From assembly GCA_028285465.1 (NCBI GenBank), contig JANQPD010000023.1, positions 62,001 through 126,000 on the forward strand: a stretch of DNA of 64,000 nucleotides. Direction: 5' to 3'. Below are positions 1 to 64,000 of the stretch, piece by piece (the first letter of the stretch is position 1; each line of letters starts with the position of its first letter). This DNA comes from Owenweeksia sp. (GTDB taxonomy: Bacteria; Bacteroidota; Bacteroidia; Flavobacteriales; Schleiferiaceae). A model generated the notes under the pieces. That model saw only the letters and a program-made list of their open reading frames with translations. It did not search any database and was not told where the DNA came from. The translations under genes were made by a program, and so were the position numbers.

Positions 1-641
1 AGGATAATGCTCAAGCACATGGCGCAACACTTCATGGACAAATTACCGGTTCTTTTGGGATAGTGAATGCCACTAGTTTTTATCCTACTAAAAATCTGGG
101 TGCGTTAGGGGAGGCAGGAGCTGTTACCACCAATGAGGAGGAATTGGCCGATAAAATCAAGAGCCTGAGAAATTATGGTTCCCATCAAAGGTATTATAAC
201 GATGTTATTGGTTTTAATAATCGGATAGATGAATTTGAAGCCGCCTACCTGTGTGAAGCACTAAAGCATATGGATAAATGGACTACAGGTAGAATTAAAA
301 TTGCGCACCGTTATGTGAAAGGCTTAAGTAAAGTCAATGGCGTTACTTTAATGGACATTGTAGATGGAGCTGAAAGTGTGTATCATTTATTTGTTGTCCG
401 ATGTGCGGAAAGAGATCAATTGAGGGAGTTTCTTGCAGAAAGGGGTATTGGTACACAAATACATTATCCGGTGCCACCACATTTACAGAAAGCCTATAAG
501 CATTTGGGCTTCGTAAAAGGCGATTACCCAATTGCAGAGCGCTTGGCCTCAGAGAGTTTGAGTTTGCCGGTTTGGCCGGGAATGTCTAACGAACAGGTGG
601 ACTATGTAATCGACAACATTGAAGCATATTTCAAGCGCTAA
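1..641 (+). CDS. DegT/DnrJ/EryC1 sugar aminotransferase, FdtB/QdtB-like (5' truncated by window edge)
   Basis: The reading frame is open from base 3 with no start before the window edge, so this is the C-terminal ~212 residues of a PLP-dependent sugar aminotransferase. The PLP-binding lysine is in SFYPTKNLGALGEAGA (about bases 75-122). The C-terminal half (VYHLFVVR, GIGTQIHYPVPPHLQKAY, SLSLPVWPGM) resembles the FdtB/QdtB type, which transfers an amino group to C3 of a dTDP-3-keto-6-deoxyhexose. A WlbC/WbpE-like role (3-amino-GlcNAcA) is an alternative, since WlbA/WlbB-like genes lie at 17 kb. It is followed after 81 bp by an acetyltransferase that could act on the amino sugar. Family certain; exact substrate inferred. 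Confidence 0.9.
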   Translation, partial: DNAQAHGATLHGQITGSFGIVNATSFYPTKNLGALGEAGAVTTNEEELADKIKSLRNYGSHQRYYNDVIGFNNRIDEFEAAYLCEALKHMDKWTTGRIKIAHRYVKGLSKVNGVTLMDIVDGAESVYHLFVVRCAERDQLREFLAERGIGTQIHYPVPPHLQKAYKHLGFVKGDYPIAERLASESLSLPVWPGMSNEQVDYVIDNIEAYFKR

Positions 642-722
642 AAAACAGAATGGCACTGTGTAATCAAGGTACAACTTATTTTCACTAACAATTCTCCCTT
701 TTAATTATTAACTACAAAAGAT

Positions 723-1619
723 TTGGCCTCCACTTATTCTAAAATAGCACGTGTTATAAAGCTTGTCTTTGGGATAAAGGATTTTTCCTTGTTTAAGAAG
801 GATGTAAAAAAACGATTTGGAAAACTTTGGTACCGACGTAAATATAGCGCCGAAGATGTAGTTAGGGTAATGACTGACCTTGGGATGAAAGAAGGAAGTT
901 TAGTGTGTGTCCATTCGTCCATGAAGGAATTCTACAATTATAAAGGGACAGCAGTTGAGTTGATTAGTCTTATCTTAAAAACAATTGGTCCCAGCGGTAC
1001 CCTGGTAATGCCCGCATTTCCTGATTATGGTTACTTAAAGGAAGACTACGTATTTAACCCCAAGACAGATAAAACAGGAGCTGGCTATTTAGCAGAAGTT
1101 TTTAGGAATTCGTTTGATGTTATTCGTAGCGTAAACGTTCAAAGTTCGGTCACGGCAATCGGTCCTCTGGCTTCCTTTCTCTGTGATGAGCATGTGAAAT
1201 CAAAAGATCCCTGGGATCGCTTTTCTCCATGGTTTAAATTATGTGAGCAGGACGCCTTGGTTTTTAACCTTGGAATGCCGCACAACTACATAAGTACATT
1301 TGAACACTGTGTGGAAAGCTTACTTCAGAACGACCACCCTTATTGGTCACAGTTCTTTACTAAAAGTATAGTACAGAAGTACCTTAAAGAGGATGGAAGC
1401 GTATCTTCTTATGAGAATATAACTTGTGAAATTGAAAGAAGGCCCTATGAACCTACTATTTATGCCTGGTTGTCGGAGAAGGATTGGAAATATAGTCAAA
1501 TCTCTAACTTAAAGATAAAGGTCTTTTATTCAAAACACTGTTTGGATAAGATGTTGAATTTGGGAAGAATTGGAGTGAGTTTGTATAAGAAACCCTCTAC
1601 AAAAAAATGGAACTTCTAA
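723..1619 (+). CDS. AAC(3)-family N-acetyltransferase, probably sugar-modifying
   Basis: 298 aa, cytosolic, from a TTG start (no ATG until base 870, which would cut the fold). The Antibiotic_NAT/AAC(3) family is recognised from VCVHSSMKEF near residue 60, SGTLVMPAF near 95, the NVQSSVTAIGPLA stretch and STFEHCVES near 195, which carries the conserved histidine and glutamate. The family uses acetyl-CoA to acylate amino groups. Its place between an aminosugar aminotransferase and the flippase suggests it acetylates a nucleotide-linked amino sugar. That role is inferred; there is no sign of a resistance cassette. Followed after 10 bp by the flippase gene. Confidence 0.8.
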   Translation: MASTYSKIARVIKLVFGIKDFSLFKKDVKKRFGKLWYRRKYSAEDVVRVMTDLGMKEGSLVCVHSSMKEFYNYKGTAVELISLILKTIGPSGTLVMPAFPDYGYLKEDYVFNPKTDKTGAGYLAEVFRNSFDVIRSVNVQSSVTAIGPLASFLCDEHVKSKDPWDRFSPWFKLCEQDALVFNLGMPHNYISTFEHCVESLLQNDHPYWSQFFTKSIVQKYLKEDGSVSSYENITCEIERRPYEPTIYAWLSEKDWKYSQISNLKIKVFYSKHCLDKMLNLGRIGVSLYKKPSTKKWNF

Positions 1620-1629
1620 AGCTGTAAAG

Positions 1630-2979
1630 TTGTTTAAAAGTATATTTAAAACAATAAGTTCTTCAACCCTGTATTTGGGATCGTTAAAGTTGTCTTTTAG
1701 TAACTTTATTTTATTCCTTATACCTGTCTTGGTAACACCAATGTTATCCAGGCTATATACCCCTGAACAGTACGGTGAGTTTGGAGTTTTCGTGAGTGTT
1801 TTATCTATTGTAAACTCCATTCTTTTTCTTTCTTATGAAAATACAATTATTAAATCTAATAGAGAGAAAGATTTATTGTCTTTAGTGACCTTATGCTTGC
1901 TTATATCTGGCTTAGTAATAATGCTTACGGCCGCTGTTTTTATTGTCGGGGACTTTATCGATATTTACTTTTTTTCCAATTTTAATAATGTCATATTACT
2001 TGTCTTAGTATTATCATCCTCCTCCATATTGGGTGTTTTGAGGTTGATTGAAAATAGATACAACAATTATGGCAGGATATCTTACACTAACATTACCGTT
2101 GGTGTAGTACAATCAGGCTCCAAGGTCTTTTTTGGTAGCGTAGTTAAACTGTGGGACGGTTTGATTTTTGGTAATTTATTTGGGCAACTTTCCGGAAGCC
2201 TTTTCTTAATCCTGTTTAGGATTAAATCTATTCACAAGTTGCGTTTTAAAAAGGTATCGTTTCAACATATGATGTCCCTGGCGGCTGAATATAAAAAGTT
2301 TCCTATTTACGATGCACCTGCAAAACTTTTGGAGTTTTCAATATTGAATTTGGTTTTGATTATTCTATCCAGCTTTTTCTCTGAAAGCGAAATTGGGTAT
2401 TATTCAATGGTGTTGCAATTAGTGCTCCTTCCGGTAGGCTTAATAGGATCGGCTATAGGTTCAGTTTATTTCAGGGAGCTATCGGGCAACCCTCTTACTC
2501 AGACAAACATACAATCAAGTACACGTAGAGTATTGCGGATTACTTTTATTCTTTCAATACTGCCTTCTTTGTTTTTTATTTTCGGGGGTGATTTTTTATT
2601 GGTCTGGCTACTTGGGCCAAACTGGGGACCATCTGGTAAAATTGCTTTAATTTTATCTGTTTTTTCTATGCCGGTTATTTTAAGTCAGCCGGTTTTACCC
2701 GCACTAAAAGTTTTAGACAAGCAGGAAGTTCGTCTTAAGGTAAACTTCATGGCGCTGGTTTTGTCCCTGGGTTCTATTGTGATTACCCTTAACTTTTTTG
2801 AGGAGTTTATCTCAGTAATATTGGTTTACTCCATTGTGTATACCTTGACTCAGTTCTACTTGCTTTTTAAAATTTTGAAGTTTACCAATGTGAATTATGG
2901 CAGTATGTTTCCTAAAGCGTTTGCTATCTCGGTAGTGACATATGTGCTATTGGCGGTGCGGTTATACTATGTATTTTGA
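1630..2979 (+). CDS. wzx: Oligosaccharide flippase family protein (Wzx-like)
   Basis: 449 aa, about 12-14 hydrophobic segments across the whole length, matching the polysaccharide_synt/MOP superfamily. The N-terminal stretch with PMLSRLYTPEQYGEFG after the first helix is typical of Wzx flippases, which move undecaprenyl-PP-linked repeat units across the inner membrane. The start is TTG at 1630; the next ATG (1741) would delete the first helix, so TTG is preferred. It lies directly downstream of the acetyltransferase and 21 bp before the probable polymerase. The symbol is functional; sequence divergence in this family is high. Confidence 0.82.
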   Translation: MFKSIFKTISSSTLYLGSLKLSFSNFILFLIPVLVTPMLSRLYTPEQYGEFGVFVSVLSIVNSILFLSYENTIIKSNREKDLLSLVTLCLLISGLVIMLTAAVFIVGDFIDIYFFSNFNNVILLVLVLSSSSILGVLRLIENRYNNYGRISYTNITVGVVQSGSKVFFGSVVKLWDGLIFGNLFGQLSGSLFLILFRIKSIHKLRFKKVSFQHMMSLAAEYKKFPIYDAPAKLLEFSILNLVLIILSSFFSESEIGYYSMVLQLVLLPVGLIGSAIGSVYFRELSGNPLTQTNIQSSTRRVLRITFILSILPSLFFIFGGDFLLVWLLGPNWGPSGKIALILSVFSMPVILSQPVLPALKVLDKQEVRLKVNFMALVLSLGSIVITLNFFEEFISVILVYSIVYTLTQFYLLFKILKFTNVNYGSMFPKAFAISVVTYVLLAVRLYYVF

Positions 2980-3000
2980 TAATTAATTTTAATTTCTGAC

Positions 3001-4287
3001 TTGATTCTTCTTAAGAGTAATAAAATTTCAAATGTAATATGGGCAATAATTTATATAGTTTTTTTTAACTATGTATGGAAGTTTTATTGTGTTCCTATTT
3101 GGCATGTATTTAATTATAAAAATGTTGAACATACCTTAGCTTACGATCTGCTGGGTTATGGCATCGCTTTAGTACCCATATTTTTTTACCGAGGGCTTAA
3201 GGCTGCCAGTTCTCCTATGTTATTGGTAATTTATCTTTTTGGTTACATTCCGGTTGTGCTTAGTTTGCTCTATAATTTTCCTGAAGCTAGTGATACTCCG
3301 GTTTTAGTTTATTGGGTGATATTATCGGTGGCTATGTCTTTCTTTTTTTATAGCGAAAAGATTGTCTTGAGATTAAAAAAATCCAAGCATAATTTATCAT
3401 TGAACTATATGTGGTTTTTAGTAGGGGCACTTGTTGTTATGCAACTTGTACTTTATGGCAGGAACATGCGGATTGTTGGTTTCGATGATATTTACACATT
3501 ACGTGAGGAAAATTCTAAAGTGGGAGGTGGGCTTTTTGCGTATTTGAGCTCTTGGTCAGATACGTTTTTCTATCCTTTTTTATTTGCTTATGGCTTGCTC
3601 AAAAAAAACAGAACCTTAATTATTATTGGTACACTTCTCTTCGTCTTCTTGTACAGCATTTTTGGTTCTAAACTTAACTTGTTTACCCCCCTTATATTGG
3701 TGTTGTATTACCTGGGCTTGAAATGGTCGGAGAGAACCAGGATAAATGTGATAGCCTTAATAACCCTCTTTTCGGTTTTGCTAGCCTACCTTATGTTATC
3801 AAACCTGGAGAATGATACGGTTTACTTATTGTCTTCGGTAGTATTTATGAGAACCTATACGATTTCCGGATGCCTGTTTTCTGGATATTACGTACCGTTT
3901 TTTGAGAATAATATGCATACCTATTTTTCTCATATTAACATAGTAAATGCGGTTACAAATTTATATCCATATGGTGATGTAGCTTTGGGAAAGGTGGTTA
4001 CGAATGGAGGAATGAATGCGAATGCGATTTTTTGGGCAATGGATGGAGTTGCGGGAAATGGAGTGATTGGAGTTGCCATTGTTAGTATCTTCTTTGGCCT
4101 TTTTGTAATCATGCTCAATAGCGTGGCTTCAGGACATAATAGAATTTTTGTCTCTTTAATGATGCTTGTCCCAACAATGTCTTTGCTCAACACAAGCTTT
4201 TTTACCTTTTTGTTATCTGAAGGTGTTTTCCTGGTACTGCTGTTTCTCTTTTTGTACAGCCCTAATAAGAGAGTTAAATTTTTCTGA
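3001..4287 (+). CDS. Probable O-antigen/polysaccharide polymerase (Wzy-like membrane protein)
   Basis: 428 aa with about 10-12 transmembrane segments and a larger polar stretch after GFDDIYTLREEN near residue 165. Layout and position next to the flippase fit an O-antigen polymerase (Wzy), which joins repeat units in the periplasm. Wzy proteins share almost no sequence, so the call rests on topology and context. The start is TTG at 3001 with no nearby ATG. An O-antigen-ligase-like protein is the main alternative. Confidence 0.6.
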   Translation: MILLKSNKISNVIWAIIYIVFFNYVWKFYCVPIWHVFNYKNVEHTLAYDLLGYGIALVPIFFYRGLKAASSPMLLVIYLFGYIPVVLSLLYNFPEASDTPVLVYWVILSVAMSFFFYSEKIVLRLKKSKHNLSLNYMWFLVGALVVMQLVLYGRNMRIVGFDDIYTLREENSKVGGGLFAYLSSWSDTFFYPFLFAYGLLKKNRTLIIIGTLLFVFLYSIFGSKLNLFTPLILVLYYLGLKWSERTRINVIALITLFSVLLAYLMLSNLENDTVYLLSSVVFMRTYTISGCLFSGYYVPFFENNMHTYFSHINIVNAVTNLYPYGDVALGKVVTNGGMNANAIFWAMDGVAGNGVIGVAIVSIFFGLFVIMLNSVASGHNRIFVSLMMLVPTMSLLNTSFFTFLLSEGVFLVLLFLFLYSPNKRVKFF

Positions 4288-4295
4288 ATTTGATT

Positions 4296-5417
4296 ATGAA
4301 TAAAGTTGTTGTATTTGGAGGTCGTTCGGAATATAGATTGGCATTGTACAATAGTCTTGCATCAAGCCTTGGCTTTGATTTTATCATATGTGACGAAGCA
4401 AAAGAGGACGGTATAAAAGGTTATGCCGATTCTAGTTTGAAAAATCACGTACACACTACTCAAAAGGTTAAACTTATTGGTAATTTTTACTATTTGTCGG
4501 GGATTTTCAGTCTTCTAAAGAAGTATGACACTTTAATTGTTGGAGGTGCTTATTGTGTTAATTTTTGGCTTTATATTCTTTGGTCCAGATTAACCGGAAG
4601 GAGGCAGGTGTTTAGTTGGTCGCACGGGATGTATGGTAGGGAGCAAGGGGTAAGGAAGTGGATTAAAATAATATTCTTTAAGTTTTGTCACGGTAACTTT
4701 GTTTACAACAATCGATCCCGTGACTTAATGATTAAGTCGGGTGTTAATGCGGATAAGGTGTTCCGGTTGGGTAACTGCTTAGATACTCCCGAAAATCTTG
4801 AAATCTATCAAAAAACCAATTCTACCGAAATCTATAGGAAGCTGTTTGGAAATGACCGTGTACCACTGGTGTTTGTAGGGAGAGTATCAAGAGAGAAAAG
4901 AATAGACATTCTATTGGATGCTCTGCTAATATTAAAAAAGAGAGGTAGGCTACTCAATTTACTCATCGTGGGAAAAGATGTGAATGGACTGAGGTTGGAA
5001 GAGTATGCAGAGGAGTTAGGCCTAAGTGATCAGGTTGTTTTTTATGGCCCCTCTCATGACAAAGCTCTACTGGGAAATTTGTTCTATAATGCTGAACTGT
5101 GCGTTTCTCCTGGGAATGTTGGCTTGACAGCAATACACGCTATGTCGTTTGGTTGCCCGGTGATTAGCCACGATGATTTCAATTTTCAGGGGCCGGAGTT
5201 TGAGGCTATCAAACCAGAGAAAACAGGATTGTTTTTCAAGCAATTAGATAGCATGGATTTAGCAAATCAAATAGAACTTTGGTTGGATACTTTCAGTGAA
5301 AGGAAAGAGTTGAGGGCGGAGATTCAGAAAAACTGTTTAGAGGAGGTTATGAGTAACTGGAGCATAGAATCAGAATTGGAAGTCTTTAGGAATGTATTGA
5401 GTTTGAAGGAATTTTAA
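4296..5417 (+). CDS. Glycosyltransferase family 4 protein
   Basis: About 373 aa, GT-B fold. The Glycos_transf_1 C-terminal half is clear: FVGRVSREKRIDILLDAL near residue 190, GLSDQVVFYGPS, and GNVGLTAIHAMSFGCPVISH near 275. The usual EX7E glutamates are replaced in this last motif, a variant also found in other GT4 enzymes. ATG at 4296 is preferred over an in-frame TTG two codons upstream. It sits 8 bp after the polymerase and likely adds one sugar of the repeat unit on the cytosolic face. Donor unknown. Confidence 0.82.
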   Translation: MNKVVVFGGRSEYRLALYNSLASSLGFDFIICDEAKEDGIKGYADSSLKNHVHTTQKVKLIGNFYYLSGIFSLLKKYDTLIVGGAYCVNFWLYILWSRLTGRRQVFSWSHGMYGREQGVRKWIKIIFFKFCHGNFVYNNRSRDLMIKSGVNADKVFRLGNCLDTPENLEIYQKTNSTEIYRKLFGNDRVPLVFVGRVSREKRIDILLDALLILKKRGRLLNLLIVGKDVNGLRLEEYAEELGLSDQVVFYGPSHDKALLGNLFYNAELCVSPGNVGLTAIHAMSFGCPVISHDDFNFQGPEFEAIKPEKTGLFFKQLDSMDLANQIELWLDTFSERKELRAEIQKNCLEEVMSNWSIESELEVFRNVLSLKEF

Positions 5418-5440
5418 CTGTATTTTAAACGATCTTTTTC

Positions 5441-6694
5441 ATGTATGTATTAATCAATTTCAATTCTTATTTGGGAGGTGGCGAAACTCTGCTAGTACGG
5501 ATGGTAGCGCACTTAAAGCTTACCATTCAACCATTTTCCGTATGTTGTTTAAAAGACAGTTTTATCGAATCAGAAATGGTTAAGATGAATCTTGAAGACA
5601 ACATGATATTGTTTGATAAGGATTGTTACGATTACTATTATTTGACACCTAACCGTAGAACTTGGTTAGTAGACCAAATAAGTAAGCATTTTAGTCAGCA
5701 AGGTGTCAGGTTTGTTTCGTTTTGCCTAAGGGACCTATATTTAGCAAGTCATTTGCTTAAGGTGTTACCTAACGCTACAATTGTTCACTTAGCGCTCCAT
5801 TACCAGGACAATCTTTATCTGGGTAAATCCCTTTGGGATAAAATGCTCAAGAAATTTTTTCAAATTGAACGCTTTTCAAGAAAGCGCTACCTCAGGTTGA
5901 ATAATCGACTGTTAAATATATTGGCAAAAAAAGATGCGGTAGTACCTATGGGTGATTTGATGGTTGACCTGTGGAAAGATCAGTACAACATCCAATTAAC
6001 ACGAGATGTTGTTGTTCCGTTGGCTACCTACGATTTTGAGACCGTAAATGCAGTTTCGAACTTCAACAATCGCATCATCTGGATTGGACGAATTGTAGAT
6101 TTTAAAATCCCGGCCTTAGTGGCAATGTTGGACTTTATAAAAAGAAGTCCTGCTTATTCCTTAAGTATTGTGGGCGATGGTGACCTGAACTTCATCAAGT
6201 CCTATATTAAGAAGAATAAGATAGATAACGATCGGATTAAATTTTACGGAGAGGTAGCCTATAGCGATTTGCCCGGGGTGATTCAGGACCACTCTATAGG
6301 ATATGCAATGGGCACGTCTTTAATTGAAATTGCACGCTTTGGCCTTCCAACGGTTATGGCTCTGGGTAGCCCGGATCATAAATTATTTAAACAGGGCATT
6401 TGTGGAGGACTCTTTACGGGGAAACACAGAGGAAATGTCGGTGACAATTTGTTTGCAGGCCAGAACCAGGCAACCCAGCCTTTGCTGGAAGAAATCATTG
6501 ATGATATTGAAAAGGACTATTCCGGGGCTGCTGAGAGGTGTAAGGAAAACCTAGACAACTTTTCCTTTACCAGGAATATGGAAAAGTATTTAAATATTAT
6601 TGATAGCTCCGTTCCTGTTGATCTGTCAGAAGTTCAAATCCCATTCCCTACCTTTGTCAGAAGGTGGGCTAGGAATAACTTCGAAGGGGTATGA
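5441..6694 (+). CDS. GT-B glycosyltransferase (family 4-like)
   Basis: 417 aa. It opens with MYVLINFNSYLGGGETLLVRM, where the GGGE nucleotide-sugar loop is typical of GT4 enzymes. The C-terminal half contains IIWIGRIVDFKIPALVAML near residue 210 and SLSIVGDGDLNFI. The acceptor-binding half is not recognisable. The last codons overlap the next gene by 4 bp (ATGA), indicating translational coupling. Substrate unknown. Confidence 0.72.
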   Translation: MYVLINFNSYLGGGETLLVRMVAHLKLTIQPFSVCCLKDSFIESEMVKMNLEDNMILFDKDCYDYYYLTPNRRTWLVDQISKHFSQQGVRFVSFCLRDLYLASHLLKVLPNATIVHLALHYQDNLYLGKSLWDKMLKKFFQIERFSRKRYLRLNNRLLNILAKKDAVVPMGDLMVDLWKDQYNIQLTRDVVVPLATYDFETVNAVSNFNNRIIWIGRIVDFKIPALVAMLDFIKRSPAYSLSIVGDGDLNFIKSYIKKNKIDNDRIKFYGEVAYSDLPGVIQDHSIGYAMGTSLIEIARFGLPTVMALGSPDHKLFKQGICGGLFTGKHRGNVGDNLFAGQNQATQPLLEEIIDDIEKDYSGAAERCKENLDNFSFTRNMEKYLNIIDSSVPVDLSEVQIPFPTFVRRWARNNFEGV

Positions 6695-7782
6695 TTTTTC
6701 ACATTTACTGGGGAACCAGCGGAAATTCAGGGCTTTACCTGGATGCGATATACAAGGTGTTAGCTAAATCAAATTTTTCTCAAAAGGTGTTTGTAAGTTA
6801 TTATTACCCGTTTGATTATGGAGAAAAGCTTTTCTTTAGATACGGAGATATTGCAAATAGTTCTTTTAAAGGCTGGAAAAGGAAAGTAGTTCAGATTTTT
6901 GAAATTCAATTATCTTTTTTGCGGATTTATGGACAGGTTATTTATCATAGACCAAAAATTATAAATTACTCTCATATAGGGCAGAGTAACTTACTGATTT
7001 TTGCCTTGTTGTTTATTTTGAACAAGATCTGTTCGGGTTCTTTTGTGATTACATGTCATGATGTTAGTCCGCATGAGTTTAGCAAGAGTGAGTTGTTTTA
7101 TCGAAAAAAAATATTTGAACTCGCAGACTCTTTTCTTGTGCACAACAAGTCGTCCAGGCAAGATTTAATAGAAAATTTTCAAATGGATGAAAGCAAGATT
7201 GTTTCACATCCTTTTCCTATTATGGATCTTAAAAATTTATTCAAAGTAGAGGAGACCTCCGAGAGATTTGACTTTTTGTTCATTGGTCATCTTCGAAAGG
7301 ATAAAGGGGTAGAATTCTTAGTGGAAGCCTGGAAGGAGTTTCACACCTATTATCCAAAGGCCAGCTTGGCGTTGTGTGGAAAATTGGGGAAGAACGTTTT
7401 CTTGGACGTAGAAAACTTAGAGCACTTCAATATTTTTCTTAAGCTGGATTATATATCTGATTACGATTACATGCACTTTGTGGAGTCGTCTAGGTATGTG
7501 GTTTTCCCGTACTTACAAGGTGCCAACAGTGGAGTAATATCCACGGTACTTTCATTAGGCAAAGACGTAATTGTTTCAGATATTCCCATGTTTTTATCAT
7601 CCCCATTAATAGATGCTGATGATACTTTTGAAAGACTGAATAAGGCTTCACTAATTGAAGCCTTAACACGAAAGTATACCTTGGAGAAGAGACAGAAACA
7701 ATCAAGTCACGAAAAGTTAAGAGCGTATATAGAGCATTTTAATACTCAGGTAAAAGAGGTATATCATACTTTGTTTAACTAA
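6691..7782 (+). CDS. Glycosyltransferase (GT4-like)
   Basis: 363 aa. N-terminal half holds an acceptor-side Rossmann-like domain (ITCHDVSPHEFSKSE near 120). The C-terminal half has FDFLFIGHLRKDKGVEFLVEAW near 195 and GANSGVISTVLSLGKDVIVSD near 275, a loose GT4 nucleotide-binding pattern. It starts within the stop of the preceding transferase. Third transferase in a row, so the repeat unit probably has at least four sugars together with the initiating sugar (inference). Confidence 0.7.
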   Translation: MIFHIYWGTSGNSGLYLDAIYKVLAKSNFSQKVFVSYYYPFDYGEKLFFRYGDIANSSFKGWKRKVVQIFEIQLSFLRIYGQVIYHRPKIINYSHIGQSNLLIFALLFILNKICSGSFVITCHDVSPHEFSKSELFYRKKIFELADSFLVHNKSSRQDLIENFQMDESKIVSHPFPIMDLKNLFKVEETSERFDFLFIGHLRKDKGVEFLVEAWKEFHTYYPKASLALCGKLGKNVFLDVENLEHFNIFLKLDYISDYDYMHFVESSRYVVFPYLQGANSGVISTVLSLGKDVIVSDIPMFLSSPLIDADDTFERLNKASLIEALTRKYTLEKRQKQSSHEKLRAYIEHFNTQVKEVYHTLFN

Positions 7783-7830
7783 TTGCACAATGCTTTACTC
7801 CAAATCTAATAACACATTAAGGTAAGAATA

Positions 7831-8838
7831 ATGGATAAGAACGGTACATTATTAATAACGGGGGGAACCGGTTCTTTCGGTAATGCAGTTTTAAAGGGCT
7901 ACTTACATACCGATATCAAAGAAATCCGTATCTTCTCTAGGGATGAAAAGAAACAGGATGATATGCGGCACAACCTCCAATCCGATAAGGTGAAATTTTA
8001 TATCGGTGATGTGCGGGATCCGGATAGCTTGCAGTACGCTATGGAAGGCGTAGATTACATTTTCCATGCGGCAGCTTTAAAACAAGTGCCGTCTTGTGAG
8101 TTTTATCCTATAGAAGCTGTAAAAACTAATGTGTTGGGTACTGAAAATGTTTTAAATGCGGCTATTCGTAATAAAGTAGAGAGGGTCATTTGCCTGAGTA
8201 CAGACAAAGCTGCATATCCGATTAATGCTATGGGTATTTCTAAAGCTATGATGGAAAAAGTTGCTGTAGCTAAGTCGAGGGTAGCTCGCTCCACAACTAT
8301 TACCGCTACCCGTTATGGTAACGTAATGGCTAGTAGGGGGTCTGTAATCCCATTGTTTATACAGCAAATTAAGGCTGGCAAACCTTTAACCATTACAAAT
8401 CCAGATATGACCCGTTTTATGATGTCTCTTGACCAGGCAGTGGAATTGGTTATGTTCGCTTTTGAAAATGGTAGATCTGGCGATATATTTGTACAAAAAG
8501 CACCCGCTGCAACCATTGGTCAACTGGCGGAGGTGATAAAGGATATTTTTAGTGCCAACAACGAGATAAGAATTATCGGCACTCGCCATGGAGAAAAGCT
8601 CTACGAAACCTTGCTAACGGCTGAAGAGTGTGTAAAAAGTGAGGATTTAGACGATTATTACCGTGTTTTTGCGGATGATCGGGACTTAAACTATGCAAAG
8701 TACTTCTCTGAAGGTGATGAAAAGGTTAAAGAACTAGAAGATTATCATTCCCATAATACTTATCGTTTAAGTAATGATGAGCTTCGCAAAATGCTTTTAG
8801 AGCTGGAATACGTGCAGCAAGAGTTAAAGAATGGATAG
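7831..8838 (+). CDS. capE: UDP-GlcNAc 4,6-dehydratase/5-epimerase (FnlA/CapE/WbjB type)
   Basis: 335 aa extended SDR enzyme with an NAD(P)-binding GGTGSFG at residues 11-17. The active site reads LSTDKAAYP then NAMGISK, so the usual catalytic tyrosine is a methionine (M134, K138). This Met-Lys variant is the hallmark of the inverting CapE/FnlA/WbjB dehydratases that start UDP-L-FucNAc synthesis. CapF-like and CapG-like genes follow directly, completing the pathway, so the assignment is strong. Called fnlA in enterobacterial naming. Confidence 0.92.
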   Translation: MDKNGTLLITGGTGSFGNAVLKGYLHTDIKEIRIFSRDEKKQDDMRHNLQSDKVKFYIGDVRDPDSLQYAMEGVDYIFHAAALKQVPSCEFYPIEAVKTNVLGTENVLNAAIRNKVERVICLSTDKAAYPINAMGISKAMMEKVAVAKSRVARSTTITATRYGNVMASRGSVIPLFIQQIKAGKPLTITNPDMTRFMMSLDQAVELVMFAFENGRSGDIFVQKAPAATIGQLAEVIKDIFSANNEIRIIGTRHGEKLYETLLTAEECVKSEDLDDYYRVFADDRDLNYAKYFSEGDEKVKELEDYHSHNTYRLSNDELRKMLLELEYVQQELKNG

Positions 8839-8885
8839 AATAACATTAGCTAAATTGTGTATTTCTGATTATTAAATTCTCACCT

Positions 8886-9998
8886 ATGAAGATAGTTGTT
8901 ACCGGTTCAAATGGTTTTATTGGTAAGAATTTACTGGTTCATTTGAAACGCTTAGAAGGGTTACAATTAGAAACCATTACTCGTGAGGATAAACCTGCTG
9001 ATTATAAGGTAAAGCTAAAAGGAGTTGATATTGTGTACCACCTGGCCGGGGTAAACAGGCCACAAAACGAGGAAGAATTCACGAAAGGAAACCCGGAACT
9101 TACCTTTCACTTAATTAAAGCAATCCAGGAAAATGGAGACAAGCCCAGGTTTGTACTGAGTTCTTCTACACAAGCAGAAAAGGATAATGAATATGGGAAA
9201 AGTAAAAGGGCGGCTGAGGAAGCGATAGAACAAGCCGTTCAGGAAGGTGTCCTGGAGGGTGTAATATATCGCCTCCCAGGTGTTTTTGGTAAATGGAGCC
9301 GGCCCAATTATAATACTGTAGTAGCTACTTTCTGCTATAATGTAGCACATGGCCTTCCTGTAGAAGTGCGCGATCCTTCCTACGAATTGCCTTTGGTTTA
9401 TATAGATGATGTAATGGCTGCATTTATAAAACATTTAGATGAGACCATTGAACCAGGTAAGCTCAAAAAAGAGAACATAAAAACTTTGTTCAAAGTAACC
9501 TTGGGGGAACTGGCCAGTATTATAAAATCATTTCCTGAAAGCCGTAAGAGCTTGAAAACTCCTAAAGTAGGAGACACCTTTGAGAAATATCTCTATAGTA
9601 CTTATTTATCTTTTCTTCCTGAAAATAAGTTTAGCTATCCTATGGAATTAAAGACTGATAACCGTGGAGACCTGTTTGAGTGGATAAAATCAGAGGAATT
9701 TGGTCAAATATTCGTTTCTACAACTAAGCCAGGTATCACAAGGGGAAATCACTATCACCATACCAAAACAGAGAAATTTTTGGTCATCCGGGGAGAGGGC
9801 GTGATTCGCTTTAGAAAAATAAATTCTGATAAAGTAATTGAATACCCTGTGAGTGGTGAAAAACCTACGGTGGTAGATATTCCTATCGGTTATGCCCATA
9901 ATATAACCAATACGGGGGATAAGGAGATGATTACACTTTTTTGGGCCAATGAAATATTTGATCAGCAACGTACAGATACGTATTTCTTAGAAGTATAG
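8886..9998 (+). CDS. capF: Bifunctional UDP-2-acetamido-2,6-dideoxyhexulose epimerase/reductase (FnlB/CapF/WbjC)
   Basis: 370 aa two-domain protein. Residues 1-245 form an SDR reductase (VTGSNGFIGKNL at 5-16, STQAEKDNEYGKSK with the YxxxK pair). Residues ~255-370 form a cupin with TRGNHYHHTKTEKFLVIRG and DIPIGYAHNITN metal-binding histidines. This SDR-plus-cupin fusion is diagnostic of CapF, which epimerises at C3 in the cupin and reduces C4 in the SDR domain to give UDP-L-PneNAc-type product for the next enzyme. ATG at 8886. Confidence 0.92.
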   Translation: MKIVVTGSNGFIGKNLLVHLKRLEGLQLETITREDKPADYKVKLKGVDIVYHLAGVNRPQNEEEFTKGNPELTFHLIKAIQENGDKPRFVLSSSTQAEKDNEYGKSKRAAEEAIEQAVQEGVLEGVIYRLPGVFGKWSRPNYNTVVATFCYNVAHGLPVEVRDPSYELPLVYIDDVMAAFIKHLDETIEPGKLKKENIKTLFKVTLGELASIIKSFPESRKSLKTPKVGDTFEKYLYSTYLSFLPENKFSYPMELKTDNRGDLFEWIKSEEFGQIFVSTTKPGITRGNHYHHTKTEKFLVIRGEGVIRFRKINSDKVIEYPVSGEKPTVVDIPIGYAHNITNTGDKEMITLFWANEIFDQQRTDTYFLEV

Positions 9999-10028
9999 TT
10001 CATTATCATAAACGAGACACCATAATAA

Positions 10029-11162
10029 ATGAAAAAACTGAAAGTAATAACCGTGGTGGGCACCCGCCCGGAGATTATCCGTTTAGCAAGGGTAATGGCC
10101 AAATTAGATGAATCTGAAGCCATTAAGCATATATTAGTCCATACAGGCCAGAATTATGATTATGAGTTAAATGAGGTTTTCTTTGAAGATTTGGGGATTC
10201 GTAAGCCAAATTATTTTCTTGAGGCTGCCGGTAAAAATGCTACAGAAACAGTTGGTCAAATATTGATAAAAATAGACCCGATTCTGGAGCAGGAGAATCC
10301 CGATGCTTTTTTGGTTTTAGGCGATACCAATAGTTGCCTGTGTGCCATTCCGGCTAAAAAGCGTAAGATCCCCATTTTTCATATGGAAGCGGGCAACCGT
10401 TGTTTTGACCAAAGAGTGCCCGAAGAAACTAATCGGAAAATTGTTGATCACGTTTCTGATGTTAACCTTACTTACAGTTCTATTGCAAGGGAATATTTAC
10501 TGCGAGAAGGTATTCCTGCAGACCGGGTAATTAAAACCGGGAGTCCTATGTACGAGGTGTTGCATCACTACATGCATAAAATTGATGCTTCAAATGTGCA
10601 TGACACACTAAATCTTCAAAAGCACAAGTATTTTGTGATCTCGGCACACAGGGAAGAGAATGTCACTAACGAAAGAAATTTTTCTGGCTTACTAGAATCC
10701 TTAAATCTAATTGCAGAGAAATATGGATATCCTGTAATTGTAAGTACACATCCCCGTACCCGGAATAGGTTGGATAAAGAAAAATTGGAAATGCATCCCA
10801 AGGTGCAATTTTTAAAACCACTTGGCTTTAGCGATTACAATGCACTACAGAAACAGGCTTATGCAGTTTTGTCTGATAGTGGTACAATCTCAGAAGAGTC
10901 ATCCATTTTGAATTTTCCGGCACTAAACATCCGGCAAGCTCATGAAAGGCCAGAGGCTATGGAAGAAGCCTCTGTGATGATGGTAGGCCTGGATCCTCAA
11001 AGAATAATGCAGGGGCTCACACAATTGCAATATCAGGAAAGGGGAGGAAATCGAAATTTCCGGGAAGTTTACGACTATTCCATGCCTAATGTTGCAGGAA
11101 AGGTTGTGCGTATTATCCTATCTTATACATCTTATATAAATAGAGTGGTTTGGCAGAAGTAA
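10029..11162 (+). CDS. capG: UDP-N-acetyl-L-fucosamine synthase, 2-epimerase (FnlC/CapG/WbjD)
   Basis: 377 aa, non-hydrolysing UDP-GlcNAc 2-epimerase fold. Visible motifs: VVGTRPEIIRL at the N-terminus, LVLGDTNSCL near 98, FHMEAGNRCFDQRVPEETNR near 117 and LSDSGTISEESSI near 283. The MEAGNRCFDQRVPEE signature differs from WecB-type enzymes and matches the FnlC/CapG branch that performs the last step to UDP-L-FucNAc. Its end overlaps the next transferase gene by 13 bp. Confidence 0.92.
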   Translation: MKKLKVITVVGTRPEIIRLARVMAKLDESEAIKHILVHTGQNYDYELNEVFFEDLGIRKPNYFLEAAGKNATETVGQILIKIDPILEQENPDAFLVLGDTNSCLCAIPAKKRKIPIFHMEAGNRCFDQRVPEETNRKIVDHVSDVNLTYSSIAREYLLREGIPADRVIKTGSPMYEVLHHYMHKIDASNVHDTLNLQKHKYFVISAHREENVTNERNFSGLLESLNLIAEKYGYPVIVSTHPRTRNRLDKEKLEMHPKVQFLKPLGFSDYNALQKQAYAVLSDSGTISEESSILNFPALNIRQAHERPEAMEEASVMMVGLDPQRIMQGLTQLQYQERGGNRNFREVYDYSMPNVAGKVVRIILSYTSYINRVVWQK

Positions 11163-12373
11163 AAAAAAAACGAATTCTCGTTCATTCCTTAATATTTCCG
11201 CCTGATCAAGTAAGTACAAGTTACTTATATGGAGATTTAGTCAAAAGCTTTTTGGATGCTGGGTATGAAGTTTTAGTACTTACAACTTATCCACATTATA
11301 ATTTTGACGGTGATTTTTCCCTAGAATCAAAAAAGGGGTTTATATGGCGAAAAACAAATTTTCATGGTGCGAAGGTTTTTCATTTTCCTCAACAAAAGTC
11401 TAAATCAACGCTTAAACGTGCGGGTTATATACTAGCGTTTCATTTAGCATTTTTAATTAAGGCGCTGAGCGTGAAGAAGCCTCATTTAATTATCACACCA
11501 TCTCCTCCTTTAACTTCAGGATTTTTAAGTGGTTTGGTTGGTAGACTTAGAATGTCAAGAGTGATATACAATGTGCAGGAGGTTTATCCAGATGTTTTGC
11601 TAAAACAGGGTAAACTTTCCAGTCCTATTATTTTAAGTTTATTAAAGCAATTGGAAAGATGGACTTATAAACTCTCTGATAACGTTGTGACCATTGATGG
11701 TCATTTTTCTAAGACAATTAAGGACAGGATGAAGACGGGGAAGTTAATGTGTATTCCAAATTTTATTGATACAGATCTGTATGCCCCATATACAGGCACC
11801 ATTGCTAAAGATATCAAATTTGAAGGAAAGTATCTAATTGGATATGTAGGTAATCTAGGCAAGGTTCAAGACTGGAATGCTATTTTAGAGAGCGCTGAAA
11901 TTCTTTCCACAAAACCCGAGTATCATTTTTTGTTAATTGGAGGGGGTAGTGAATTCAATTTTCTTAAATCAAAAAGTGATCAACTATCAAATGTAACTGT
12001 AATGAATTACCAGCCACGTGAACGTGTTCCAGAGATTAATTCACGAATTGATGTTCACATTATTGCTATGACTGAAGCATCTGATTATGATGGCCTCCCA
12101 TCTAAAGCTTATGCTATCTTATCCTCTGGAAGACCAATTCTAGCCTCAACAAACTCAAACTCACCTTTATCCAAACTTGTCAAGTCATCAGGGAATGGTA
12201 TTGTGGTCAAGAGAAATAGTGCTCATGCAATAGCTGAGGGGATAAAATCCTTAAAAAAAGGGTTTCTTCCCGATGAAGCAAGTGAAAAAGGCAGGAGCTT
12301 TGTACTTAATGGTTTTAGCAAGCAGGTTGTAACTGCTAAATATGTTCAATTGGTTAATGGGTTACTAAGTTGA
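11150..12373 (+). CDS. wbuB: Glycosyltransferase WbuB-like, probable L-FucNAc transferase
   Basis: 407 aa GT4 enzyme. N-terminus RILVHSLIFPPDQVSTSY and TTYPHYN match the WbuB/WbuB-like family; C-terminal half contains YLIGYVGNLGKVQDWNAIL near 225 and GLPSKAYAILSSGRPILAS near 315. In enterobacteria WbuB transfers L-FucNAc and sits directly after fnlABC, exactly as here, so the donor is probably the product of the three upstream enzymes. The start is TTG at 11150, inside the end of capG; a run of ten A (11161-11170) lies just after the start. Confidence 0.82.
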   Translation: MAEVKKKRILVHSLIFPPDQVSTSYLYGDLVKSFLDAGYEVLVLTTYPHYNFDGDFSLESKKGFIWRKTNFHGAKVFHFPQQKSKSTLKRAGYILAFHLAFLIKALSVKKPHLIITPSPPLTSGFLSGLVGRLRMSRVIYNVQEVYPDVLLKQGKLSSPIILSLLKQLERWTYKLSDNVVTIDGHFSKTIKDRMKTGKLMCIPNFIDTDLYAPYTGTIAKDIKFEGKYLIGYVGNLGKVQDWNAILESAEILSTKPEYHFLLIGGGSEFNFLKSKSDQLSNVTVMNYQPRERVPEINSRIDVHIIAMTEASDYDGLPSKAYAILSSGRPILASTNSNSPLSKLVKSSGNGIVVKRNSAHAIAEGIKSLKKGFLPDEASEKGRSFVLNGFSKQVVTAKYVQLVNGLLS

Positions 12374-13299
12374 GAGTTTTAATCACTGGTATCAGAGGGT
12401 TTGTAGGCCAAAACCTAATGCATTATTTAGTGTCAAAGGGTTTTAAAGTAGTTGGTGTTAGCCGGAGGAATGAGGAAAAGTCAGAGATAGTTTCCTGGGA
12501 AGCACTAGCCAAACAGACTATCAATGCTGATGCTTGGGTTCATTTGGCTGGTAAGGCTCACGATGTTACTGGAAATCAAGACCAAAATGAGTATATACAG
12601 GTTAATTTAGAACTGACAAAAATAGTCTTCAATTATTTTCTCGATGATTCCATAGCACACACATTTATATATTTTAGTTCTGTAAAAGCAGTAGCCTCTT
12701 CTGTTGAAGGTGTTTTAAAGGAAGGGGACAGTTTTCAGGTAGATAATCCATATGGAGCTTCAAAAAGAGCTGCAGAACAATTCTTATTGTCTCAAAAATT
12801 GCCAAAAGGTAAGAAGCTTGTCATTCTTCGCCCTTGCATGATACATGGTCCAGGCAATAAAGGCAATCTTAATTTACTATATAAAGTAGTTCAAAAAGGG
12901 TTACCTTATCCTTTAGCAGCTTTTCATAATGAACGCTCTTTTCTATCTATTGATAATTTAGTATTTTCCATACAGAAAATCATTTCAGATGCCCAGTTCC
13001 CTTCTGGGGTTTACCATATAGCCGATGATGATTCGTTTTCTACAAATGAACTTGTACAACTTATTGCCAATACCATAGGTCAAAAAGCCAAACTTTGGCA
13101 TTTTCCAAAGAGCCTGGTTAATGGTTTGGCAAAAATAGGTGATATTTTAAGGTTGCCGTTAAATTCACATCGATTACAAAAACTGACAGAAAGTTATTTG
13201 GTAAGTAATGAAAAGATCAAGATAGCTCTTAGAGTTGAGCGTTTTCCAATTTCTGCAAAGAAAGGCCTTGTGAAAACTATCAAAAGTTTTGAAAGATGA
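12370..13299 (+). CDS. NAD-dependent epimerase/dehydratase (extended SDR)
   Basis: 309 aa. GIRGFVGQNLMHYL at residues 6-19 is the NAD(P)-binding loop. The catalytic tyrosine and lysine are in DNPYGASKRAAEQFL near 132. It resembles the reductase/epimerase commonly encoded directly before a WecA-like transferase in O-antigen clusters, where it reduces a UDP-4-keto-6-deoxy-HexNAc to the initiating sugar (inferred). TTG start overlapping the upstream TGA by 4 bp, and ATGA overlap with the downstream gene, so three genes are translationally chained. Confidence 0.82.
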   Translation: MRVLITGIRGFVGQNLMHYLVSKGFKVVGVSRRNEEKSEIVSWEALAKQTINADAWVHLAGKAHDVTGNQDQNEYIQVNLELTKIVFNYFLDDSIAHTFIYFSSVKAVASSVEGVLKEGDSFQVDNPYGASKRAAEQFLLSQKLPKGKKLVILRPCMIHGPGNKGNLNLLYKVVQKGLPYPLAAFHNERSFLSIDNLVFSIQKIISDAQFPSGVYHIADDDSFSTNELVQLIANTIGQKAKLWHFPKSLVNGLAKIGDILRLPLNSHRLQKLTESYLVSNEKIKIALRVERFPISAKKGLVKTIKSFER

Positions 13300-14267
13300 T
13301 TTATTTAGGCATAGTTGTATTGTTGTTTCTTGCCATTTTGAGCTACTTTAAAATTGCAGACCGCTTTAATATCATTGACAAACCCAACCAACGAAGTTCC
13401 CATACCCTGATTACTATTCGGGGAGGAGGTATAATTTTCCCTATTGCTGCCTTGCTTTGGTTTGCTTTTTTTGGTTTTAGGTACCCCTATTTTACCCTTG
13501 GTTTATTTTTTATAGCCATCATTAGTTTTGCTGATGATAGACTTACTTTATCTACAAAGCCCCGTTTGGCAGTGCACCTGCTATCAGTGGGGCTTATGCT
13601 TTACGGGTTAGGGTTCATAAATTTTGAATGGTATTACTGGGCCTTAGGCTTTGTATTGGTAATCGGTTGGTTAAATGCCTTCAACTTTATGGATGGCATC
13701 AACGGTATTACAGCTTTTTATGCTTTGGCAGTATTAGTCCCTTTAGTTTATATAAATAAGGAGTTGACTTTCGTAGAAATGCCTCTCATGTATGTAGTAG
13801 GTATATCACTTTTGATTTTTGCCTGGTTTAACGCCCGAAAAAAAGCACGGACTTTTGCAGGTGATATAGGGAGTGTCAGTATGGGGTTCATCTTGGCTTT
13901 CCTACTGATTTCTTTATTGATTGAAACCCAAAGATGGGTATATATCCTTTTTGTAGCTGTTTATGGTATAGATGCAGTGTTAACGATTGTACAACGTTTG
14001 TTGAGGGGGGACAACATTTTTCAGGCGCACCGGACACACCTTTACCAATACTTGGCTAATGAGGTCGGTTGGTCCCATATATCAGTTTCAGTAATTTATA
14101 CTCTAGTGCAGCTTTTTATCAGTGCCTTGGTATTGGTTATGGTGTCTGGAGAAGTAGAAGAAATCTACTTCGGTGTTTTGTTGGTGGTTCTTGGTTTGTT
14201 TTACTTAATGGTCAAGTTGCCCATTCAACGAAAGCTTGTAGCCATTATTCCAAAGAAAAAAGAATAG
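13296..14267 (+). CDS. Undecaprenyl-phosphate sugar-1-phosphate transferase (WecA/MraY family)
   Basis: 323 aa polytopic inner-membrane enzyme with about 10 helices. The family's catalytic motifs are present: FADDR at residues 79-82, LNAFNFMDGINGI at 126-138, FAGDIGSVSMGF near 190, and the HRTHLYQ cytosolic motif near 247. It loads a HexNAc-1-P onto undecaprenyl phosphate to start glycan assembly. Length and motifs fit the WbpL/WecA subgroup. The preceding epimerase probably supplies its donor sugar. A second initiating enzyme of a different fold is at 16186. Confidence 0.9.
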   Translation: MIYLGIVVLLFLAILSYFKIADRFNIIDKPNQRSSHTLITIRGGGIIFPIAALLWFAFFGFRYPYFTLGLFFIAIISFADDRLTLSTKPRLAVHLLSVGLMLYGLGFINFEWYYWALGFVLVIGWLNAFNFMDGINGITAFYALAVLVPLVYINKELTFVEMPLMYVVGISLLIFAWFNARKKARTFAGDIGSVSMGFILAFLLISLLIETQRWVYILFVAVYGIDAVLTIVQRLLRGDNIFQAHRTHLYQYLANEVGWSHISVSVIYTLVQLFISALVLVMVSGEVEEIYFGVLLVVLGLFYLMVKLPIQRKLVAIIPKKKE

Positions 14268-14333
14268 GATGGTAATGTAAATGCCTATCTTAGAATATAG
14301 AGATTACGTAGAATACGCTTTAGATAGAGTCTT

Positions 14334-14975
14334 ATGGAAAGCATAATAATCATGGGAGCCGGCGGTTTAGGGCGTGAAGTGGCTGCCATGCTGAACAGCT
14401 ATTTTAAAGACCAATATTCCCTGCTTGGCTATATAGATGATGGCAAAGTACCAAACGACAAGGTAAACGGTTTATATGTGTTAGGAGGAATGGATTGGTT
14501 GTTGGCTCAAACCCAAACGCTGTGCGTTGTTTTTGGTATTGGACAGCCAGCTGTATGCAGAAAGCTTTATGAGCGCTTGAAACATAAAAACAATTTGTCG
14601 TACCCGAATATCATCCATCCACATGCACGTATCCATGCACCACCATTTGTTTCAATGGGCCAGGGGAATGTTATTTGTGATGCCAGCATTCTGACCACCA
14701 ATATAAGCATGGGCGACTTTAACCTTATCAATCTATCTTGTACAATTGGGCATGATGCGGTATTGGGAAGCTTTTGTTCCATAATGCCTGGGGTCAACAT
14801 CAGCGGAGGGGCACAATTAAAAAATGGCGTATATGTGGGTACCGGGGCAAAGCTGATTAAGGCTACTACTTTGGGAAAAGATTCTATAGTTGGTGCAGGC
14901 AGCGTGGTAAACACGGATGTTCCAGACGGAAAGACGTATGCAGGTGTTCCGGCCAAAGAGCTAAAGTTGCCTTAA
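14334..14975 (+). CDS. NeuD/PglD-family sugar O/N-acyltransferase
   Basis: 213 aa. N-terminal Rossmann-like domain (IIIMGAGGLGREVAAML, residues 4-20) binds the nucleotide sugar, then a left-handed beta-helix of hexapeptide repeats from about residue 95 (ISMGDFNLINLSCTIGHDAVL) with catalytic-type histidine GHD. The C-terminus GVPAKELKLP is typical. PglD acetylates the C4 amine of UDP-4-amino-4,6-dideoxy-GlcNAc. The next genes encode PglE- and PglC-like enzymes, so a bacillosamine-type role is favoured; NeuD-like sialic acid O-acetylation is an alternative. Confidence 0.83.
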   Translation: MESIIIMGAGGLGREVAAMLNSYFKDQYSLLGYIDDGKVPNDKVNGLYVLGGMDWLLAQTQTLCVVFGIGQPAVCRKLYERLKHKNNLSYPNIIHPHARIHAPPFVSMGQGNVICDASILTTNISMGDFNLINLSCTIGHDAVLGSFCSIMPGVNISGGAQLKNGVYVGTGAKLIKATTLGKDSIVGAGSVVNTDVPDGKTYAGVPAKELKLP

Positions 14976-15025
14976 ATCTTGCTTAATAATTGTTTTAACT
15001 GGTAAAATCTAATTTTGCTTGCTCT

Positions 15026-16183
15026 ATGAAAAATACCCGCATTTACCTTTCTCCTCCACACTTATCGGGCAAAGAGACTGACTTTCTGTTGAAAGTACTG
15101 GGTTCCAATTGGATTGCTCCTATTGGACCAGAGTTGAATGTCTTAGAGGAAGAGATTTCTAACCTCGTTGGCAGTAGTAATTGTTGTTTGCTAAACAGTG
15201 CTACCTCAGCTATCCACTTAATGTTAATTATGTTGGGTGTAAAAGATGGGGATTATGTTTTGACTCAAACACATACACACGTCGGCAGCGTAAATCCCAT
15301 TGTATATCAAAAGTCAATCCCGGTTTTCATCGACTCCGAGCCGGATACCTGGAACATGAGTCCTGAGGCTTTAGAAGAGGCTATTCTTTCCCTGACGAAT
15401 CAGGGAAAGGCGGACAGAATCAAAGCGATTATGCCGGTCCATTTATACGGCATGCCGGCTAAATTGGACGAAATTCTAGCAATAGCCGCAAAATACGGCA
15501 TCCCGGTAATTGAAGACGCGGCAGAGTCCCTGGGCAGTACCTATAAAGACAAGCATACCGGCACGTTCGGGAAAATGGGGGTATATTCCTTTAACGGCAA
15601 TAAGATCATCACCACCAGCGGGGGTGGGGCCTTGGTTTCGAATGATAAAGCGCTTATTGAAAAAGCGCGCTTTTTGGCCACCCAGGCGCGCGACAAAGCG
15701 CCACACTACCAGCATAGTGAAATAGGATACAATTACAGGCTTAGTAATGTATTAGCTGGTATTGGGCGTGGACAAATGCAGGTGTTGGATGAGCGGATTG
15801 CCCAGCGCAGAGCCAATTATCAGCGCTACCGCGATTATTTTGAAGACAAGAACCAACAAGGGTATCACATTCAATTCCAGGAAGAAGCAGAAGGCAGTTA
15901 TAGCAACCGCTGGCTTACGTGTGTTTTGATAGACCCGGAGAAAAACAAAGGCCTGACCCATGAAAAGCTACGCTTGGCACTTGAAGTGGAGAATATAGAA
16001 AGCCGCCCTTTATGGAAGCCGATGCACCTGCAGCCCGTGTTTAAAGATTATGTTTTCTTTGGAGATGGTACTGCGGAACAACTATTTAATATTGGTCTGT
16101 GCCTGCCTAGTGGCTCTAACCTCACTGATATTGACTTTGAAAGGATTTTTGGGGTATTAGACAAGGTTTTCAAAAGCACTTAA
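15026..16183 (+). CDS. UDP-4-amino sugar aminotransferase, PglE-like (DegT/DnrJ family)
   Basis: 385 aa full-length PLP aminotransferase. LSPPHLSGKE at residues 8-17 is the characteristic N-terminal substrate motif of this subgroup. PLP ligands visible: IEDAAESLGS (D164) and SFNGNKIITTSGGG (Schiff-base K193). PglE/LegC-type enzymes aminate C4 of UDP-2-acetamido-2,6-dideoxy-4-hexulose. Flanked by the PglD-like acetyltransferase upstream and the PglC-like transferase 2 bp downstream, consistent with one pathway. No PglF-type 4,6-dehydratase dedicated to it is in the window. Confidence 0.85.
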   Translation: MKNTRIYLSPPHLSGKETDFLLKVLGSNWIAPIGPELNVLEEEISNLVGSSNCCLLNSATSAIHLMLIMLGVKDGDYVLTQTHTHVGSVNPIVYQKSIPVFIDSEPDTWNMSPEALEEAILSLTNQGKADRIKAIMPVHLYGMPAKLDEILAIAAKYGIPVIEDAAESLGSTYKDKHTGTFGKMGVYSFNGNKIITTSGGGALVSNDKALIEKARFLATQARDKAPHYQHSEIGYNYRLSNVLAGIGRGQMQVLDERIAQRRANYQRYRDYFEDKNQQGYHIQFQEEAEGSYSNRWLTCVLIDPEKNKGLTHEKLRLALEVENIESRPLWKPMHLQPVFKDYVFFGDGTAEQLFNIGLCLPSGSNLTDIDFERIFGVLDKVFKST

Positions 16184-16185
16184 GT

Positions 16186-16791
16186 ATGTACAGAAGTATG
16201 TTTAAGCCACTTTTCGATTCCCTTTTTGCCTTAATACTTCTCATTCTATTAAGTCCTATTATCTTTTGTACATCCATTTTACTGACTTTTTACAACCGCG
16301 GTACCCCTCTTTTTATACAAAAACGTCCTGGCTATCGGGCCAGACCTTTTTACATCATTAAATTTAAAACCATGCGCGATGCTTTTGATGCGCAAGGAAA
16401 TCCACTGTCTGATGCCGAGCGCATTACCCCTTTTGGGCAGAAAGTACGGGGATGGAGTTTGGATGAATGGCTGCAATTGGCAAATGTGCTCAAAGGCGAT
16501 ATGAGCTTTGTAGGACCCCGCCCGCTTTTGATGCAATACCTGTCTCTTTATAACAAGGAGCAGGCACGCAGGCATGAAGTAAAACCAGGTATTACCGGTT
16601 GGGCACAGGTTAACGGAAGAAATGCCATTTCCTGGCCGCAAAAGTTTGCTTTAGATGTAGAGTATGTGGAGCGTCAAAGCTTTTGGTTTGATGTTACTAT
16701 TTTGTTGCTGACCGTAAAAAAGGTTTTTCAAAGGGCAAATATCAATGCGGAAGGAAGCGCAACCATAGAGCCTTTTAAAGGGAATTCGTAG
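16186..16791 (+). CDS. Bacterial sugar transferase, PglC-like initiating phosphoglycosyltransferase
   Basis: 201 aa monotopic PGT. One hydrophobic re-entrant segment (residues ~8-32), then the conserved core FYIIKFKTMRDA, WSLDEWLQLANVLKGDMSFVG (Asp-Glu catalytic dyad), PRPLLMQYL and VKPGITGWAQVNGRN. It transfers a sugar-1-phosphate from UDP to undecaprenyl phosphate. The DE dyad is intact, but the usual LPQL that follows is WLQL. The short single-domain form and neighbours fit a PglC-type enzyme using UDP-diNAcBac or a related sugar (inferred). Confidence 0.88.
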   Translation: MYRSMFKPLFDSLFALILLILLSPIIFCTSILLTFYNRGTPLFIQKRPGYRARPFYIIKFKTMRDAFDAQGNPLSDAERITPFGQKVRGWSLDEWLQLANVLKGDMSFVGPRPLLMQYLSLYNKEQARRHEVKPGITGWAQVNGRNAISWPQKFALDVEYVERQSFWFDVTILLLTVKKVFQRANINAEGSATIEPFKGNS

Positions 16792-16894
16792 TGCTCTTTA
16801 TTATTGACTGATGCTCAATTGACTAGACCATAGATGAAGTTTTTTCCTAACTCTAAAAAAGCGGAGTACAACAGTCTCACTCAACTGCATCTTT

Positions 16895-16902
16895 TACATT
16901 TG
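16895..16902 (+). promoter_or_regulatory. Bacteroidota-type -7 element before wlbB-like gene
   Basis: TACATTTG matches the TAnnTTTG -7 consensus and lies in the only sizeable gap (116 bp) of the late cluster. No clear TTG -33 partner is seen at 17-23 bp. Transcription would begin at or next to the ATG at 16908, implying a leaderless or nearly leaderless mRNA. Confidence 0.4.
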
Positions 16903-16907
16903 CCCCT

Positions 16908-17504
16908 ATGGATACAAAAAAAGAAGAGGTAGGTTATTTTGCCCATGAAACGGCAGTGGTTGATGAAGGTTCCCAAATAGGAAGCGGCACAAAGATCTGG
17001 CATTTTAGCCATATTATGTCTGACTGCATCATCGGAGAAAAGTGTAACATAGGCCAAAATGTAGTGGTGAGTCCCGAAGTAGTATTGGGCAAAAATGTGA
17101 AGGTGCAAAACAATGTTTCTATCTATACAGGCGTTACTTGCGAAGAAGATGTCTTCCTGGGGCCGTCTATGGTGTTTACTAATGTAATTAATCCCAGGAG
17201 TGCTGTAAACCGCAGAGGGCAATATGCTAAAACCCATGTGGGGAAAGGCGCTACCATTGGAGCTAATGCCACGATTGTTTGCGGGCACAATATTGGCGCA
17301 TATGCTTTTATAGGGGCTGGAGCCGTGGTAACTAAAGAAGTGCCGGCTTACGCTTTAGTGGTAGGCAACCCCTCCCGGCAGATCGGTTGGATGAGTGAGC
17401 ACGGGCATCGACTAAAATTTGATGAGGCGGGAATGGCTAGTTGTTCTGAAAGCGGTATCGTGTATAAGCTAGAGAATGGAAAAGTGAATAAGTTTAATGA
17501 CTAA
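16908..17504 (+). CDS. Hexapeptide-repeat N-acetyltransferase, WlbB/WbpD-like
   Basis: 198 aa, almost entirely left-handed beta-helix repeats. Motifs [13 protein letters not shown] near 25, [13 protein letters not shown] near 90 and [20 protein letters not shown] near 125 match WlbB/WbpD, which acetylates the 3-amino group of UDP-GlcNAc(3NH2)A. The following gene is WlbA/WbpB-like and overlaps by 8 bp. QdtC/FdtC-like enzymes share this fold, so the FdtB-like aminotransferase at the left edge could be its partner. A TAcaTTTG element ends only 5 bp before the ATG. Confidence 0.82.
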
Positions 17505-18528
17505 AATAGAGGGGGAAATACACTTTGGTGTAATTGGCGCAGGCCATATAGGTAAACGATTTGCAGAGATGATTACTCAGCAAAAAGAATCAGTTTTGGT
17601 GGCTATGTGTGATACAAAATCAAGGCAAGAATTAGAGCATCAAAATGAGACTCCGCTTTATGCTAGCCCTGAGGAAATGTTGACGGCGCATCCAGAACTC
17701 GATGTAGTATGTGTCGCTTCCCCTAATGGCTTACACATGTCACATGCTTTGGCAACTTTGGAGGCCGGAAAACACGTAGTCATAGAAAAACCCATTGCCC
17801 TGAGCAAAGCGGAAGCAGAAAAGGTTATTTATACAGCTCTGCATAAAAGTAAGCATGTATTCGGGGTAATGCAAAACCGCTATTCTCCACCAAGTGTTTG
17901 GATAAAGGCACTCATCGAAAGCAAAAAGCTAGGTGACATCTACATGGTGCAGATCAATTGCTACTGGAACCGCGATGCCCATTATTATACATCTGATACC
18001 TGGCATGGGCAAAAAGACCTGGACGGAGGAACCTTGTTTACACAGTTCTCCCATTTTGTAGACATCATGTACTGGCTTTTTGGCGACATCGAAAATATAC
18101 AAGCGCGTTTACGTGATTTTAATCACCAGGAGTTAACGGATTTCGAAGATAGCGGTGTAGTAAGTTTTGATTTTGTGAATGGAGGCATGGGGGTGCTTAA
18201 TTATAGTACTTCTTGCTGGGACAAGAACTTTGAAAGTAGTATTACCATTTTAGCAGAAAAGGGCACGGTAAAAATAGGAGGACAGTATATGAATGAGGTA
18301 GAATACTGTCATGTAGAAAATTATGAGATGCCCGTTTTACCACCAGCCAACCCACCTAATGATTATGGCCCCTATAAAGGGAGTGCGGCCAACCATAGCT
18401 TCTTGATCCAAAATGTAGTAGATGTCTTAAAAGGAAGAGATACTATTACCACTAATGCCTTGGAAGGACTTAAAGTGGTAGAGATCATAGAGCGCATCTA
18501 TAAAGCAGGTGCTTTTGAAAAGAAGTGA
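17497..18528 (+). CDS. Gfo/Idh/MocA oxidoreductase, WlbA/WbpB-like
   Basis: 343 aa. N-terminal Rossmann fold with GVIGAGHIG at residues 11-19 and the family's EKP triad at 97-99 ([10 protein letters not shown]). C-terminal alpha/beta domain includes [20 protein letters not shown] with the catalytic-type histidine. WlbA/WbpB oxidises C3 of UDP-GlcNAcA for 3-amination. Overlap with the WlbB-like gene supports a UDP-2,3-diamino uronic acid pathway, though the required 6-dehydrogenase (WlbO/WbpA) is not visible here. Last gene of the polysaccharide cluster on the + strand. Confidence 0.84.
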
Positions 18529-18580
18529 GTTTAACTAGTATGTTATTCGAGAGCCTTTTTATTGCTGTGGTGACTAAAGC

Positions 18581-19681
18581 TTATAGCAGGTCGTGATCCA
18601 GCATAAACCCCAGGCTCATAAAAATGCCCAGCCTTCTGTTTTCGGCTTGAGCATTGCCAAAGAGAGGTAAGTTGTTTGGCGTCTCCCCGTAACGTCCTTC
18701 CAGGCGGATGTACACCTTGGGGTCTGGGGTATAGGCCGTGCTTAACGTAATGGCCTGCCATCTTAGACCTCGCTCGTTTCCCCGGGTGTCGGTAAAACTC
18801 CCGCTGATAAACCCGCTACGGTCATCAAAGAATTCAAGGCGGGTGCTCACAGAAAAAGAAGAAGTGAGGTGATAGCGTGCGGCTAACAAGGCGTTAAACA
18901 GAAAACCATCGGGAATACTATCTGCATCCGAACTATACTTCTCCGTACCTACATCCGAGCCAAGCTGCAGGTCAAATTTGCCAAGTTGTGCATTGAAATA
19001 GAGATTGTGGTAGGTGCGAAAGGCGTTATACCCCACTTCACGTGGCTGTTCGTATCCCAGGAGGTTGGTATAGGTAAGAGACCAAAACTCGGTAAAGTGG
19101 TAACTTAAAAGTACACCAACCGATTTAGCGGAGTTGTTGTCGACAAACAAATTGTAGCCATTGAGCAACCACAACTCCGCGTTTAGCTTTTGGTTTCCTT
19201 CATAGCTCAGGCGGGCACCCATCTGGTAAAAGGGCTCGTTGTAGGTGGCCACTGCCGTACTAACAAAAAAGTTGTTCTTTGGCAAAAAGCTTTCCGTGCC
19301 TATATGGGTAGCAAAAAAGCCGGCATCCAGCCAGATGTCTTTGCCAAGCCTGATACCTGCATTGGCTTCCTGTATTTGATTGTAGTCTGTGTCCCAGGTA
19401 GCCTTCATGATATCTCCATAATGCAGGGTAAAGTTTCCCCTTATCCGCTTGCTTTTGTAGTGAAGCCCAATTTGGGCCACATTTAAGGCCAGTTGATCTT
19501 GACGGGGAAAAACCGTGCTGAAGGGCTGTAACCCATTTTGGCCGCCCAGGGGATAAGCGCCATAGCCCGCGTCTATATAAACGTCTAAGGATACCCGGGT
19601 GTTTGTATCCCTTTCTTGCCCGAAGGCGATATGACTAAAAACACAACTCAACAAAGAGGAGCACAGAAGAAGTCTTCGCAT
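18581..19681 (-). CDS. Outer-membrane beta-barrel porin, BBP2/OmpL-like
   Basis: 366 aa from ATG at 19681 (an in-frame TTG lies one codon upstream). A signal peptide ends near SHIAFGQ (residue ~22). The rest alternates short amphipathic strands and turns: QIGLHYKSKRIRGNFTLHYG near 70, RLGKDIWLDAGFFATHIG near 105, a pattern of the BBP2 putative porin family of Bacteroidota. The final residues do not end in the usual aromatic but in DHDLL. Transcribed away from the potassium transporter gene, with a 69-bp divergent gap. Substrate unknown. Confidence 0.8.
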   Translation of the reverse strand: MRRLLLCSSLLSCVFSHIAFGQERDTNTRVSLDVYIDAGYGAYPLGGQNGLQPFSTVFPRQDQLALNVAQIGLHYKSKRIRGNFTLHYGDIMKATWDTDYNQIQEANAGIRLGKDIWLDAGFFATHIGTESFLPKNNFFVSTAVATYNEPFYQMGARLSYEGNQKLNAELWLLNGYNLFVDNNSAKSVGVLLSYHFTEFWSLTYTNLLGYEQPREVGYNAFRTYHNLYFNAQLGKFDLQLGSDVGTEKYSSDADSIPDGFLFNALLAARYHLTSSFSVSTRLEFFDDRSGFISGSFTDTRGNERGLRWQAITLSTAYTPDPKVYIRLEGRYGETPNNLPLFGNAQAENRRLGIFMSLGFMLDHDLL

Positions 19682-19750
19682 CAAACACTTTTCGTTTGTT
19701 ACAGAACCAATTTAACCGCAGTTGGTTTTAATGCAACATTATCTTTATAT

Positions 19751-21085
19751 ATGAACTATGCTTTCTGGCGCAGGTTCGGTGCGTTTGAGCCTTCCCGCAT
19801 TCTTCTTTTCGGTTACCTGACCATTATGTTTTTTGGTTTTGGCCTGCTTGCCCTGCCTGTTTTCCAAGAGAAGACACAACCTTTACTGGATCACCTTTTC
19901 ATTGCTATTTCGGCTGTAAGTACTACGGGCTTGGTGACGGTTTCAGTTAGCGACAGTTACAATTTTGCAGGGGAGCTCATTGTACTCCTACTCATTCAAA
20001 TCGGAGGCTTGGGCTATATGTCGGTAGCTTCCTTTATTATTTTAGGTAGCCGCAAGCGCATTTCCAGTTTTACTTCCCGTTTGTTGAGAACCGATTTCAG
20101 CCTGGGCGAGAAAGCCGAACTCATCGGCTTCGTAAAGGGAGTGGTATACTTTGCCATTGCCATAGAAGCTTTGGGTGCGCTATGTCTGTATTTCATCTTC
20201 TTAGAAAAAGGGATAGAGCAGCCGGTATGGAATGCTGTTTTTCACAGCATCTCTGCTTTTTGTACGGCCGGGTTTGCGTTATTTGGCAATAGCTTTGAAG
20301 CATTCAGCGGCAACGTATGGCTCAATGTGGTTATTAGCGTGCTGGCCTTATGCGGAAGCATTGGTTTTTTGGTATTTGTGGATGTGTACCAGCGGCTGTT
20401 TGGCAAAACAAAAAAACTGGCGTTCACCACTAAGATCATTTTACGCTTTACCGGAGTGTTGCTGGTTTTATCGGTGGTCTTGATCTTACTTTTGCAAAGC
20501 TCTTTCGCACTTAACGATCCCTTAGAGCAGTTTTTGCTTAGTTTTTTCCAGGCTATGACCGCCCTGAGTACGGTAGGTTTCAATACGTATCCCATTGGGG
20601 AATTGTCTGTTACCGTATTATACATCATCATCATTTTAATGCTTATCGGGGCCTCCCCGGCAGGTACGGGGGGAGGCATCAAATCCACAACTATTACCGC
20701 CATGTATGCTGTGGTAAAGTGTACCCTGATCGGGAAAAAACGGATCACTTTTTTAGGCTCGGAAATTCCCAACGACCGCTTGCGCCTGGCCGCGGCTAAT
20801 TTCTTTTTTTACATTATGATGCTTTTTCTTTCCATTTTGCTTTTAAGCTATACCGATAAGCTCGACATATACGCGCTGATGTTTGAAGCCGCATCGGCCA
20901 TAGGAACGGTTGGCTTGAGTATGGGCATTACCGGTGATTTGAGTACTGCGGGAAAGTGGATCATCATTTTTCTCATGATCGTAGGTAGGTTGGGTGCTGC
21001 CACCTTTGGCCTTGCTCTTTTCAGGGGAAGCAGTGATGCTGAAGGAGAGCAGGCAGACGTAGAAAGGGAAGATGTGGTGATTTGA
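19751..21085 (+). CDS. TrkH/KtrB-family potassium uptake channel subunit
   Basis: 444 aa from ATG at 19751; the frame is open further upstream but would overlap the porin start. Four MPM repeats are visible through their filter glycines: STTGLVT, CTAGFAL, STVGFNT and GTVGLSMG. The intramembrane loop GASPAGTGGGIKSTT is also present. Length is nearer KtrB than TrkH. The NAD/ATP-gating partner (TrkA/KtrA) is not adjacent. A strong intrinsic terminator lies 92 bp downstream. Inner-membrane K+ import. Confidence 0.92.
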   Translation: MNYAFWRRFGAFEPSRILLFGYLTIMFFGFGLLALPVFQEKTQPLLDHLFIAISAVSTTGLVTVSVSDSYNFAGELIVLLLIQIGGLGYMSVASFIILGSRKRISSFTSRLLRTDFSLGEKAELIGFVKGVVYFAIAIEALGALCLYFIFLEKGIEQPVWNAVFHSISAFCTAGFALFGNSFEAFSGNVWLNVVISVLALCGSIGFLVFVDVYQRLFGKTKKLAFTTKIILRFTGVLLVLSVVLILLLQSSFALNDPLEQFLLSFFQAMTALSTVGFNTYPIGELSVTVLYIIIILMLIGASPAGTGGGIKSTTITAMYAVVKCTLIGKKRITFLGSEIPNDRLRLAAANFFFYIMMLFLSILLLSYTDKLDIYALMFEAASAIGTVGLSMGITGDLSTAGKWIIIFLMIVGRLGAATFGLALFRGSSDAEGEQADVEREDVVI

Positions 21086-21176
21086 TCTAAAGTATACGTC
21101 AGTGCGCTTCGCAAAACCTTGACACCCTGGATATGTAGCCCAATAATTCTGCACTATATTCGCAACAACCAATTAC

Positions 21177-21203
21177 AAGAGCCGATATCTTCGGCTCTTT
21201 TTT
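21177..21203 (+). terminator. Intrinsic terminator after trkH, inside the mutS-like leader
   Basis: A perfect 9-bp stem AAGAGCCGA / TCGGCTCTT (21177-21185 with 21191-21199) with a 5-nt loop, followed by TTTT. It ends 8 bp before the ATG at 21212, so it either simply ends the potassium-transporter transcript or acts as an attenuator of the next gene. Confidence 0.82.
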
Positions 21204-21211
21204 ATGCCTAC

Positions 21212-22993
21212 ATGTCAAAAAAATTCTATCAGGAAAAGCAAGCGCAGGTAGCGAAGACACTTGCCCAACAAAAAAAACAGGATCGCTTGTATTCCCTTTT
21301 CAGGGCGTTGAGCATACTCACCGCGCTAAGTGCTTTTTACCTGGCCATAAAACAAACTATTCCAAGCTGGCACTGGCTAGGTATAACATTACTGTCACTT
21401 TTCCTGTGGTTACTTAAAAAGCATCAGAATTTACGTGCCCGGATCAAACGGGGCAAAACCTTAGAAGATATTTTAAAACAGGAATGCAAAGCCCTGGATG
21501 GAAACATCAGCCACTTTGAAAATGGAATGGGCTTTCACGATCCTAGGCATATGTATGCACACGACCTGGATGTTTTTGGGCCTGATTCCCTTTTTCAACA
21601 CCTTAACCGTACGGTTACACGTGGCGGAGGACAACGTCTGGCCTCTTATCTCAAGGGAGAAGTAGAAGTTGAGGATCTGATACAGCAGCAGGAAGGGATA
21701 AAAGAGCTGACACAAGTACCTGATTTCAGGCACGCTTTTGCGGTAGAGGGGAAACTTATCCGCGAAGAAGAGGGCTTATTGGCCGGGTTCGAACGTTGGC
21801 TACGTGAAAAGTATACCTTTAATATACTAGGGCATCCTTTGCTCTTGTATTTCCTTTCAGCTCTGGCAATCGGGCTGTTGGGCTTGTTTGTTGTACAGCC
21901 TGGCATACGACATGCAGAATGGTTCGGGTATGCCTTTGCTTTAAACCTGTTGATCAGCTATATGCATTTTAGTAAGATCAAAAGGGCCTATGAGCAGCTG
22001 GGAAAAATGGCCGCTACACTAGGTATGTATGCAGAAATGATCGCACTGATGGAGCGGCTTCTCACAAAGGGCAAAAAAATAGAAGCTTTACAAACGGCCC
22101 TTAAGACAGAGGGAAAAACAGCCAGCCACTCCTTAAGGCAGCTTAAGCGCTTGCTTGACCGTTTTGATCAACTCAACAATGTAGTGGCTCTCATTGTCAC
22201 GAATGGTTTGTATCACAACCATGTGCATGCACTTCGTGCATTGGAAAGCTGGAAATCAACACATAAGAGCAGCTTGAACCAATGGCTTTTTGCCGTGCAT
22301 GAAATGGACGCCCTTTGCAGCCTTGCCAACTTTGCTTTCAATAATCCGGCTTATGCCTATCCCATTAAAAGCAAAACTCCGGAGTACGAAATACAGGATG
22401 CAGCACACCCCTTGATCCGTGCGGAGGTACGCGTGGCCAACAGCTTGTCTTTTATCCAGCAGCCTTACGTGATCCTGACCGGCAGCAATATGAGCGGCAA
22501 GAGTACTTTTTTAAAAACCCTGGGCTTGAATCTTATCCTGGCTAAATGTGGAGCACCGGTTTGTGCCCGCCATATGCGCTTTTACCCCTTCACTATTTTA
22601 AGCAGTATGAAGCTGGTCGACAGCATCAGTAGGGCGGAATCATATTTCCAGGCCGAAGTGCTCAAGCTGAAGCGGGTAAAAGAGATCCTGGATTCAGGAA
22701 TACCCTGTTTTGTACTCCTGGACGAAATACTGCGAGGCACCAATAGTGAAGATAAGCGAAAGGGTACCCGTCTTTTTATGGAAAAGCTTAAGGCCTATCA
22801 GGCCTTGGGCATACTGGCTACACATGATGTGGATGTGGCCCAGTTAGCAAATGATTTCCCCGGGCATTATACCACCGCCTACTTTGAAAGCAGGGTAGAG
22901 GGGAACGAACTTCATTTTGATTATCAATTACGCCCCGGGATTTGTACCACCCCCAATGCCACTAAGCTAATGCAAGGCTATGGGATCATTTAA
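21212..22993 (+). CDS. Membrane-anchored MutS-family ATPase
   Basis: 593 aa from ATG at 21212 (frame open upstream through a terminator, so the later start is chosen). C-terminal third is a MutS domain V ATPase: Walker A TGSNMSGKST near residue 424, SISRAESYFQAEV, Walker B CFVLLDEILRGTNS near 500, and ATHDVDVAQL. The core and lever region precedes it from about residue 105. Unlike mismatch-repair MutS it lacks the N-terminal mismatch-binding domain. It has two hydrophobic hairpins: about residues 25-70 and 210-255. This architecture occurs in Bacteroidota; function unknown. Role in repair should not be assumed. Confidence 0.88.
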   Translation: MSKKFYQEKQAQVAKTLAQQKKQDRLYSLFRALSILTALSAFYLAIKQTIPSWHWLGITLLSLFLWLLKKHQNLRARIKRGKTLEDILKQECKALDGNISHFENGMGFHDPRHMYAHDLDVFGPDSLFQHLNRTVTRGGGQRLASYLKGEVEVEDLIQQQEGIKELTQVPDFRHAFAVEGKLIREEEGLLAGFERWLREKYTFNILGHPLLLYFLSALAIGLLGLFVVQPGIRHAEWFGYAFALNLLISYMHFSKIKRAYEQLGKMAATLGMYAEMIALMERLLTKGKKIEALQTALKTEGKTASHSLRQLKRLLDRFDQLNNVVALIVTNGLYHNHVHALRALESWKSTHKSSLNQWLFAVHEMDALCSLANFAFNNPAYAYPIKSKTPEYEIQDAAHPLIRAEVRVANSLSFIQQPYVILTGSNMSGKSTFLKTLGLNLILAKCGAPVCARHMRFYPFTILSSMKLVDSISRAESYFQAEVLKLKRVKEILDSGIPCFVLLDEILRGTNSEDKRKGTRLFMEKLKAYQALGILATHDVDVAQLANDFPGHYTTAYFESRVEGNELHFDYQLRPGICTTPNATKLMQGYGII

Positions 22994-23117
22994 CAGTTAG
23001 GCTGTAACACCGTGTAATAAGCATGATGCAATTACCGGAAAGTGAAAACCCCTCTCACTATTTAGTAATCTCCAATAAAAGGTAACATAAGTCATTAAAT
23101 TAAAAAGGCAACGCGTT

Positions 23118-23125
23118 TATATTTG
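23118..23125 (+). promoter_or_regulatory. Possible -7 element for the mla operon
   Basis: TATATTTG fits TAnnTTTG and lies 17 bp before the ATG at 23143, in the 149-bp gap after mutS. No convincing -33 TTG. Only the -7 half is supported. Confidence 0.38.
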
Positions 23126-23142
23126 GCTAACGTGTATACCTT

Positions 23143-23928
23143 ATGATGGCAGCACTTTTAAGAATGGTGGATGAGTTCAAGGGCTTTTTGGTAGAAACAG
23201 GAGCTCTTTTCCTTTTCACCTTGCGCTTTTTTAAGGAACTGTTTAACCCTCCTTTTGAAGGGAAGGAGTTGCTGAAGCAATGCTATTATATTGGCAATCA
23301 ATCTCTTGTTTTAGTAGCTCTAACCGGTTTCATCCTTGGGCTGGTTCTGACCTTACAAACGCGCCCTACACTCATCGAATTTGGAGCGGTTTCCTGGATG
23401 CCTAATATGGTAAGTGTATCTATAGTAAGGGAGCTCGGGCCTATGATTACAGCGCTTATCTGCGCCGGGCGAATCGCCTCGGGTATAGGTGCCGAGCTTG
23501 GTTCTATGCGGGTTACGGAGCAGATAGACGCCATGGAAGTGTCGGGCACCAACCCTTTTAAGTACCTGGTGGTTACACGTATACTGGCAGCAACGCTAAT
23601 GCTCCCTTTGTTGGTGGTATTTGCAGATGCAATCGGGCTATATGGCTCTGCCTTAGTGGAAAACCTAAGAGGAGATGTTTCCTTCCAGTTATACTTCAAC
23701 AAGGTTTTTGATAGTTTAAAATATGCCGATCTGATCCCGGCTACTATAAAGTCTTTTTTCTTTGGCTTTGCCATAGGCCTCGTAGGCTGCTACAAAGGCT
23801 ATTACTGCAAAAAGGGCACAGCAGGTGTGGGCGTTGCAGCCAATACTGCCGTAGTGTTTGCCTCCATGTTGTTGTTCGTTATCGATTTTCTCACCGTTTT
23901 TGTTTCGGATATCTTTTTTGAATTCTAA
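23143..23928 (+). CDS. mlaE: MlaE-family lipid ABC transporter permease
   Basis: 261 aa, with five or six membrane helices. The MlaE signature runs through SVSIVRELGPMITALICAGR near residue 87, GAELGSMRVTEQIDAMEVSG near 115 and GVGVAANTAVV near 225. Inner-membrane permease of the retrograde phospholipid transport system that maintains outer-membrane asymmetry. mlaF follows after 4 bp and mlaD after another 4 bp, giving an E-F-D operon without mlaB or mlaC nearby. Confidence 0.93.
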   Translation: MMAALLRMVDEFKGFLVETGALFLFTLRFFKELFNPPFEGKELLKQCYYIGNQSLVLVALTGFILGLVLTLQTRPTLIEFGAVSWMPNMVSVSIVRELGPMITALICAGRIASGIGAELGSMRVTEQIDAMEVSGTNPFKYLVVTRILAATLMLPLLVVFADAIGLYGSALVENLRGDVSFQLYFNKVFDSLKYADLIPATIKSFFFGFAIGLVGCYKGYYCKKGTAGVGVAANTAVVFASMLLFVIDFLTVFVSDIFFEF

Positions 23929-23932
23929 GGAA

Positions 23933-24709
23933 ATGAAAAAGAACCCGTATCAAATAGAAGAGGTCTCTAACCCGCAAAAAGCAATGGTTACAATCCGGGA
24001 TCTGCATAAACGTTTTGGCGACAATCACGTGCTTAAGGGGTTTAACCTGCAGTTGTATGAAGGAGAAAGCCTGGTGGTAATGGGCAAATCCGGTTCAGGT
24101 AAATCTGTCATGATCAAGTGCCTGATGGGGTTGATTGCGCCCGATAGCGGCTATATCGAGGTAATGGGAAAGGAAATAGATTCCCTGGACCAACAGACGT
24201 TGGATCATTTGAGGTCGGATATCGGTTTTTTGTTTCAGGGAGGGGCGCTGTACGATTCCATGACGGTACGTGAGAACCTGGAATTTCCCTTGAGGCGCCA
24301 TAAAAAGAAAATGGGCGGGGCCGTGCAGACTATTGGTCTCGTACGTGAGGCTTTAAGGAGCGTTGGCCTTGAAAGAGCCATAGACCTGATGCCCGCAGAG
24401 CTTTCCGGAGGCATGAAAAAGCGGATTGCCTTAGCGCGTGCCTTGATCCTGAAGCCGAAGATTATTCTGTATGATGAGCCGACCAGTGGCCTGGATCCCA
24501 TCACCGCTAAGGAAATTATAGAACTCATGCGAGACATTCAGGAGAAATACGGCACCTCTTCGCTCATTATTACCCACGATGTAGACTGTGCCCGGGTTAT
24601 TGCCAACCGCATGGTGCTCTTGGTTGACGGGGTAGATTATGCCCACGGGACTTTTGAGGAATTATCAAATGCCACGGATCCAAACATTGAAGCATTTTTT
24701 AAAAAGTGA
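23933..24709 (+). CDS. mlaF: MlaF-family ABC transporter ATPase
   Basis: 258 aa from ATG at 23933, preceded by AAGGA, an unusually good ribosome site for this window; an upstream in-frame ATG inside mlaE is rejected. Walker A GKSGSGKS near residue 50, Q-loop FLFQGGALYDSMT, signature LSGGMKKR near 157, Walker B IILYDEPTSGLDP near 178, and H-loop ITHDVD. GGMKKR and GGALYDS are typical of MlaF. Powers MlaE. Confidence 0.94.
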   Translation: MKKNPYQIEEVSNPQKAMVTIRDLHKRFGDNHVLKGFNLQLYEGESLVVMGKSGSGKSVMIKCLMGLIAPDSGYIEVMGKEIDSLDQQTLDHLRSDIGFLFQGGALYDSMTVRENLEFPLRRHKKKMGGAVQTIGLVREALRSVGLERAIDLMPAELSGGMKKRIALARALILKPKIILYDEPTSGLDPITAKEIIELMRDIQEKYGTSSLIITHDVDCARVIANRMVLLVDGVDYAHGTFEELSNATDPNIEAFFKK

Positions 24710-24713
24710 TAGG

Positions 24714-25685
24714 ATGGAAAAAACAACTGCACAGAAACTAAAGCTCGGAATTTTTGTCATTATCGGCACCGCTCTATTAGTAGCGGCCATCTATTTTGTG
24801 GGCAGCCGGCAAAATGTTTTTGGAAGTACATTTGAGATTACAGCGGTTTTTAAAAATGTAAACGGGCTGCAAAGAGGCAATAATGTGCGCTTCTCAGGTA
24901 TAAACATAGGAACGGTAACCGGTATTGAAATGAGCAATGATACTACCATCCGTGTGCGGCTGCTGATCGAGGAGAAAATGAAAGCACACATTCGTAAAGA
25001 CGCCATTGCCTCTTTGGGTACTGATGGTCTGGTAGGCAGTATGCTCATTAACATCACCCCGGGTCTGGGAAAAGCAAACCTGGTAGAGCCCGGGGATGAG
25101 ATCAGAACTTATAGCCGCATCGCCTCTGAAGATATGTTGAGCACCCTCAATGTAACCAATGAGAACGCCGCCCTGCTTACGTCAGACCTGCTGAAAATAA
25201 CCCAATCCCTGATCTATGGCAAGGGAACATTGGGAAGGCTACTGAATGATACCCTTATGGCGCGGGATATGTATGAAGCGGTTGCCAACTTAAAAGACAT
25301 AAGCATAGAAGTAAACAGGGCCATGCAGGAAGTAAGGACCTTATTGGCCCAGGTGCACTTTGAAGGCAGCGCAGCGGAGGTTTTGCTAAGCGATACGGTT
25401 TCCGGTGAAAAAGTGAGAAAGATGATCCAAAACATGGAGGAGGCCAGTATGGAGCTAAACGGGATTGTGGAAAACCTGAACGGCACACTGGAAAAAATGA
25501 ACGAAGGAGACGGGACAATACCTTACCTGCTTAACGATACGGTTTTAGTGAGGCAACTGGATGCAAGCATGCAAAATATTCAAGAAGGTACCGCACGCTT
25601 CAATGAGAATATGGAAGCCTTACAGCATCATTTTTTATTCAGACGCTATTTCAGGAAGAAGGCGGCCAAAGAAGCTCAGAAATAG
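24714..25685 (+). CDS. mlaD: MCE-domain protein MlaD
   Basis: 323 aa from ATG at 24714. One N-terminal membrane anchor (LKLGIFVIIGTALLVAAIYF, residues 9-28), then a single MCE domain at about 38-120 with FKNVNGLQRGNNVRFSGINI and DGLVGSMLINITPG. The C-terminal half is helical and probably forms the coiled tube used by MCE oligomers. It binds lipid in the periplasm and docks on MlaE. Longer than proteobacterial MlaD (~180 aa), as usual for Bacteroidota. Confidence 0.93.
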   Translation: MEKTTAQKLKLGIFVIIGTALLVAAIYFVGSRQNVFGSTFEITAVFKNVNGLQRGNNVRFSGINIGTVTGIEMSNDTTIRVRLLIEEKMKAHIRKDAIASLGTDGLVGSMLINITPGLGKANLVEPGDEIRTYSRIASEDMLSTLNVTNENAALLTSDLLKITQSLIYGKGTLGRLLNDTLMARDMYEAVANLKDISIEVNRAMQEVRTLLAQVHFEGSAAEVLLSDTVSGEKVRKMIQNMEEASMELNGIVENLNGTLEKMNEGDGTIPYLLNDTVLVRQLDASMQNIQEGTARFNENMEALQHHFLFRRYFRKKAAKEAQK

Positions 25686-25701
25686 CAATGATCGTTTCTG
25701 A

Positions 25702-25748
25702 AAACCTGCCAGGTTTCTCAGCGGTAGATAGATAAACCGGGCAGGTTT
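25702..25748. repeat. Inverted repeat AAACCTGCC...GGCAGGTTT between convergent genes
   Basis: AAACCTGCC at 25702-25710 pairs perfectly with GGCAGGTTT at 25740-25748. The left copy continues into AGGTTT, so each side is also a near-palindrome of about 15 bp (25702-25716 and 25734-25748). It lies between mlaD (+) and the TPR gene (-), where it could act as a bidirectional terminator; no long T run follows. A dispersed repeat is the other option. Confidence 0.6.
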
Positions 25749-25754
25749 AATGCC

Positions 25755-26909
25755 TTAAAGGCTGTCTAACTTTAAATGCATCACTTCTTTGATCTGCGAT
25801 ATACGGGCAGAAGCATATTCTTTCGTAGGATTTGTTACCGTATCGCTTTCCTTCAGGTAACGTTCATAATAGTCCATGGCTACTGTTTTATCCTGGTAAT
25901 ACCGATCATAAGCCCGGGCTAAATAGTAGAGTATTTCTTCATTTTTAGTGTGCGCATAAGCTTTTTTATATTGTTCTATGGCCTCGGGATAGCTTTCACT
26001 TGCGTCCAATACCATAGCCAAGCGTAAACGATACTGCCCCATGTTAGGGGACTCAGCCATTTCTATAGCGCGGGCATAATTGAATTGAGCGCTATCCCGT
26101 TTCCCGCTTTGCTCAAATGCATAGGCTTTGTAAAAATACGTGCCTTCACTCATTTCATTCTGACGGCCTAAATACTCGAAAAAGGCAAAGGCGCTATCGT
26201 AAGATTCTGTGTGTACAGCGCTGGTAGCCATAATTTTAGCTATATCAGGTGTCGTGTCGTGCCGTGCTAAAAAATGGTATCCCCAGATTTTAGCCTTCTG
26301 ATACTCCTTTAATTGATAATATACTTTGGGAAGCAGGGCCAGGAAACCCGGGTGTGTACTGTCTATGGCCATAAACTGCAGGGCAATATTTTCAGCTTGC
26401 GGATATAACTCGAGTGCATAAAGCAACTTGCTTAGGGAGTAACCGGCCTCTTCATCTGTAGGGCTCAGCTTCAGCGCTTCCATATAGGCCTGTATAGCCG
26501 CCGAATACTGACGGTTTTGTACGGCCAATGTGGCGGCTATTTTTCTATAAGTAGACAGGTGTCCGGCCAATGCTACCAATTGCATGGCAGCATTATAAGC
26601 CGCTTTAAAATTGCCCCGCTTTTCGTATGCTTTTGTAAGCCTGTACCAAAGTTGCACGCTTGAGGAGTCAATGACCAAAGCTTCTTCTGTATGTTGTATG
26701 CACTCCTTCATATAGCCTGATTTATAAGCAAGTTCGGCCAGCTCCGCGTTACAGGGAGCGCATGGGACCTCTTTGGCATGCTCTACAAGTAAGGCATAAG
26801 CTTCCGTAAAGTGGCCACCTTCTTCCAATTCCCGTATTGTCGAGAAAGGCGTTTGGGCGTATCCCATTAACATGCTGCAGAAATAAACAAGTAAGAGGTG
26901 ATTTTTCAT
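25755..26909 (-). CDS. Exported tetratricopeptide-repeat protein
   Basis: 384 aa with a signal peptide (residues 1-19, ending GYAQ). About eight TPR-like helical pairs follow, e.g. QLWYRLTKAYEKRGNFKAAY near 87, AAIQAYMEALKLSPTDEEAG near 137, and YYLARAYDRYYQDKTVAMDY near 335. A periplasmic scaffold is likely. No catalytic domain. Its start overlaps the DUF1801 gene by 4 bp, so the two are co-transcribed. Partner unknown. Confidence 0.8.
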   Translation of the reverse strand: MKNHLLLVYFCSMLMGYAQTPFSTIRELEEGGHFTEAYALLVEHAKEVPCAPCNAELAELAYKSGYMKECIQHTEEALVIDSSSVQLWYRLTKAYEKRGNFKAAYNAAMQLVALAGHLSTYRKIAATLAVQNRQYSAAIQAYMEALKLSPTDEEAGYSLSKLLYALELYPQAENIALQFMAIDSTHPGFLALLPKVYYQLKEYQKAKIWGYHFLARHDTTPDIAKIMATSAVHTESYDSAFAFFEYLGRQNEMSEGTYFYKAYAFEQSGKRDSAQFNYARAIEMAESPNMGQYRLRLAMVLDASESYPEAIEQYKKAYAHTKNEEILYYLARAYDRYYQDKTVAMDYYERYLKESDTVTNPTKEYASARISQIKEVMHLKLDSL

Positions 26910-27316
26910 GCGTGTTGGTTTTTCATATGTGCATAGGCTTCTTCCATCAGTTTTAAAAGGATTGCTTCATCTACATCGGCCAGAGCCTTTATGTAGAGGC
27001 AGGATTTGCCCGTTTTATATGATCCTAGCTGTCCCAGTAAAGCTTCGTAACGTGCAAAGCCTGGCATAATGTATAGCGACAGGTTTTGCTTGCGCGGAGA
27101 AAAACCGATGAGAAACCAGTCGCCTTCGCGGCCACTCTCGTAAACATAATGATAGCGACCGAAGCCTATGATTCCGTTCCCCCACAAGGCGGGAAACTCT
27201 CCTGTTACCTTTTTCAGCATATCCAGTATTTCAATTGCATCAGCCCTGCGCTGTGGATGTTCTATGTTTTCCAGGAATTCCATTACCTGGTCTTGCTCTT
27301 TTGTTGGTTTATTCAT
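26906..27316 (-). CDS. DUF1801 domain protein
   Basis: 136 aa, cytosolic. The DUF1801/YdhG-like fold is recognised from RADAIEILDMLKKVTGE near residue 23, LWGNGIIGFGRYHYVY near 43, FSPRKQNLSLYIMPG near 72 and GKSCLYIKALADVD near 100. The family has no firmly established activity. Overlaps the TPR gene's start by 4 bp. Confidence 0.85.
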   Translation of the reverse strand: MNKPTKEQDQVMEFLENIEHPQRRADAIEILDMLKKVTGEFPALWGNGIIGFGRYHYVYESGREGDWFLIGFSPRKQNLSLYIMPGFARYEALLGQLGSYKTGKSCLYIKALADVDEAILLKLMEEAYAHMKNQHA

Positions 27317-27435
27317 GTCCGGCGTTTATCTGTGGTAACCTATGGCTATAGAAGCATGCTTGTTTTTTTAACCGCTCAGCCATACCGCGTTTTGCTGCTT
27401 TAGATTATTTTCACCTTCTCAAAAATCAGAAATTA

Positions 27436-28644
27436 ATGTGCCATTCCCTAATGCGCTTGCTTCTATTCACGCTTCTTTTTTCTGCTTTTACAGGGAAAGC
27501 AGGTACAACCACCTTGAGTGAGCGTGCAAAAATGTACCTGGTTACCTGCGGACCGGGTCAAAATGAACTGTATTCGGCCTTTGGCCATACGGCTATTCGG
27601 GTACAGGATCCCCTGCTTGGCATAGACCTTATTTTCAATTACGGGGTTTTTGACTTTGATCAGCCTAATTTCTACCTCAATTTCGCAAAAGGGAACCTCC
27701 TGTACCAACTGGCGCTAAACGATTACCAACGGTTTTACCAGGCATATGTCAGGGAAGGCCGCTTTGTATACTTACAAGAACTCAATTTTGACCAATCTCA
27801 GAAGCAGGCTTATTTTGATTTTTTGGAATGGAACGCCCGGCCTGAGAACCGCCCGTACTATTACGATTATTTTTATGACAACTGCGCTACCCGTCCACGT
27901 GACGGTATGGTACAGGCGTTGCAAACACTGGGCCAGGAGGTAGTTTGGGACACTACTTATGCCGTAAGTGGGGTCAGCATCCGGGACCTTTGCGAAGAAT
28001 ACTTGCAATACCAGCCCTGGGGCGATTTAGGAATAGATATTTGTTTAGGATTGCCTATGGATAAGGAGGCCACGCCCCTGGAATATACCTTTTTACCGGA
28101 TTATCTCGCTAAGGCTGCTGATGAAGCATGGCTTATTGACGGAAGTGCTTCTAAAAAGCTGGTATCCCGTGCTTTCTTTGCGTTCGAAGCCACCGCACAA
28201 CCTGTGCGTCCCTGGTTTACCCCTACGGTTTGCTTTAGCCTTTTACTGTGCCTGGGTATACTGTTGAGCTTCATAGAACAGCGAACAGGCCGTGTATTTC
28301 TTTGGTTTGACAAGAGCCTTTTTTCGCTGGCGGGTCTTATCGGCTGGCTTTTGCTGTTGCTTTGGTTCTTTACCGACCATACGGCTGCGGCACGCAATAT
28401 GAACCTGTTATGGGCCATTCCGCTCTATTTTCCTACGGTACTCTTTCTCCAAAAAAAGAGTAGGGGATTTAGTCTTTTTCTTATGCGCTTTAGCTTTCTC
28501 GTGCAGGCCGTAGTGCTCGTGGGTTGGTTCTTCTGGCCCCAGGCCTTACATCCGGGACTTTTTCCCCTCTGCGCCCTTTTGCTGTGGCGCTCCTTTTGGC
28601 GGGTGTATCGCGCTAACCGTCAGCTTACTGTTCGCTCATATTAA
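27436..28644 (+). CDS. DUF4105 (Lnb-type N-terminal domain) membrane protein
   Basis: 402 aa. A signal peptide or anchor (residues 6-22), then a periplasmic domain with papain-like candidate residues: ELYSAFGHTAIRVQDP (H51) and YDYFYDNCATRPRDG (C150). From residue ~255 there are four or five membrane helices. DUF4105 proteins have been linked to lipoprotein N-acylation in Bacteroides (Lnb); I recall this but did not check it. That role fits an organism with many lipoproteins and is an inference. No close operon partner. Confidence 0.8.
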   Translation: MCHSLMRLLLFTLLFSAFTGKAGTTTLSERAKMYLVTCGPGQNELYSAFGHTAIRVQDPLLGIDLIFNYGVFDFDQPNFYLNFAKGNLLYQLALNDYQRFYQAYVREGRFVYLQELNFDQSQKQAYFDFLEWNARPENRPYYYDYFYDNCATRPRDGMVQALQTLGQEVVWDTTYAVSGVSIRDLCEEYLQYQPWGDLGIDICLGLPMDKEATPLEYTFLPDYLAKAADEAWLIDGSASKKLVSRAFFAFEATAQPVRPWFTPTVCFSLLLCLGILLSFIEQRTGRVFLWFDKSLFSLAGLIGWLLLLLWFFTDHTAAARNMNLLWAIPLYFPTVLFLQKKSRGFSLFLMRFSFLVQAVVLVGWFFWPQALHPGLFPLCALLLWRSFWRVYRANRQLTVRSY

Positions 28645-28804
28645 TAAGGGAATAACCCTATAGTGCTCTGATACCCGTTCACTCTTCCAGACCAGTGATA
28701 AGTGCATATGCTTACACAGAAACTTTCTTATATATACGTCATCCATCGTATTGAATGGTTTTGTTGAAATGGGCACTTTAGCTTCCTTTCAAAACAGGAT
28801 AATC

Positions 28805-29566
28805 ATGGCAAAAAAGAAAAGGTTGCTGTTTGTTTTGGTGGGGTTTGCCCTTCTGGGCTGCAGCAAAGACGACAAAGATGCAAACAACCCTACAGGCAAT
28901 AACGATACCTTGCCAGCCGGTATTGCCGGACAGGTTGTAAACATGGCGTGCACCTTTGCCAATACCGGAGCTCCCTATGTTGTAGGTGATGAAGCCCGGT
29001 TTACCTTTTCCAGTTCAGGAGCTTTGTTCATTGATACTGACCCGGCCGCCAGCAATGGCGATGAAATCCAGGTAAAGAGCTTTACGAAGGTGAATAACGA
29101 ATACATCTGGAGCGATGTTGCCGGAGGGTACAAATATGTTTTATCGTTGAGCCCTGACAACAGCATCAATGAGGTAAATGTATTGGATCAAAGCAATGCC
29201 TTTCTCAATCAGTTTGAGCCTGTTCAGCAGGGGAGCCCTGAACTCGCTTTGATCAAAGCTATGGCCGGTACCTACACCGTGAGCGCGGTAAGCAGGGGCA
29301 TCCATAGCCGTATGCGTGTAACCATTGGGGCCGATGGCAGCATTGATTTCGATACAAATGACGCATATGCTCCGGATACGTATGCTTTGGTTACCGACCG
29401 CTTAAATGTGCTGGACCAGGTTTTTGTAGACATAGATCCGTATCCTACTGAACCCTATGCACGTTTTGAAATTACCGTGGATGCTAACGATCCTTCGATT
29501 CCGGTAGAAATTACCTACACCCCGGATTATCCCGGAGTGGGGAACAGGGTAACCGTCTCCTTGTGA
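28805..29566 (+). CDS. Predicted lipoprotein, function unknown
   Basis: 253 aa from ATG at 28805 (an in-frame ATG 18 codons earlier would bury the signal peptide). Lipobox LLGC gives the mature N-terminus CSKDDKD, where the acidic residues after +2 resemble surface-export signals of Bacteroidota. The body is beta-rich with repeated phrases (MACTFANTGAPYVVGDEARF; MAGTYTVSAVSRGIHSRMRV). No known domain recognised. Ends before a bidirectional terminator. Confidence 0.7.
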   Translation: MAKKKRLLFVLVGFALLGCSKDDKDANNPTGNNDTLPAGIAGQVVNMACTFANTGAPYVVGDEARFTFSSSGALFIDTDPAASNGDEIQVKSFTKVNNEYIWSDVAGGYKYVLSLSPDNSINEVNVLDQSNAFLNQFEPVQQGSPELALIKAMAGTYTVSAVSRGIHSRMRVTIGADGSIDFDTNDAYAPDTYALVTDRLNVLDQVFVDIDPYPTEPYARFEITVDANDPSIPVEITYTPDYPGVGNRVTVSL

Positions 29567-29696
29567 ATTAAGGTGTTCAATAGGAAACGAATAGTGTGCC
29601 GGAGGCAAGCGAAAAGAGCCACACTCAAAATGTATTGATGCACTAAAGCAACACGTTGAAACCTTTTGTTGAATGCACTTTAACCTAATTGGATTC

Positions 29697-29737
29697 AAAA
29701 ACCATCCAGGTGTACTGCCTGCACCCGGATGGTTTTT
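29697..29737. terminator. Bidirectional intrinsic terminator
   Basis: AAAAACCATCC (29697-29707) pairs with GGATGGTTTTT (29727-29737), extended inside by GGTG/CACC after one mismatch. Poly-A on the left and poly-T on the right make it work on both strands, serving the lipoprotein gene (+) and the VWA gene (-), which converge here. Confidence 0.85.
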
Positions 29738-29742
29738 GACAT

Positions 29743-30849
29743 TTATTTTCTACGCTTACTCCTGCTTTTTTCGTAGTCCTGGAAAATGAAATCACCCAAT
29801 CCTTTTAAGCCGGTATAAAAAGCTTTTCCCTTATTGGCCTCAGCAAATTTTTGAATGAATTGTTGCAGGTAAGGGTCTTGTGCGATCATAAAGGTGGTAA
29901 TTGGGATGTTTAACCTACGGCAGGCGGCCGCCTTGTTCAGGCACTTGCTTACAATGTAATCGTCCAGGCCAAAGCTGTTCTTGTAATACGTACCATCCGG
30001 TTCTTTCAGGCAACTGGGCTTTCCGTCCGTGATCATAAAGATCTGCTTGTTGGCGTTTTTCTTTCTGCGCAGCAGGTCCATGGCTAACTCCAAACCTGCA
30101 ACGGTATTGGTGTGGTAGGGGCCCACTTTTAAATAGGGGAGTTCTTCCAGTTCTATTTGCCAGGCATCGTTGCCAAATACGATGATGTCCAGCGTATCTT
30201 TGGGGTAGCGGGTTTTGATCAATTCTGCCAGGGCTAGTGCCACTTTTTTAGCTGGCGTAATACGGTCTTCACCATACAGGATCATGCTGTGGCTGATGTC
30301 GATCATAAGCACCGTACTCATTTGTGCTTTGTAGTAATGCTCCTGTACTACCAGGTCCTGCTCCGTCATACCAAATTCGTCAATCCCCTGGTTGATGAAA
30401 GCGTTTTTTATGCTCTCGTTCATAGCAATGTTACTCAGGTTGTCTCCGAAGGAATAACTCCGCAGGTCGGAGGTAGGCTCATCACCCGCTCCGCTGTATT
30501 TGGTTTGGTGATTTCCCATCTGCGATTTTTTGAGTTTGCCGAAGATCTGTTCCAGGGCACTTTGCCTCAGGCTGCGTTCCGTTTTAGCTGTCATGGCCAG
30601 TCCACCGGCTCCGTTGGGGTCGTCAATTTCTTCACGCAGGTACCCTTGTTTTTTCAGGTCTTCCAAAAAATCATCAATGGTATAGGCAGAGTTGGTCAAT
30701 TGGTGTTCCTTATCCAACTCACGCAACCAATCAATAGCTTCGTCCACATCACCGGAAGTATATAACAACAACTCTTTGAAAATATCAAGCAGGCGTTCGA
30801 AAGGCGTTTTGCCTTTCCCCGTATATTTCGAAAATCGTAAGCCTTTCAT
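29743..30849 (-). CDS. VWA-domain (von Willebrand factor A) protein
   Basis: 368 aa from ATG at 30849; an upstream in-frame start is rejected because a -33/-7 pair lies over it. Residues 1-140 are helical with FERLLDIFKELLLYTSGDVD. The VWA domain begins near 178 with an intact MIDAS (DISHS, residues 184-188), MITDGKPSCL near 265 and TFMIAQDP. Proteins of this type often work with a MoxR-type AAA ATPase, which is not in this window. Cytosolic; role unknown. Confidence 0.87.
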   Translation of the reverse strand: MKGLRFSKYTGKGKTPFERLLDIFKELLLYTSGDVDEAIDWLRELDKEHQLTNSAYTIDDFLEDLKKQGYLREEIDDPNGAGGLAMTAKTERSLRQSALEQIFGKLKKSQMGNHQTKYSGAGDEPTSDLRSYSFGDNLSNIAMNESIKNAFINQGIDEFGMTEQDLVVQEHYYKAQMSTVLMIDISHSMILYGEDRITPAKKVALALAELIKTRYPKDTLDIIVFGNDAWQIELEELPYLKVGPYHTNTVAGLELAMDLLRRKKNANKQIFMITDGKPSCLKEPDGTYYKNSFGLDDYIVSKCLNKAAACRRLNIPITTFMIAQDPYLQQFIQKFAEANKGKAFYTGLKGLGDFIFQDYEKSRSKRRK

Positions 30850-30902
30850 AGTAAAGAATAAACCAGGTAGTGAAGGTAAGGTTTCTGCTGGCTGTGTTTT
30901 AT

Positions 30903-30930
30903 CAAAAATACTGAAGGCTAAAAAGAGCAA
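30903..30930 (-). promoter_or_regulatory. Promoter of the VWA gene (TTG-N17-TATTTTTG)
   Basis: On the - strand, TTG (30930-30928), 17 bp, then TATTTTTG (30910-30903). Both boxes and spacing match the flavobacterial consensus TTG-N17-23-TAnnTTTG. It lies 54 bp before the ATG at 30849 and overlaps the 5' flank of the divergent hydrolase gene. Confidence 0.6.
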
Positions 30931-30936
30931 TTCGAT

Positions 30937-31905
30937 ATGCCGCTACGCGACTCTACGTACAAACCTCGTTTCTTCATGCGCCACCCGCATGTTCATACCA
31001 TAGTGCCCGCCCTTTTTAGAAAAGTACCTTTTGCGTTTACCGCACGCAACAGGTTTACGCTTTCGGATGGAGATTTTGTAGATGTAGACACTTCTCTAAA
31101 TGGTCATCAAAAAGCGGTGTTGCTCTGCCACGGACTGGAAGGCAGCAGTCAATCGCGTTATATACTCGGTATGGCACAGGCTATGCAAGAGGCTGGCTTT
31201 GATGTACTTGCCCTGAACTACCGCAGTTGCAGCGGTGAAATGAACCGGAAGCCGCGTTTCTATCACCACCTTGCGTTTGAAGATTTACAGGAGGTAGTAC
31301 AGCATTATGTTAGCCGGTATAACAGCTTCACGCTGATCGGCTTTTCGCTGGGGGCGAATATGGTTTTACATTACCTGGCTCATTTAGCCGTACAGGCAGG
31401 TGCTGTTCGTGAAAAAGTAAAGGCGGCTGTATGCTTCTCTGCTCCGGTAGACCTGACAGGCTGTGTAACAGAAATACATAAGCCTAAAAACCGCATTTAC
31501 CACGATCGCTTTTTACGTAGCATAAAGCAGAAGATTGCCTCCAAACAGCAAACTATGCCGGAAACGCGACTAAGGCCTTTGGAAAGCATAAGAACCCTGT
31601 ATGCCTTGGATGAACATTATACCGCACCCTTGCATGGCTTTTCCAGTGCTGCAGATTACCATCAGAAGGCTTCTTGTGCAGATAAATTGACATTAATCAA
31701 TACCCCTGTTCTTTTGGTTAATGCGCAGGATGATCCCTTTTTAAGCGAAGGGTGTTTTCCCGCAGGGGTGGCCAAGGCCAGCCACTTTGTACATTTGCAG
31801 CAACCGCGTTTTGGTGGGCACGTAGGTTTTAGCGGCAAAGGAAGAGGCCTTTACTGGAGCGAAGCAGGGGCCATCGCGTTTTTAAAAGAACAAAAAGTAT
31901 TATGA
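30937..31905 (+). CDS. Alpha/beta hydrolase, YheT-like (COG0429)
   Basis: 322 aa. Family features: HVHTIVPALFRKV near residue 18, LLCHGLEGSSQSRYI at 62-76 (oxyanion loop), LNYRSCSGEMNRKPRFYH near 93, nucleophile elbow IGFSLGAN with S137, acid NAQDDPFL near 258 and HVGF near 290. Matches YheT-type hydrolases; natural substrate unknown. Overlaps the OsmC gene by 4 bp, starting a four-gene + strand run. Confidence 0.9.
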   Translation: MPLRDSTYKPRFFMRHPHVHTIVPALFRKVPFAFTARNRFTLSDGDFVDVDTSLNGHQKAVLLCHGLEGSSQSRYILGMAQAMQEAGFDVLALNYRSCSGEMNRKPRFYHHLAFEDLQEVVQHYVSRYNSFTLIGFSLGANMVLHYLAHLAVQAGAVREKVKAAVCFSAPVDLTGCVTEIHKPKNRIYHDRFLRSIKQKIASKQQTMPETRLRPLESIRTLYALDEHYTAPLHGFSSAADYHQKASCADKLTLINTPVLLVNAQDDPFLSEGCFPAGVAKASHFVHLQQPRFGGHVGFSGKGRGLYWSEAGAIAFLKEQKVL

Positions 31906-32306
31906 ATACAGCAGAAATACGGTACGAAGGGGACTTGAGGGTAGGGGCTACCCATGTGCGTAGCGGACAAAGCATACTGAGTGATGCGCCTGTTGATAAT
32001 AACGGAAAAGGAGAAGCTTTTTCGCCTACCGACCTGGTGGCTACGGCATTGGCCAACTGTATGCTCACCGTAATGGGCATCAAAGCGCGTACGTGGAATA
32101 AAGATCTACGGAAAGCCAAAGCCACTGTATTAAAACACATGGGCAACGGCCCGAGGCGCATTGTACAAGTGGATGTGACCATAACATTGGAGGATATCTA
32201 TACAAAAGAAGAACGCCATATACTTGAAAAAACGGCTTACGCCTGTCCTGTGGCCAAAAGCTTACACCCTGATGTAAAACAGCATATCAGCATCGTATGG
32301 ACCTGA
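31902..32306 (+). CDS. OsmC family peroxidase-like protein
   Basis: 134 aa. The two reactive cysteines are present in ALANCMLTVMG (C53) and TAYACPVAKSL (C115). GEAFSPTDLVATALA is the typical helix. OsmC-like proteins reduce organic hydroperoxides as dimers. Coupled to the YheT-like hydrolase by ATGA overlap and to the next gene by a 10-bp overlap. Confidence 0.92.
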   Translation: MNTAEIRYEGDLRVGATHVRSGQSILSDAPVDNNGKGEAFSPTDLVATALANCMLTVMGIKARTWNKDLRKAKATVLKHMGNGPRRIVQVDVTITLEDIYTKEERHILEKTAYACPVAKSLHPDVKQHISIVWT

Positions 32307-32824
32307 AACGAACGGGCGGCATATTGCTGCTCCTTTTCACCGTGCTTGCCTCATTTGGGCAAGAAAGAGTATCGCAAACACAAGGGGAGAAGGCACTTGT
32401 CAAAACTGCCAGAACATATGCCAGAGCAGTAGAAAAAAGAGATTTTGAAAAGGTACTGGCCCTTACGCACGAAAAGGTTTTACAGCAGTTTGGCGGAATG
32501 CGTAAAATGCTGGCAGAAGCAAAACGGGATGCAGAAGCGACCAGGCGTAAAGGTTTTGAAATAGAAAAGGCGGAGCTTGCAGCTCCCCTTCAAGGCAAAC
32601 AGGTAAACAAAACGTGGTACCGGTGCATCCCCATTCGTATCACTATAAAAGGCCCTTATGGGAAAGTATATAGCCAGGCAGGTTTATTGGGAATAAGCGA
32701 AGACGAAGGAAAAAGCTGGCGTTTTGTGAGCCTGGCCCAAATTGAAATGAGCACACTTTTATCCCTCTTTCCCAATTTACCCGTTGATCTGGAAATGCCT
32801 GTAAAGCAATTGACTACAGAATAA
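32297..32824 (+). CDS. Exported protein of unknown function
   Basis: 175 aa with a signal peptide (ILLLLFTVLASFGQ, residues 9-22). A helical start (VKTARTYARAVEKRDFEKVL) and then a beta-rich part (TWYRCIPIRITIKGPYGKVY, ISEDEGKSWRFVSL) suggest an NTF2/DUF4878-like fold. That is a guess from the pattern. Translationally coupled to osmC. Confidence 0.65.
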   Translation: MDLKRTGGILLLLFTVLASFGQERVSQTQGEKALVKTARTYARAVEKRDFEKVLALTHEKVLQQFGGMRKMLAEAKRDAEATRRKGFEIEKAELAAPLQGKQVNKTWYRCIPIRITIKGPYGKVYSQAGLLGISEDEGKSWRFVSLAQIEMSTLLSLFPNLPVDLEMPVKQLTTE

Positions 32825-32903
32825 CGCTGTACGTATAGCAGGTAGGTAGACAAAACCCGAAATAGGTTATCTTTAGCAGAGTTTACAAACTAAAGCTACC
32901 TTC

Positions 32904-33374
32904 ATGCGTGCTTTAATGCAGGATTTTTACATTGCTTTTAGTGCTTTGGATGCCGAAAAAATGGCTGCTTGTTACCATCCTTCGGTTCGTTTTGAAGATC
33001 CCGCCTTCGGGGTTTTAGAAGGAGCGCATGCCGGCAATATGTGGCGTATGCTCTGCGCCAGTCAACAAGGTAAAGACTTCAAGATCAATGTATCGCAGGT
33101 TGCTATGAAAGGCGATAGGGGCCTGGTGCGTTGGGAGGCCTTCTATACCTTTGGTCAGACAGGAAGAAAGGTGCACAATGTGATACAGGCCCGGTTCTAC
33201 TTCCGTGACGGCAAGATCATTGCCCATAGGGACCGTTTCAACCTATATCGCTGGTCAAGGCAGGCCCTGGGAGCAAAAGGGGCGCTGATTGGATGGACGC
33301 CTTTTTTCAGGAAGGCCTTGCAGGCAAAAACAAATAAGCTGCTGGCCGCTTATGAAAAGCAAATAAGCGCCTAA
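32904..33374 (+). CDS. NTF2/SnoaL-like domain protein
   Basis: 156 aa. N-terminal helix plus ACYHPSVRFEDPAFG (residues 22-36), WRMLCAS, KVHNVIQARFYFRDGKIIAHRD near 92 are the classic SnoaL-like cone. A C-terminal tail (WSRQALGAKGALIGW...) is common in this group, sometimes called ketosteroid isomerase-like. Substrate unknown. Its stop codon overlaps the stop codon of the convergent ribB gene. Confidence 0.85.
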   Translation: MRALMQDFYIAFSALDAEKMAACYHPSVRFEDPAFGVLEGAHAGNMWRMLCASQQGKDFKINVSQVAMKGDRGLVRWEAFYTFGQTGRKVHNVIQARFYFRDGKIIAHRDRFNLYRWSRQALGAKGALIGWTPFFRKALQAKTNKLLAAYEKQISA

Positions 33375-34534
33375 AAGATAACGTTCTCTACAATGGTAAG
33401 CCCATAGCCGGTAATACCCACCCGCTTCATCGGGTGATTCGTGAGCAACTTCACCTTGGAAATGCTCAGGTCGTGCAGGATTTGTGCCCCGATGCCGAAA
33501 TCGCGGGCATCCGGTTTAAAACTTACCTTACGCGTGGTTTCTTTGCCTTCTTTTTTGTCTTTAAAATCCCTGATACGCTCCAGCAGGTTGTTTTGCTGCA
33601 TTTTCTGATTCATGTACACAATGGCTCCTTTGCCTTCTTCTGCAACGCGCTTCATGGCTTTACGGAGTTGGGATTGGGTATCGGAGGTGAGGATCTCGAA
33701 AATGTCGTTTGCTACGGTAGCGGAATGCATGCGTACCAATACTTCTTCCTCCTTTTGCCATTGCCCCTTGGTAAGCGCCATGTGGATCTGCCCGTTGGTG
33801 GTTTGCTCATAGGCGCTGAAGTGGAAAGGACCGAATTCAGTATCAATTTCAAAAGACTCTACCTTTTTTATCAAGGATTCCTTACTCATGCGGTAAGCCA
33901 CCAGGTCTTCAATGCTGATGATCTTCAGGTCAAACTTCTCGGCCACAGGAAAAAGCTGCGGAAGGCGGGCCATAGTTCCGTCTTCATTGAGTATCTCTAC
34001 CAAAATACCGGCAGGCTTAAAACCCGCAAGGCGCGCAAGGTCAATAGCCGCTTCGGTATGTCCGGTCCGGCGCAACACACCTCCTTTTTTGGCCCTTAGT
34101 GGAAAAATATGCCCGGGACGTCCCAGTTCCTGTGGCGTAGTGTTTTCGTCTACCAGGGCTTTAATGGTTTTGGCCCGGTCATGTACAGAAATGCCGGTTG
34201 TACATCCGTGCCCGATAAGGTCCACAGAAACGGTAAATTGCGTATGATGAAGCACCGTGTTGTTCTCCACCATCATGTTGAGTTGCAATTCCTCGCAGCG
34301 TTCCTCGGTAAGTGGCGCACAGATCAACCCGCGGCCATTGGTAGCCATAAAGTTGATCATTTCAGGCGTTACCGCTTCTGCAGCAGCAATGAAGTCTCCC
34401 TCATTTTCCCGGTCTTCATCATCTACCACAATCACTACTTTTCCCTGCCTGATGTCTTCCAGGGCCTCTTCTATGCTGTTTAGTTTATGCTTGATTTCTT
34501 TTTGTGGGTTGCCAAACATTGCTGTCAATTCCAT
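33371..34534 (-). CDS. ribB: 3,4-dihydroxy-2-butanone-4-phosphate synthase with degenerate GTP cyclohydrolase II domain
   Basis: 387 aa. Residues ~18-220 are an intact DHBP synthase: VVDDEDRENEGDFI, FMATNGRGLICAPL, TTGISVHDRAKTI, RPGHIFPLRAKKGGVLRRTG with GHTEAA. The C-terminal part aligns with GTP cyclohydrolase II (EEVLVRMHSATVANDIF, RVAEEGKGAIVYMNQ). The three zinc cysteines are missing, and the RQEGRGIGL catalytic motif is replaced by NQKMQQNNLL. So riboflavin step DHBP synthesis is expected but not GTP cyclohydrolase activity; compare RibBX proteins. The start lies 50 bp inside the upstream GT2 gene; the only later ATG (34519) still overlaps. Confidence 0.9.
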   Translation of the reverse strand: MELTAMFGNPQKEIKHKLNSIEEALEDIRQGKVVIVVDDEDRENEGDFIAAAEAVTPEMINFMATNGRGLICAPLTEERCEELQLNMMVENNTVLHHTQFTVSVDLIGHGCTTGISVHDRAKTIKALVDENTTPQELGRPGHIFPLRAKKGGVLRRTGHTEAAIDLARLAGFKPAGILVEILNEDGTMARLPQLFPVAEKFDLKIISIEDLVAYRMSKESLIKKVESFEIDTEFGPFHFSAYEQTTNGQIHMALTKGQWQKEEEVLVRMHSATVANDIFEILTSDTQSQLRKAMKRVAEEGKGAIVYMNQKMQQNNLLERIRDFKDKKEGKETTRKVSFKPDARDFGIGAQILHDLSISKVKLLTNHPMKRVGITGYGLTIVENVIF

Positions 34535-35657
34535 TTAGATATTTAATAAAACCATGCAGAAGCGCAAGGTTCATATACAGGAAGTGGCCCGGAAACTTCA
34601 GGAAGGCCAATCCTTTACCCCGCGAAAATACTACCCCCATCAATGCCAGTAGCACAAAAGCGGCATAAAATAGCATGAACAGCAGTATGGTTTTGTCTAT
34701 GAATGCGAGATAAATACCCGTACCGGCAATACCCAATAAAAAGAAAGGCGTTAGCCAACGCAGCACCTTATGCGATAAGAAAGCAAAGCCCAAAGGCCGG
34801 AAACGCTGCCATAGCAATGCTTTAAAATAATGCAGATTCTGAAAATTGCCGATAGAAATGCGCACCTTGCGTTTGTATTCTTCTTTTATGATCGTGCTTA
34901 CGTCTTCATATACCACTGCCTTTGGTTCAAAAAGCACTTTACCCCCTTCGGAAAGGACGTGCATGCTTACAAAAAAGTCTTCCATAAAGAAAGTAGGAGG
35001 GATGGGCGGGAAAGCCTCTCTTTTGATGAGGTAGCAGCCACCTTCAACCCCCATAACCATCTGCCAGCGGTTTGCTTCTGCGGCTTTTATCCGGTTCTCA
35101 AGGTTTAAATACGCATTTTCCTGCAGGCTTATCCCCTTATTCAGCTCTTTACCCGGGTATACCATGTTTCCACCAACTATGGTGGCTTTTTCAATCAGTA
35201 AACGCTGCACCAATGCAGGTACCGTTTCTCTGGCAAACATCACGTTTGCATCGGTTAGCAACAGGTAAGGGGCCCTACTGTGTTTTGTCAGAAAATTGAT
35301 GATCCCCGTTTTCCCCGTGCGCTTCTCAAAGCGGTGCAACCTGAGGCGAGGGTATTCTGACTGCAGCTGGCGTATGATCTCATCCGTCCCGTCATTGCTG
35401 CAGTCGGAGCCTATATACAGGCTGATCTTTTCTGCCGGATAATTGCTTTCAAAACAACTCCGTATTTTTTTTTCAATGACGGCGGCTTCGTTGTAGGCAG
35501 CAAAGAGAATGTCAACTTCAGGCAGGTTTTGGTCGTTTTTTTCGGGCAATGGTTTTGAGGTTGATGAGAAAAGCAACATGCCTGCCGGATAAAAAAGGTA
35601 GGTCCAAAGAACCCCTGTAAGGCATAACCAAAAACATATGTAGGCAAAGGTGATCAT
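34485..35657 (-). CDS. Membrane glycosyltransferase family 2 (cellulose-synthase-like)
   Basis: 390 aa. One N-terminal helix, then a GT-A domain: PEVDILFAAYNEAAVIEKK near 46, SDCSNDGTDEI near 85, LLTDANVMF near 133 (DxD-type), VEGGCYLIKREAF near 205, and FMEDFFVS near 225 (catalytic ED). Three C-terminal helices follow. The Q/RxxRW-like motif is absent. Inner-membrane processive or lipid-linked transfer is possible; donor unknown. Stop/start overlap of 4 bp with the GT4 gene upstream, and a 50-bp overlap with ribB. Confidence 0.85.
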   Translation of the reverse strand: MITFAYICFWLCLTGVLWTYLFYPAGMLLFSSTSKPLPEKNDQNLPEVDILFAAYNEAAVIEKKIRSCFESNYPAEKISLYIGSDCSNDGTDEIIRQLQSEYPRLRLHRFEKRTGKTGIINFLTKHSRAPYLLLTDANVMFARETVPALVQRLLIEKATIVGGNMVYPGKELNKGISLQENAYLNLENRIKAAEANRWQMVMGVEGGCYLIKREAFPPIPPTFFMEDFFVSMHVLSEGGKVLFEPKAVVYEDVSTIIKEEYKRKVRISIGNFQNLHYFKALLWQRFRPLGFAFLSHKVLRWLTPFFLLGIAGTGIYLAFIDKTILLFMLFYAAFVLLALMGVVFSRGKGLAFLKFPGHFLYMNLALLHGFIKYLNGIDSNVWQPTKRNQA

Positions 35658-36844
35658 GCGCTTTTATAGAAGGCCAGCAGGCGCTTGCCCAGCGTTTGGT
35701 TATCGAACTGTTCATGTGCAAAATACCGGGCGGCCCGGGCAATCTCGTTGCGTTTTTCCGGGTTGGTTAATGCCCAATCGATTTGCTCAGCAAAAGCTTG
35801 TGGATCATCGGCCAGCAAAATGTTTTCGCCATGGGTTACCGGGATGCCTTCTGCACCTATGGAAGTGCTTATGATGCATTTTCCCATAACCATATATTCC
35901 AGTACTTTAATACGCATACCGCTTCCCGCCAGCAAAGGCACCATACAAAGCCTTGCATCTGCCAGGAAATGCGCCTTGTCCTTAACGGCCCCTTCTATCT
36001 TTAGCTGAGCGGTAGACCTTTCCCTAAGCCGCTTCGGCATACCATAACCGGCCAGGTGAATCTTCATGTCCGGTTGTTTTTCTGCTATTAATGGCCACAC
36101 TTCTTCAATAAACCATTCCAGTCCGCTTAGATTTGGTAGCCAATCCATGCTGGCCAGGTACGCGACATCATAAGCAGGGCTTGTGGTGGAGTTTTGCGGA
36201 TAATCTTTTGCTTCTATACCGCAGGGAATATGCAATGCAGGTCCTGAAAAACCCAGATGCCGGAAGTGTGTAAGGTCTTTGTTCGTAATAGGTACCAGCG
36301 CATCTATTTTTTTAAGCACATACAGTTCAAAGGTTTTAAGCCGCTTCACCTGTAGCTGAAGATATTTCTTTTTCAGCGGGTTTTTTTCCTTTTTGAGTTG
36401 CTGCTCCCAGATGCGGTGCTCTACATTATGTGCGCGGAGGCTGATCTTGGCTTCTGTTTCCCGTAGCAGGGGAAGGTACACCGCCATGGGCAACCCATCG
36501 ATCTGTATCCAGTCAAAGGCGTGCTCCTCCAGCTCTTTCCTGAGCCTTTTTGCAAAGGTGTTCTGGTAAAAACGACTCACGTGAAAAGCCTCTTTGCTAA
36601 AGAGGTTTGAGAAGGTGTTTTTGGGGGTTATGTTGGTATTTGCGGTAACGTGGTCAAAATGCAAACCCTCAGGGATACTGGCTTCGATCTCTGAAGGCGT
36701 TTTATGATGCTTGTGTGTATTGAGGCTTAGCATATGTACGCGGGCCCCCGCTTGCTGAAGGGCTTTTGCCATACTTGCCATGGCAATACTGCTGCCGTCC
36801 GTAGGCGGAAAAGGTACTTTATTGCTGAGCAGAAGGATCTTCAA
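35654..36844 (-). CDS. Glycosyltransferase family 4 protein
   Basis: 396 aa GT-B enzyme from a TTG start. N-terminus KILLLSNKVPFPPTDGSSIA; C-terminal half DVAYLASMDWLPNLSGLEWF near 225, and ARLCMVPLLAGSGMRIKVLEYMVMGKCIIST near 300-330 supplies the donor-site pattern of the GT4 family found in PEP-CTERM/sugar-transfer PH1-type clusters. Together with the GT2 gene it forms a two-gene glycan module inserted between lptG and ribB. Confidence 0.82.
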   Translation of the reverse strand: MKILLLSNKVPFPPTDGSSIAMASMAKALQQAGARVHMLSLNTHKHHKTPSEIEASIPEGLHFDHVTANTNITPKNTFSNLFSKEAFHVSRFYQNTFAKRLRKELEEHAFDWIQIDGLPMAVYLPLLRETEAKISLRAHNVEHRIWEQQLKKEKNPLKKKYLQLQVKRLKTFELYVLKKIDALVPITNKDLTHFRHLGFSGPALHIPCGIEAKDYPQNSTTSPAYDVAYLASMDWLPNLSGLEWFIEEVWPLIAEKQPDMKIHLAGYGMPKRLRERSTAQLKIEGAVKDKAHFLADARLCMVPLLAGSGMRIKVLEYMVMGKCIISTSIGAEGIPVTHGENILLADDPQAFAEQIDWALTNPEKRNEIARAARYFAHEQFDNQTLGKRLLAFYKSA

Positions 36845-38328
36845 GATTTGCGCTTAAGCCTTGCAAAGGTGTTTGAAATTTTCTGAAAGGGCTTCAGGTA
36901 AAGCTCCTTATTAAAAATAGCGCTGTCGTTTGCAGATTTATAGGTGAGGAATATCCCGAAAGGCAATAAATAAAAATTGGCTACCCACATCGCCCAAAAA
37001 GGGGTCCATACCAGTTCGCGGCCCAGTTTTTCAAAAGAATAAGAAGTGACGTGGTAAATGAGAAAAATGAATACGGAAACTACTACGGGCATCCCCATTC
37101 CCCCTTTGCGTATGATGGCCCCAAGCGGAGCACCAATAAAAAACAACACCAGGCAGGTAAAGGACACAGAGAACTTTTTTTGCTGCTCAAGCAGGTGGCG
37201 GGCAATCACTTTTTCGCGCCAAACGTACTCCTGGTGCGTGTTCTCGAAGTAGGCTTTGTTGCTACGCGCAATGCGCAACGCGTTTTGAACGACCTGTGGG
37301 CGGGTAGGGGTTTCTATATTCAAAAGGATGGTATCTTCCATTTGGCTGAAATCCTGTACTTTTTTCAGTACTTCTTCTTTGGTAACCGGTTTGCGGAGCG
37401 AGTCAGCCTTACTCAACTGAGTGCCTACACCGGTAAAGGTATATTTGCTTACCATTTGCCGGGTAAAATCTGTTTTACGCTCGGCATAAGAAAGGTAGAG
37501 CGAATCTACTGCCTTATCCAACTGGCGTACGTTGAGCATGTCGTAATCTTTGTTCCCGCCTTCCCGCAGGTCTCCGTTTTGGAATTGCGACAGACTGAAC
37601 CGGATAAGTGCTGTATCGAATACGGTAGTGGTAAACTGGTAGTTGTCGCGGTCTTTCCTTTCTTTGGGCAACAGGTCTTCGTATGTGCTGCCGTTGTAAA
37701 GGTTAATGTCGAGGAATTGCTCATTACCCGTTACTTCCATAAAGCCTTCCTCTGCAGTAATTACTTTCAGGTTGCCGGCCTCTTTGGTATGGTCATAAAT
37801 GTACACATCGCGCAACTGGCTCTTGTTCTCACCAAATTTCTCCCCGATCTTCAAAGAGTATCCCTCCAGGCCGGAGTAGAAAACGCCCTGCCGGATGTTG
37901 AGGGCAGGTTTGGCATTGGTAATGTTCCGCAATAGGGTACCGCTTTTTAAATTGGCTACGGGGATAACGTAATTGCTGAAAAGGAAGGCCCCGGCTGAAA
38001 TAAACAACATGAGCACGATCAAGGGGCGCATAATGCGAAACAGCGAAAGTCCCGAAGATTTCATGGCAGCTAATTCATAGTGTTCGCCCATGCCCCCGAA
38101 GGTCATAATGGCGCTGAGCAAAATGGCCAGGGTAAGCGCCCTGGGGACCACCGCGGCTGAGGCGTAAAAAAGCATTTCTGCGATGTAGTACCACTCTACG
38201 CCACGGCCCACCAGATCGTCGATGTATACCCATATGAACTGCATGAGCAGGAAAAGCACCATCACGATAAAAGTGACCAGGAAAGGCCGGATAAAGGCCC
38301 CGAGCATAAAGCGGTCAATTATTTTCAT
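36841..38328 (-). CDS. LptF/LptG-family LPS transport permease (YjgP/YjgQ)
   Basis: 495 aa. Helices near residues 14-38, 58-78, 98-118, and a C-terminal group at about 395-475. The motif LSAIMTFGGMGEHYELAAMKSSGLS is the coupling helix. A periplasmic beta-jellyroll of ~270 residues in between is larger than in E. coli LptG, normal for Bacteroidota. Moves LPS from the inner membrane with LptB. Follows lolA by 0 bp and overlaps the GT4 gene by 4 bp. Confidence 0.9.
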   Translation of the reverse strand: MKIIDRFMLGAFIRPFLVTFIVMVLFLLMQFIWVYIDDLVGRGVEWYYIAEMLFYASAAVVPRALTLAILLSAIMTFGGMGEHYELAAMKSSGLSLFRIMRPLIVLMLFISAGAFLFSNYVIPVANLKSGTLLRNITNAKPALNIRQGVFYSGLEGYSLKIGEKFGENKSQLRDVYIYDHTKEAGNLKVITAEEGFMEVTGNEQFLDINLYNGSTYEDLLPKERKDRDNYQFTTTVFDTALIRFSLSQFQNGDLREGGNKDYDMLNVRQLDKAVDSLYLSYAERKTDFTRQMVSKYTFTGVGTQLSKADSLRKPVTKEEVLKKVQDFSQMEDTILLNIETPTRPQVVQNALRIARSNKAYFENTHQEYVWREKVIARHLLEQQKKFSVSFTCLVLFFIGAPLGAIIRKGGMGMPVVVSVFIFLIYHVTSYSFEKLGRELVWTPFWAMWVANFYLLPFGIFLTYKSANDSAIFNKELYLKPFQKISNTFARLKRKS

Positions 38329-38976
38329 TTACTCGCTGATGTAGTAGCCGGGATAGTCTTCCTTATTGAAAGTGAAGTAATTGGCGGGAAGTGCTTTATT
38401 GGGTTCAAAACTTGTTACGGTAAGGGTAAGTTCGGTGCCATTGGTACCCCATTGTTTCAGGCTGTGCAATTGCTTACTTCCCGTAAAAATGCCGATCATG
38501 ATTTTGCTGATCTCTTCGGAGGCATTGGGTTTTAAAACCACATACTGCACATTTTTTCCATCTACCTTTTTCTTAGCTCCCAGTTTGTAGCTATACCCCT
38601 TTTCATACGCACTGAGCAGCGAGGTAGGGGTCAGGCCCTGTTGTGCCTCTTCCGGGTCATAAGCCGTTATCTGAACTTCTTCGTCCTCGCGCAGGATGGT
38701 ATACAGTTTATTGCCTTGCCTGATCTGCTCTATGCCCATAAACATAAGGTGGTAGTTATCTCCTTTTACCGCAATGGTGCCGTTTTCTTCCTGCATTACC
38801 GGTGGCTCTACACGCTTGTTCACAAAGTGGTAGCTGAACTCAAGATACAGCTGACTATGCCCCTTGAGTTTTGCAGTGGCCTCATTCAGTAAAGCTTTTG
38901 CTTCTTTATCAGTGCTCTGAGGAACGGCACTCAATAAACCTATGGCCATAATGCCCGAGAGAAAAAATACTTTCAT
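38329..38976 (-). CDS. lolA: LolA-like outer-membrane lipoprotein carrier
   Basis: 215 aa from ATG at 38976; a longer in-frame start would run into ftsK. Signal peptide MKVFFLSGIMAIGLLSA, then the half-barrel LolA fold: LEFSYHFVNKRVEPPVMQEE near 45, GTIAVKGDNYHLMFMG, and C-terminal KIMIGIFTGSKQLHSLKQWG. It ferries lipoproteins across the periplasm. Sits between ftsK and lptG, an arrangement I recall as common in Bacteroidota. Confidence 0.86.
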   Translation of the reverse strand: MKVFFLSGIMAIGLLSAVPQSTDKEAKALLNEATAKLKGHSQLYLEFSYHFVNKRVEPPVMQEENGTIAVKGDNYHLMFMGIEQIRQGNKLYTILREDEEVQITAYDPEEAQQGLTPTSLLSAYEKGYSYKLGAKKKVDGKNVQYVVLKPNASEEISKIMIGIFTGSKQLHSLKQWGTNGTELTLTVTSFEPNKALPANYFTFNKEDYPGYYISE

Positions 38977-38986
38977 GCTGTGAAAT

Positions 38987-41428
38987 TTAGATGTCATGCT
39001 CATTTTTCAATAACTGTTCCAAAGCCATCTCGTCAGGTACGAGCACCTGGCGTGCTTTGGACCCTTCAAAAGGCCCTATGATACCCGCTGCTTCTAACTG
39101 ATCAATGATGCGACCGGCCCGGTTGTAGCCCAATTTTAATTTGCGTTGCAGGAGCGAAGCGGAACCTTGCTGGTGCATGACCAGGATGCGGGCGGCATCT
39201 TCAAAAAGAGCATCTCTATCGGAGGGGTCTAAGGCATCCAGGCCGCCCCCCTCATCTTCACCTTTGTATTCCGGCAGGATATATGCATCGGGATACGCCT
39301 GTTGATTGCCAATATAATCTGTGATCTCTTCTACTTCAGGGGTATCCACAAAAGCACATTGCACCCGGATAAGGTCTCCTCCCAAACTGATCAACATATC
39401 TCCCTTGCCTATAAGTTGATCGGCACCTCCGGCATCTAAGATGGTACGTGAGTCGATTTTAGAGGTTACCCTAAAGGCTGCACGGGCCGGGAAGTTTGCT
39501 TTTATGATTCCGGTAATTACGTTTACCGAAGGCCTTTGTGTGGCTACAATCAAGTGAATGCCGATGGCCCTGGCCAGTTGGGCGAGCCTTGCAATCGGGG
39601 TTTCTACTTCTTTGCCGGCCGTCATGATGAGGTCTGCAAATTCATCGATCACCAATACAATATAAGGAAGGTAGCGGTGGCCGTCTTCCGGGTTGAGCTT
39701 GCGCTTTATAAACTTGGCGTTATACTCTTTAATGTTCCGGCACATGGCATTTTTGAGCAGGTCATAGCGCTCATCCATTTCAATGCAAAGGGAATTGAGT
39801 GTATTGATCACCTTTTTGGTATCGGTGATGATGGCCTCTTCGCTATCGGGTAACTTGGCCAGGTAGTGCCGTTCAATTTTATTAAAGAGCGTAAGTTCTA
39901 CCTTTTTGGGGTCTACCAGTACAAACTTTACCTGTGAGGGGTGCTTTTTGTAGAGGATGGAGGTAAGGATCACATTTAGCCCTACAGACTTTCCTTGCCC
40001 GGTTGCCCCCGCCATGAGCAGGTGTGGCATTTTGGCCAGATCGGCCATAAAGGTTTCGTTGCTGATGGTTTTCCCAAAGGCTACCGGGAGCTCCATATCG
40101 CTGTGCTGGAACTTTTCGCCTTTTAGCAAATTGCGCATGGGCACCATTTGCGGGTTGGTATTGGGCACTTCAATGCCAATCGTTCCCTTGCCAGGTATGG
40201 GCGCAATGATCCGTATACCCAGGGCGGATAAAGAAAGGGCAATGTCGTCTTCCAGGTTCTTGATCTTGCTAATGCGTATCCCGGCCGCAGGCACAATTTC
40301 GTAAAGTGTTACAGTAGGTCCGATGGTAGCTTTGATCTTGGAGATCTCAATGTTATAGTTGTTGAGGGTATCTACGATCTTGTCTTTATTGGCCGAAAGC
40401 TCTTCCTGGTTGATGGTGATGTTGTGCTGCCCGTAATCTTTAAGCAGGTCTATAGTGGGGAGCTTAAAGCGAGACAGGTCCAGTTTGGGGTCATATTCCC
40501 CGAATTCCTTGAGCTTGCGTTTGATGTCGCGTTCAGATAACTCTTCTTCTTCCGACAGCTCCTCTATTTCAAGTCCGGCTTCCTCTTCAAGCGCTTTTTT
40601 ATCAATGTCTGCATCTTTGTTTTGCTCTTCCGGGCTATCGTCCTCCTGTATTTCGGGTTGCTCTACCACCTCGACCTCCATATTCGTTTCAAGCGCAGTT
40701 TCTTCGGTTTCTTCTTCGGCTTCTTCAAAATCTACTTCAGGCGCTTCCTCTTCTTGCGTTTTTTCAGGAGCGGTTGGTACAGCATTTTTCACGCGCCGGA
40801 GGTTATGGGTAATCTTATTGAAAAAAGCGCGAAGGGTTTCCGGGGTCCAACTAAACCGGATGGCTAAAAAGGACAAGATCGCGGCCAGTAGCACTACGGC
40901 AGTGCCCGCGTTTCCGACAAGGGAAACCATCCATTTTTCGGTAAAAAATCCGCTTTGGCCCGCCAGCACGGGGTATTCCCTAAAGGTAAAAGCCAGGGTA
41001 CAGGGCAGCCAGATGAGGAAAAAAAGAAGTGCGCCTAATTGACGGCCGAGGTTTTTAGTGCTGAATTGAAAGCTGATCTTAAGCCCTGCCAGCAGCAAAT
41101 AATAACAAATAAAATAGGCGGCAATGCCAAACCATTGGTAAATGAAAAGATGCCCGGCACGGGCGCCCAATTTCCCTAATACATTATTTACACGGTACTC
41201 CGGGTCGCTTAAATGCGCAAAGAAATTCTGGTAAAGGTCACTTTGATCTTTATCCCAGGTAAAAAGGTAAGAAGTGAAAGCCCCTGCTAAAAAAACAGCT
41301 ATAAATACGAGCAAAATGCCAAATAAGATGTGGTTCGTTTTATTCCGGAAGAAGCGTTTTACCCGCTTTGCAAAAGAAGAAGCAGATGCCTTGGAAGTCT
41401 TAGTAGAAGCCTTTTTTTTAGCTGCCAT
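38987..41428 (-). CDS. ftsK: DNA translocase FtsK/SpoIIIE
   Basis: 813 aa. Four N-terminal membrane helices (residues ~32-205), a very acidic linker (about 225-300), then alpha/beta RecA motor. Walker A GATGQGKSV near residue 473, YIVLVIDEFADLIM near 590, LARAIGIHLIVATQRPSVNV near 620. The C-terminal gamma winged helix (residues ~745-805, SASLLQRKLKLGYNRAGRII) reads DNA polarity. Pumps chromosome ends through the septum for XerCD/dif resolution. First gene of the - strand block to ribB. Confidence 0.96.
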   Translation of the reverse strand: MAAKKKASTKTSKASASSFAKRVKRFFRNKTNHILFGILLVFIAVFLAGAFTSYLFTWDKDQSDLYQNFFAHLSDPEYRVNNVLGKLGARAGHLFIYQWFGIAAYFICYYLLLAGLKISFQFSTKNLGRQLGALLFFLIWLPCTLAFTFREYPVLAGQSGFFTEKWMVSLVGNAGTAVVLLAAILSFLAIRFSWTPETLRAFFNKITHNLRRVKNAVPTAPEKTQEEEAPEVDFEEAEEETEETALETNMEVEVVEQPEIQEDDSPEEQNKDADIDKKALEEEAGLEIEELSEEEELSERDIKRKLKEFGEYDPKLDLSRFKLPTIDLLKDYGQHNITINQEELSANKDKIVDTLNNYNIEISKIKATIGPTVTLYEIVPAAGIRISKIKNLEDDIALSLSALGIRIIAPIPGKGTIGIEVPNTNPQMVPMRNLLKGEKFQHSDMELPVAFGKTISNETFMADLAKMPHLLMAGATGQGKSVGLNVILTSILYKKHPSQVKFVLVDPKKVELTLFNKIERHYLAKLPDSEEAIITDTKKVINTLNSLCIEMDERYDLLKNAMCRNIKEYNAKFIKRKLNPEDGHRYLPYIVLVIDEFADLIMTAGKEVETPIARLAQLARAIGIHLIVATQRPSVNVITGIIKANFPARAAFRVTSKIDSRTILDAGGADQLIGKGDMLISLGGDLIRVQCAFVDTPEVEEITDYIGNQQAYPDAYILPEYKGEDEGGGLDALDPSDRDALFEDAARILVMHQQGSASLLQRKLKLGYNRAGRIIDQLEAAGIIGPFEGSKARQVLVPDEMALEQLLKNEHDI

Positions 41429-41448
41429 GATGCTGTGCTGGTTCGTGC

Positions 41449-41456
41449 CAAAAATA
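41449..41456 (-). promoter_or_regulatory. Possible -7 element of the ftsK block
   Basis: TATTTTTG on the - strand, 20 bp before the ftsK ATG at 41428, fits TAnnTTTG. No TTG box at 17-23 bp, so only the -7 half is supported. Confidence 0.4.
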
Positions 41457-41539
41457 ACAACTAATCTGTGCGCCTCGCGCGATGTTTGGCAGGGCTTATG
41501 AACGGCAGGGTTTTGAAAAGATTGTGTGGAAACGGGCGC

Positions 41540-42445
41540 TTAAGGTATCCAGACTTCAGTAGTAGCCTGTGCCCCCACAATGCCGAACCCTCCTTCTATG
41601 TTGGAAAGTACTCTTACCGGTTCGGCGAAAGGATTGTAGCCCACCCGGGAATTTATGGCATTGGTTTGCAAATAATCAAATAGCGGTTTTGAAAGTGAAC
41701 GCAGACGAAAAAGAAAGGGCGTATCCGGACGTATGTTTGAATTCGTGTTTACTTGAAATTTTAAGGTAATGGTATTTCCATCAAAATATTCATCTGTAAA
41801 GTAAGCTGTAGGCCCTGTTTTGGCGTCTGTGGGGATACTGATAAGATCTCGGTTTCCGTATAGCTGAAGTAGGGGCTCATTTGTAATGATCTCTGCCCGC
41901 GTCATTGAGCCAAACAGCTCTTCCTCAAATACTTCTAATGCATAGTAATTAGAGACCCCCCGGGGGTCCTTGAACGACAATTCAACCTGGAGGCCGTAAC
42001 CCTCTCTAAAAAGAGGATTGTAGTCATTCAAGCTAGCTTCAACCGTAACATCCTCAGCAGGGTAGGGCATAGAGGTGGTGCCACTTACGGCCTCAAAGCC
42101 GGGGTAGCGCAAAGTGATTTTGTAATATTGCCCTTCTAACAACGGCTTACCAGAGCAGTACTGGAATTGCAAGGTACTATCCCTTAAAACCGTGGTGTCG
42201 CATAAGCTCATGAGCACGGGGTTTTCCCCGTTTTCTGATAAGGACAACTCGGCATCCGCCAGGTAAGGAATAGGGCCGAGTTGTTCAAAGGGAGCACTTA
42301 TGCTGGCTGTTGCCCTGATCGGCTGGCCTTTTTCGAGGATACAGTTGAGTACAAGTTTTTGCGCTTCTTCCGGGAGGTTTATGTCTATTTCTCTTACACA
42401 GGCGCTCGCCGCGAACAAACAAAGTATAGCTATTTTCTTCTTCAT
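41540..42445 (-). CDS. DUF4249 lipoprotein (receptor partner, island 1)
   Basis: 301 aa. Lipobox AASAC, mature start CVREIDINLPEEAQ. Body is beta-rich, with ALEVFEEELFG and the C-terminal DUF4249 signature PVRVLSNIEGGFGIVGA. Family function unestablished. Encoded 3 bp after the STN-bearing TonB receptor, like its three paralogues in the window, so it is probably an outer-membrane partner of the receptor. Last gene of island 1. Confidence 0.87.
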   Translation of the reverse strand: MKKKIAILCLFAASACVREIDINLPEEAQKLVLNCILEKGQPIRATASISAPFEQLGPIPYLADAELSLSENGENPVLMSLCDTTVLRDSTLQFQYCSGKPLLEGQYYKITLRYPGFEAVSGTTSMPYPAEDVTVEASLNDYNPLFREGYGLQVELSFKDPRGVSNYYALEVFEEELFGSMTRAEIITNEPLLQLYGNRDLISIPTDAKTGPTAYFTDEYFDGNTITLKFQVNTNSNIRPDTPFLFRLRSLSKPLFDYLQTNAINSRVGYNPFAEPVRVLSNIEGGFGIVGAQATTEVWIP

Positions 42446-42448
42446 GTG

Positions 42449-44971
42449 CTAGAACCTAAAAAGATAAGAGACTGAGGGTAAAACCGGGAATACCGAAATC
42501 TTATTCGCTACGCGTCTTCCGTCTTCGGTAGCAAAAAAGATGAAGTAGGGGTTTAAGCGGTTATAAGCATTGTACAGGCTGATATTCCAGGTACGTGATC
42601 CCCAGCGGGTCTTCTTCACCCAGTTAAAGCCGATGTCAGCCCGGTTGTAAGTGGGGTATGTGTAGGCATTTCTACGGCTCCACAATACTTCCTGGTTCCC
42701 GTTTACATCGCGGTAGGAGGCGATGGGAACGGTAGCCCTGATGCCACTGTTTAGTATAAAATTAACCGACATGAAAAAGCGTTTGCTGAAAGTGTGTATA
42801 GCCGATAACTTAAGTTCATGCCTCCGGTCATATTTGTAGGGAAAAGTGAGTCCATCGTTTACTTCCCGGAACCTGCGTTGCGACCAGGCCAGGGTGTATC
42901 CTATCCAACCGGTAGTTTTCCCTGTTTTTTTTCTCAAAAAAAGCTCTAGCCCCCATGCGTTGCCCGTGCCGCCTGTGGCTACCTGATTTTCCCAATTCAA
43001 CGAGGTTCTGAACAAGGTGCCTTCCCTAAAGGTGATCAGGTCTGAGAAGTATTTGTAATAGGCTTCGGCAGTAAACTCCAGCGCACCCTTATAGAGGTCT
43101 TTTGTAGAGCCAAGGTTCCACTGATGTGCTCTTTGAGGGGCAATATTTTCATTGCTGCTTACCCACAGGTCTGTGGGCAGGTTGGAGCCGGAACTGGTGA
43201 GTAAGTGCACGGCCTGCATCATATAGCTATAACTCCCCTGGAACGACCAATCGGGTTTAAAGAGATAACGGGCGATCAGGCGGGGTTGTAAACTGTTGTA
43301 AAATGCTCCGTTTACAAAGTAGGTAGCATAGTGCAGGCCGCTGTTCAAACGCCATTTTTGGTTTAATTTCCACTCATCCTCTATATAGAGGGAAACATCG
43401 TGTGTATTGGTATAGGGGCTTAGCTGTAAAAGAGAATCTAACCGGTTGTTGGCATCTTCTTCTTCGTAAATGAAGGCGCCTGGCCTGAATTGATGAAAGC
43501 TATACAATACTCCTGTTTTGATATGGTGCCGGGAGGAATAGGTATATTCCAGTTCATGCCTGAAGCGATAATCTGTAATGTCACTGAAATACCTGGTTGC
43601 AGTATATTCAAAGGGGTCCTGATCTTCGAGGGCAATGTCCAGCTTGTACCTCGTGTACGCCAGACTGGTATTACTGAAAAGTCGTGTATTAAAAATATAA
43701 TTGTACCGGATTACCCCGGTTACATTTCCATAGCCAAATGCCCCCTTTGCGTTTTCTTCTCCGGAGGTTCGATCATAGTAAATGTTATCCCTGCCTAAGT
43801 ACATGCTGAGGTATATTCTTTCTTTAGCGGAAAATTTGTGGTTTACCTTCAGGGCTACATCATAAAAGTAGGCGCCTCCGCGGCTTTCATCATTTAAAAA
43901 AGGTTGTGCCAGCAGGTCAAAATAAGTTCTTCTCCCACTTATCATAAAGGAGGTTTTGTTTTTGATGAGGGGACCTTCCAGGGTAAGCTTACTCGATAAA
44001 AGTCCAATGCTGCCTGTTCCGTGGAATTGTTCCATATTCCCTTCTTTCATATTTACTTCAACAATGGAACTTAGCCTGCCTCCATAGCGTGCCGGAAAGC
44101 CTCCTTTTGTAAGCGATACGTTTTTGATCGCATCGGTATTGAATACGGAAAAGTAACCGAAGAGGTGGGAGATATTGTATACAGGTACGCCATCCAGAAG
44201 AATTAAATTTTGGTCGGGACTGCCCCCTCTTACTACCAGGCCAATGTTTCCCTCGCTGGTGCCCTGCACCCCCGGAAGCATTTGTACAGATTTTACCAGG
44301 TCTTGTTCCCCAAAAAAAACCGGCATGTTGTTGATCTCGTTCGGGCTTAGCTCAAGGTTTCCCAGGTTGCCGGAGAGGTGCCTGTTCTTGGCACCCGACA
44401 CCACAGCTTCATCCAAAAGGGTATTGGATTCCGTAAGATAAAAGGTCTGAAGCTTATTTATGGAAGGTATAGAAAATACAGTGTCTTCATAGCCCAGATA
44501 ACTTACCTTTATTTCAACCGGATCGGTATTTTGAGCGGGAAGGGGGATACTGAAAAAGCCATAGGTATTACTGGAGGTACCTATGCCGAATTGAGGAAAA
44601 AAAACATTGGCCCCGATCAATCGCTCTTTACTGTTTACATCTTCTACAAATCCGCTTATTACGTTGGTTTTACCCGTTTGCCTGTTGATGATCAAGAGCT
44701 TGTTTGGCCTGAGCCTGACTTCAAAGGCTTTCAGATCAAAAAAAACCGAAAGCAATTCCTCAACAGCTGCCTGTTTCTCTTTTGGCAGTACAGGTTTCTC
44801 AATCAAACTGGTTTGCCGATAGCTGAGGCTGTACCCAAGTTCCTTCAGGTCTTGCTTAAAGTCATTTAGGGCATAGGCCGGATGGATGGAAAGCTTTTCT
44901 TCCAGGACATTTTTTTGCCCTGCGAGATAAACGAAAGAGAATACCAGCAGAAATGAAAAAAAAGCTTTCAT
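42449..44971 (-). CDS. TonB-dependent receptor with STN signalling domain (island 1)
   Basis: 840 aa. Signal peptide (1-18), STN/FecA-like domain at about 25-98, CarboxypepD-regulatory-like domain at about 103-185 (ISGFVEDVNSKERLIGANVF), plug from about 200 (QMLPGVQGTSEGNIGLVVRG, LILLDGVPVYNISHLFGYF), 22-strand-type barrel ending in SYLFRF. The STN domain contacts FecR, and the sigma and FecR genes are the first of the same run, so this receptor should control its own expression. Ligand unknown. Confidence 0.93.
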   Translation of the reverse strand: MKAFFSFLLVFSFVYLAGQKNVLEEKLSIHPAYALNDFKQDLKELGYSLSYRQTSLIEKPVLPKEKQAAVEELLSVFFDLKAFEVRLRPNKLLIINRQTGKTNVISGFVEDVNSKERLIGANVFFPQFGIGTSSNTYGFFSIPLPAQNTDPVEIKVSYLGYEDTVFSIPSINKLQTFYLTESNTLLDEAVVSGAKNRHLSGNLGNLELSPNEINNMPVFFGEQDLVKSVQMLPGVQGTSEGNIGLVVRGGSPDQNLILLDGVPVYNISHLFGYFSVFNTDAIKNVSLTKGGFPARYGGRLSSIVEVNMKEGNMEQFHGTGSIGLLSSKLTLEGPLIKNKTSFMISGRRTYFDLLAQPFLNDESRGGAYFYDVALKVNHKFSAKERIYLSMYLGRDNIYYDRTSGEENAKGAFGYGNVTGVIRYNYIFNTRLFSNTSLAYTRYKLDIALEDQDPFEYTATRYFSDITDYRFRHELEYTYSSRHHIKTGVLYSFHQFRPGAFIYEEEDANNRLDSLLQLSPYTNTHDVSLYIEDEWKLNQKWRLNSGLHYATYFVNGAFYNSLQPRLIARYLFKPDWSFQGSYSYMMQAVHLLTSSGSNLPTDLWVSSNENIAPQRAHQWNLGSTKDLYKGALEFTAEAYYKYFSDLITFREGTLFRTSLNWENQVATGGTGNAWGLELFLRKKTGKTTGWIGYTLAWSQRRFREVNDGLTFPYKYDRRHELKLSAIHTFSKRFFMSVNFILNSGIRATVPIASYRDVNGNQEVLWSRRNAYTYPTYNRADIGFNWVKKTRWGSRTWNISLYNAYNRLNPYFIFFATEDGRRVANKISVFPVLPSVSYLFRF

Positions 44972-44972
44972 C

Positions 44973-45428
44973 CTAGCGATACAAATAGTAGGTTGTGGTA
45001 CGCAACGTACCGTCTTCCAGCGTGTCTTCTTTCCAAATAACCCAGTCTCTTACAGGAGGCTCAAGGTCCTCCGGTAAAAAAGTATAGAGTGTATCCTCCA
45101 AACTCAGCAGTGTATCCAGGGTAAAATAATAAGGCGAGGTTTTTTCATAAAAATTAAAAGTTCTCTGTAGCGTACTGTCTCCTGAAAAACTCCATATCAT
45201 AGGGGCGGTATCGGTTTTCCGGATGGTATCTCTATTGTTGTCTACAAGAGTTACGACCATTTCTTGTTGCACCCATAAACGTCCTACCACCTTATCAACA
45301 TAATGTTCATGCACCCGGTTTATTTCGGCAGATCCGGGTTTTTCTCTGAAGGCGCGTTCTTTTTTACAGGAAAGAAGAAACAGGAACAGCAAACATGCAA
45401 TGAGGTATGAAGTTATTTTTCTAAACAT
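44973..45428 (-). CDS. Small lipoprotein, paralogue of the upstream one
   Basis: 151 aa. Lipobox LLSC, mature start CKKERAFREKP. Shares the block AEINRVHEHYVDKVVG with its neighbour (AEINKVHERYSELVSS), then W, FSF-like strands, a D-rich middle and C-terminal VIWKEDTLEDGTLRTTTYYL versus IWKHDTIQEGIVVTDVY. Tandem duplicates that have diverged. A lipocalin-like barrel is possible from the pattern. 1 bp before the TonB receptor, 168 bp after the paralogue. Confidence 0.72.
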   Translation of the reverse strand: MFRKITSYLIACLLFLFLLSCKKERAFREKPGSAEINRVHEHYVDKVVGRLWVQQEMVVTLVDNNRDTIRKTDTAPMIWSFSGDSTLQRTFNFYEKTSPYYFTLDTLLSLEDTLYTFLPEDLEPPVRDWVIWKEDTLEDGTLRTTTYYLYR

Positions 45429-45596
45429 GAGATATGGGGATAAATGCAGTTTTTAAAGGATATTCAATACTGTTTGCGAAACAAAAATCTTTGAGCGTTC
45501 TCTTCCTGTACCTTCTAAAAATTTTTGGCTAAAAGATCTGCTCTTTTTTCCAAGAGGTATAAATAAAACAGCCTCTGAGGAATACACCAATGAACT

Positions 45597-46064
45597 TTAT
45601 CTTGATTGGAGACGATAAACATCAGTTACAACTATACCTTCCTGGATCGTATCGTGTTTCCAAATACTTAAGTTTGTTAAGGGTTGCTTAAGCTTTTTAG
45701 GAGAAAAATAATGAGGGCTTCCGTTTAAGTCTAATAAAGAATCTTCGGTAAAGTGGTACGAAAATATGACTTCATCATTCGTGCGGAAAAGGTATTTTTT
45801 CAAGATATTGTCTTGACCTTCAGCGTTAAAATTCCAATATATACCAGGATCGTCATTTTTTCCCAAGGTATCTATTACTCCGTTCCGGTAAGTAAGGGTA
45901 GTGAAATTCTTGACTTGCTTCCACTGCACAGAACTCACTAGTTCCGAATACCGTTCATGCACCTTGTTTATTTCAGCAGGTTGGGGGTTTTCTTCTTTTT
46001 TACAGGAAAAAAGAGACAAGCATAGTACATATACAATAAGGGGTGGCGTTACTTTTTTGAACAT
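45597..46064 (-). CDS. Small lipoprotein with AEIN-VHE motif (island 1)
   Basis: 155 aa. Lipobox FSC, mature start CKKEENPQPAEINKVHERY. Conserved W (WKQV), the FNAEGQDNILKKYLF strand and a SIWKHDTIQEG tail. Unknown family, paralogous to the next gene. Its start overlaps fecR by 16 bp, so it belongs to the sigma/FecR transcript. Confidence 0.72.
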   Translation of the reverse strand: MFKKVTPPLIVYVLCLSLFSCKKEENPQPAEINKVHERYSELVSSVQWKQVKNFTTLTYRNGVIDTLGKNDDPGIYWNFNAEGQDNILKKYLFRTNDEVIFSYHFTEDSLLDLNGSPHYFSPKKLKQPLTNLSIWKHDTIQEGIVVTDVYRLQSR

Positions 46065-46972
46065 GAGGTATGGATTATAGATAGGGTATTGTTCTTAAAT
46101 GTGTATGCAAAGCCGTTCACCAGGCTTAGTTCCTCCAGTACTGTTTCAAGGGGAGCCTGGTCAAAGCTGCCGGTAAAAGAACAATTGACCAACTCCGCAT
46201 TTTCTTGCAGGTTAAAAAGATAATGTCCTTGCAGGCTTTGTAGAACATCATTTACCGGGGTATTTTCAAACACAAATATTCCACTTTGCCAGGCATTGTA
46301 ATTGGGGTTCTTAATTTTACTTTTGATAAGTTGGGTTCCATTCAGCCAGCCCTTTTCTCCCTTGATTAAAGTAACTTTATCCTTCTTTGCGGAGAAAATC
46401 ACTTTGCCCTCACTTACTTCGAGGAGTTTTTTCTCCGTATTCAGCAAGAAAGCGGTGCCCACCACTTGTGTCGCGACATCACCGCTTTCTATAAGAAAAG
46501 GCTTGGAAAGGTTTTTTGTAACTGTGAAGTAAGCTTTGCCCTGAAAAGATATTTCTCGTTGGAACCAGTTAAAATATAGAGGTACACGTAAGGTGCCAGG
46601 GCCTATAATACTCACGGTGGAGCCATCGTTTAATGCAATGCGTTCAGCTTGCCCCTTCTTCAGCCTATACGTAGAATGAGCAGTAGACAAAACGCCCAGG
46701 CCAAGGAGCAGCAACATACTGGCAGCTATGGCTACCCAACGGAACCGGGTCTTTGTAGATCGTGTAGGACGAGAAAAGTGTGTTTTTTGAAATTTTAGCC
46801 AGGCCAGATCAGTTTCCGGGTCGGCTTTTGGTTTTTCACCCGCTTCTTCCCAGATGCGCTGCAAAGCTTTAAACTCTTTCTCTTTTCCTTCCTGCAACAG
46901 CCACTGATTAAAGCGAACACGCTCTTGTTCAGTAGCGGAACCGTCTAATATTTTAATACTTAATGGATGCAC
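46049..46972 (-). CDS. FecR-family anti-sigma factor (island 1)
   Basis: 307 aa from a GTG start (no alternative before an upstream stop). Cytosolic N-terminal helices, one membrane helix (WVAIAASMLLLLGLGVL near residue 82), FecR domain (LKKGQAERIALNDGSTVSI near 107), and a C-terminal DUF4974-like module (VFENTPVNDVLQSLQGHY near 232). It relays the STN signal from the receptor to the sigma factor. Overlaps the small lipoprotein gene by 16 bp. Confidence 0.92.
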   Translation of the reverse strand: MHPLSIKILDGSATEQERVRFNQWLLQEGKEKEFKALQRIWEEAGEKPKADPETDLAWLKFQKTHFSRPTRSTKTRFRWVAIAASMLLLLGLGVLSTAHSTYRLKKGQAERIALNDGSTVSIIGPGTLRVPLYFNWFQREISFQGKAYFTVTKNLSKPFLIESGDVATQVVGTAFLLNTEKKLLEVSEGKVIFSAKKDKVTLIKGEKGWLNGTQLIKSKIKNPNYNAWQSGIFVFENTPVNDVLQSLQGHYLFNLQENAELVNCSFTGSFDQAPLETVLEELSLVNGFAYTFKNNTLSIIHTSCSKK

Positions 46973-47028
46973 ATACTCGCTTTAGTATAAGTATGACACA
47001 TAAGTAAAGGGGCACACGTAAAAGAAAT

Positions 47029-47583
47029 TCAAAAATGTAAAAGAAAATGTAAAATAGCCAGCTTAAGCCCCTTGCGCATGTGCTTCAGGGCAATGGAAAT
47101 CTGTGTTTCTACCGTGCGTTTTGATAAACCGAGACGGCCAGCTATTTCTTCATTGCTCAATTTTTGGAAGCGACTGAGCTCAAAGATCTCACGGCATCTT
47201 GCAGGAAGTTTTTCGATCAACTTATCTATTTGTGCTTGCAGGTCTGCAAGCTCTAGGTCTTTGTTAGGTGGGAACGTTTCATTTTGCCGGTAGGCAATTT
47301 CCAAATGGTGGGCACGATGCAGTTTTATTTGCCTGATTTCATTAAGGGCTTTGTTGTTTACGGCAGTAAATAAATACGATTTTAATGAACCCTTTATGTT
47401 GAGGTCATTTCTCTTCTCGTACAAACTGCCAAATACTTCCTGCACAAGATCTTTGGCGGCTTCCTGGTCACCCAGCAGTTTTGTGGCGAAGGCAGTGAGC
47501 GGTTTAAAATAGGTGTAGAATAATAGATAATATGCTTCTTCAGAACCCTTAGAGAGTCCTTCTTTCCACTTTAGTTGATCCAT
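47029..47583 (-). CDS. ECF RNA polymerase sigma factor, FecI type (island 1)
   Basis: 184 aa. Sigma region 2 (AYYLLFYTYFKPLTAFATKL, GDQEAAKDLVQEVFGSLYEK) and region 4 with helix-turn-helix (LSNEEIAGRLGLSKRTVET). Belongs to the Bacteroidota sigma-70 family group adjacent to FecR. Encoded 56 bp upstream of fecR, giving a sigma-FecR-lipoprotein(x2)-receptor-DUF4249 order. ATG at 47583. Confidence 0.93.
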   Translation of the reverse strand: MDQLKWKEGLSKGSEEAYYLLFYTYFKPLTAFATKLLGDQEAAKDLVQEVFGSLYEKRNDLNIKGSLKSYLFTAVNNKALNEIRQIKLHRAHHLEIAYRQNETFPPNKDLELADLQAQIDKLIEKLPARCREIFELSRFQKLSNEEIAGRLGLSKRTVETQISIALKHMRKGLKLAILHFLLHF

Positions 47584-47666
47584 GAACTTGTTTCCGGGAA
47601 AAGTAGGAAAATCCCAATAATGTTTTTGAGTTGAAGCAAATTTGGTTTTTTACGGCAAACTGCTTT

Positions 47667-49157
47667 TTAAAAAAAACCGGATTGCTCAACCAGCTCCTTA
47701 CTGGGGCTTATGATGTAGTAAATTTTGTTTTGAATTAAAGGAAGTTTACCGGAGTATCTATAGTGGTAGTTAAAACCAATAAAGGCAAAACTACGCGCGT
47801 TTGCACTATATTTTTTTTGTATTTTCTGCCTGTTTTGAGGAAGCCTGGTTCTTCCTTTTCTGTAAATAACAGAAAGCTCGTTATCGCTGAGAAAACTTAG
47901 TTGATAACCTAGTAATGAACTGGTTGTGAACACGTATTTTACGCCTGCCTTTTTTAGCATATCTATTAGTAAAAGCAGTGCCTTACTGTCATCCACAACC
48001 ACATTATCTTTCTTTGTTATGCTCATATTTAAAGAGGAATAGCCATGGAAGGAAGGAAGTTGAGCCGCCCCAGTTAAAACCAAAAGGAGTAGGGCAAACG
48101 AGGTATAGCTGATTAAGCTTTTTGAACAGGTTTCCGAAAGTACAGCGGCAGCTAAGAAAATAGAAAAACCTATAAACGGAAGCAAATACCTGGGTTCTGA
48201 TGTGACGAAGAAACCCATGCAGGAGAGAAGAGTTGCTAATAAAAACATGGAACTTAGAAGTACGGCTCTTCTACTAACAGCCAGTTTAATGGAATAGAAA
48301 AGAAGGCCTATAGAGAAAAGAAGGAAGGAAAGGGTAAACCACTTATTATCGGGAGAGTAAGTGCTTGTTAGAAAATAGTTTCCACCCAGGTTGTTTAACA
48401 AAGCCGAAGGTAAATCATTGATAAGCCGCACTCTTTCCAGCACTTGCAATTCTGGAGCTGGATGCATTATTTCAAGGCTTTGCTTTACAAAATAAAGCGA
48501 CCCTAATACAAGTGTTGTCCCGCAGGCAAAAGATAAGAGATTGGTCCATGATCTTTTTTGATATATCTGGAAATATACAATTACAGCAAATGTAGCCGGA
48601 GCCCATAATGGTTGGGTTTCGATAATAAGGCCAAATGAGACGCCTATAATAAGCCACTTAAAAATTTTCAAGCGGACTCTTGAGTGCAACAATAGAAACA
48701 AAATGAAAGATGATAGAAAAAAACTTGTCAGGTAACCTCCTCTTGCTTTCATGGACCAAACTAGCCAGGTAGGTGAGAATATAAGGATGGCTGTCAGCAG
48801 AGAAGCAAGGCGCCAATTCTGTTTCAGGATTTTTAAGAGGGAAAGGCCTATAAGGCATATACTTGTCGTCCATAAAAATAGCATGGCCATTTTTACAGCC
48901 AGCGAGCTTAGCCCGAATATGGAAATACTTAAGCTGATAAGCAATGCTTCAAAGAACGCAAAGCCGTAGTTCTGCCCGTAGAAATAGAGGGGCAACCCTC
49001 CATCCTGTATCTCCAATGCCATTAAACCTACGATGGCTTCATCTCCGTCCAGGAAAAATACATTGGTGTGTATGAAAACAAGCCTGGATAAGAAGCAGGT
49101 GAGCACTATACCTAGTATGAAAAACAGATGACGTCTATGAACAGGTTTGAAAAGCAT
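47667..49157 (-). CDS. GT39/ArnT-like membrane glycosyltransferase
   Basis: 496 aa with about 11 helices. The first periplasmic loop carries FFLDGDEAIVGLMALEIQ (catalytic-type D40/E41 of the GT-C fold), and the loop near residue 55 has GLPLYFYGQNYG. C-terminal soluble tail of ~130 aa. GT39/ArnT enzymes use polyprenyl-phosphate sugars in the periplasm. Lies alone between the two uptake islands; acceptor unknown. Confidence 0.78.
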   Translation of the reverse strand: MLFKPVHRRHLFFILGIVLTCFLSRLVFIHTNVFFLDGDEAIVGLMALEIQDGGLPLYFYGQNYGFAFFEALLISLSISIFGLSSLAVKMAMLFLWTTSICLIGLSLLKILKQNWRLASLLTAILIFSPTWLVWSMKARGGYLTSFFLSSFILFLLLHSRVRLKIFKWLIIGVSFGLIIETQPLWAPATFAVIVYFQIYQKRSWTNLLSFACGTTLVLGSLYFVKQSLEIMHPAPELQVLERVRLINDLPSALLNNLGGNYFLTSTYSPDNKWFTLSFLLFSIGLLFYSIKLAVSRRAVLLSSMFLLATLLSCMGFFVTSEPRYLLPFIGFSIFLAAAVLSETCSKSLISYTSFALLLLVLTGAAQLPSFHGYSSLNMSITKKDNVVVDDSKALLLLIDMLKKAGVKYVFTTSSLLGYQLSFLSDNELSVIYRKGRTRLPQNRQKIQKKYSANARSFAFIGFNYHYRYSGKLPLIQNKIYYIISPSKELVEQSGFF

Positions 49158-49551
49158 TGAAGTACAGTTAAGGATTGATAAAGCCAGTGCAGCGTCTTTT
49201 TTTTTGCTGAGACAGGTAATCTTGAAGGATAGTCTACTTAAAGAGCACCTTCATCCAGTGTTGTATGCGGTTTTTTAGTACCATGGGGAAACAAGATAAT
49301 AGGCCTCACGTATAAGTTCTTCATCGCTTGCATTTTATTCTTTGTTATTAATTCTCTTCATAAATAAAAGACGAGCGGTGAAGGGCCAGATGCTGCATGG
49401 CCGACAAAAAACACCGGGGGTGAAAACAAGCAGCCGGTGCTTTCACGCAGAATAATTGCTGTTTATCAGTGGATTAGCGGTTGTGAGAACTCTTTCCAGC
49501 GCTTGCTGAGAAACCATGCGCTTGCTAGTTTATAAAAAACAGGGGCTCGAC
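49158..49551. other. 394-bp intergenic region with hairpins
   Basis: No credible gene. It holds the - strand terminator at 49406-49439 and a neighbouring GGCCA/TGGCC hairpin at 49384-49402. The remainder is AT-rich leader for the GT39 gene with no exact TAnnTTTG box on the - strand. Confidence 0.7.
49406..49439 (-). terminator. Intrinsic terminator for the 52.8-49.5 kb receptor operon
   Basis: On the - strand CACCGG ... CCGGTG (6-bp stem, 16-nt loop) followed by six T (49411-49406). It lies 113 bp downstream of the DUF4249 stop at 49552. The loop is long, so strength is uncertain. Confidence 0.55.
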
Positions 49552-50457
49552 TTAAGGAAAAAGCTGAACGGTCCGTTCATTCCCGGAGGCTACGATGCCA
49601 TAACCGTTTTCCACATTAGAATGTACTTGTACGGGCTCGCTAAAGAAATCATCATAGGTTTCAAAACCTGAAAGGCTTTTTTCAAAGAGATAATAGTCTT
49701 CGGTAATGTTGATCACCTCTAAAACCAGCGCGGTCGTTTCGCGGTCCTCTATAGGAGGTATTTCTATTTCCAGGATCTTTTGTCCGTTTTTAAAGCGGGT
49801 ATCGGTTAAATAGCCCACAAACGTTTTGAGCCGGGTAGGCAGCTGCCCTTCATTTATTTCCAACTCAAAAACCTCTAACGTAGGATCTTTGGTAGTAAAG
49901 GGCACAATTAAGCTGTTTTCTATATTGATGCTGCGTGTACGGAGCATGTACCAGTTATCTTCATTGGGAATATCCGTGATCTGTACCCGGTAAACGCTAT
50001 TGCTGTGGTCAAAAAAGATCCGTTGTGCTTCAGGTGGTTGAGGCATGGTGGTTTCGCCGGATATAGGGGGGTAGCCGTCTTTACTCACTTCTAATCGGTA
50101 GGTACGGTTTGCATTTGCGCTAGCTGTTAGGGTTGTAGCGTATTTATATATGGGTGTAATTCTGCCGTTTAGGGGATTCTCGTAAGTGGCTACAAAATAA
50201 GGCTGCAGTTCAGCCCGCAATACATCGTCTTCATAAAGCTGTACGACACAATCATCTGGTATACCGGGGCGCTGACTGCCTATAGCACGTGAGGTGGTGC
50301 TTATCAATACGGAGATGCTATCGCGAGCAAAAATACGGGTGTCCATGCTGAGGGTAGGCCCGGGATAGGACAGGTCGTAGTCCAGCACCTTTTCACATGC
50401 TGAGCTTAAAGACAAGAGAATAAGAAGCAATAGTACAGAAGATAAAGGCCTTTTCAT
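49552..50457 (-). CDS. DUF4249 lipoprotein (receptor partner 2)
   Basis: 301 aa. Lipobox SSAC with mature start CEKVLDYDLSYPG. Contains ISVLISTTSRAIGSQRPG near 50, NWYMLRTRSINIENS, and C-terminal signature FFSEPVQVHSNVENGYGIVASG. 2 bp after the 775-aa receptor. Same role inferred as for the other DUF4249 genes. Confidence 0.87.
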   Translation of the reverse strand: MKRPLSSVLLLLILLSLSSACEKVLDYDLSYPGPTLSMDTRIFARDSISVLISTTSRAIGSQRPGIPDDCVVQLYEDDVLRAELQPYFVATYENPLNGRITPIYKYATTLTASANANRTYRLEVSKDGYPPISGETTMPQPPEAQRIFFDHSNSVYRVQITDIPNEDNWYMLRTRSINIENSLIVPFTTKDPTLEVFELEINEGQLPTRLKTFVGYLTDTRFKNGQKILEIEIPPIEDRETTALVLEVINITEDYYLFEKSLSGFETYDDFFSEPVQVHSNVENGYGIVASGNERTVQLFP

Positions 50458-50459
50458 GC

Positions 50460-52787
50460 TTAAAACTTAAAGATGTAGGATACTGAGGGAATAATAGGGA
50501 AGAGGCTTACCTGCACTACTTGCCGCTCTTCGGCTATAAGGTCCTCTTGTACGCTCAGGTAATAGGGGTTTTGCCGGCTATAAGCGTTATAAATGCTAAT
50601 GTTCCAGGTACGCCGGCCCCATCGGGTCTTTTTGTGAAAATTGATCCCCAGGTCTAAGCGGTGGTAGGCAGGCATGCGTGCGGCGTTTCTGCGGCTAAAC
50701 CGGTCTACTTCAAAAACACCCAAAGGATTAAAGCGGTTGTTTACGAAAAAGCTGGCGGTAGGCGCAGTAAAGGCATTGCCGCTCCCGAATACCCAGGTAA
50801 GCCCGGCATCCATTTTTTTACTGAATGTATGGTTTACCACCAAGCTGATGTCGTGCCTGCGATCATATTTATAGGGAAATCGAAAACCTTCGTTGAGATT
50901 GGGGAATTGCCGGGTACTATAGGCCAGGGTGTACGCCAGCCAGCCGGTGGTCTTTCCCTGGTTACGCCTCAACAAAAACTCAATCCCGTACATTTCTCCC
51001 TTTCCGCCTGTTTCTACATTGTCTTGCCAATCTGCAGTAGATAAAAAGGAGGCGCCTTCTTTATAATCGATCAGGTCAGACATCCACTTGTAATAGCCTT
51101 CTACGGAAAGCTCCCATTCATCGTTAAAGAAATTGCGCACACTACCCAAGGCTATTTGTTCGGAACGCTGGGGCTTTATTTTTTCGGTAGAAGAAACCCA
51201 CAGGTCTGTGGGTAGCCCGATACCGCTGTTGCTCAACAGGTGTACAAATTGGTTCATATAGGCGTAGGATCCTTTCAGGGACCAGTTTGAAGTAAGCAGG
51301 TAGCGGGCGGAAAGCCTGGGCTGTAAGGAAGGGTAATCTGCTTCGTGCAAAAAATAACGGGCATAGTTTAGGCCCAGGTTAACACGCAAACGTTTGTTTA
51401 CTTTCCAGTCATCCTCCAGGTACACGACCAGGTCGTTGGTATAAATAGGTCTGGAAAGGTTGAGAATGCTGTCAATATTGTTGCCGTTCAACCTGTCTCG
51501 TATTTGTGCCACACTGGGTTTAAAAATGTGGTAGGTATAACCGGCTCCCATTTTAAGGGTATGCTTTGCGTTGAGCACATAATCGAGGTCATAACGCAGG
51601 CCGTTATCACGTATAAGCGAAGAATATTCAAAAGAAAAAGCGGCTGTGTTACCAGATAGGGCAATAACCTCTTCGGCTCCCACCAAAAAACGGTATTGTG
51701 TATAGGTAGCGCTTAGGTTGCCAAAAAGCTTATCGGAGAAAAGGTGGTTCCAGCGCAGGGAGCCGGTATAATTGCCCCAGCGCAGGTAGTTTTCAAAACT
51801 GTTTTCCCTACCGCTTACCGGGTTTTCAACGTATTTGATGTTGAAATCATCCAAACCGGTATAGAAACTTAGGTATAGCCGGTCTTTACGGGAAAAATTG
51901 TGGTTGAGCTTAAAGTTGAGATCTGCAAAATAGTAGCCGAATTCGGTATCGTCCGGTAAAAAGGGACGGGTGAAGAGATCGTAATAGGTCCTCCTGCCGG
52001 AAAGCATAAAAGAAGTTTTATCCTTTACCAATGGGCCTTCCAGGGTAAGCTTACTGGAAATAAGCCCGATGGACCCCTCCCCGTGAAAAGCTTTCATATT
52101 CCCTTCCTTAAGGTCAATTTCGAGTACGGAACTAAGGCGCCCTGAGAAGCGTGCAGGAAAACCACCTTTAGTAAGCTGCACATTTTTGATCGCATCGGCA
52201 TTGAATACCGAGAAAAAACCAAAAAGGTGTGAAGCATTGTACACGGGAACACCATCTAGTAGGATCAGGTTTTGATCCGGGGAGCCACCGCGTACATAAA
52301 ACCCGGTAGTGCCTTCATTTCCTCCTTGCACACCGGGCAATAGCTGAATGGTACGTATCACATCTACTTCACCCATAAAAGCGGGTATTTGCTTTACCTC
52401 CCTGGCCGAAAGCTTGAACGTGCTCATCTCCGTTTTTTGTGCTTTTATTTCTTTGGCCGTTACAGATACTTCGGCCAGGGCTTCGCTGGAAGACTCCAGT
52501 GCGATGTCAAGCTTGAGGTTTTGATTGCCTGCGAGTGTGAATTGCATAGGCGCATACCCCACATAGCTGACCATAAGCTGCAGGCTGTCTGCAGGTTTAG
52601 GTAACGTAAGGGAATAAAAGCCGTATGTATTGGTAGTTGTACCGGTGGTGGTGCCCGGCAAATATAGGTTTACGCCAATCAGGCGTTCGCCACTGGCGGC
52701 ATCTTCTACAAATCCGCTTAGGGTTATGCTTTGTCCTGTAAGTCCGGCAACGTACAGGAAGGAAAAACAAAAGAGTATTGCTCTCAT
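50460..52787 (-). CDS. TonB-dependent receptor lacking STN domain
   Basis: 775 aa. Signal peptide ends near GLTGQS (residue ~20); the CarboxypepD-like domain starts at once (ITLSGFVEDAASGERLIGVN), so no STN module. Plug GEVDVIRTIQLLPGVQGG, VRGGSPDQNLILLDGVPVY; barrel ends SYIFKF. 127 of 133 residues across the plug (GEVDVIR to RRTYYDL) match the receptor at 53910. Forms its own two-gene operon with the DUF4249 gene, without a local sigma factor. Confidence 0.93.
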   Translation of the reverse strand: MRAILFCFSFLYVAGLTGQSITLSGFVEDAASGERLIGVNLYLPGTTTGTTTNTYGFYSLTLPKPADSLQLMVSYVGYAPMQFTLAGNQNLKLDIALESSSEALAEVSVTAKEIKAQKTEMSTFKLSAREVKQIPAFMGEVDVIRTIQLLPGVQGGNEGTTGFYVRGGSPDQNLILLDGVPVYNASHLFGFFSVFNADAIKNVQLTKGGFPARFSGRLSSVLEIDLKEGNMKAFHGEGSIGLISSKLTLEGPLVKDKTSFMLSGRRTYYDLFTRPFLPDDTEFGYYFADLNFKLNHNFSRKDRLYLSFYTGLDDFNIKYVENPVSGRENSFENYLRWGNYTGSLRWNHLFSDKLFGNLSATYTQYRFLVGAEEVIALSGNTAAFSFEYSSLIRDNGLRYDLDYVLNAKHTLKMGAGYTYHIFKPSVAQIRDRLNGNNIDSILNLSRPIYTNDLVVYLEDDWKVNKRLRVNLGLNYARYFLHEADYPSLQPRLSARYLLTSNWSLKGSYAYMNQFVHLLSNSGIGLPTDLWVSSTEKIKPQRSEQIALGSVRNFFNDEWELSVEGYYKWMSDLIDYKEGASFLSTADWQDNVETGGKGEMYGIEFLLRRNQGKTTGWLAYTLAYSTRQFPNLNEGFRFPYKYDRRHDISLVVNHTFSKKMDAGLTWVFGSGNAFTAPTASFFVNNRFNPLGVFEVDRFSRRNAARMPAYHRLDLGINFHKKTRWGRRTWNISIYNAYSRQNPYYLSVQEDLIAEERQVVQVSLFPIIPSVSYIFKF

Positions 52788-52966
52788 GAATCAAATGGGC
52801 AGCTGGGGTTAGCTTATAAATTTCCAGGGGAAACGGCCACGCAAAAGTTTCGTGATAAAAGGTAACAAAAGTGAAATGGTGAAGTGGGTTTAATGCTAAG
52901 CTAAGTTTAACAAATGGTCAATATTTTTAATGCATTTTCAAAAAAGCTTTATCAGGATGTTTTTGC

Positions 52967-52997
52967 AAAAAAAAAGCCCACGGTCAAACCGTGGGCT
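52967..52997 (-). terminator. Strong intrinsic terminator of the 61.7-53.0 kb operon
   Basis: On the - strand AGCCCACGGT, loop TTG, ACCGTGGGCT then nine T (52975-52967). A perfect 10-bp GC-rich stem, 18 bp downstream of the DUF4249 stop at 53015. It separates the operon of island 2 from the next receptor pair. Confidence 0.9.
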
Positions 52998-53014
52998 ATG
53001 CTGGCAAAAAGCGT

Positions 53015-53905
53015 TTACCTGGGCAGTTCAACCTGGGAAGCCGCTCCACTGGCTACCACCCCGTATCCATTGGAAATGTTGCTGTAGATCTGGGCTGGCT
53101 CGCTGAAAAAGTCGTCTGAATTAAGGTAAGCAGAATAGGTAAGCCTGAAGCGATAATAATCTTCCGTAATGCGTATTACCTGGAAGTATAGCTCGTCCTG
53201 TTCCTCACCGGGAAGGGATATCCCAAAGTCAAGCTGTTTGGTGCCATCCCTGAAGTACTCATCGGATAAAAAGGCCTCATCTGTATAAACATCCTGATCG
53301 GGATCGAACGGGTCGTTATAATAATCGAATGTTTCTACGGTAGGATCGGAGAGGATCATAGTGGCCAGTTCAAAAGTACCTCCCGCTCTCTTATAGTAGG
53401 CCCTTAGCAGATACCAGTCGTCACCTCCTTGGGCATCTTCTATCCTGACCCGGTACCTCTCCCGGTTAGCGTCATATGTTACGTAGCTTACGTTGACGGG
53501 CTCTACCACAGAGGTTTCCCCTTTAATGGTTTGAAAGCCGCTTTTGGAAGCTTCCAGGCGGTAGTTTTTGCCTGATTGCACAATTGCCTGGCTATGATAC
53601 AGGTAGATATCCTGGGTTGTTCCGCGCCCGTTCGGATCGTAATAAGTTTGGTAGAATTGAGGTTCCAATGTATCGGTAAGTATATTGTTTTCAAACAGGT
53701 ATACTGTATAGTCGTCAGATGCTTTAGGAGAAGCGGCATCCAGGGAGTACACAGACTCTCCCACTAAAGCGGTTATGGTATTTCCGCTCAGGAGTAAAGC
53801 CTCCATGGTAAGCTTATTGCCGGGATCGGGAATTTTATAGTCGGTAAGGATCTTTTCGCAGCTTAAAAGCGCAAGGAGCGGAAGAAGATACATTGCTTTT
53901 TTCAT
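53015..53905 (-). CDS. DUF4249 lipoprotein (receptor partner 3)
   Basis: 296 aa. Lipobox LLSC with mature start CEKILTDYKIPDPG. Middle section is Asp/Tyr-rich (ETFDYYNDPFDPDQDVYTDE). C-terminal signature FFSEPAQIYSNISNGYGVVASG matches the partner at 49552 closely. 4 bp after the 777-aa receptor and directly before a strong terminator. Confidence 0.88.
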   Translation of the reverse strand: MKKAMYLLPLLALLSCEKILTDYKIPDPGNKLTMEALLLSGNTITALVGESVYSLDAASPKASDDYTVYLFENNILTDTLEPQFYQTYYDPNGRGTTQDIYLYHSQAIVQSGKNYRLEASKSGFQTIKGETSVVEPVNVSYVTYDANRERYRVRIEDAQGGDDWYLLRAYYKRAGGTFELATMILSDPTVETFDYYNDPFDPDQDVYTDEAFLSDEYFRDGTKQLDFGISLPGEEQDELYFQVIRITEDYYRFRLTYSAYLNSDDFFSEPAQIYSNISNGYGVVASGAASQVELPR

Positions 53906-53909
53906 AAGG

Positions 53910-56243
53910 CTAAAAGTTAAAACTATAAGAGATTGAAGGAATAATAGGGAAGAGGCTCACCTGGTACACGTTTCTTGCCCCGGTATCGTAATCGGTCCTC
54001 AAGTAAAGAAAATAGGGGTTTTGCCGGCTGTAGGCATTGTAGGCGCTTATGTTCCAGACACTTTCTCCCCAACGTGTTTTTTTGCGGAAATTGAATCCTA
54101 TATCCAGGCGGTGGTAAGCCGGCATGCGCAAGCCGTTGCGTTCGCTGTAGCGGTCTACCGCATCCACATTCCCACTGAAAGAGCCGCCCAGGAAATATTT
54201 GGCTACCGGGGCGGTAAAGGTGTTTCCGGTACCGTATACCCAGGTTAGGCCCATGTCGAAGCGATCTGAAAATTTGTGGTTTACCACCACGCTTATATCG
54301 TGTCTGCGGTCATATTTGTAGGGATAGGTATTTCCCTGGTTGATGTTGTCGAACTGGCGATTGGTCCAGGCGAGTGTATAGCCTATCCAACCGGTGGTTT
54401 TCCCTTTGTTTTTCCTGATCAGGAACTCAACTCCGTACGCCTGACCCCTGCCATCGGTCTCCACGGTATTTTGCCAGTCTGTGGTAGAAAGAAAAGAAGC
54501 ACCCTCTTTATAATCGATTAGGTTATCCATCCATTTATAATATGCCTCTACAGAAAACTCGAACATATTGCCCCGTACATTTCGTGTGCTCCCTATGGCA
54601 ATTTGCTGGGATATCTGAGGCCTTACTTTCTCAGTAGAAGAAACCCATAGATCGGTAGGTAGCCCGATGCCGTTATTGCTAAGCAGGTGAATGTACTGGT
54701 TCATGTACGCATAAGAGGCCTTTACCGACCAGTCATCACGCAACAGGTACCGTCCCGAAAAACGGGGCTGCAGGGAGTGGTAGAAGGCTTCGCTGGTGAA
54801 ATACAGGTTGTAATTGAGCCCGTAATTGATGCGGAGCTTATCGTTCACTATGAAGTCATCTTCCACATACAGCACTCCTTCGTTGGCATAAATGGGCTGT
54901 GAGAGGTTTAGGATGCTGTCTATTTTCCTGCCGTCAAATTCATCGGCTATCTGCGCTACCCCGGGTTTGAAGATGTGGTAGGTATAAGCGGCCCCCATTT
55001 TAAGCGTATGCTTATTGTTGAGCACATAATCCATGTCGTAGCGCAGGCCGTAATCCCGGATCAGGGAGGAGTATTCAAAGCCGAAATTCCTGGTTTCCCC
55101 ACCCGGTTCGGATAAGGTTTCCTCGGCACCAAGGCTAAGCCTGTATTGCGTATAGCTGGCGGTGAGGTTGCCAAAGAGCTTATCGGAAAACAGGTGGTTC
55201 CAACGAGTGGAACCCGTATAGTTGCCCCACTTCAGGAAGGTTTCAAATGCATCTTCCTGGCTGCCACCCGAAAAACCGCTTTCTTTATAGCGGGTAAAAA
55301 ATTTATCCAGGCCGGTGTAAAAGCTTACATATACCCGGTCTTTGCGTGAAAAATGGTGATTCAGCTTTACGTTTACATCCGTAAAGTAATATCCTCCGTC
55401 CGTATTGTCAGGCAGAAACGGCCTTACCAACAAATCGTAATACGTTCTGCGCCCGGAGAGCATAAAAGAGGTTTTATCCTTTACCAGCGGGCCTTCCAGG
55501 GTAAGCTTTGAGGCGATAAGGCCTATAGAGCCTTCTCCGTGAAATTCCCGCATGTTTCCTTCCTTAAGGTCTATTTCGAGCACGGAGCTTAAGCGCCCGG
55601 AAAAACGAGCGGGAAAGCCTCCTTTGGTGAGCTGTACATTTTTAATGGCATCTGCATTGAATACGGAAAAGAAACCGAACAGGTGAGAGGCATTGTATAC
55701 AGGTACGCCATCGAGCAGGATCAGGTTTTGATCGGGAGATCCGCCCCTAACGTAAAAACCGGTAGTACCTTCTCCACCGCTTTGCACCCCCGGAAGCAGT
55801 TGTATGGCACGAATCACGTCTACCTCGCCTAAAAAGGCAGGGATCTGTTTTATTTCTTTGGAACTAAGTGTGAAAGTGCTCATTTGCGTTTTTTGCGCCT
55901 GTATCTCTTCCGCCACCACCAAAGCCTCTTCCAATTGGATACTGGCAGGGGAAAGTGCTACGTCAAGGATATAATCCCGGTTGGCACTTATGCGAAAGCG
56001 TTTGCTTTCATACCCTAAATAGCTTACTGTTACGTTTAGGCTATCGGTTTCCGGTTCTATGCTGAGCGAATAAAAGCCATAGGTATTTGAAGCGGTGCCC
56101 GAAGTAGTACCGGGTATAAATACATTTACACCAATCAGGCGTTCCTTACTGGCCGCGTCTTCAATAAAGCCACTTATGGTAATGGTTTTAGCGGCTAGGG
56201 AGGAGCTACAGACCATGCAGAACCAACAAATTGCTTTCTTCAT
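53910..56243 (-). CDS. TonB-dependent receptor lacking STN domain (island 2)
   Basis: 777 aa. Signal peptide ends near SSLAAK, then ITISGFIEDAASKERLIGVN of the CarboxypepD-like domain, no STN. Plug GEVDVIRAIQLLPGVQSG, then LLDGVPVYNASHLFGFFSVF; barrel ends SYSFNF. Near-identical plug to the 50460 receptor, with a more divergent barrel. It lies downstream in the operon of the STN receptor at 57133 and so probably shares its sigma-driven transcription. Confidence 0.93.
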   Translation of the reverse strand: MKKAICWFCMVCSSSLAAKTITISGFIEDAASKERLIGVNVFIPGTTSGTASNTYGFYSLSIEPETDSLNVTVSYLGYESKRFRISANRDYILDVALSPASIQLEEALVVAEEIQAQKTQMSTFTLSSKEIKQIPAFLGEVDVIRAIQLLPGVQSGGEGTTGFYVRGGSPDQNLILLDGVPVYNASHLFGFFSVFNADAIKNVQLTKGGFPARFSGRLSSVLEIDLKEGNMREFHGEGSIGLIASKLTLEGPLVKDKTSFMLSGRRTYYDLLVRPFLPDNTDGGYYFTDVNVKLNHHFSRKDRVYVSFYTGLDKFFTRYKESGFSGGSQEDAFETFLKWGNYTGSTRWNHLFSDKLFGNLTASYTQYRLSLGAEETLSEPGGETRNFGFEYSSLIRDYGLRYDMDYVLNNKHTLKMGAAYTYHIFKPGVAQIADEFDGRKIDSILNLSQPIYANEGVLYVEDDFIVNDKLRINYGLNYNLYFTSEAFYHSLQPRFSGRYLLRDDWSVKASYAYMNQYIHLLSNNGIGLPTDLWVSSTEKVRPQISQQIAIGSTRNVRGNMFEFSVEAYYKWMDNLIDYKEGASFLSTTDWQNTVETDGRGQAYGVEFLIRKNKGKTTGWIGYTLAWTNRQFDNINQGNTYPYKYDRRHDISVVVNHKFSDRFDMGLTWVYGTGNTFTAPVAKYFLGGSFSGNVDAVDRYSERNGLRMPAYHRLDIGFNFRKKTRWGESVWNISAYNAYSRQNPYFLYLRTDYDTGARNVYQVSLFPIIPSISYSFNF

Positions 56244-56276
56244 ATTGAGTGTGGGTTTAAGGGATGGTATACGATT

Positions 56277-57149
56277 TTATCGGTTAACGCGTATTTCGGT
56301 TTTGTGGGCACAGGCGACAATGCCGTAGCCATTTTTGACGTTGCTATGCAGGTTTCCCTGGTCTGAAAACAGGGGAACGTCTGCTTCCTGGGTGCCTTTA
56401 CTCACTTCATGCCGGTAATAATCTGAACTCACCTGTAAGATCCTGAAAACGATTTCTCCCGACAGGTCAAATTGTGCCGAATAACGGAAGTTGAACGCTC
56501 TTTGCCCGCTGTTTTCATTTTTTAGGTAGTATCGAATCCCTTCCGGAAGGGAAGCCCCCGTATAAATGTATCCGGAAGATTCCTGGACCAACATTTCCGG
56601 GTCTGATGTGGAAAGGTTTAAGAAAAGACGCTCGTTTTCCCTATCAAGGTAACAGTCAAACAAGTAATAAGCAGGTACGGATTGGTTTATTAAGCTAAAG
56701 CTGATTTGCTTTTCAACGGTATCGATTACCAGATGAAGCGGTTCCGGCTTTCCCGGAACCCGGTCGCTTCCCTCTACATCCGGGAAACCCTCGACAGAGG
56801 CCTTAATCGTATAAAGCGCCCTATCGTTAAGGGGCTTTCCTGAGGTGTATAAAAAATAGGTTGAATCAAATAACCCTCCCGACTCAACTGCTTTAGGTTG
56901 AAGCGTATCTATGAGCAATTGGTTTTCAAATAGGTAAATGCGCGCACTATCACTCAATACGGGGGTGGCGTTCGACCAAAAGGGTGCGGAAATACCCGCC
57001 AGTACTTTTATGCTGTCTCCGACAATTAATTTGGCGTCCAGGACTATTTTAGGTTTTTCCTCAGGTAATGGAAAATCCAGGGTTTTGGTGCAGGCACCAA
57101 GCACCAGGAAGGCACAGAAAATGCTTACTCGGTTAAAACTCAAAGCCAT
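56277..57149 (-). CDS. DUF4249 lipoprotein (receptor partner 4)
   Basis: 290 aa. Lipobox LGAC with mature start CTKTLDFPLPEEKP. Contains IKVLAGISAPFWSNATPV near 48 and the C-terminal LHSNVKNGYGIVACAHKTEIRV. Its start overlaps the STN receptor by 17 bp, and the next receptor begins 33 bp later, so it sits between two receptor genes. Confidence 0.86.
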   Translation of the reverse strand: MALSFNRVSIFCAFLVLGACTKTLDFPLPEEKPKIVLDAKLIVGDSIKVLAGISAPFWSNATPVLSDSARIYLFENQLLIDTLQPKAVESGGLFDSTYFLYTSGKPLNDRALYTIKASVEGFPDVEGSDRVPGKPEPLHLVIDTVEKQISFSLINQSVPAYYLFDCYLDRENERLFLNLSTSDPEMLVQESSGYIYTGASLPEGIRYYLKNENSGQRAFNFRYSAQFDLSGEIVFRILQVSSDYYRHEVSKGTQEADVPLFSDQGNLHSNVKNGYGIVACAHKTEIRVNR

Positions 57150-59640
57150 ACGTTATTGAAGGTATGATGGGAAAGAGACTCAGTTGTTCCACCCTGTTTT
57201 GGTTGTTTGCAGTAACCACTTCCAGGTAGAAGGGATTTTGCCTGTTGTAGGCATTGTATAGGCCTACACTCCAGGTGCGCTGCCCCCACCGGGTACGTTT
57301 TTTAAAATGCGCGCTCAGGTCGAGCCTGTGATAGGCCGGGTACCGTAGGCTATTGCGCGAAGCGTAGTCCGTATGTAAAGTTACTCCACCGGTATTGGGA
57401 TCGATCAGGTAATAGGTGCTGGTGGGCAAGCTAAAGGCCTGTCCGGTAGCGTATACCCAGTTTACGCCCAGCTCAAATTTTTCGGAAAAGCGATGGTTAA
57501 ATACGATGCTTATGTTATGCCTCCTGTCGTATTTAAAAGGGTAAAAAGCACCCCTGTTGATGTTTTCAAACTGCCTTTCAGACTTTGAAAGGGTATAGGA
57601 GATCCAACCGGTGGTTTTCCCTTCCAGGCGCTTCAAAAAGAGCTCCATGCCATACGCCCGTCCTAAACCATGGGTTTCTATAGCGTTTTCCCAATCACCT
57701 GAGGTAAGGTAGCTGGCCCCGTTTTTATAAGCAATAAGATTGCTGAGCCATTTGTAATACACCTCGCCTGAGACTTCCCACTTTCCTCCGCCAAAATGAT
57801 GGAAACTGCCAAAAGCGAGTTGTTCAGAACGTTGGGGAGCCACGTTGGCAGTAGAGGACACCCATAGGTCGGTAGGTAAACCAACCCCCTGGTTGGTGAG
57901 GAGGTGTATGGGCTGGGCCATGTTGGCATAAGAAGCTTTGAGCGACCAGTTTTGCTTTACGCTATAGCGGGCGGCAAGGCGGGGCTGGAGGTAATGGTAT
58001 AGCTTGCCTCCCGGGTAATAGACAGAGTAGTGCAGTCCTGCGTTTACTTTCCATCTGGCGTTGATGGCCCAGTCATCTTCTGCGTAGATGTAGAGATCGT
58101 GGGCATTGATATTACTGGAAGAAGCCTGCTGGTTAAGCTCTTCCGTCTGAAAGATTCCGGGACTTGTTTGATGGTAGGTATAGTTAAGTCCAAATCTGCT
58201 TTTGTGCTGCACAAACTGTTGCCACTCAAAATCATATTTTAAACCGTAGTCTTCTATGGCGCTTTTATAACTGAAATCCGGCGCACCGTTTCCGGAAATG
58301 CCGCTTCCGGTAAGAAACCTGTACCGGCTATAGGTGGCGGTAAGGTTTCCAAAAAGGGTTTCGTTTAAAATACGGTTCCAGCGCAGGGCTACCGTGCGGT
58401 TTCCCCACTTTACATCAAAGGGATCGGCAACTCCGAATGCCGAGGCATCGTTTACTCCCAGTGCATCCCGGCCGGAATAAAAGCTCAGGTAAAGCCGGTC
58501 TTTCTCATTTATGAGGTAGTTCAGCTTTGCGTTTACATCATTGAAGAAGTAGTTAAACGGTATATTGGGGTTTACAGCTCTGGCGATCAGGTCCCAGTAG
58601 GTTCTGCGTCCCGAAAGCATAAAGCTCATTTTGTTTTTTATGATCGGTCCTTCCAGCATAAGCCTGCTGGCAACCAGGCCAATGGAGCCAGACCCGTGGT
58701 ACTCGTTCAGGTTGCCCTCTTTCATGTCAATGCTCAGCACCGAGCTGAGCCTTCCGCCAAAACGGGCCGGGAACCCTCCTTTTATGAGGGAAATGCTTTT
58801 GATTGCCTCCGCATTGAATACGGAAAAGAAACCAAATAAGTGGGAGGCGTTGTACACGGGTACGCCATCTAAAAGCAAGAGGTTTTGATCCGGGCTGCCC
58901 CCCCGTACAATAAGACCTGCTGTTCCTTCCGTTCCAACCTGTACCCCGGGCAAGGTTTGTACCGTTTTCAGGATATCTACTTCCCCGAGGAAGGCGGGCG
59001 TACCTTTGGCAAATTCAGGGCTAAACGAGGCTTCGCTCATCTGCGTAAAATCGGTGGTAAGCACACGGGCATTGATTTCCACCGTAGGCAGTTGCAGAGG
59101 ACTTGCCTGTAGCGAGAAGTCTACGGGGTTCTCTGTACTATACACCCACCTTTTTTCGTTTTTGTACCCCAGGGAAGAGGCAATAACCAACAAAGTATCC
59201 TTTACGTCAACGGTAAGCGAAAAATATCCAAAGGCATTAGTGGTAGTGCCAATGTTTAAAGATGGGATATACACATGGGCACCCACCAGGCGTTCCCCGC
59301 TTTCCTTTTCTTCCACATAACCGTTTAGATTGCGTGTCTGCTCCTTAAGGATAGGGCTTATGATCACCTTATTTTTGCGGTAAATGAAGCGGTAGGCCTG
59401 TTCATCAAATAGCATGGACAACAATTTATGGAGTACCGGATTGGCGTTGTCAAGCACTATCTCCTGTTGGTACACAGCCGAATTTGCATAACTCAATTGA
59501 ACGCCACCGGCCCTTATGCTATCTATTACCTCCGTTGCGCTATAACGCCCGGGACTTATACGTATTACGTATTGCCTGTTCACCTGTGCCTGACAAAATA
59601 CACAGGTGAGTATTCCGAATACCGCAAACAGGTGACGCAT
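57133..59640 (-). CDS. TonB-dependent receptor with STN signalling domain (island 2)
   Basis: 835 aa. Signal peptide (1-18), STN-like domain at ~22-100 (RYSATEVIDSIRAGGVQLSY, LHKLLSMLFDEQAYRFIYR), CarboxypepD-like at ~105-190 (LNGYVEEKESGERLVGAHVY), plug LKTVQTLPGVQVGTEGTAGL, barrel ending TYGFEF. Located 2 bp after fecR, so it is the signal-transducing receptor of island 2. Confidence 0.93.
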   Translation of the reverse strand: MRHLFAVFGILTCVFCQAQVNRQYVIRISPGRYSATEVIDSIRAGGVQLSYANSAVYQQEIVLDNANPVLHKLLSMLFDEQAYRFIYRKNKVIISPILKEQTRNLNGYVEEKESGERLVGAHVYIPSLNIGTTTNAFGYFSLTVDVKDTLLVIASSLGYKNEKRWVYSTENPVDFSLQASPLQLPTVEINARVLTTDFTQMSEASFSPEFAKGTPAFLGEVDILKTVQTLPGVQVGTEGTAGLIVRGGSPDQNLLLLDGVPVYNASHLFGFFSVFNAEAIKSISLIKGGFPARFGGRLSSVLSIDMKEGNLNEYHGSGSIGLVASRLMLEGPIIKNKMSFMLSGRRTYWDLIARAVNPNIPFNYFFNDVNAKLNYLINEKDRLYLSFYSGRDALGVNDASAFGVADPFDVKWGNRTVALRWNRILNETLFGNLTATYSRYRFLTGSGISGNGAPDFSYKSAIEDYGLKYDFEWQQFVQHKSRFGLNYTYHQTSPGIFQTEELNQQASSSNINAHDLYIYAEDDWAINARWKVNAGLHYSVYYPGGKLYHYLQPRLAARYSVKQNWSLKASYANMAQPIHLLTNQGVGLPTDLWVSSTANVAPQRSEQLAFGSFHHFGGGKWEVSGEVYYKWLSNLIAYKNGASYLTSGDWENAIETHGLGRAYGMELFLKRLEGKTTGWISYTLSKSERQFENINRGAFYPFKYDRRHNISIVFNHRFSEKFELGVNWVYATGQAFSLPTSTYYLIDPNTGGVTLHTDYASRNSLRYPAYHRLDLSAHFKKRTRWGQRTWSVGLYNAYNRQNPFYLEVVTANNQNRVEQLSLFPIIPSITYGFEF

Positions 59641-59642
59641 GT

Positions 59643-60623
59643 TTACTTACAATTGAGCTTTTGCAGGTGCAGTGTATTTGCCTGCCAATAATACTTCATG
59701 CCCATAGCCAGGGCAAGTTCCTCAATAGCCTCTTTTTGGGTTTGCTGGTAAAAGCTTCCGCTAAAGCGACAGTATACCTCTGCCTCCAGTTCATGTACAT
59801 CCAGGTTGAACCCATAATAATCCTGTAATGCGGCTAATACATTGAATAATGACTCGTTCTCAAATGTATAAGATCCGGTTAACCAGGCATCAGGGTTTTT
59901 AGTTTCCGTAAAGGCCTTGCGCAATGTGTTGTGCTCAAACGTAGCCGCTTGTCCGGGGCTTAGCAATAGCGTATCCTGCCCGTTGTTTGCCCAGTAAGCC
60001 ACTTTTCCTTCGCTAAGCACAATGCTGTTTTCCGTTTCGCTGGCCCGTAACCTGAAAGCCGTTCCAAGTACCCTTGTGGTGGTTTTGGGACCAAATACTT
60101 CAAAAGGTTTTTCCGGGTTCTTCGCTACTTGAAAAAGGGCTTCTCCTTCCAGGGAAAGCGTTCGGCCGAACCAATTAAAAGTGCGGGGAACGCTAAGCCG
60201 GGTATTTTCCGATAGCATCAATTCGGAACCATCTCCCAGGTGTACAAGCAAACGTTCATGGGCTGCCGTTTTATATTGGGTACTGCCGCTAAACCATAAG
60301 GAGGAAATGCCTACGCTCAATAAGAGGAGTACAGCTGCAGCATAGCGCCAAATTACTTTCCCGGAGCGGGGTGCTTCACGGTGTTTTTGCATGTTGATAT
60401 CTGAGAAATGACGCTGTTGAAAGCGTTCCCATTGTGCCTCTACATCTATTTTATAGCGTAGAGGATTTTCGCTGTTTTGCCAAATACGTTGCACTCTGTC
60501 AAAGGCATGCTTATGAGCGGGATCCTCAGCAAGCCAATCCTGCAAAGCCGCTTCATCGGCACCTGAGCTTTGTTTGCTCAGGTGCCTGATGATCAGCGTT
60601 AGTATGTGGTCCGGAAGGTGCAT
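59643..60623 (-). CDS. FecR-family anti-sigma factor (island 2)
   Basis: 326 aa. N-terminal helices with AALQDWLAEDPAHKHAFDRV, one membrane helix (WRYAAAVLLLLSVGISSLWF near 93), FecR core (LVHLGDGSELMLSENTRLSV near 125), C-terminal DUF4974-like module (TFENESLFNVLAALQDYYGF near 252). Starts 1 bp after the small lipoprotein gene. Confidence 0.92.
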   Translation of the reverse strand: MHLPDHILTLIIRHLSKQSSGADEAALQDWLAEDPAHKHAFDRVQRIWQNSENPLRYKIDVEAQWERFQQRHFSDINMQKHREAPRSGKVIWRYAAAVLLLLSVGISSLWFSGSTQYKTAAHERLLVHLGDGSELMLSENTRLSVPRTFNWFGRTLSLEGEALFQVAKNPEKPFEVFGPKTTTRVLGTAFRLRASETENSIVLSEGKVAYWANNGQDTLLLSPGQAATFEHNTLRKAFTETKNPDAWLTGSYTFENESLFNVLAALQDYYGFNLDVHELEAEVYCRFSGSFYQQTQKEAIEELALAMGMKYYWQANTLHLQKLNCK

Positions 60624-60624
60624 T

Positions 60625-61050
60625 TTATCTGTTCATGAAAATGCGAGTGGTTACATAGATGCCGTTAACACCACCCATTTCCTCGTATTCAAGGCTTTCT
60701 ATGTCAAAGTTGCTTTCGTCAAGTCTTAGAATGGTAAAGCAAAGCTCATCTATAACTATTTGATTGCCATTAAGCATATAGGAAGAAGTATCGGACTCAT
60801 CTCCGGGAAAGTCTGTTACTACCGTATTGTCGTTGTAAAAAGTAGCCACACCGACCATCTGTTCCGTACTGTCTGCCACAACCGTATCATTCACCTCTAC
60901 TGTATAGCGTGTAGACTCAAAATTCCAGCTGCTTTGTTTAAGCAGTTGAGCATAGGTTTTGGAGGGAACCGGGTCTTGATCGTTTTCCTTGTTGCATGAA
61001 GATAAGATTACCATCAGGGCCAGGGCGATTGAAGAACTAAGTTTTTTCAT
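60625..61050 (-). CDS. Small lipoprotein between sigma and FecR (island 2)
   Basis: 141 aa. Lipobox LSSC with mature start CNKENDQDPVPSKTYAQLLK. Has W (SSWNFESTRY), VGVATFYNDNTVVTDFPG and CFTILRLDESNFDIESLEY, a pattern reminiscent of small lipocalin-like lipoproteins. Different in sequence from the island 1 pair but similar in size and place. Unknown function; the position inside a sigma/anti-sigma pair is unusual. Confidence 0.72.
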   Translation of the reverse strand: MKKLSSSIALALMVILSSCNKENDQDPVPSKTYAQLLKQSSWNFESTRYTVEVNDTVVADSTEQMVGVATFYNDNTVVTDFPGDESDTSSYMLNGNQIVIDELCFTILRLDESNFDIESLEYEEMGGVNGIYVTTRIFMNR

Positions 61051-61125
61051 TTTTACGTTTTTGTTTTGGGTTTATACTTTCAATACATCCCTATGACAAC
61101 TATACCCCCTGGGCACACGTACGCA

Positions 61126-61683
61126 TCAATGAAAATTTTCTAAAAAAAATTCTATAATCATGATTTTCAAAGCATTGCGAAGTATCCTTAACGCTTTAGA
61201 TATGTGTGTTTCTACGGTGCGTTTGCTGATGCCCAGGCGATCGGCTATCTCCTGGTTGCTTAAATGCTCTACACGGCTCATCTTAAAAACGCGGCTACAT
61301 TCCGGAGGCAGTTCATCTACAAGACGGTGTATACGTGCTTCCAGCTCAGCATATTCCACCCAATCACTTTCATCGGCTTCAGGCTTGTCTTGCTTTATAG
61401 CGGTGTGATGACGGCTCTTAACGGCTTCATGCTTGAGTATATTCAGGCTGCGGTTTCCAACACTTTTGTATAAAAAGGATTTCAGGCTCTCGCTGATAAG
61501 CAGATTTTCCCGGTTCTCGTAAAGGTAAGTGAATACTTCCTGTACCACATCCTGGGCGCTGTCTATATCTCCCAGGTACTTATTGGCATAGAAACTCAAA
61601 GGTTCAAAGTAGGTAAAGAAGAGGGCTTTGAAGGCTTCTTCATCTCCCTCTTTTATGCCCTGTAAAAGTGTTTGTTCTTGCAA
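61126..61683 (-). CDS. ECF RNA polymerase sigma factor, FecI type (island 2)
   Basis: 185 aa from a TTG start (61683). Region 2 AFKALFFTYFEPLSFYANKY and DIDSAQDVVQEVFTYLYE; region 4 HLSNQEIADRLGISKRTVET. Paralogous to the factor at 47029. Upstream lies a TATCTTTG element. It heads a run of sigma, lipoprotein, FecR, STN receptor, DUF4249, receptor, DUF4249. Confidence 0.93.
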   Translation of the reverse strand: MQEQTLLQGIKEGDEEAFKALFFTYFEPLSFYANKYLGDIDSAQDVVQEVFTYLYENRENLLISESLKSFLYKSVGNRSLNILKHEAVKSRHHTAIKQDKPEADESDWVEYAELEARIHRLVDELPPECSRVFKMSRVEHLSNQEIADRLGISKRTVETHISKALRILRNALKIMIIEFFLENFH

Positions 61684-61703
61684 CGCGTATCAGCTAGTGG
61701 TGT

Positions 61704-61711
61704 CAAAGATA
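61704..61711 (-). promoter_or_regulatory. -7 element for island 2 sigma gene
   Basis: TATCTTTG on the - strand, 20 bp before the TTG start at 61683, is an exact TAnnTTTG match. No TTG at 17-23 bp upstream, so the -33 half is missing or different. Confidence 0.5.
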
Positions 61712-61780
61712 TGTTCTTCTCGTTAATGCGCCCGGCTTTGCTACCCTTGCGGCTTTTCTCAAAAAAGATCATGTGAAAAC

Positions 61781-62014
61781 GAAGCATACAATATAGGAAA
61801 GGAGGTAAAACACATTTTGCCGGAAAATGAATTCCCGCTGATCGCAAGTGCAGACCTCAGCAAGCTAGGGGAGCCATAGCGGGCATTGAAGCGGCTTTCC
61901 CGGATAAAATGCATGGGCGTGGTCTGGATCGATGCCCATATCGATCTGTGCTCGCCTTATTTGAGCTCCGGCAATCACAGCCCTTTCGTTAAATGGCGGA
62001 GACTGAAGGTATAA
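61781..62014 (+). pseudogene. Decayed arginase-family fragment
   Basis: Translating 61781-61861 gives IGKEVK...EFPLIASADLS. After a 1-nt loss near 61862 comes ARGAIAGIEAAFPDKMHG (61864-61917). After a 1-nt gain at 61918 comes VVWIDAHIDLCSPYLSSGN. These align with the intact neighbour's GQELK...FPVVFSGDHSN, AAGTIWAIKNAYPESRLG and VVWIDAHADLHSPYTSPSGN with the same spacing. Homology then stops. The WIDAH metal motif survives but the frame is broken twice, so it is non-functional. Nucleotide similarity is moderate, so it is an old paralogue. Confidence 0.75.
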
Positions 62015-62103
62015 CCATGGCCATCACAAAGCATAAGCAGGTATTTTGTTTGGGCCAAATACGCAGAAGTAATGGTGCCCTTTTCAGTTAGAGAGGGTTC
62101 AGC

Positions 62104-62111
62104 TACATTTG
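62104..62111 (+). promoter_or_regulatory. -7 element before the arginase-family gene
   Basis: TACATTTG, exact TAnnTTTG match, 18 bp before the ATG at 62130. No obvious TTG -33. It lies just after the arginase pseudogene. Confidence 0.45.
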
Positions 62112-62129
62112 CAGCATAAATCTGAATTT

Positions 62130-63083
62130 ATGGCTAAATATATCAGCTACATAAGCATGATGTCAGAACTAGGAGCAGGCACCAGGGGAGCAAGCTTAGG
62201 CTTTGACGCTTTGCGGATGGCTAGCTATGATATCGACCGGAAGTTTTTCGATCGCTATGATATCAAGCGCATTAAGGATTTCAACGAATTCCTTTTTATG
62301 GATTATACAGATGAGTCTGCCAAGCGCATTGATAGTATATCACTAACCTATAAATATATCGATGAGGAAATTGGACAAGAGTTAAAGGACGGAGCATTTC
62401 CAGTAGTTTTTTCAGGAGATCACAGCAATGCGGCAGGAACCATCTGGGCTATTAAAAATGCGTACCCCGAAAGTAGGTTAGGAGTGGTTTGGATAGATGC
62501 CCACGCTGATTTACATTCTCCCTACACTTCCCCTTCCGGAAACGTGCACGGTATGCCTTTGGCAATATCTATTGGAGAAGATAACCTTGAATATCAAATC
62601 AATGACCCCCACCCGGAGACGGTCGGTATCTGGAACGCTGTAAAAGGAAAAGCCCCCCGGCTTAGACCATCGGATATATTTTTTATATCGGTTCGTGATA
62701 CAGAGGAAGCCGAGGACCATCTGATGAAAAAATACTATATCCCTAATGTTAAAACTGCCGGAGTACGCAGACTAGGCGCTTCGGAAGTGGCGGGCAGGGC
62801 ATTAAAGCATTTGAAGGATTGCGACCTGATTTATGTTTCTTTTGATGTGGATAGTCTGGATCCTTCTATTAGCCGCGGTACAGGTACACCAGTTCCCGCA
62901 GGTCTTACCGTAGAAGAAGCCCGGGATATCATTCTCAAACTTTTAGAAAGCAATAAAGTTTGCTGTTTTGAAACCACCGAGATCAACCCTTTGCTTTGTG
63001 ATAAAGGAAATGCCATGGCTGAAGCTGCTTTTGAGGTGATCAAACCCGTTATTGAAAAAATAGAACAGAATTTTGAAAAATGA
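62130..63083 (+). CDS. Arginase/agmatinase-family hydrolase
   Basis: 317 aa from ATG at 62130 (TTG seven codons earlier overlaps the -7 element). Mn-binding motifs are complete: FSGDHSN near 96, WIDAHADLHSP near 120 and SFDVDSLDPS near 230; SELGAGTRGASLG at the N-terminus is arginase-like. It hydrolyses a guanidino group to urea plus amine (L-arginine to ornithine is most likely; agmatinase possible). Overlaps argS by 11 bp, tying it to arginine use. Confidence 0.9.
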   Translation: MAKYISYISMMSELGAGTRGASLGFDALRMASYDIDRKFFDRYDIKRIKDFNEFLFMDYTDESAKRIDSISLTYKYIDEEIGQELKDGAFPVVFSGDHSNAAGTIWAIKNAYPESRLGVVWIDAHADLHSPYTSPSGNVHGMPLAISIGEDNLEYQINDPHPETVGIWNAVKGKAPRLRPSDIFFISVRDTEEAEDHLMKKYYIPNVKTAGVRRLGASEVAGRALKHLKDCDLIYVSFDVDSLDPSISRGTGTPVPAGLTVEEARDIILKLLESNKVCCFETTEINPLLCDKGNAMAEAAFEVIKPVIEKIEQNFEK

Positions 63084-64000
63084 TTTACGGCTTGTTCTGC
63101 GCCAATTTATTGCAGCGGCCCTAAAAAACCTTTACAACATACAGGGGGAAGAAATAGACCTGCAGGATACCCGTAAAGAATTTGAAGGTGATCTGACGCT
63201 GGTGGTTTTTCCCTATCTCAAAGCCAGTCGTAAGAAACCGGAAGACACAGCCCGGGAGATAGGTGCATATCTACAAAAGGAAGTGAAAGAAGTATCGTCC
63301 TATAACGTAATCAAAGGCTTCTTGAATATCTCTTTTTCAGATAGCTATTGGATAAATAAATTGCAAGATATCGCCAAAGCGGATCATTACGGTATTGCGC
63401 CTGAGGGTAAAGAAACCATTATGGTGGAATACTCTTCACCCAATACCAATAAACCCCTGCATTTAGGGCACATTCGCAACAACCTTTTGGGGTATTCCGT
63501 GGCAGAACTGTTGAAAGCCAACGGCAAAAAAGTGATCAAAGCACAGATCATTAACGACAGGGGCATACACATCTGCAAGAGCATGCTGGCCTGGCAGAAG
63601 TTTGGAAACGGGGAGACTCCTGAATCCAGCGGAATGAAGGGAGATAAGCTCGTAGGCAAGTATTATGTGGAATTTGACAAGCAATATAAAATGCAGGTCA
63701 AAGAACGCATGACACAGGGTAAGCCGGAGAAAGAGGCCGAGGAAGAAGCCCCCTTGCTCGTAGAAGCACGGCAGATGCTGAAGAGATGGGAACAGGGAGA
63801 TGCCGAAACCGTAAAGCTTTGGGAAAAAATGAATGCCTGGGTATACGATGGCTTTGAAAAGACGTATACACGCCTCGGGGTGGATTTTGATAAGTACTAC
63901 TACGAGAGTGAGACCTACCTCCTGGGGAAAAAAGTAGTGCAGGAAGGCCTGGAAAAAGGCGTTTTTTACAAAAAGGAAGATGGCTCAGTATGGGTGGACC
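63073..64000 (+). CDS. argS: Arginyl-tRNA synthetase (3' truncated by window edge)
   Basis: Frame read from TTG at 63073 to the window end with no stop. ATG at 63080 is out of frame. The N-terminal additional domain spans ~1-115. The class I signature is SSPNTNKPLHLGHIRNNLLG (bases 63433-63492; HLGH in place of HIGH) and continues AQIINDRGIHICKSMLAWQK. Charges tRNA-Arg with arginine. The start codon lies within the arginase gene, implying translational coupling. Confidence 0.92.
   Translation, partial: MKNDLRLVLRQFIAAALKNLYNIQGEEIDLQDTRKEFEGDLTLVVFPYLKASRKKPEDTAREIGAYLQKEVKEVSSYNVIKGFLNISFSDSYWINKLQDIAKADHYGIAPEGKETIMVEYSSPNTNKPLHLGHIRNNLLGYSVAELLKANGKKVIKAQIINDRGIHICKSMLAWQKFGNGETPESSGMKGDKLVGKYYVEFDKQYKMQVKERMTQGKPEKEAEEEAPLLVEARQMLKRWEQGDAETVKLWEKMNAWVYDGFEKTYTRLGVDFDKYYYESETYLLGKKVVQEGLEKGVFYKKEDGSVWVD

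Follow-up and report, generated by a model that had tools for sequence, protein, structure and literature searches.

A predicted membrane-anchored ATPase of the MutS superfamily in Owenweeksia sp. and its relatives in Bacteroidota and Staphylococcus

A 64,000-nucleotide stretch of the Owenweeksia sp. genome (hereafter the window) encodes a MutS-superfamily ATPase that would reside in the inner membrane and have departed from DNA mismatch repair. Profile searches and a structural model showed that the ATPase site is of MutS type and complete, and that it sits on a MutS core from which the mismatch-binding, connector and clamp domains are absent; in the model, predicted membrane hairpins take the place of the DNA-gripping parts, the first ahead of the core and the second within it. 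The database label for the family is 'MutS family DNA mismatch repair protein'; the family very probably does no mismatch repair. Coordinates of the gene, its parts and its leader are collected in Table 1.

Table 1. Features of the window at and upstream of the MutS-family gene; positions are those of the window, with residues of the encoded protein where given.
Feature	Position	Strand	Details
trkH	19616..21085 (start putative)	+	Pfam TrkH E 6.6e-54; upstream of the ATPase gene
Intrinsic terminator	21177..21203	+	Stem of 9 bp, loop of 5 nt and T-run; most likely the trkH terminator
Membrane MutS-family ATPase gene (predicted)	21212..22993	+	593 aa, stop codon counted in; Pfam MutS_V; full-length relatives; AlphaFold2 pLDDT 93
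N-terminal helical hairpin, residues 1–95	21212..21496	+	Helices 2–48 and 51–95; no alignment to MutS
Predicted TM1 (about 28–47) and TM2 (about 51–70)	inside N-terminal hairpin 21212..21496	+	Hydropathy, model
MutS core remnant, domain III-like, residues 112–377	21545..22342	+	All-helical, clamp sheet absent; VIA-align, DSSP, weak MutS_III
Second predicted membrane hairpin, TM3 (208–228) and TM4 (232–251)	21833..21964 (residues 208–251)	+	Set inside the core domain
ATPase domain, MutS-type	22385..22990	+	Residues 392–593; Walker A 423–432, Walker B 502–505, THD 537–539

The ATPase was assigned through Pfam MutS_V, matched at residues 420–579 (E 2.8e-20, 73.5 bits, cut-off 30.2) and in all 42 family members compared. 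The MutS_III match at residues 126–372 was weak (19.3 bits, below the cut-off of 34.1), and 28 of the 42 members had one at E ≤ 0.01. MutS_I, MutS_II and MutS_IV were found in none of the 42, in agreement with the original prediction of a protein that has MutS-type Walker motifs and lacks the mismatch-recognition domain. No Smr domain was detected by Pfam at E ≤ 0.01, and the chain stops directly after the ATPase. Nearly all positions of the Walker motifs, TGSNMSGKST and LLDE, are invariant across the family, and the residues N426, G429, K430, T432, D470, S477, E482, D504, E505, T537 and H538 are invariant in both the 42-row and the 65-row alignment. The residues of the ATP site are among those that are invariant. 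In the first half of the protein, Y6, R31, F64, E91, H113, D118, D120 and R133 are among the invariant or near-invariant residues, almost all of which lie off the membrane helices. A first family alignment comprised 41 of 64 other members, a second 64 of the 77 loci passing a length filter (from 80 loci) and a third 52 of those 64.

The start codon was checked against the closest relatives, whose N-termini align at residues 1–6 of the reading from the ATG at 21212; an upstream in-frame TTG at 21119 has no counterpart in them. Homologues therefore back a start downstream of the leader hairpin rather than one upstream of it. Three MutS_V genes are present in the genome, the window ATPase included, and the other two have the lengths of MutS1 (open frame of 870 aa) and MutS2 (751 aa). 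The genome retains a MutS1 and a MutS2 of its own, which counts in favour of a role of the window ATPase outside mismatch repair.

The AlphaFold2 model, built with 65 sequences (pLDDT 93.0, pTM 0.92), runs from a helical hairpin (2–48/51–95) through core helices and a membrane pair (208–228/232–251) to a helix (336–377) that leads into the ATPase. In VIA-align, residues 106 or 112 to 593 matched MutS, MSH2/3 and MutS2 chains at Z 27–34 (maximum 33.6) with 307–411 residues aligned; since at most 202 of the aligned residues belong to the ATPase, the core is matched too. Domain III is accordingly recognizable by fold, and by sequence only weakly, whereas residues 1–95 fall outside the MutS alignment. 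The MutS clamp domain is a sheet, and DSSP found no strand of at least three residues before residue 392 of the model. Together with the absence of MutS_IV from the members searched, the predicted structure indicates that clamp domain IV is missing in the family. The model contains no periplasmic domain.

The two hydrophobic hairpins named in the original prediction are uneven in the window protein itself, with maximal 19-residue Kyte–Doolittle (KD) means of 1.68, 1.48, 2.61 and 1.01 for TM1 to TM4, but they stand out across the family. In residues, the hydrophobic stretches run over 28–48, 52–70, 205–228 and 232–255. A KD of at least 1.5 was reached in both hairpins by 62 of 65 members and in all four helices by 44 (56, 62, 60 and 53 members for TM1 to TM4). 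A peak outside the four segments was seen in 34 of the 65 at this threshold and in only 10 at 1.7, and the best segments of eight controls (seven MutS1 and one MutS2) scored between 1.11 and 1.67. Lysine and arginine averaged 4.77, 4.14, 2.78 and 3.40 in the flanks of the helices and 0.54 and 0.17 in the hairpin loops, which are short (means of 7.3 and 5.6 residues). Among 106 sequences, the membrane columns were 5–11 % polar with an entropy of 2.77–3.01, compared with 3.09 for the exposed N-terminal helix and 1.75 for the ATPase; the few polar residues in the helices are not conserved. Hydrophobicity is thus kept while the sequence drifts, which is the pattern of a lipid-facing anchor and unlike that of a buried core, and this fits a reading of the segments as membrane helices. 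By prediction, then, the protein has spanning helices with positive-inside flanks as expected of an integral membrane protein, and hydropathy, flanking charge and column composition support the proposal of a MutS-family membrane protein. Both ends of each hairpin are predicted to lie in the cytosol, from hydropathy, charge and the monomer model.

The distribution of the family was determined at several scales. In a sample of Bacteroidota, a match at E ≤ 1.2e-45 was present in 87 of 296 genomes (counted from the match list), and within the organism's own taxonomic family the gene was found in 17 of 88 genomes at E ≤ 1e-40, none of the carriers having a genome smaller than about 2.8 Mb. This patchiness suggests that many relatives can dispense with the function. 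Among the best matches in 84,980 species genomes, all 80 loci retained came from records titled as Bacteroidota or with the name of one of its genera. Relatives of medium length (536–571 residues) occur in Bacteroidota and Staphylococcus, and short relatives (438–447 residues; L199–L207), all from one class, are soluble and lack the membrane hairpins. A 54-row tree built on the ATPase part resolved the long (93/95), medium (98/91) and short (100/99) forms as one group each; the two membrane forms joined at 84/89, and all three were united against MutS1 and MutS2 at 99/96 (FastTree 0.989). The family is on this phylogeny a lineage separate from both. The Staphylococcus members lie at 5002–6612 of locus L185 (S. 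aureus) and 5044–6654 of L184 (S. epidermidis), the S. aureus gene between an abc-f gene and tsaD. Origin as a phage gene was considered and rejected: of 15 pattern matches in IMG/VR, 3 were relatives, and the Staphylococcus 'phage' and one S. aureus 'plasmid' record share the abc-f, tsaD, ilvD order and were taken as chromosome. A defence system was likewise set aside (best PADLOC match E 1.5e-4, around Walker A only).

The known systems closest to the protein are MutS1, MutS2/RqcU, KamC and a Staphylococcus protein. With MutS1 it has the ATPase and some of the core fold in common (VIA-align Z about 30, 385–405 residues), but it lacks domains I and II and the clamp, carries two predicted membrane hairpins, falls on a separate branch (99/96) and scores 100.5 bits against a cut-off of 480 for NCBIfam MutS and 73.4 against 641.7 for TIGR01070. 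MutS2/RqcU likewise has no domains I and II and agrees in core and ATPase (7vuf_A, Z 29.1; 7qv3_v, Z 27.9), and differs in that the window protein has the membrane hairpins, no Smr match in Pfam, a separate branch and 71.8 bits against the NCBIfam MutS2 cut-off of 400. KamC (NCBIfam NF052383), the MutS-like reactivase of lysine 5,6-aminomutase, is similar in its MutS-type ATPase, and its NCBIfam name assigns a protein substrate to such an ATPase. The window protein, however, scored 95.3 bits, below the KamC cut-off of 300, over residues 349–543 only, and identity with KamC was rejected, none of 118 genomes having a match above that cut-off. A further likeness is to the 536-aa Staphylococcus protein, which has a membrane hairpin at the corresponding site before the ATPase, the same ATPase motifs and a joint branch (84/89); it differs in having a single N-terminal membrane helix instead of a hairpin and in being about 55 residues shorter.

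A gene neighbourhood survey, suggested with the original prediction, clustered the five genes that flank the ATPase gene to either side at 123 loci. No partner gene was common to more than 17 loci. The largest cluster (17 loci) was sensor-kinase-like by eye and in mixed positions, and the nearest to constant neighbours were a small MmcQ-like gene (10 loci) and a UspA-like gene (7 loci), also named by eye. Since no partner gene is conserved, the ATPase probably works by itself or together with a dispersed partner. Of the 122 other loci where a family gene was called, none had trkH next to it; trkH is an accidental neighbour. Downstream, mlaE-mlaF-mlaD (MCE lipid transport; 23143–25685) begin 150 bp past the ATPase gene, and an mlaE homologue was near only 1 of the 122 other loci, eight genes away. 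These neighbour counts leave out L072 and L094, and the gene caller swapped mlaF for an overlapping frame. Homologues of a membrane-protein gene at 27436–28644 directly adjoin the ATPase gene of L066 and of L069, two of the relatives. A further membrane protein of about 340–370 aa, DUF4407-like by eye, was seen on the opposite strand one to three genes downstream at L062 (9879–10901), L064 (7722–8756) and six loci of one cluster.

The function that we propose, with about an even chance of being right, is the remodelling of a protein or ribonucleoprotein partner by a clamp or switch that is driven by ATP and tethered to the membrane; it would not sense mismatches. The protein would act as a homodimer, as MutS proteins generally do, with ATP binding closing two composite sites and hydrolysis opening them. 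The core helices may pass this motion on to the membrane hairpins, the second of which sits within the core, and the machine would be held at the membrane surface and push on it. Its partner there might be a protein or a ribonucleoprotein, by analogy with MutS2 on ribosomes, an activity mentioned in PMC12292046. Neighbourhood and residues gave no pointer to a ribosome or protein substrate.

An unlikely alternative, the best placed of those weighed, is that the protein handles DNA at the membrane: a dimer like that of MutS2 would use its core ring to hold DNA or recombination intermediates there, for chromosome tethering, DNA uptake or anti-recombination. The MutS ancestry and the retained core domain favour it, as does a statement in the review PMC12292046 that MutS2, without domains I and II, still handles branched DNA. 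Against this, the clamp and mismatch domains were not found in 42 members, the model has no strand at the expected site of the clamp sheet, and no Smr nuclease was matched in Pfam. No DNA-repair or competence gene was recognized by eye as a recurring neighbour among the clusters listed.

Somewhat less probable is an ABC-exporter-like machine derived from MutS, in which the eight membrane helices of a dimer would gate a lipid or solute path under ATP control. MutS and ABC ATPases have a dimeric composite ATP site in common, each chain has four predicted membrane helices with long cytosolic extensions, and many weak Foldseek matches of residues 1–345 (modelled alone at pLDDT 93.5) are ABC exporters such as CydDC, TmrAB, PCAT1 and IrtAB. 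These matches are not significant, however: none reached E ≤ 0.001 (best E 0.65) and most had an rmsd above 15 Å, and MutS was absent among the 50 listed. In VIA-align the same residues reached Z ≤ 12.2, matched long helical hairpins only and stayed under the noise level stated for helical bundles. The scarcity and poor conservation of polar residues in the membrane helices also count against a gated path, as do the absence of a periplasmic domain and of a recurrent partner. That the family represents a second, independent ABC-transporter-like engine, with the ATP cycle of a MutS-type dimer directly moving an eight-helix membrane bundle, we regard as improbable; if true, MutS, regarded until now as a machine for DNA and ribosomes, would drive a membrane process in Bacteroidota and, through its shorter form, in Staphylococcus.

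Turning to the leader, a perfect terminator hairpin ending 8 bp before the ATG had been predicted, at which transcripts from trkH would stop unless read-through were controlled; the hairpin is confirmed and controlled read-through was not borne out. The hairpin, AAGAGCCGA/TATCT/TCGGCTCTT at 21177–21199, has nine of nine perfect pairs around a 5-nt loop and is followed by T's to 21203, so that 12 nt separate the stem, and 8 nt the T-run, from the ATG at 21212; its RNA fold has an energy of -14.6 kcal/mol. It is the only forward-strand hairpin in the window with at least 8 perfect pairs and at least 5 T in the next 7 nucleotides, and 10 first-order Markov sequences of window length held 0 or 1 such hairpins each, 4 in total. 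No second copy exists in the genome when up to 3 mismatches are allowed, the single reverse-strand match being the same palindrome. Because it stands at the expected place, 91 nt past the trkH stop (21085), it is most likely the terminator of trkH. A second perfect terminator hairpin was found on the reverse strand at 52975–52997 (10 bp, 8 T), the sole one that strong on that strand.

A role for the leader hairpin as a controlled attenuator, with read-through from trkH setting ATPase expression, for example in response to potassium, is very improbable. The gap from the hairpin to the ATG is too short for a promoter, and every transcript that comes from upstream therefore has to cross the hairpin. 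On the other side, a hairpin of any kind (at least 6 bp and T's within 90 nt) was present in only 11 of 122 family leaders, window included, scattered from 12 to 65 nt ahead of the presumed start, trkH adjacency was not seen in the 122 other loci, and Rfam gave no match above its gathering score. The sole Bacteroidota-like promoter match upstream of the hairpin, with 2 mismatches, was no better than chance, being equalled in 94 of 500 random stretches. A sigma-70-like site, TTGACA-17-AATAAT at 21119–21147 (11/12), was one of 8 and was set aside, because shuffles yield more (12.4) and Bacteroidota promoters differ from the sigma-70 type.

Least credible of all is a soluble protein with buried hydrophobic helices: the moderate hydrophobicity of TM2 and TM4 in the window protein (1.48 and 1.01) and a single soluble clade of relatives about 440 residues long would allow it, and the positive-inside charge pattern, the hydrophobicity kept without sequence conservation and the lack of such peaks in the MutS1 and MutS2 controls speak for the membrane.

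Membership of MutS was already known in databases, and the membrane hairpins would be the new aspect: a full-text search of limited open-access literature found no description of a membrane-embedded MutS-family protein, which is consistent with the original statement that such a homologue has no established function. The annotation, very probably in need of correction, is repeated across Bacteroidota and Staphylococcus. As a predicted membrane protein, the family would bring the MutS motor into the membrane, here beside MutS1 and MutS2 in one genome, and the identity of its partner would reveal what a MutS ATPase can drive beyond DNA and ribosomes.

Follow-up and report, generated by a model that had tools for sequence, protein, structure and literature searches.

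Background

Descriptions of cell-surface signalling present it as a relay of three parts: a receptor, FecR and a sigma factor. The DUF4249 proteins constitute a widespread family for which, to our knowledge, no role has been established. A precedent for the pairing of a receptor with a DUF4249 protein is the BT2172/BT2173 operon of Bacteroides thetaiotaomicron, which is conserved across dozens of genera and in which disruption of either gene has similar consequences, the two mutants resembling each other in phenotype (PMC11003636). TonB systems that employ multiple binding lipoproteins, BtuG and others, are also known (PMC10404256).

Organisation of the locus

The window analysed here, a stretch of DNA of 64,000 nucleotides, contains four TonB receptor/DUF4249 pairs, two ECF sigma/FecR modules and three small lipoproteins, all encoded on the minus strand (Table 1). 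A preliminary description of the window had reported the two sigma/FecR pairs and the four receptor/DUF4249 pairs, which were found as placed and with clear Pfam domains, and it had correctly positioned two lipoproteins after FecR in island 1 and one between sigma and FecR in island 2. The islands are kept apart by a gene for an unrelated membrane protein (47667-49157). Spacing is operon-like, with 1 bp between lipoprotein C and FecR 2, 2 bp between FecR 2 and receptor 2 and 1 bp between lipoprotein B and receptor 1, and the lipoprotein A gene overlaps the end of the FecR 1 gene.

The order sigma, lipoprotein, FecR, STN receptor, DUF4249 is also observed in five other genomes of the window's taxonomic family, a recurrence that sets the gene arrangement above chance. 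FecR 1 and FecR 2 fall in one clade (99/92-93), and all FecR proteins from DUF4249 loci of this taxonomic family group together (99/92). Islands 1 and 2 are paralogous copies of one system. This system is of a kind already known, namely FecI/FecR-type signalling in control of a TonB transporter that has a surface lipoprotein as its partner. The earlier view of the whole as a candidate for an undescribed system is not retained, since both FecIR signalling and TonB transport assisted by lipoproteins are familiar.

Table 1. Genes of the two islands, with positions in the window
Feature	Position	Strand	Remarks
ECF sigma, island 2	61126..61683	-	Pfam Sigma70_r4_2 60.4 bits, Sigma70_r2 28.1 bits
Small lipoprotein C, island 2	60625..61050	-	Lipobox then CNKEND; remotely lipocalin-like
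FecR 2, anti-sigma regulator, island 2	59643..60623	-	Pfam FecR 59.5 bits, FecR_C 24.6, DUF4880 32.5
Receptor 2, STN-like N-terminal extension, island 2	57133..59640	-	Barrel, plug and CarbopepD_reg_2 domains; 85-residue extension
DUF4249 lipoprotein, receptor 2 partner	56277..57149	-	PF14054 72 bits
Receptor 3, without signalling extension, island 2	53910..56243	-	Slowly evolving syntenic clade with relatives
DUF4249 lipoprotein, receptor 3 partner	53015..53905	-	PF14054 90.8 bits
Receptor 4, without signalling extension, island 2	50460..52787	-	Tandem copy of receptor 3, 71% identical
DUF4249 lipoprotein, receptor 4 partner	49552..50457	-	PF14054 96.6 bits
ECF sigma, island 1	47029..47583	-	Pfam Sigma70_r4_2 59 bits, Sigma70_r2 45.8 bits
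FecR 1, anti-sigma regulator, island 1	46049..46972	-	Pfam FecR 38.4 bits, FecR_C 45.1 bits
Small lipoprotein A, island 1	45597..46064	-	Lipobox then CKKEEN
Small lipoprotein B, island 1	44973..45428	-	Paralogue of A; start CKKERA
Receptor 1, STN-like N-terminal extension, island 1	42449..44971	-	Pfam domains; 86-residue extension; AlphaFold2 model
DUF4249 lipoprotein, receptor 1 partner	41540..42445	-	PF14054 121.5 bits; AlphaFold2 pLDDT 91

Signalling design of the receptors

By Pfam, the ECF sigma gene adjoins a gene encoding a FecR domain, as in FecI-FecR-FecA, and the earlier proposal of an uptake system under FecI/FecR-type control is supported. The N-terminal signalling extension is confined to receptors 1 and 2 and is missing from receptors 3 and 4. 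Of 13 DUF4249-linked receptors preceded by FecR, 12 carry an STN-like extension of about 85 residues, a count that includes L203 and L235, whose total N-terminal length was taken manually since the automatic measurement of the linker had misplaced the signal peptide; the exception is L071, where FecR is accompanied by a receptor that has no extension. Among DUF4249-linked receptors without FecR the extension is clearly missing in 79/82, the other three being L199 (FecR frame-broken), L207 (contig end) and L104 (not scorable). Despite extensions of 85-86 residues, receptors 1 and 2 gave no match to Pfam STN, and the STN region of the receptor model is poor (AlphaFold2 pLDDT 33-67). The occurrence of the STN-like extension only downstream of FecR suggests that, of the four receptors in the window, numbers 1 and 2 alone are designed for signalling.

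The DUF4249 partner

All four DUF4249 genes of the window score above the curated Pfam cut-off (PF14054; 72 to 121.5 bits versus 28.5 bits). Apart from the signal peptide and a single helix of 16 residues, the DUF4249 model (pLDDT 91) consists almost entirely of strands, and its listed structural matches are all Ig-like (best Z 8.1, rmsd 5.6, 179 aligned); the protein is predicted to consist of two tandem Ig-like domains. Known TonB partner lipoproteins do not appear among these listed matches, which are generic Ig-like proteins, and this leaves room for kinship. A sequence search returned no solved relatives of DUF4249 or of lipoprotein C.

The receptor fold resembles that of small-ligand TonB transporters in structure comparison (Z about 35), and a fused AlphaFold2 model of receptor and DUF4249 reached pTM 0.77, a value that comes without an inter-domain error map. 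This model and the BT2172/BT2173 precedent (PMC11003636) support the view, put forward in the preliminary description, that DUF4249 is the dedicated partner of the receptor. Cognate receptors and DUF4249 proteins also co-diverge (r 0.66, with a mean of 0.51 for within-locus shuffles, 1 of 300 being as high), although this could stem from linkage alone, the genes being adjacent. A receptor-DUF4249 gene fusion suspected in L262 turned out to be overlapping reading frames. None of the conserved neighbours of 147 receptor/DUF4249 pairs betrays the ligand, those that recur being chromosomal housekeeping genes only (FtsK/LolA/LptG-like, a channel-like protein and RuvC-like).

The small lipoproteins

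With Pfam Lipocalin_4 (PF13648) lipoprotein C reaches 16.9 bits, below the curated cut-off of 22.4, and one of its relatives (L096) passes with 24.5 bits. The assignment of the small lipoproteins to an unknown family thus holds by curated cut-offs, but needs qualification for lipoprotein C, which by sequence appears remotely lipocalin-like. In L089-L092 and L105 its orthologues occupy the corresponding slot. Lipoproteins A and B, mutual paralogues (41% identical), found no further relatives either in 60 relatives or in 392 genomes from throughout the phylum; A gives a weak profile match to the lipoprotein C family (E 5.9e-5) that derives partly from the signal peptide. A third lipoprotein in L105 (177 aa) was rejected as a homologue of A and B, its alignment being confined to the signal peptide.

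The optimum for surface export, C-X-K-(D/E)2 after the lipidated cysteine, was experimentally defined in C. canimorsus (PMC5080379). Lipoprotein A (CKKEE) fits this motif, and C (CNKEN) and B (CKKER) come near to an optimum that belongs to Capnocytophaga and of which other species use variants. Most in-slot relatives fit it as well, with starts such as CNKDDD and CSKDDD. To judge from these residues, A, B and C probably carry surface-export-type N-termini close to the optimum.

Distribution of the small lipoprotein

Within the window's taxonomic family the small lipoprotein is present in 7/7 scorable sigma/FecR loci with DUF4249 and in 0/14 other sigma/FecR loci, and outside the family it occurs in none of 32 sigma/FecR loci without DUF4249. 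With kinship ignored, 7/18 DUF4249 loci compared with 0/46 others contain the lipoprotein (Fisher p 5e-5). The gap between sigma and FecR measures 502-1243 bp where the lipoprotein lies between them, whereas every adjacent non-DUF4249 locus falls within -88 to 341 bp. We found no report in the literature of small lipoproteins between sigma and FecR.

The slot contains no lipoprotein at ten DUF4249 sigma/FecR loci that belong to neither of the two lineages filling it, so the lipoprotein is optional and signalling can run without it. The lipoprotein is almost never present at stand-alone receptor/DUF4249 pairs (about 80), nor do receptors 3 and 4 of the window possess a separate one. Presence at DUF4249 sigma/FecR loci and near-absence at stand-alone pairs therefore place the lipoprotein in the signalling arm and not in general uptake, and the earlier idea that it captures ligand for uptake in general does not fit this distribution. 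The preliminary description regarded lipoproteins found mostly without receptors as evidence against its reading. On this point the outcome is mixed: most lipocalin-like relatives do lie elsewhere than in such loci (10 of the 15 matches that score at least 50 bits), yet every scorable DUF4249 sigma/FecR locus of the family has one.

The same order of genes (sigma, a lipoprotein of ~140 aa, FecR, STN receptor, DUF4249) is found at ten loci in Bacteroides-type genomes, whose frequency is biased upwards because they were found with a lipoprotein query. The protein in this slot is an Ig-like lipoprotein, unrelated to the lipocalin-like one and with less regular export-signal motifs; homology between the two was ruled out, as signal peptides alone align. 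The occupation of one slot by unrelated lipoproteins means that the two lineages filled it independently, and the use of this slot in gut Bacteroides as well hints that the sensing machinery has a part that was overlooked.

Proposed function

We propose, with about an even chance of being right, that the locus encodes a self-inducing TonB importer for a small ligand, with a DUF4249-capped receptor and the small lipoprotein as a component of the signalling arm; the direct basis of this model is gene order, domain make-up and co-inheritance. DUF4249, a predicted surface lipoprotein with two Ig-like domains, would cap its own receptor. Loading of receptor 1 or 2 with ligand would bring the STN-like extension into contact with FecR, which would then free the ECF sigma factor, and the freed sigma factor would induce the operon, including the signal-blind receptors 3 and 4. 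The small lipoprotein would most likely reside on the cell surface, where its binding of the capped receptor, or of the ligand that induces the system, may make signalling ligand-dependent or specific. This post would be held by two unrelated families, lipocalin-like here and Ig-like in Bacteroides-type genomes. More tentatively, and at somewhat less than even chances, DUF4249-type FecI/FecR systems of two distant Bacteroidota lineages may each have acquired, independently, an unrelated small surface lipoprotein that serves signalling as a dedicated co-receptor, a fourth protein required for ligand sensing besides sigma, FecR and receptor.

The lipoprotein could instead face the periplasm and tune the contact of FecR with the STN-like domain of the receptor, acting as an anti-sigma co-regulator and not as a surface ligand binder. 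Its gene lies between sigma and FecR (1 bp from FecR in the window), it is missing from non-signalling receptor pairs, and the less regular motifs of the Bacteroides-type proteins would suit such a location, but we consider it unlikely given that, in the lipoproteins of the window as in their relatives from the same slot, the N-termini come near the Capnocytophaga-defined export signal. Lipocalin-like folds commonly bind small ligands, and this, with the surface-type N-termini, would agree with a second surface capture protein for uptake that passes ligand to the DUF4249-capped receptor. Several binding lipoproteins do serve known TonB systems (PMC10404256), but the scarcity of the lipoprotein at stand-alone pairs and its absence from receptors 3 and 4 render such a role improbable. 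Highly improbable is a passenger or guard role with no part in signalling or uptake, for instance as an Llp-like shield against phages or toxins as for FhuA. In favour of such a role, not every locus has the lipoprotein, A and B are orphans, and blockage of a TonB receptor by a small lipoprotein has a precedent (FhuA-Llp, 8a60, one of the structural matches of the receptor). Against it, the position of the lipoprotein is conserved in the five related genomes and the ten Bacteroides-type loci, the lipoprotein is absent from all 46 sigma/FecR loci without DUF4249, and a guard would be expected beside stand-alone receptors too.

If the co-receptor reading is true, a recurrent fourth lipoprotein cistron restricted to DUF4249-type receptors would imply that these systems depend on one more sensor at the surface. 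Genomes related to the gut species Bacteroides nordii carry the arrangement, which should make it testable in culturable, genetically tractable gut bacteria, and the operon offers a handle on the DUF4249 family.

Comparison with known systems

The receptor-DUF4249 gene pair is shared with BT2172/BT2173, for which neither sigma/FecR nor a small lipoprotein is mentioned (PMC11003636). As in BtuB-BtuG and SusC-SusD, a TonB receptor is accompanied by a dedicated adjoining surface-type lipoprotein, and the receptor fold matches BtuB-type barrels (8p97, Z 33.8; 8blw, Z 30.8). SusD has a mostly helical fold, whereas DUF4249 is predicted to be tandem Ig-like, and receptors 4 and 3 score 83.3 and 67.5 bits against the SusC model (NCBIfam TIGR04056), well under its cut-off of 368 bits. 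BtuG is a beta-propeller; the matches listed for the DUF4249 model are Ig-like, although absence from that listing leaves room for a propeller. Lipoprotein C and its relatives show remote similarity to Lipocalin_4 lipoproteins but differ in that C is sub-threshold and is encoded at a fixed place within a sigma/FecR operon. With FecI-FecR-FecA the islands share the ECF sigma factor, a FecR protein with FecR and FecR_C domains and a receptor whose N-terminal extension is found only where FecR lies upstream; to this they add a small lipoprotein cistron, a DUF4249 partner lipoprotein and signal-blind receptor pairs.

Layout and probable origin of the two islands

The preliminary description of two ECF sigma/FecR islands proved accurate, and the domains were confirmed with Pfam. 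The genome containing the window (3.8 Mb, Bacteroidota) possesses six DUF4249 and four FecR genes, of which the islands hold four and two, respectively. Between the islands lies a gene for a 496-aa multi-spanning membrane protein that looks by eye like a GT-C type glycosyltransferase; it has no Pfam or NCBIfam match and no relative among the fetched family loci.

Features of the islands and of loci compared with them
Feature	Locus	Coordinates	Strand	Arrangement
Island 1, sigma gene	Window	47583-47029	minus	sigma, FecR, lipoprotein A, lipoprotein B, receptor 1, DUF4249
Island 2, sigma gene	Window	61683-61126	minus	sigma, lipoprotein C, FecR, three receptor/DUF4249 pairs
Membrane protein	Window	47667-49157	minus	between the islands
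Third lipoprotein (177 aa)	L105 (genome G067)	6633-7166		between FecR and receptor
Inserted receptor/DUF4249 pair, STN-type receptor	L194	9351-16897		pair between sigma and FecR
Lipocalin-like lipoprotein	L145 (Chryseosolibacter histidini)	13578-14021		follows a stand-alone DUF4249 gene after about 370 bp

A plain receptor and DUF4249 pair without sigma/FecR is the state in most relatives of the family (Schleiferiaceae), and many such pairs share one chromosomal place, flanked by arginyl-tRNA synthetase/arginase-like genes on one side and ftsK on the other (flanks identified by reading the sequences). Receptors 3 and 4 of island 2 fall in a slowly evolving syntenic clade of plain-pair receptors, in contrast to the long-branched receptors 1 and 2 of STN type. 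This suggests that the regulated copies arose by tandem duplication followed by divergence. A single clade (99/92) unites every FecR of the family's DUF4249 loci, the two of the window among them; the islands are therefore paralogous copies of one module and not two systems. A second conserved receptor/DUF4249 pair adjoins a channel-like membrane protein of approximately 430 aa (of MscS type, judging by eye) in 15 genomes (L050, L053, L057, L062, L064 and about ten more family loci). Two or three tandem DUF4249 genes follow the receptor in L204, L060 and L180.

A small lipoprotein in the sigma/FecR loci

One or more small lipoproteins are encoded in all seven scorable DUF4249 sigma/FecR loci of the family (the two islands, L089, L090, L091, L092 and L105); L071, which is cut by a contig end, was left out of this count. 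The gene lies between sigma and FecR in six of these loci and after FecR in island 1. L105 encodes two lipoproteins between sigma and FecR and an unrelated third after FecR, in the place of A and B, to which it shows no detectable similarity. No lipoprotein was found in the family's 14 other sigma/FecR loci, nor, across the phylum, in the 38 loci whose sigma and FecR genes are neighbours; six of these 38 have DUF4249. By direct measurement, sigma and FecR are -88 to 341 bp apart in loci without DUF4249, against 502 to 1243 bp in those with a lipoprotein gene between them. Two larger values were set apart, representing an unrelated second FecR (L226) and a receptor/DUF4249 pair (L194). The latter pair is complete, lacks an STN and precedes an STN-type receptor, constituting another insertion in this slot.

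A lipoprotein of 141 aa is also encoded between the sigma and FecR genes of a Bacteroides nordii contig (L199). Matches to it occur in 11 of 41 genomes searched (B. nordii and relatives), and the ten new ones were mapped. Ten loci, including L199, have the order sigma, lipoprotein, FecR, STN receptor, DUF4249 (L262 and L264 were resolved separately, and in L260 there is only a 169-aa frame that was not recognised as FecR). The L263 match is outside any such locus. This lipoprotein family gives weak Ig-like matches (best BT_3987-like_N, E 1.3e-4) and aligns with the window family over the signal peptide only. These loci show conservation of the slot and not its frequency, since they were found through the lipoprotein itself.

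Lipoprotein C has remote lipocalin-like similarity under the curated cut-off, with one relative above it; A and B, which are similar to one another, are otherwise orphans, linked only weakly to the C family at profile level. A lipocalin-like lipoprotein is also encoded in L145. The mature N-termini of the window lipoproteins (CNKEND, CKKEEN, CKKERA) and their in-slot relatives (CNKDDD, CDKDDD, CSKDDD) come near the C-X-K-(D/E)2 optimum for surface export (PMC5080379), a motif present exactly in 10 of 81 lipoproteins of family loci. Those of DUF4249 (CEKEID, CEKTID) resemble those of SusD-like proteins in the same family (CEKDFLD, CEKELLQ).

Receptors, DUF4249 and signalling

Upstream FecR and a signalling-type N-terminal extension of about 80-100 residues go together among DUF4249-linked receptors. 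The extension is present in 12 of 13 with FecR (ten by automatic linker measure; L203 and L235, whose signal peptides this measure misplaced, were added by hand as their total N-terminal length matches) and clearly absent in 79 of 82 without, the other three being L199 (FecR frame-broken), L207 (at a contig end) and L104 (not scorable). The one true exception is L071 (G036), in which FecR lies directly upstream of a DUF4249-linked receptor without extension and the contig ends before sigma. The Pfam STN model gave no match to the extension, which is assigned as STN from its position and length. L228 and L234 (G464, G381) carry sigma, FecR, receptor, second FecR and DUF4249, hence two different FecR genes per sigma factor.

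Because receptor 1 and its DUF4249 share a reading frame, they could be folded as one read-through chain, using an alignment with 23 other in-frame pairs (mean pLDDT 80, pTM 0.77). Barrel and plug by themselves account for about 56% of this chain, so the pTM suggests, by inference, a somewhat confident placement of DUF4249. Structurally, the receptor part is similar to TonB transporters of small ligands (Fiu, Z 35.3; FyuA, 35.2; BtuB, 33.6; Bacteroides BtuB-BtuG, 33.8). DUF4249 alone is modelled as tandem Ig-like domains (pLDDT 91) with generic structural matches only. Cognate receptors and DUF4249 proteins co-diverge, for which linkage could account.

Proposed mechanism and relation to known systems

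The analysis demonstrates how the genes are ordered and associated and which folds are predicted. Beyond this, ligand would most likely be caught beneath a cap formed by DUF4249, and its import would be powered through TonB. The ligand-loaded STN-type receptor would signal through FecR to the sigma factor, inducing the operon with its signal-blind extra receptor/DUF4249 pairs. Because stand-alone receptor/DUF4249 pairs lack a small lipoprotein, the latter is tied to signalling. It is most likely a surface co-receptor or specificity factor, the main rival being a periplasmic co-regulator.

We found no description of non-homologous lipoproteins recurring in one operon slot in the literature searched, which covered few subscription journals. 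FecR/sigma signalling and lipoprotein-capped TonB transport are of known kinds, and the B. thetaiotaomicron pair BT2172/BT2173 is a published DUF4249 precedent (PMC11003636).
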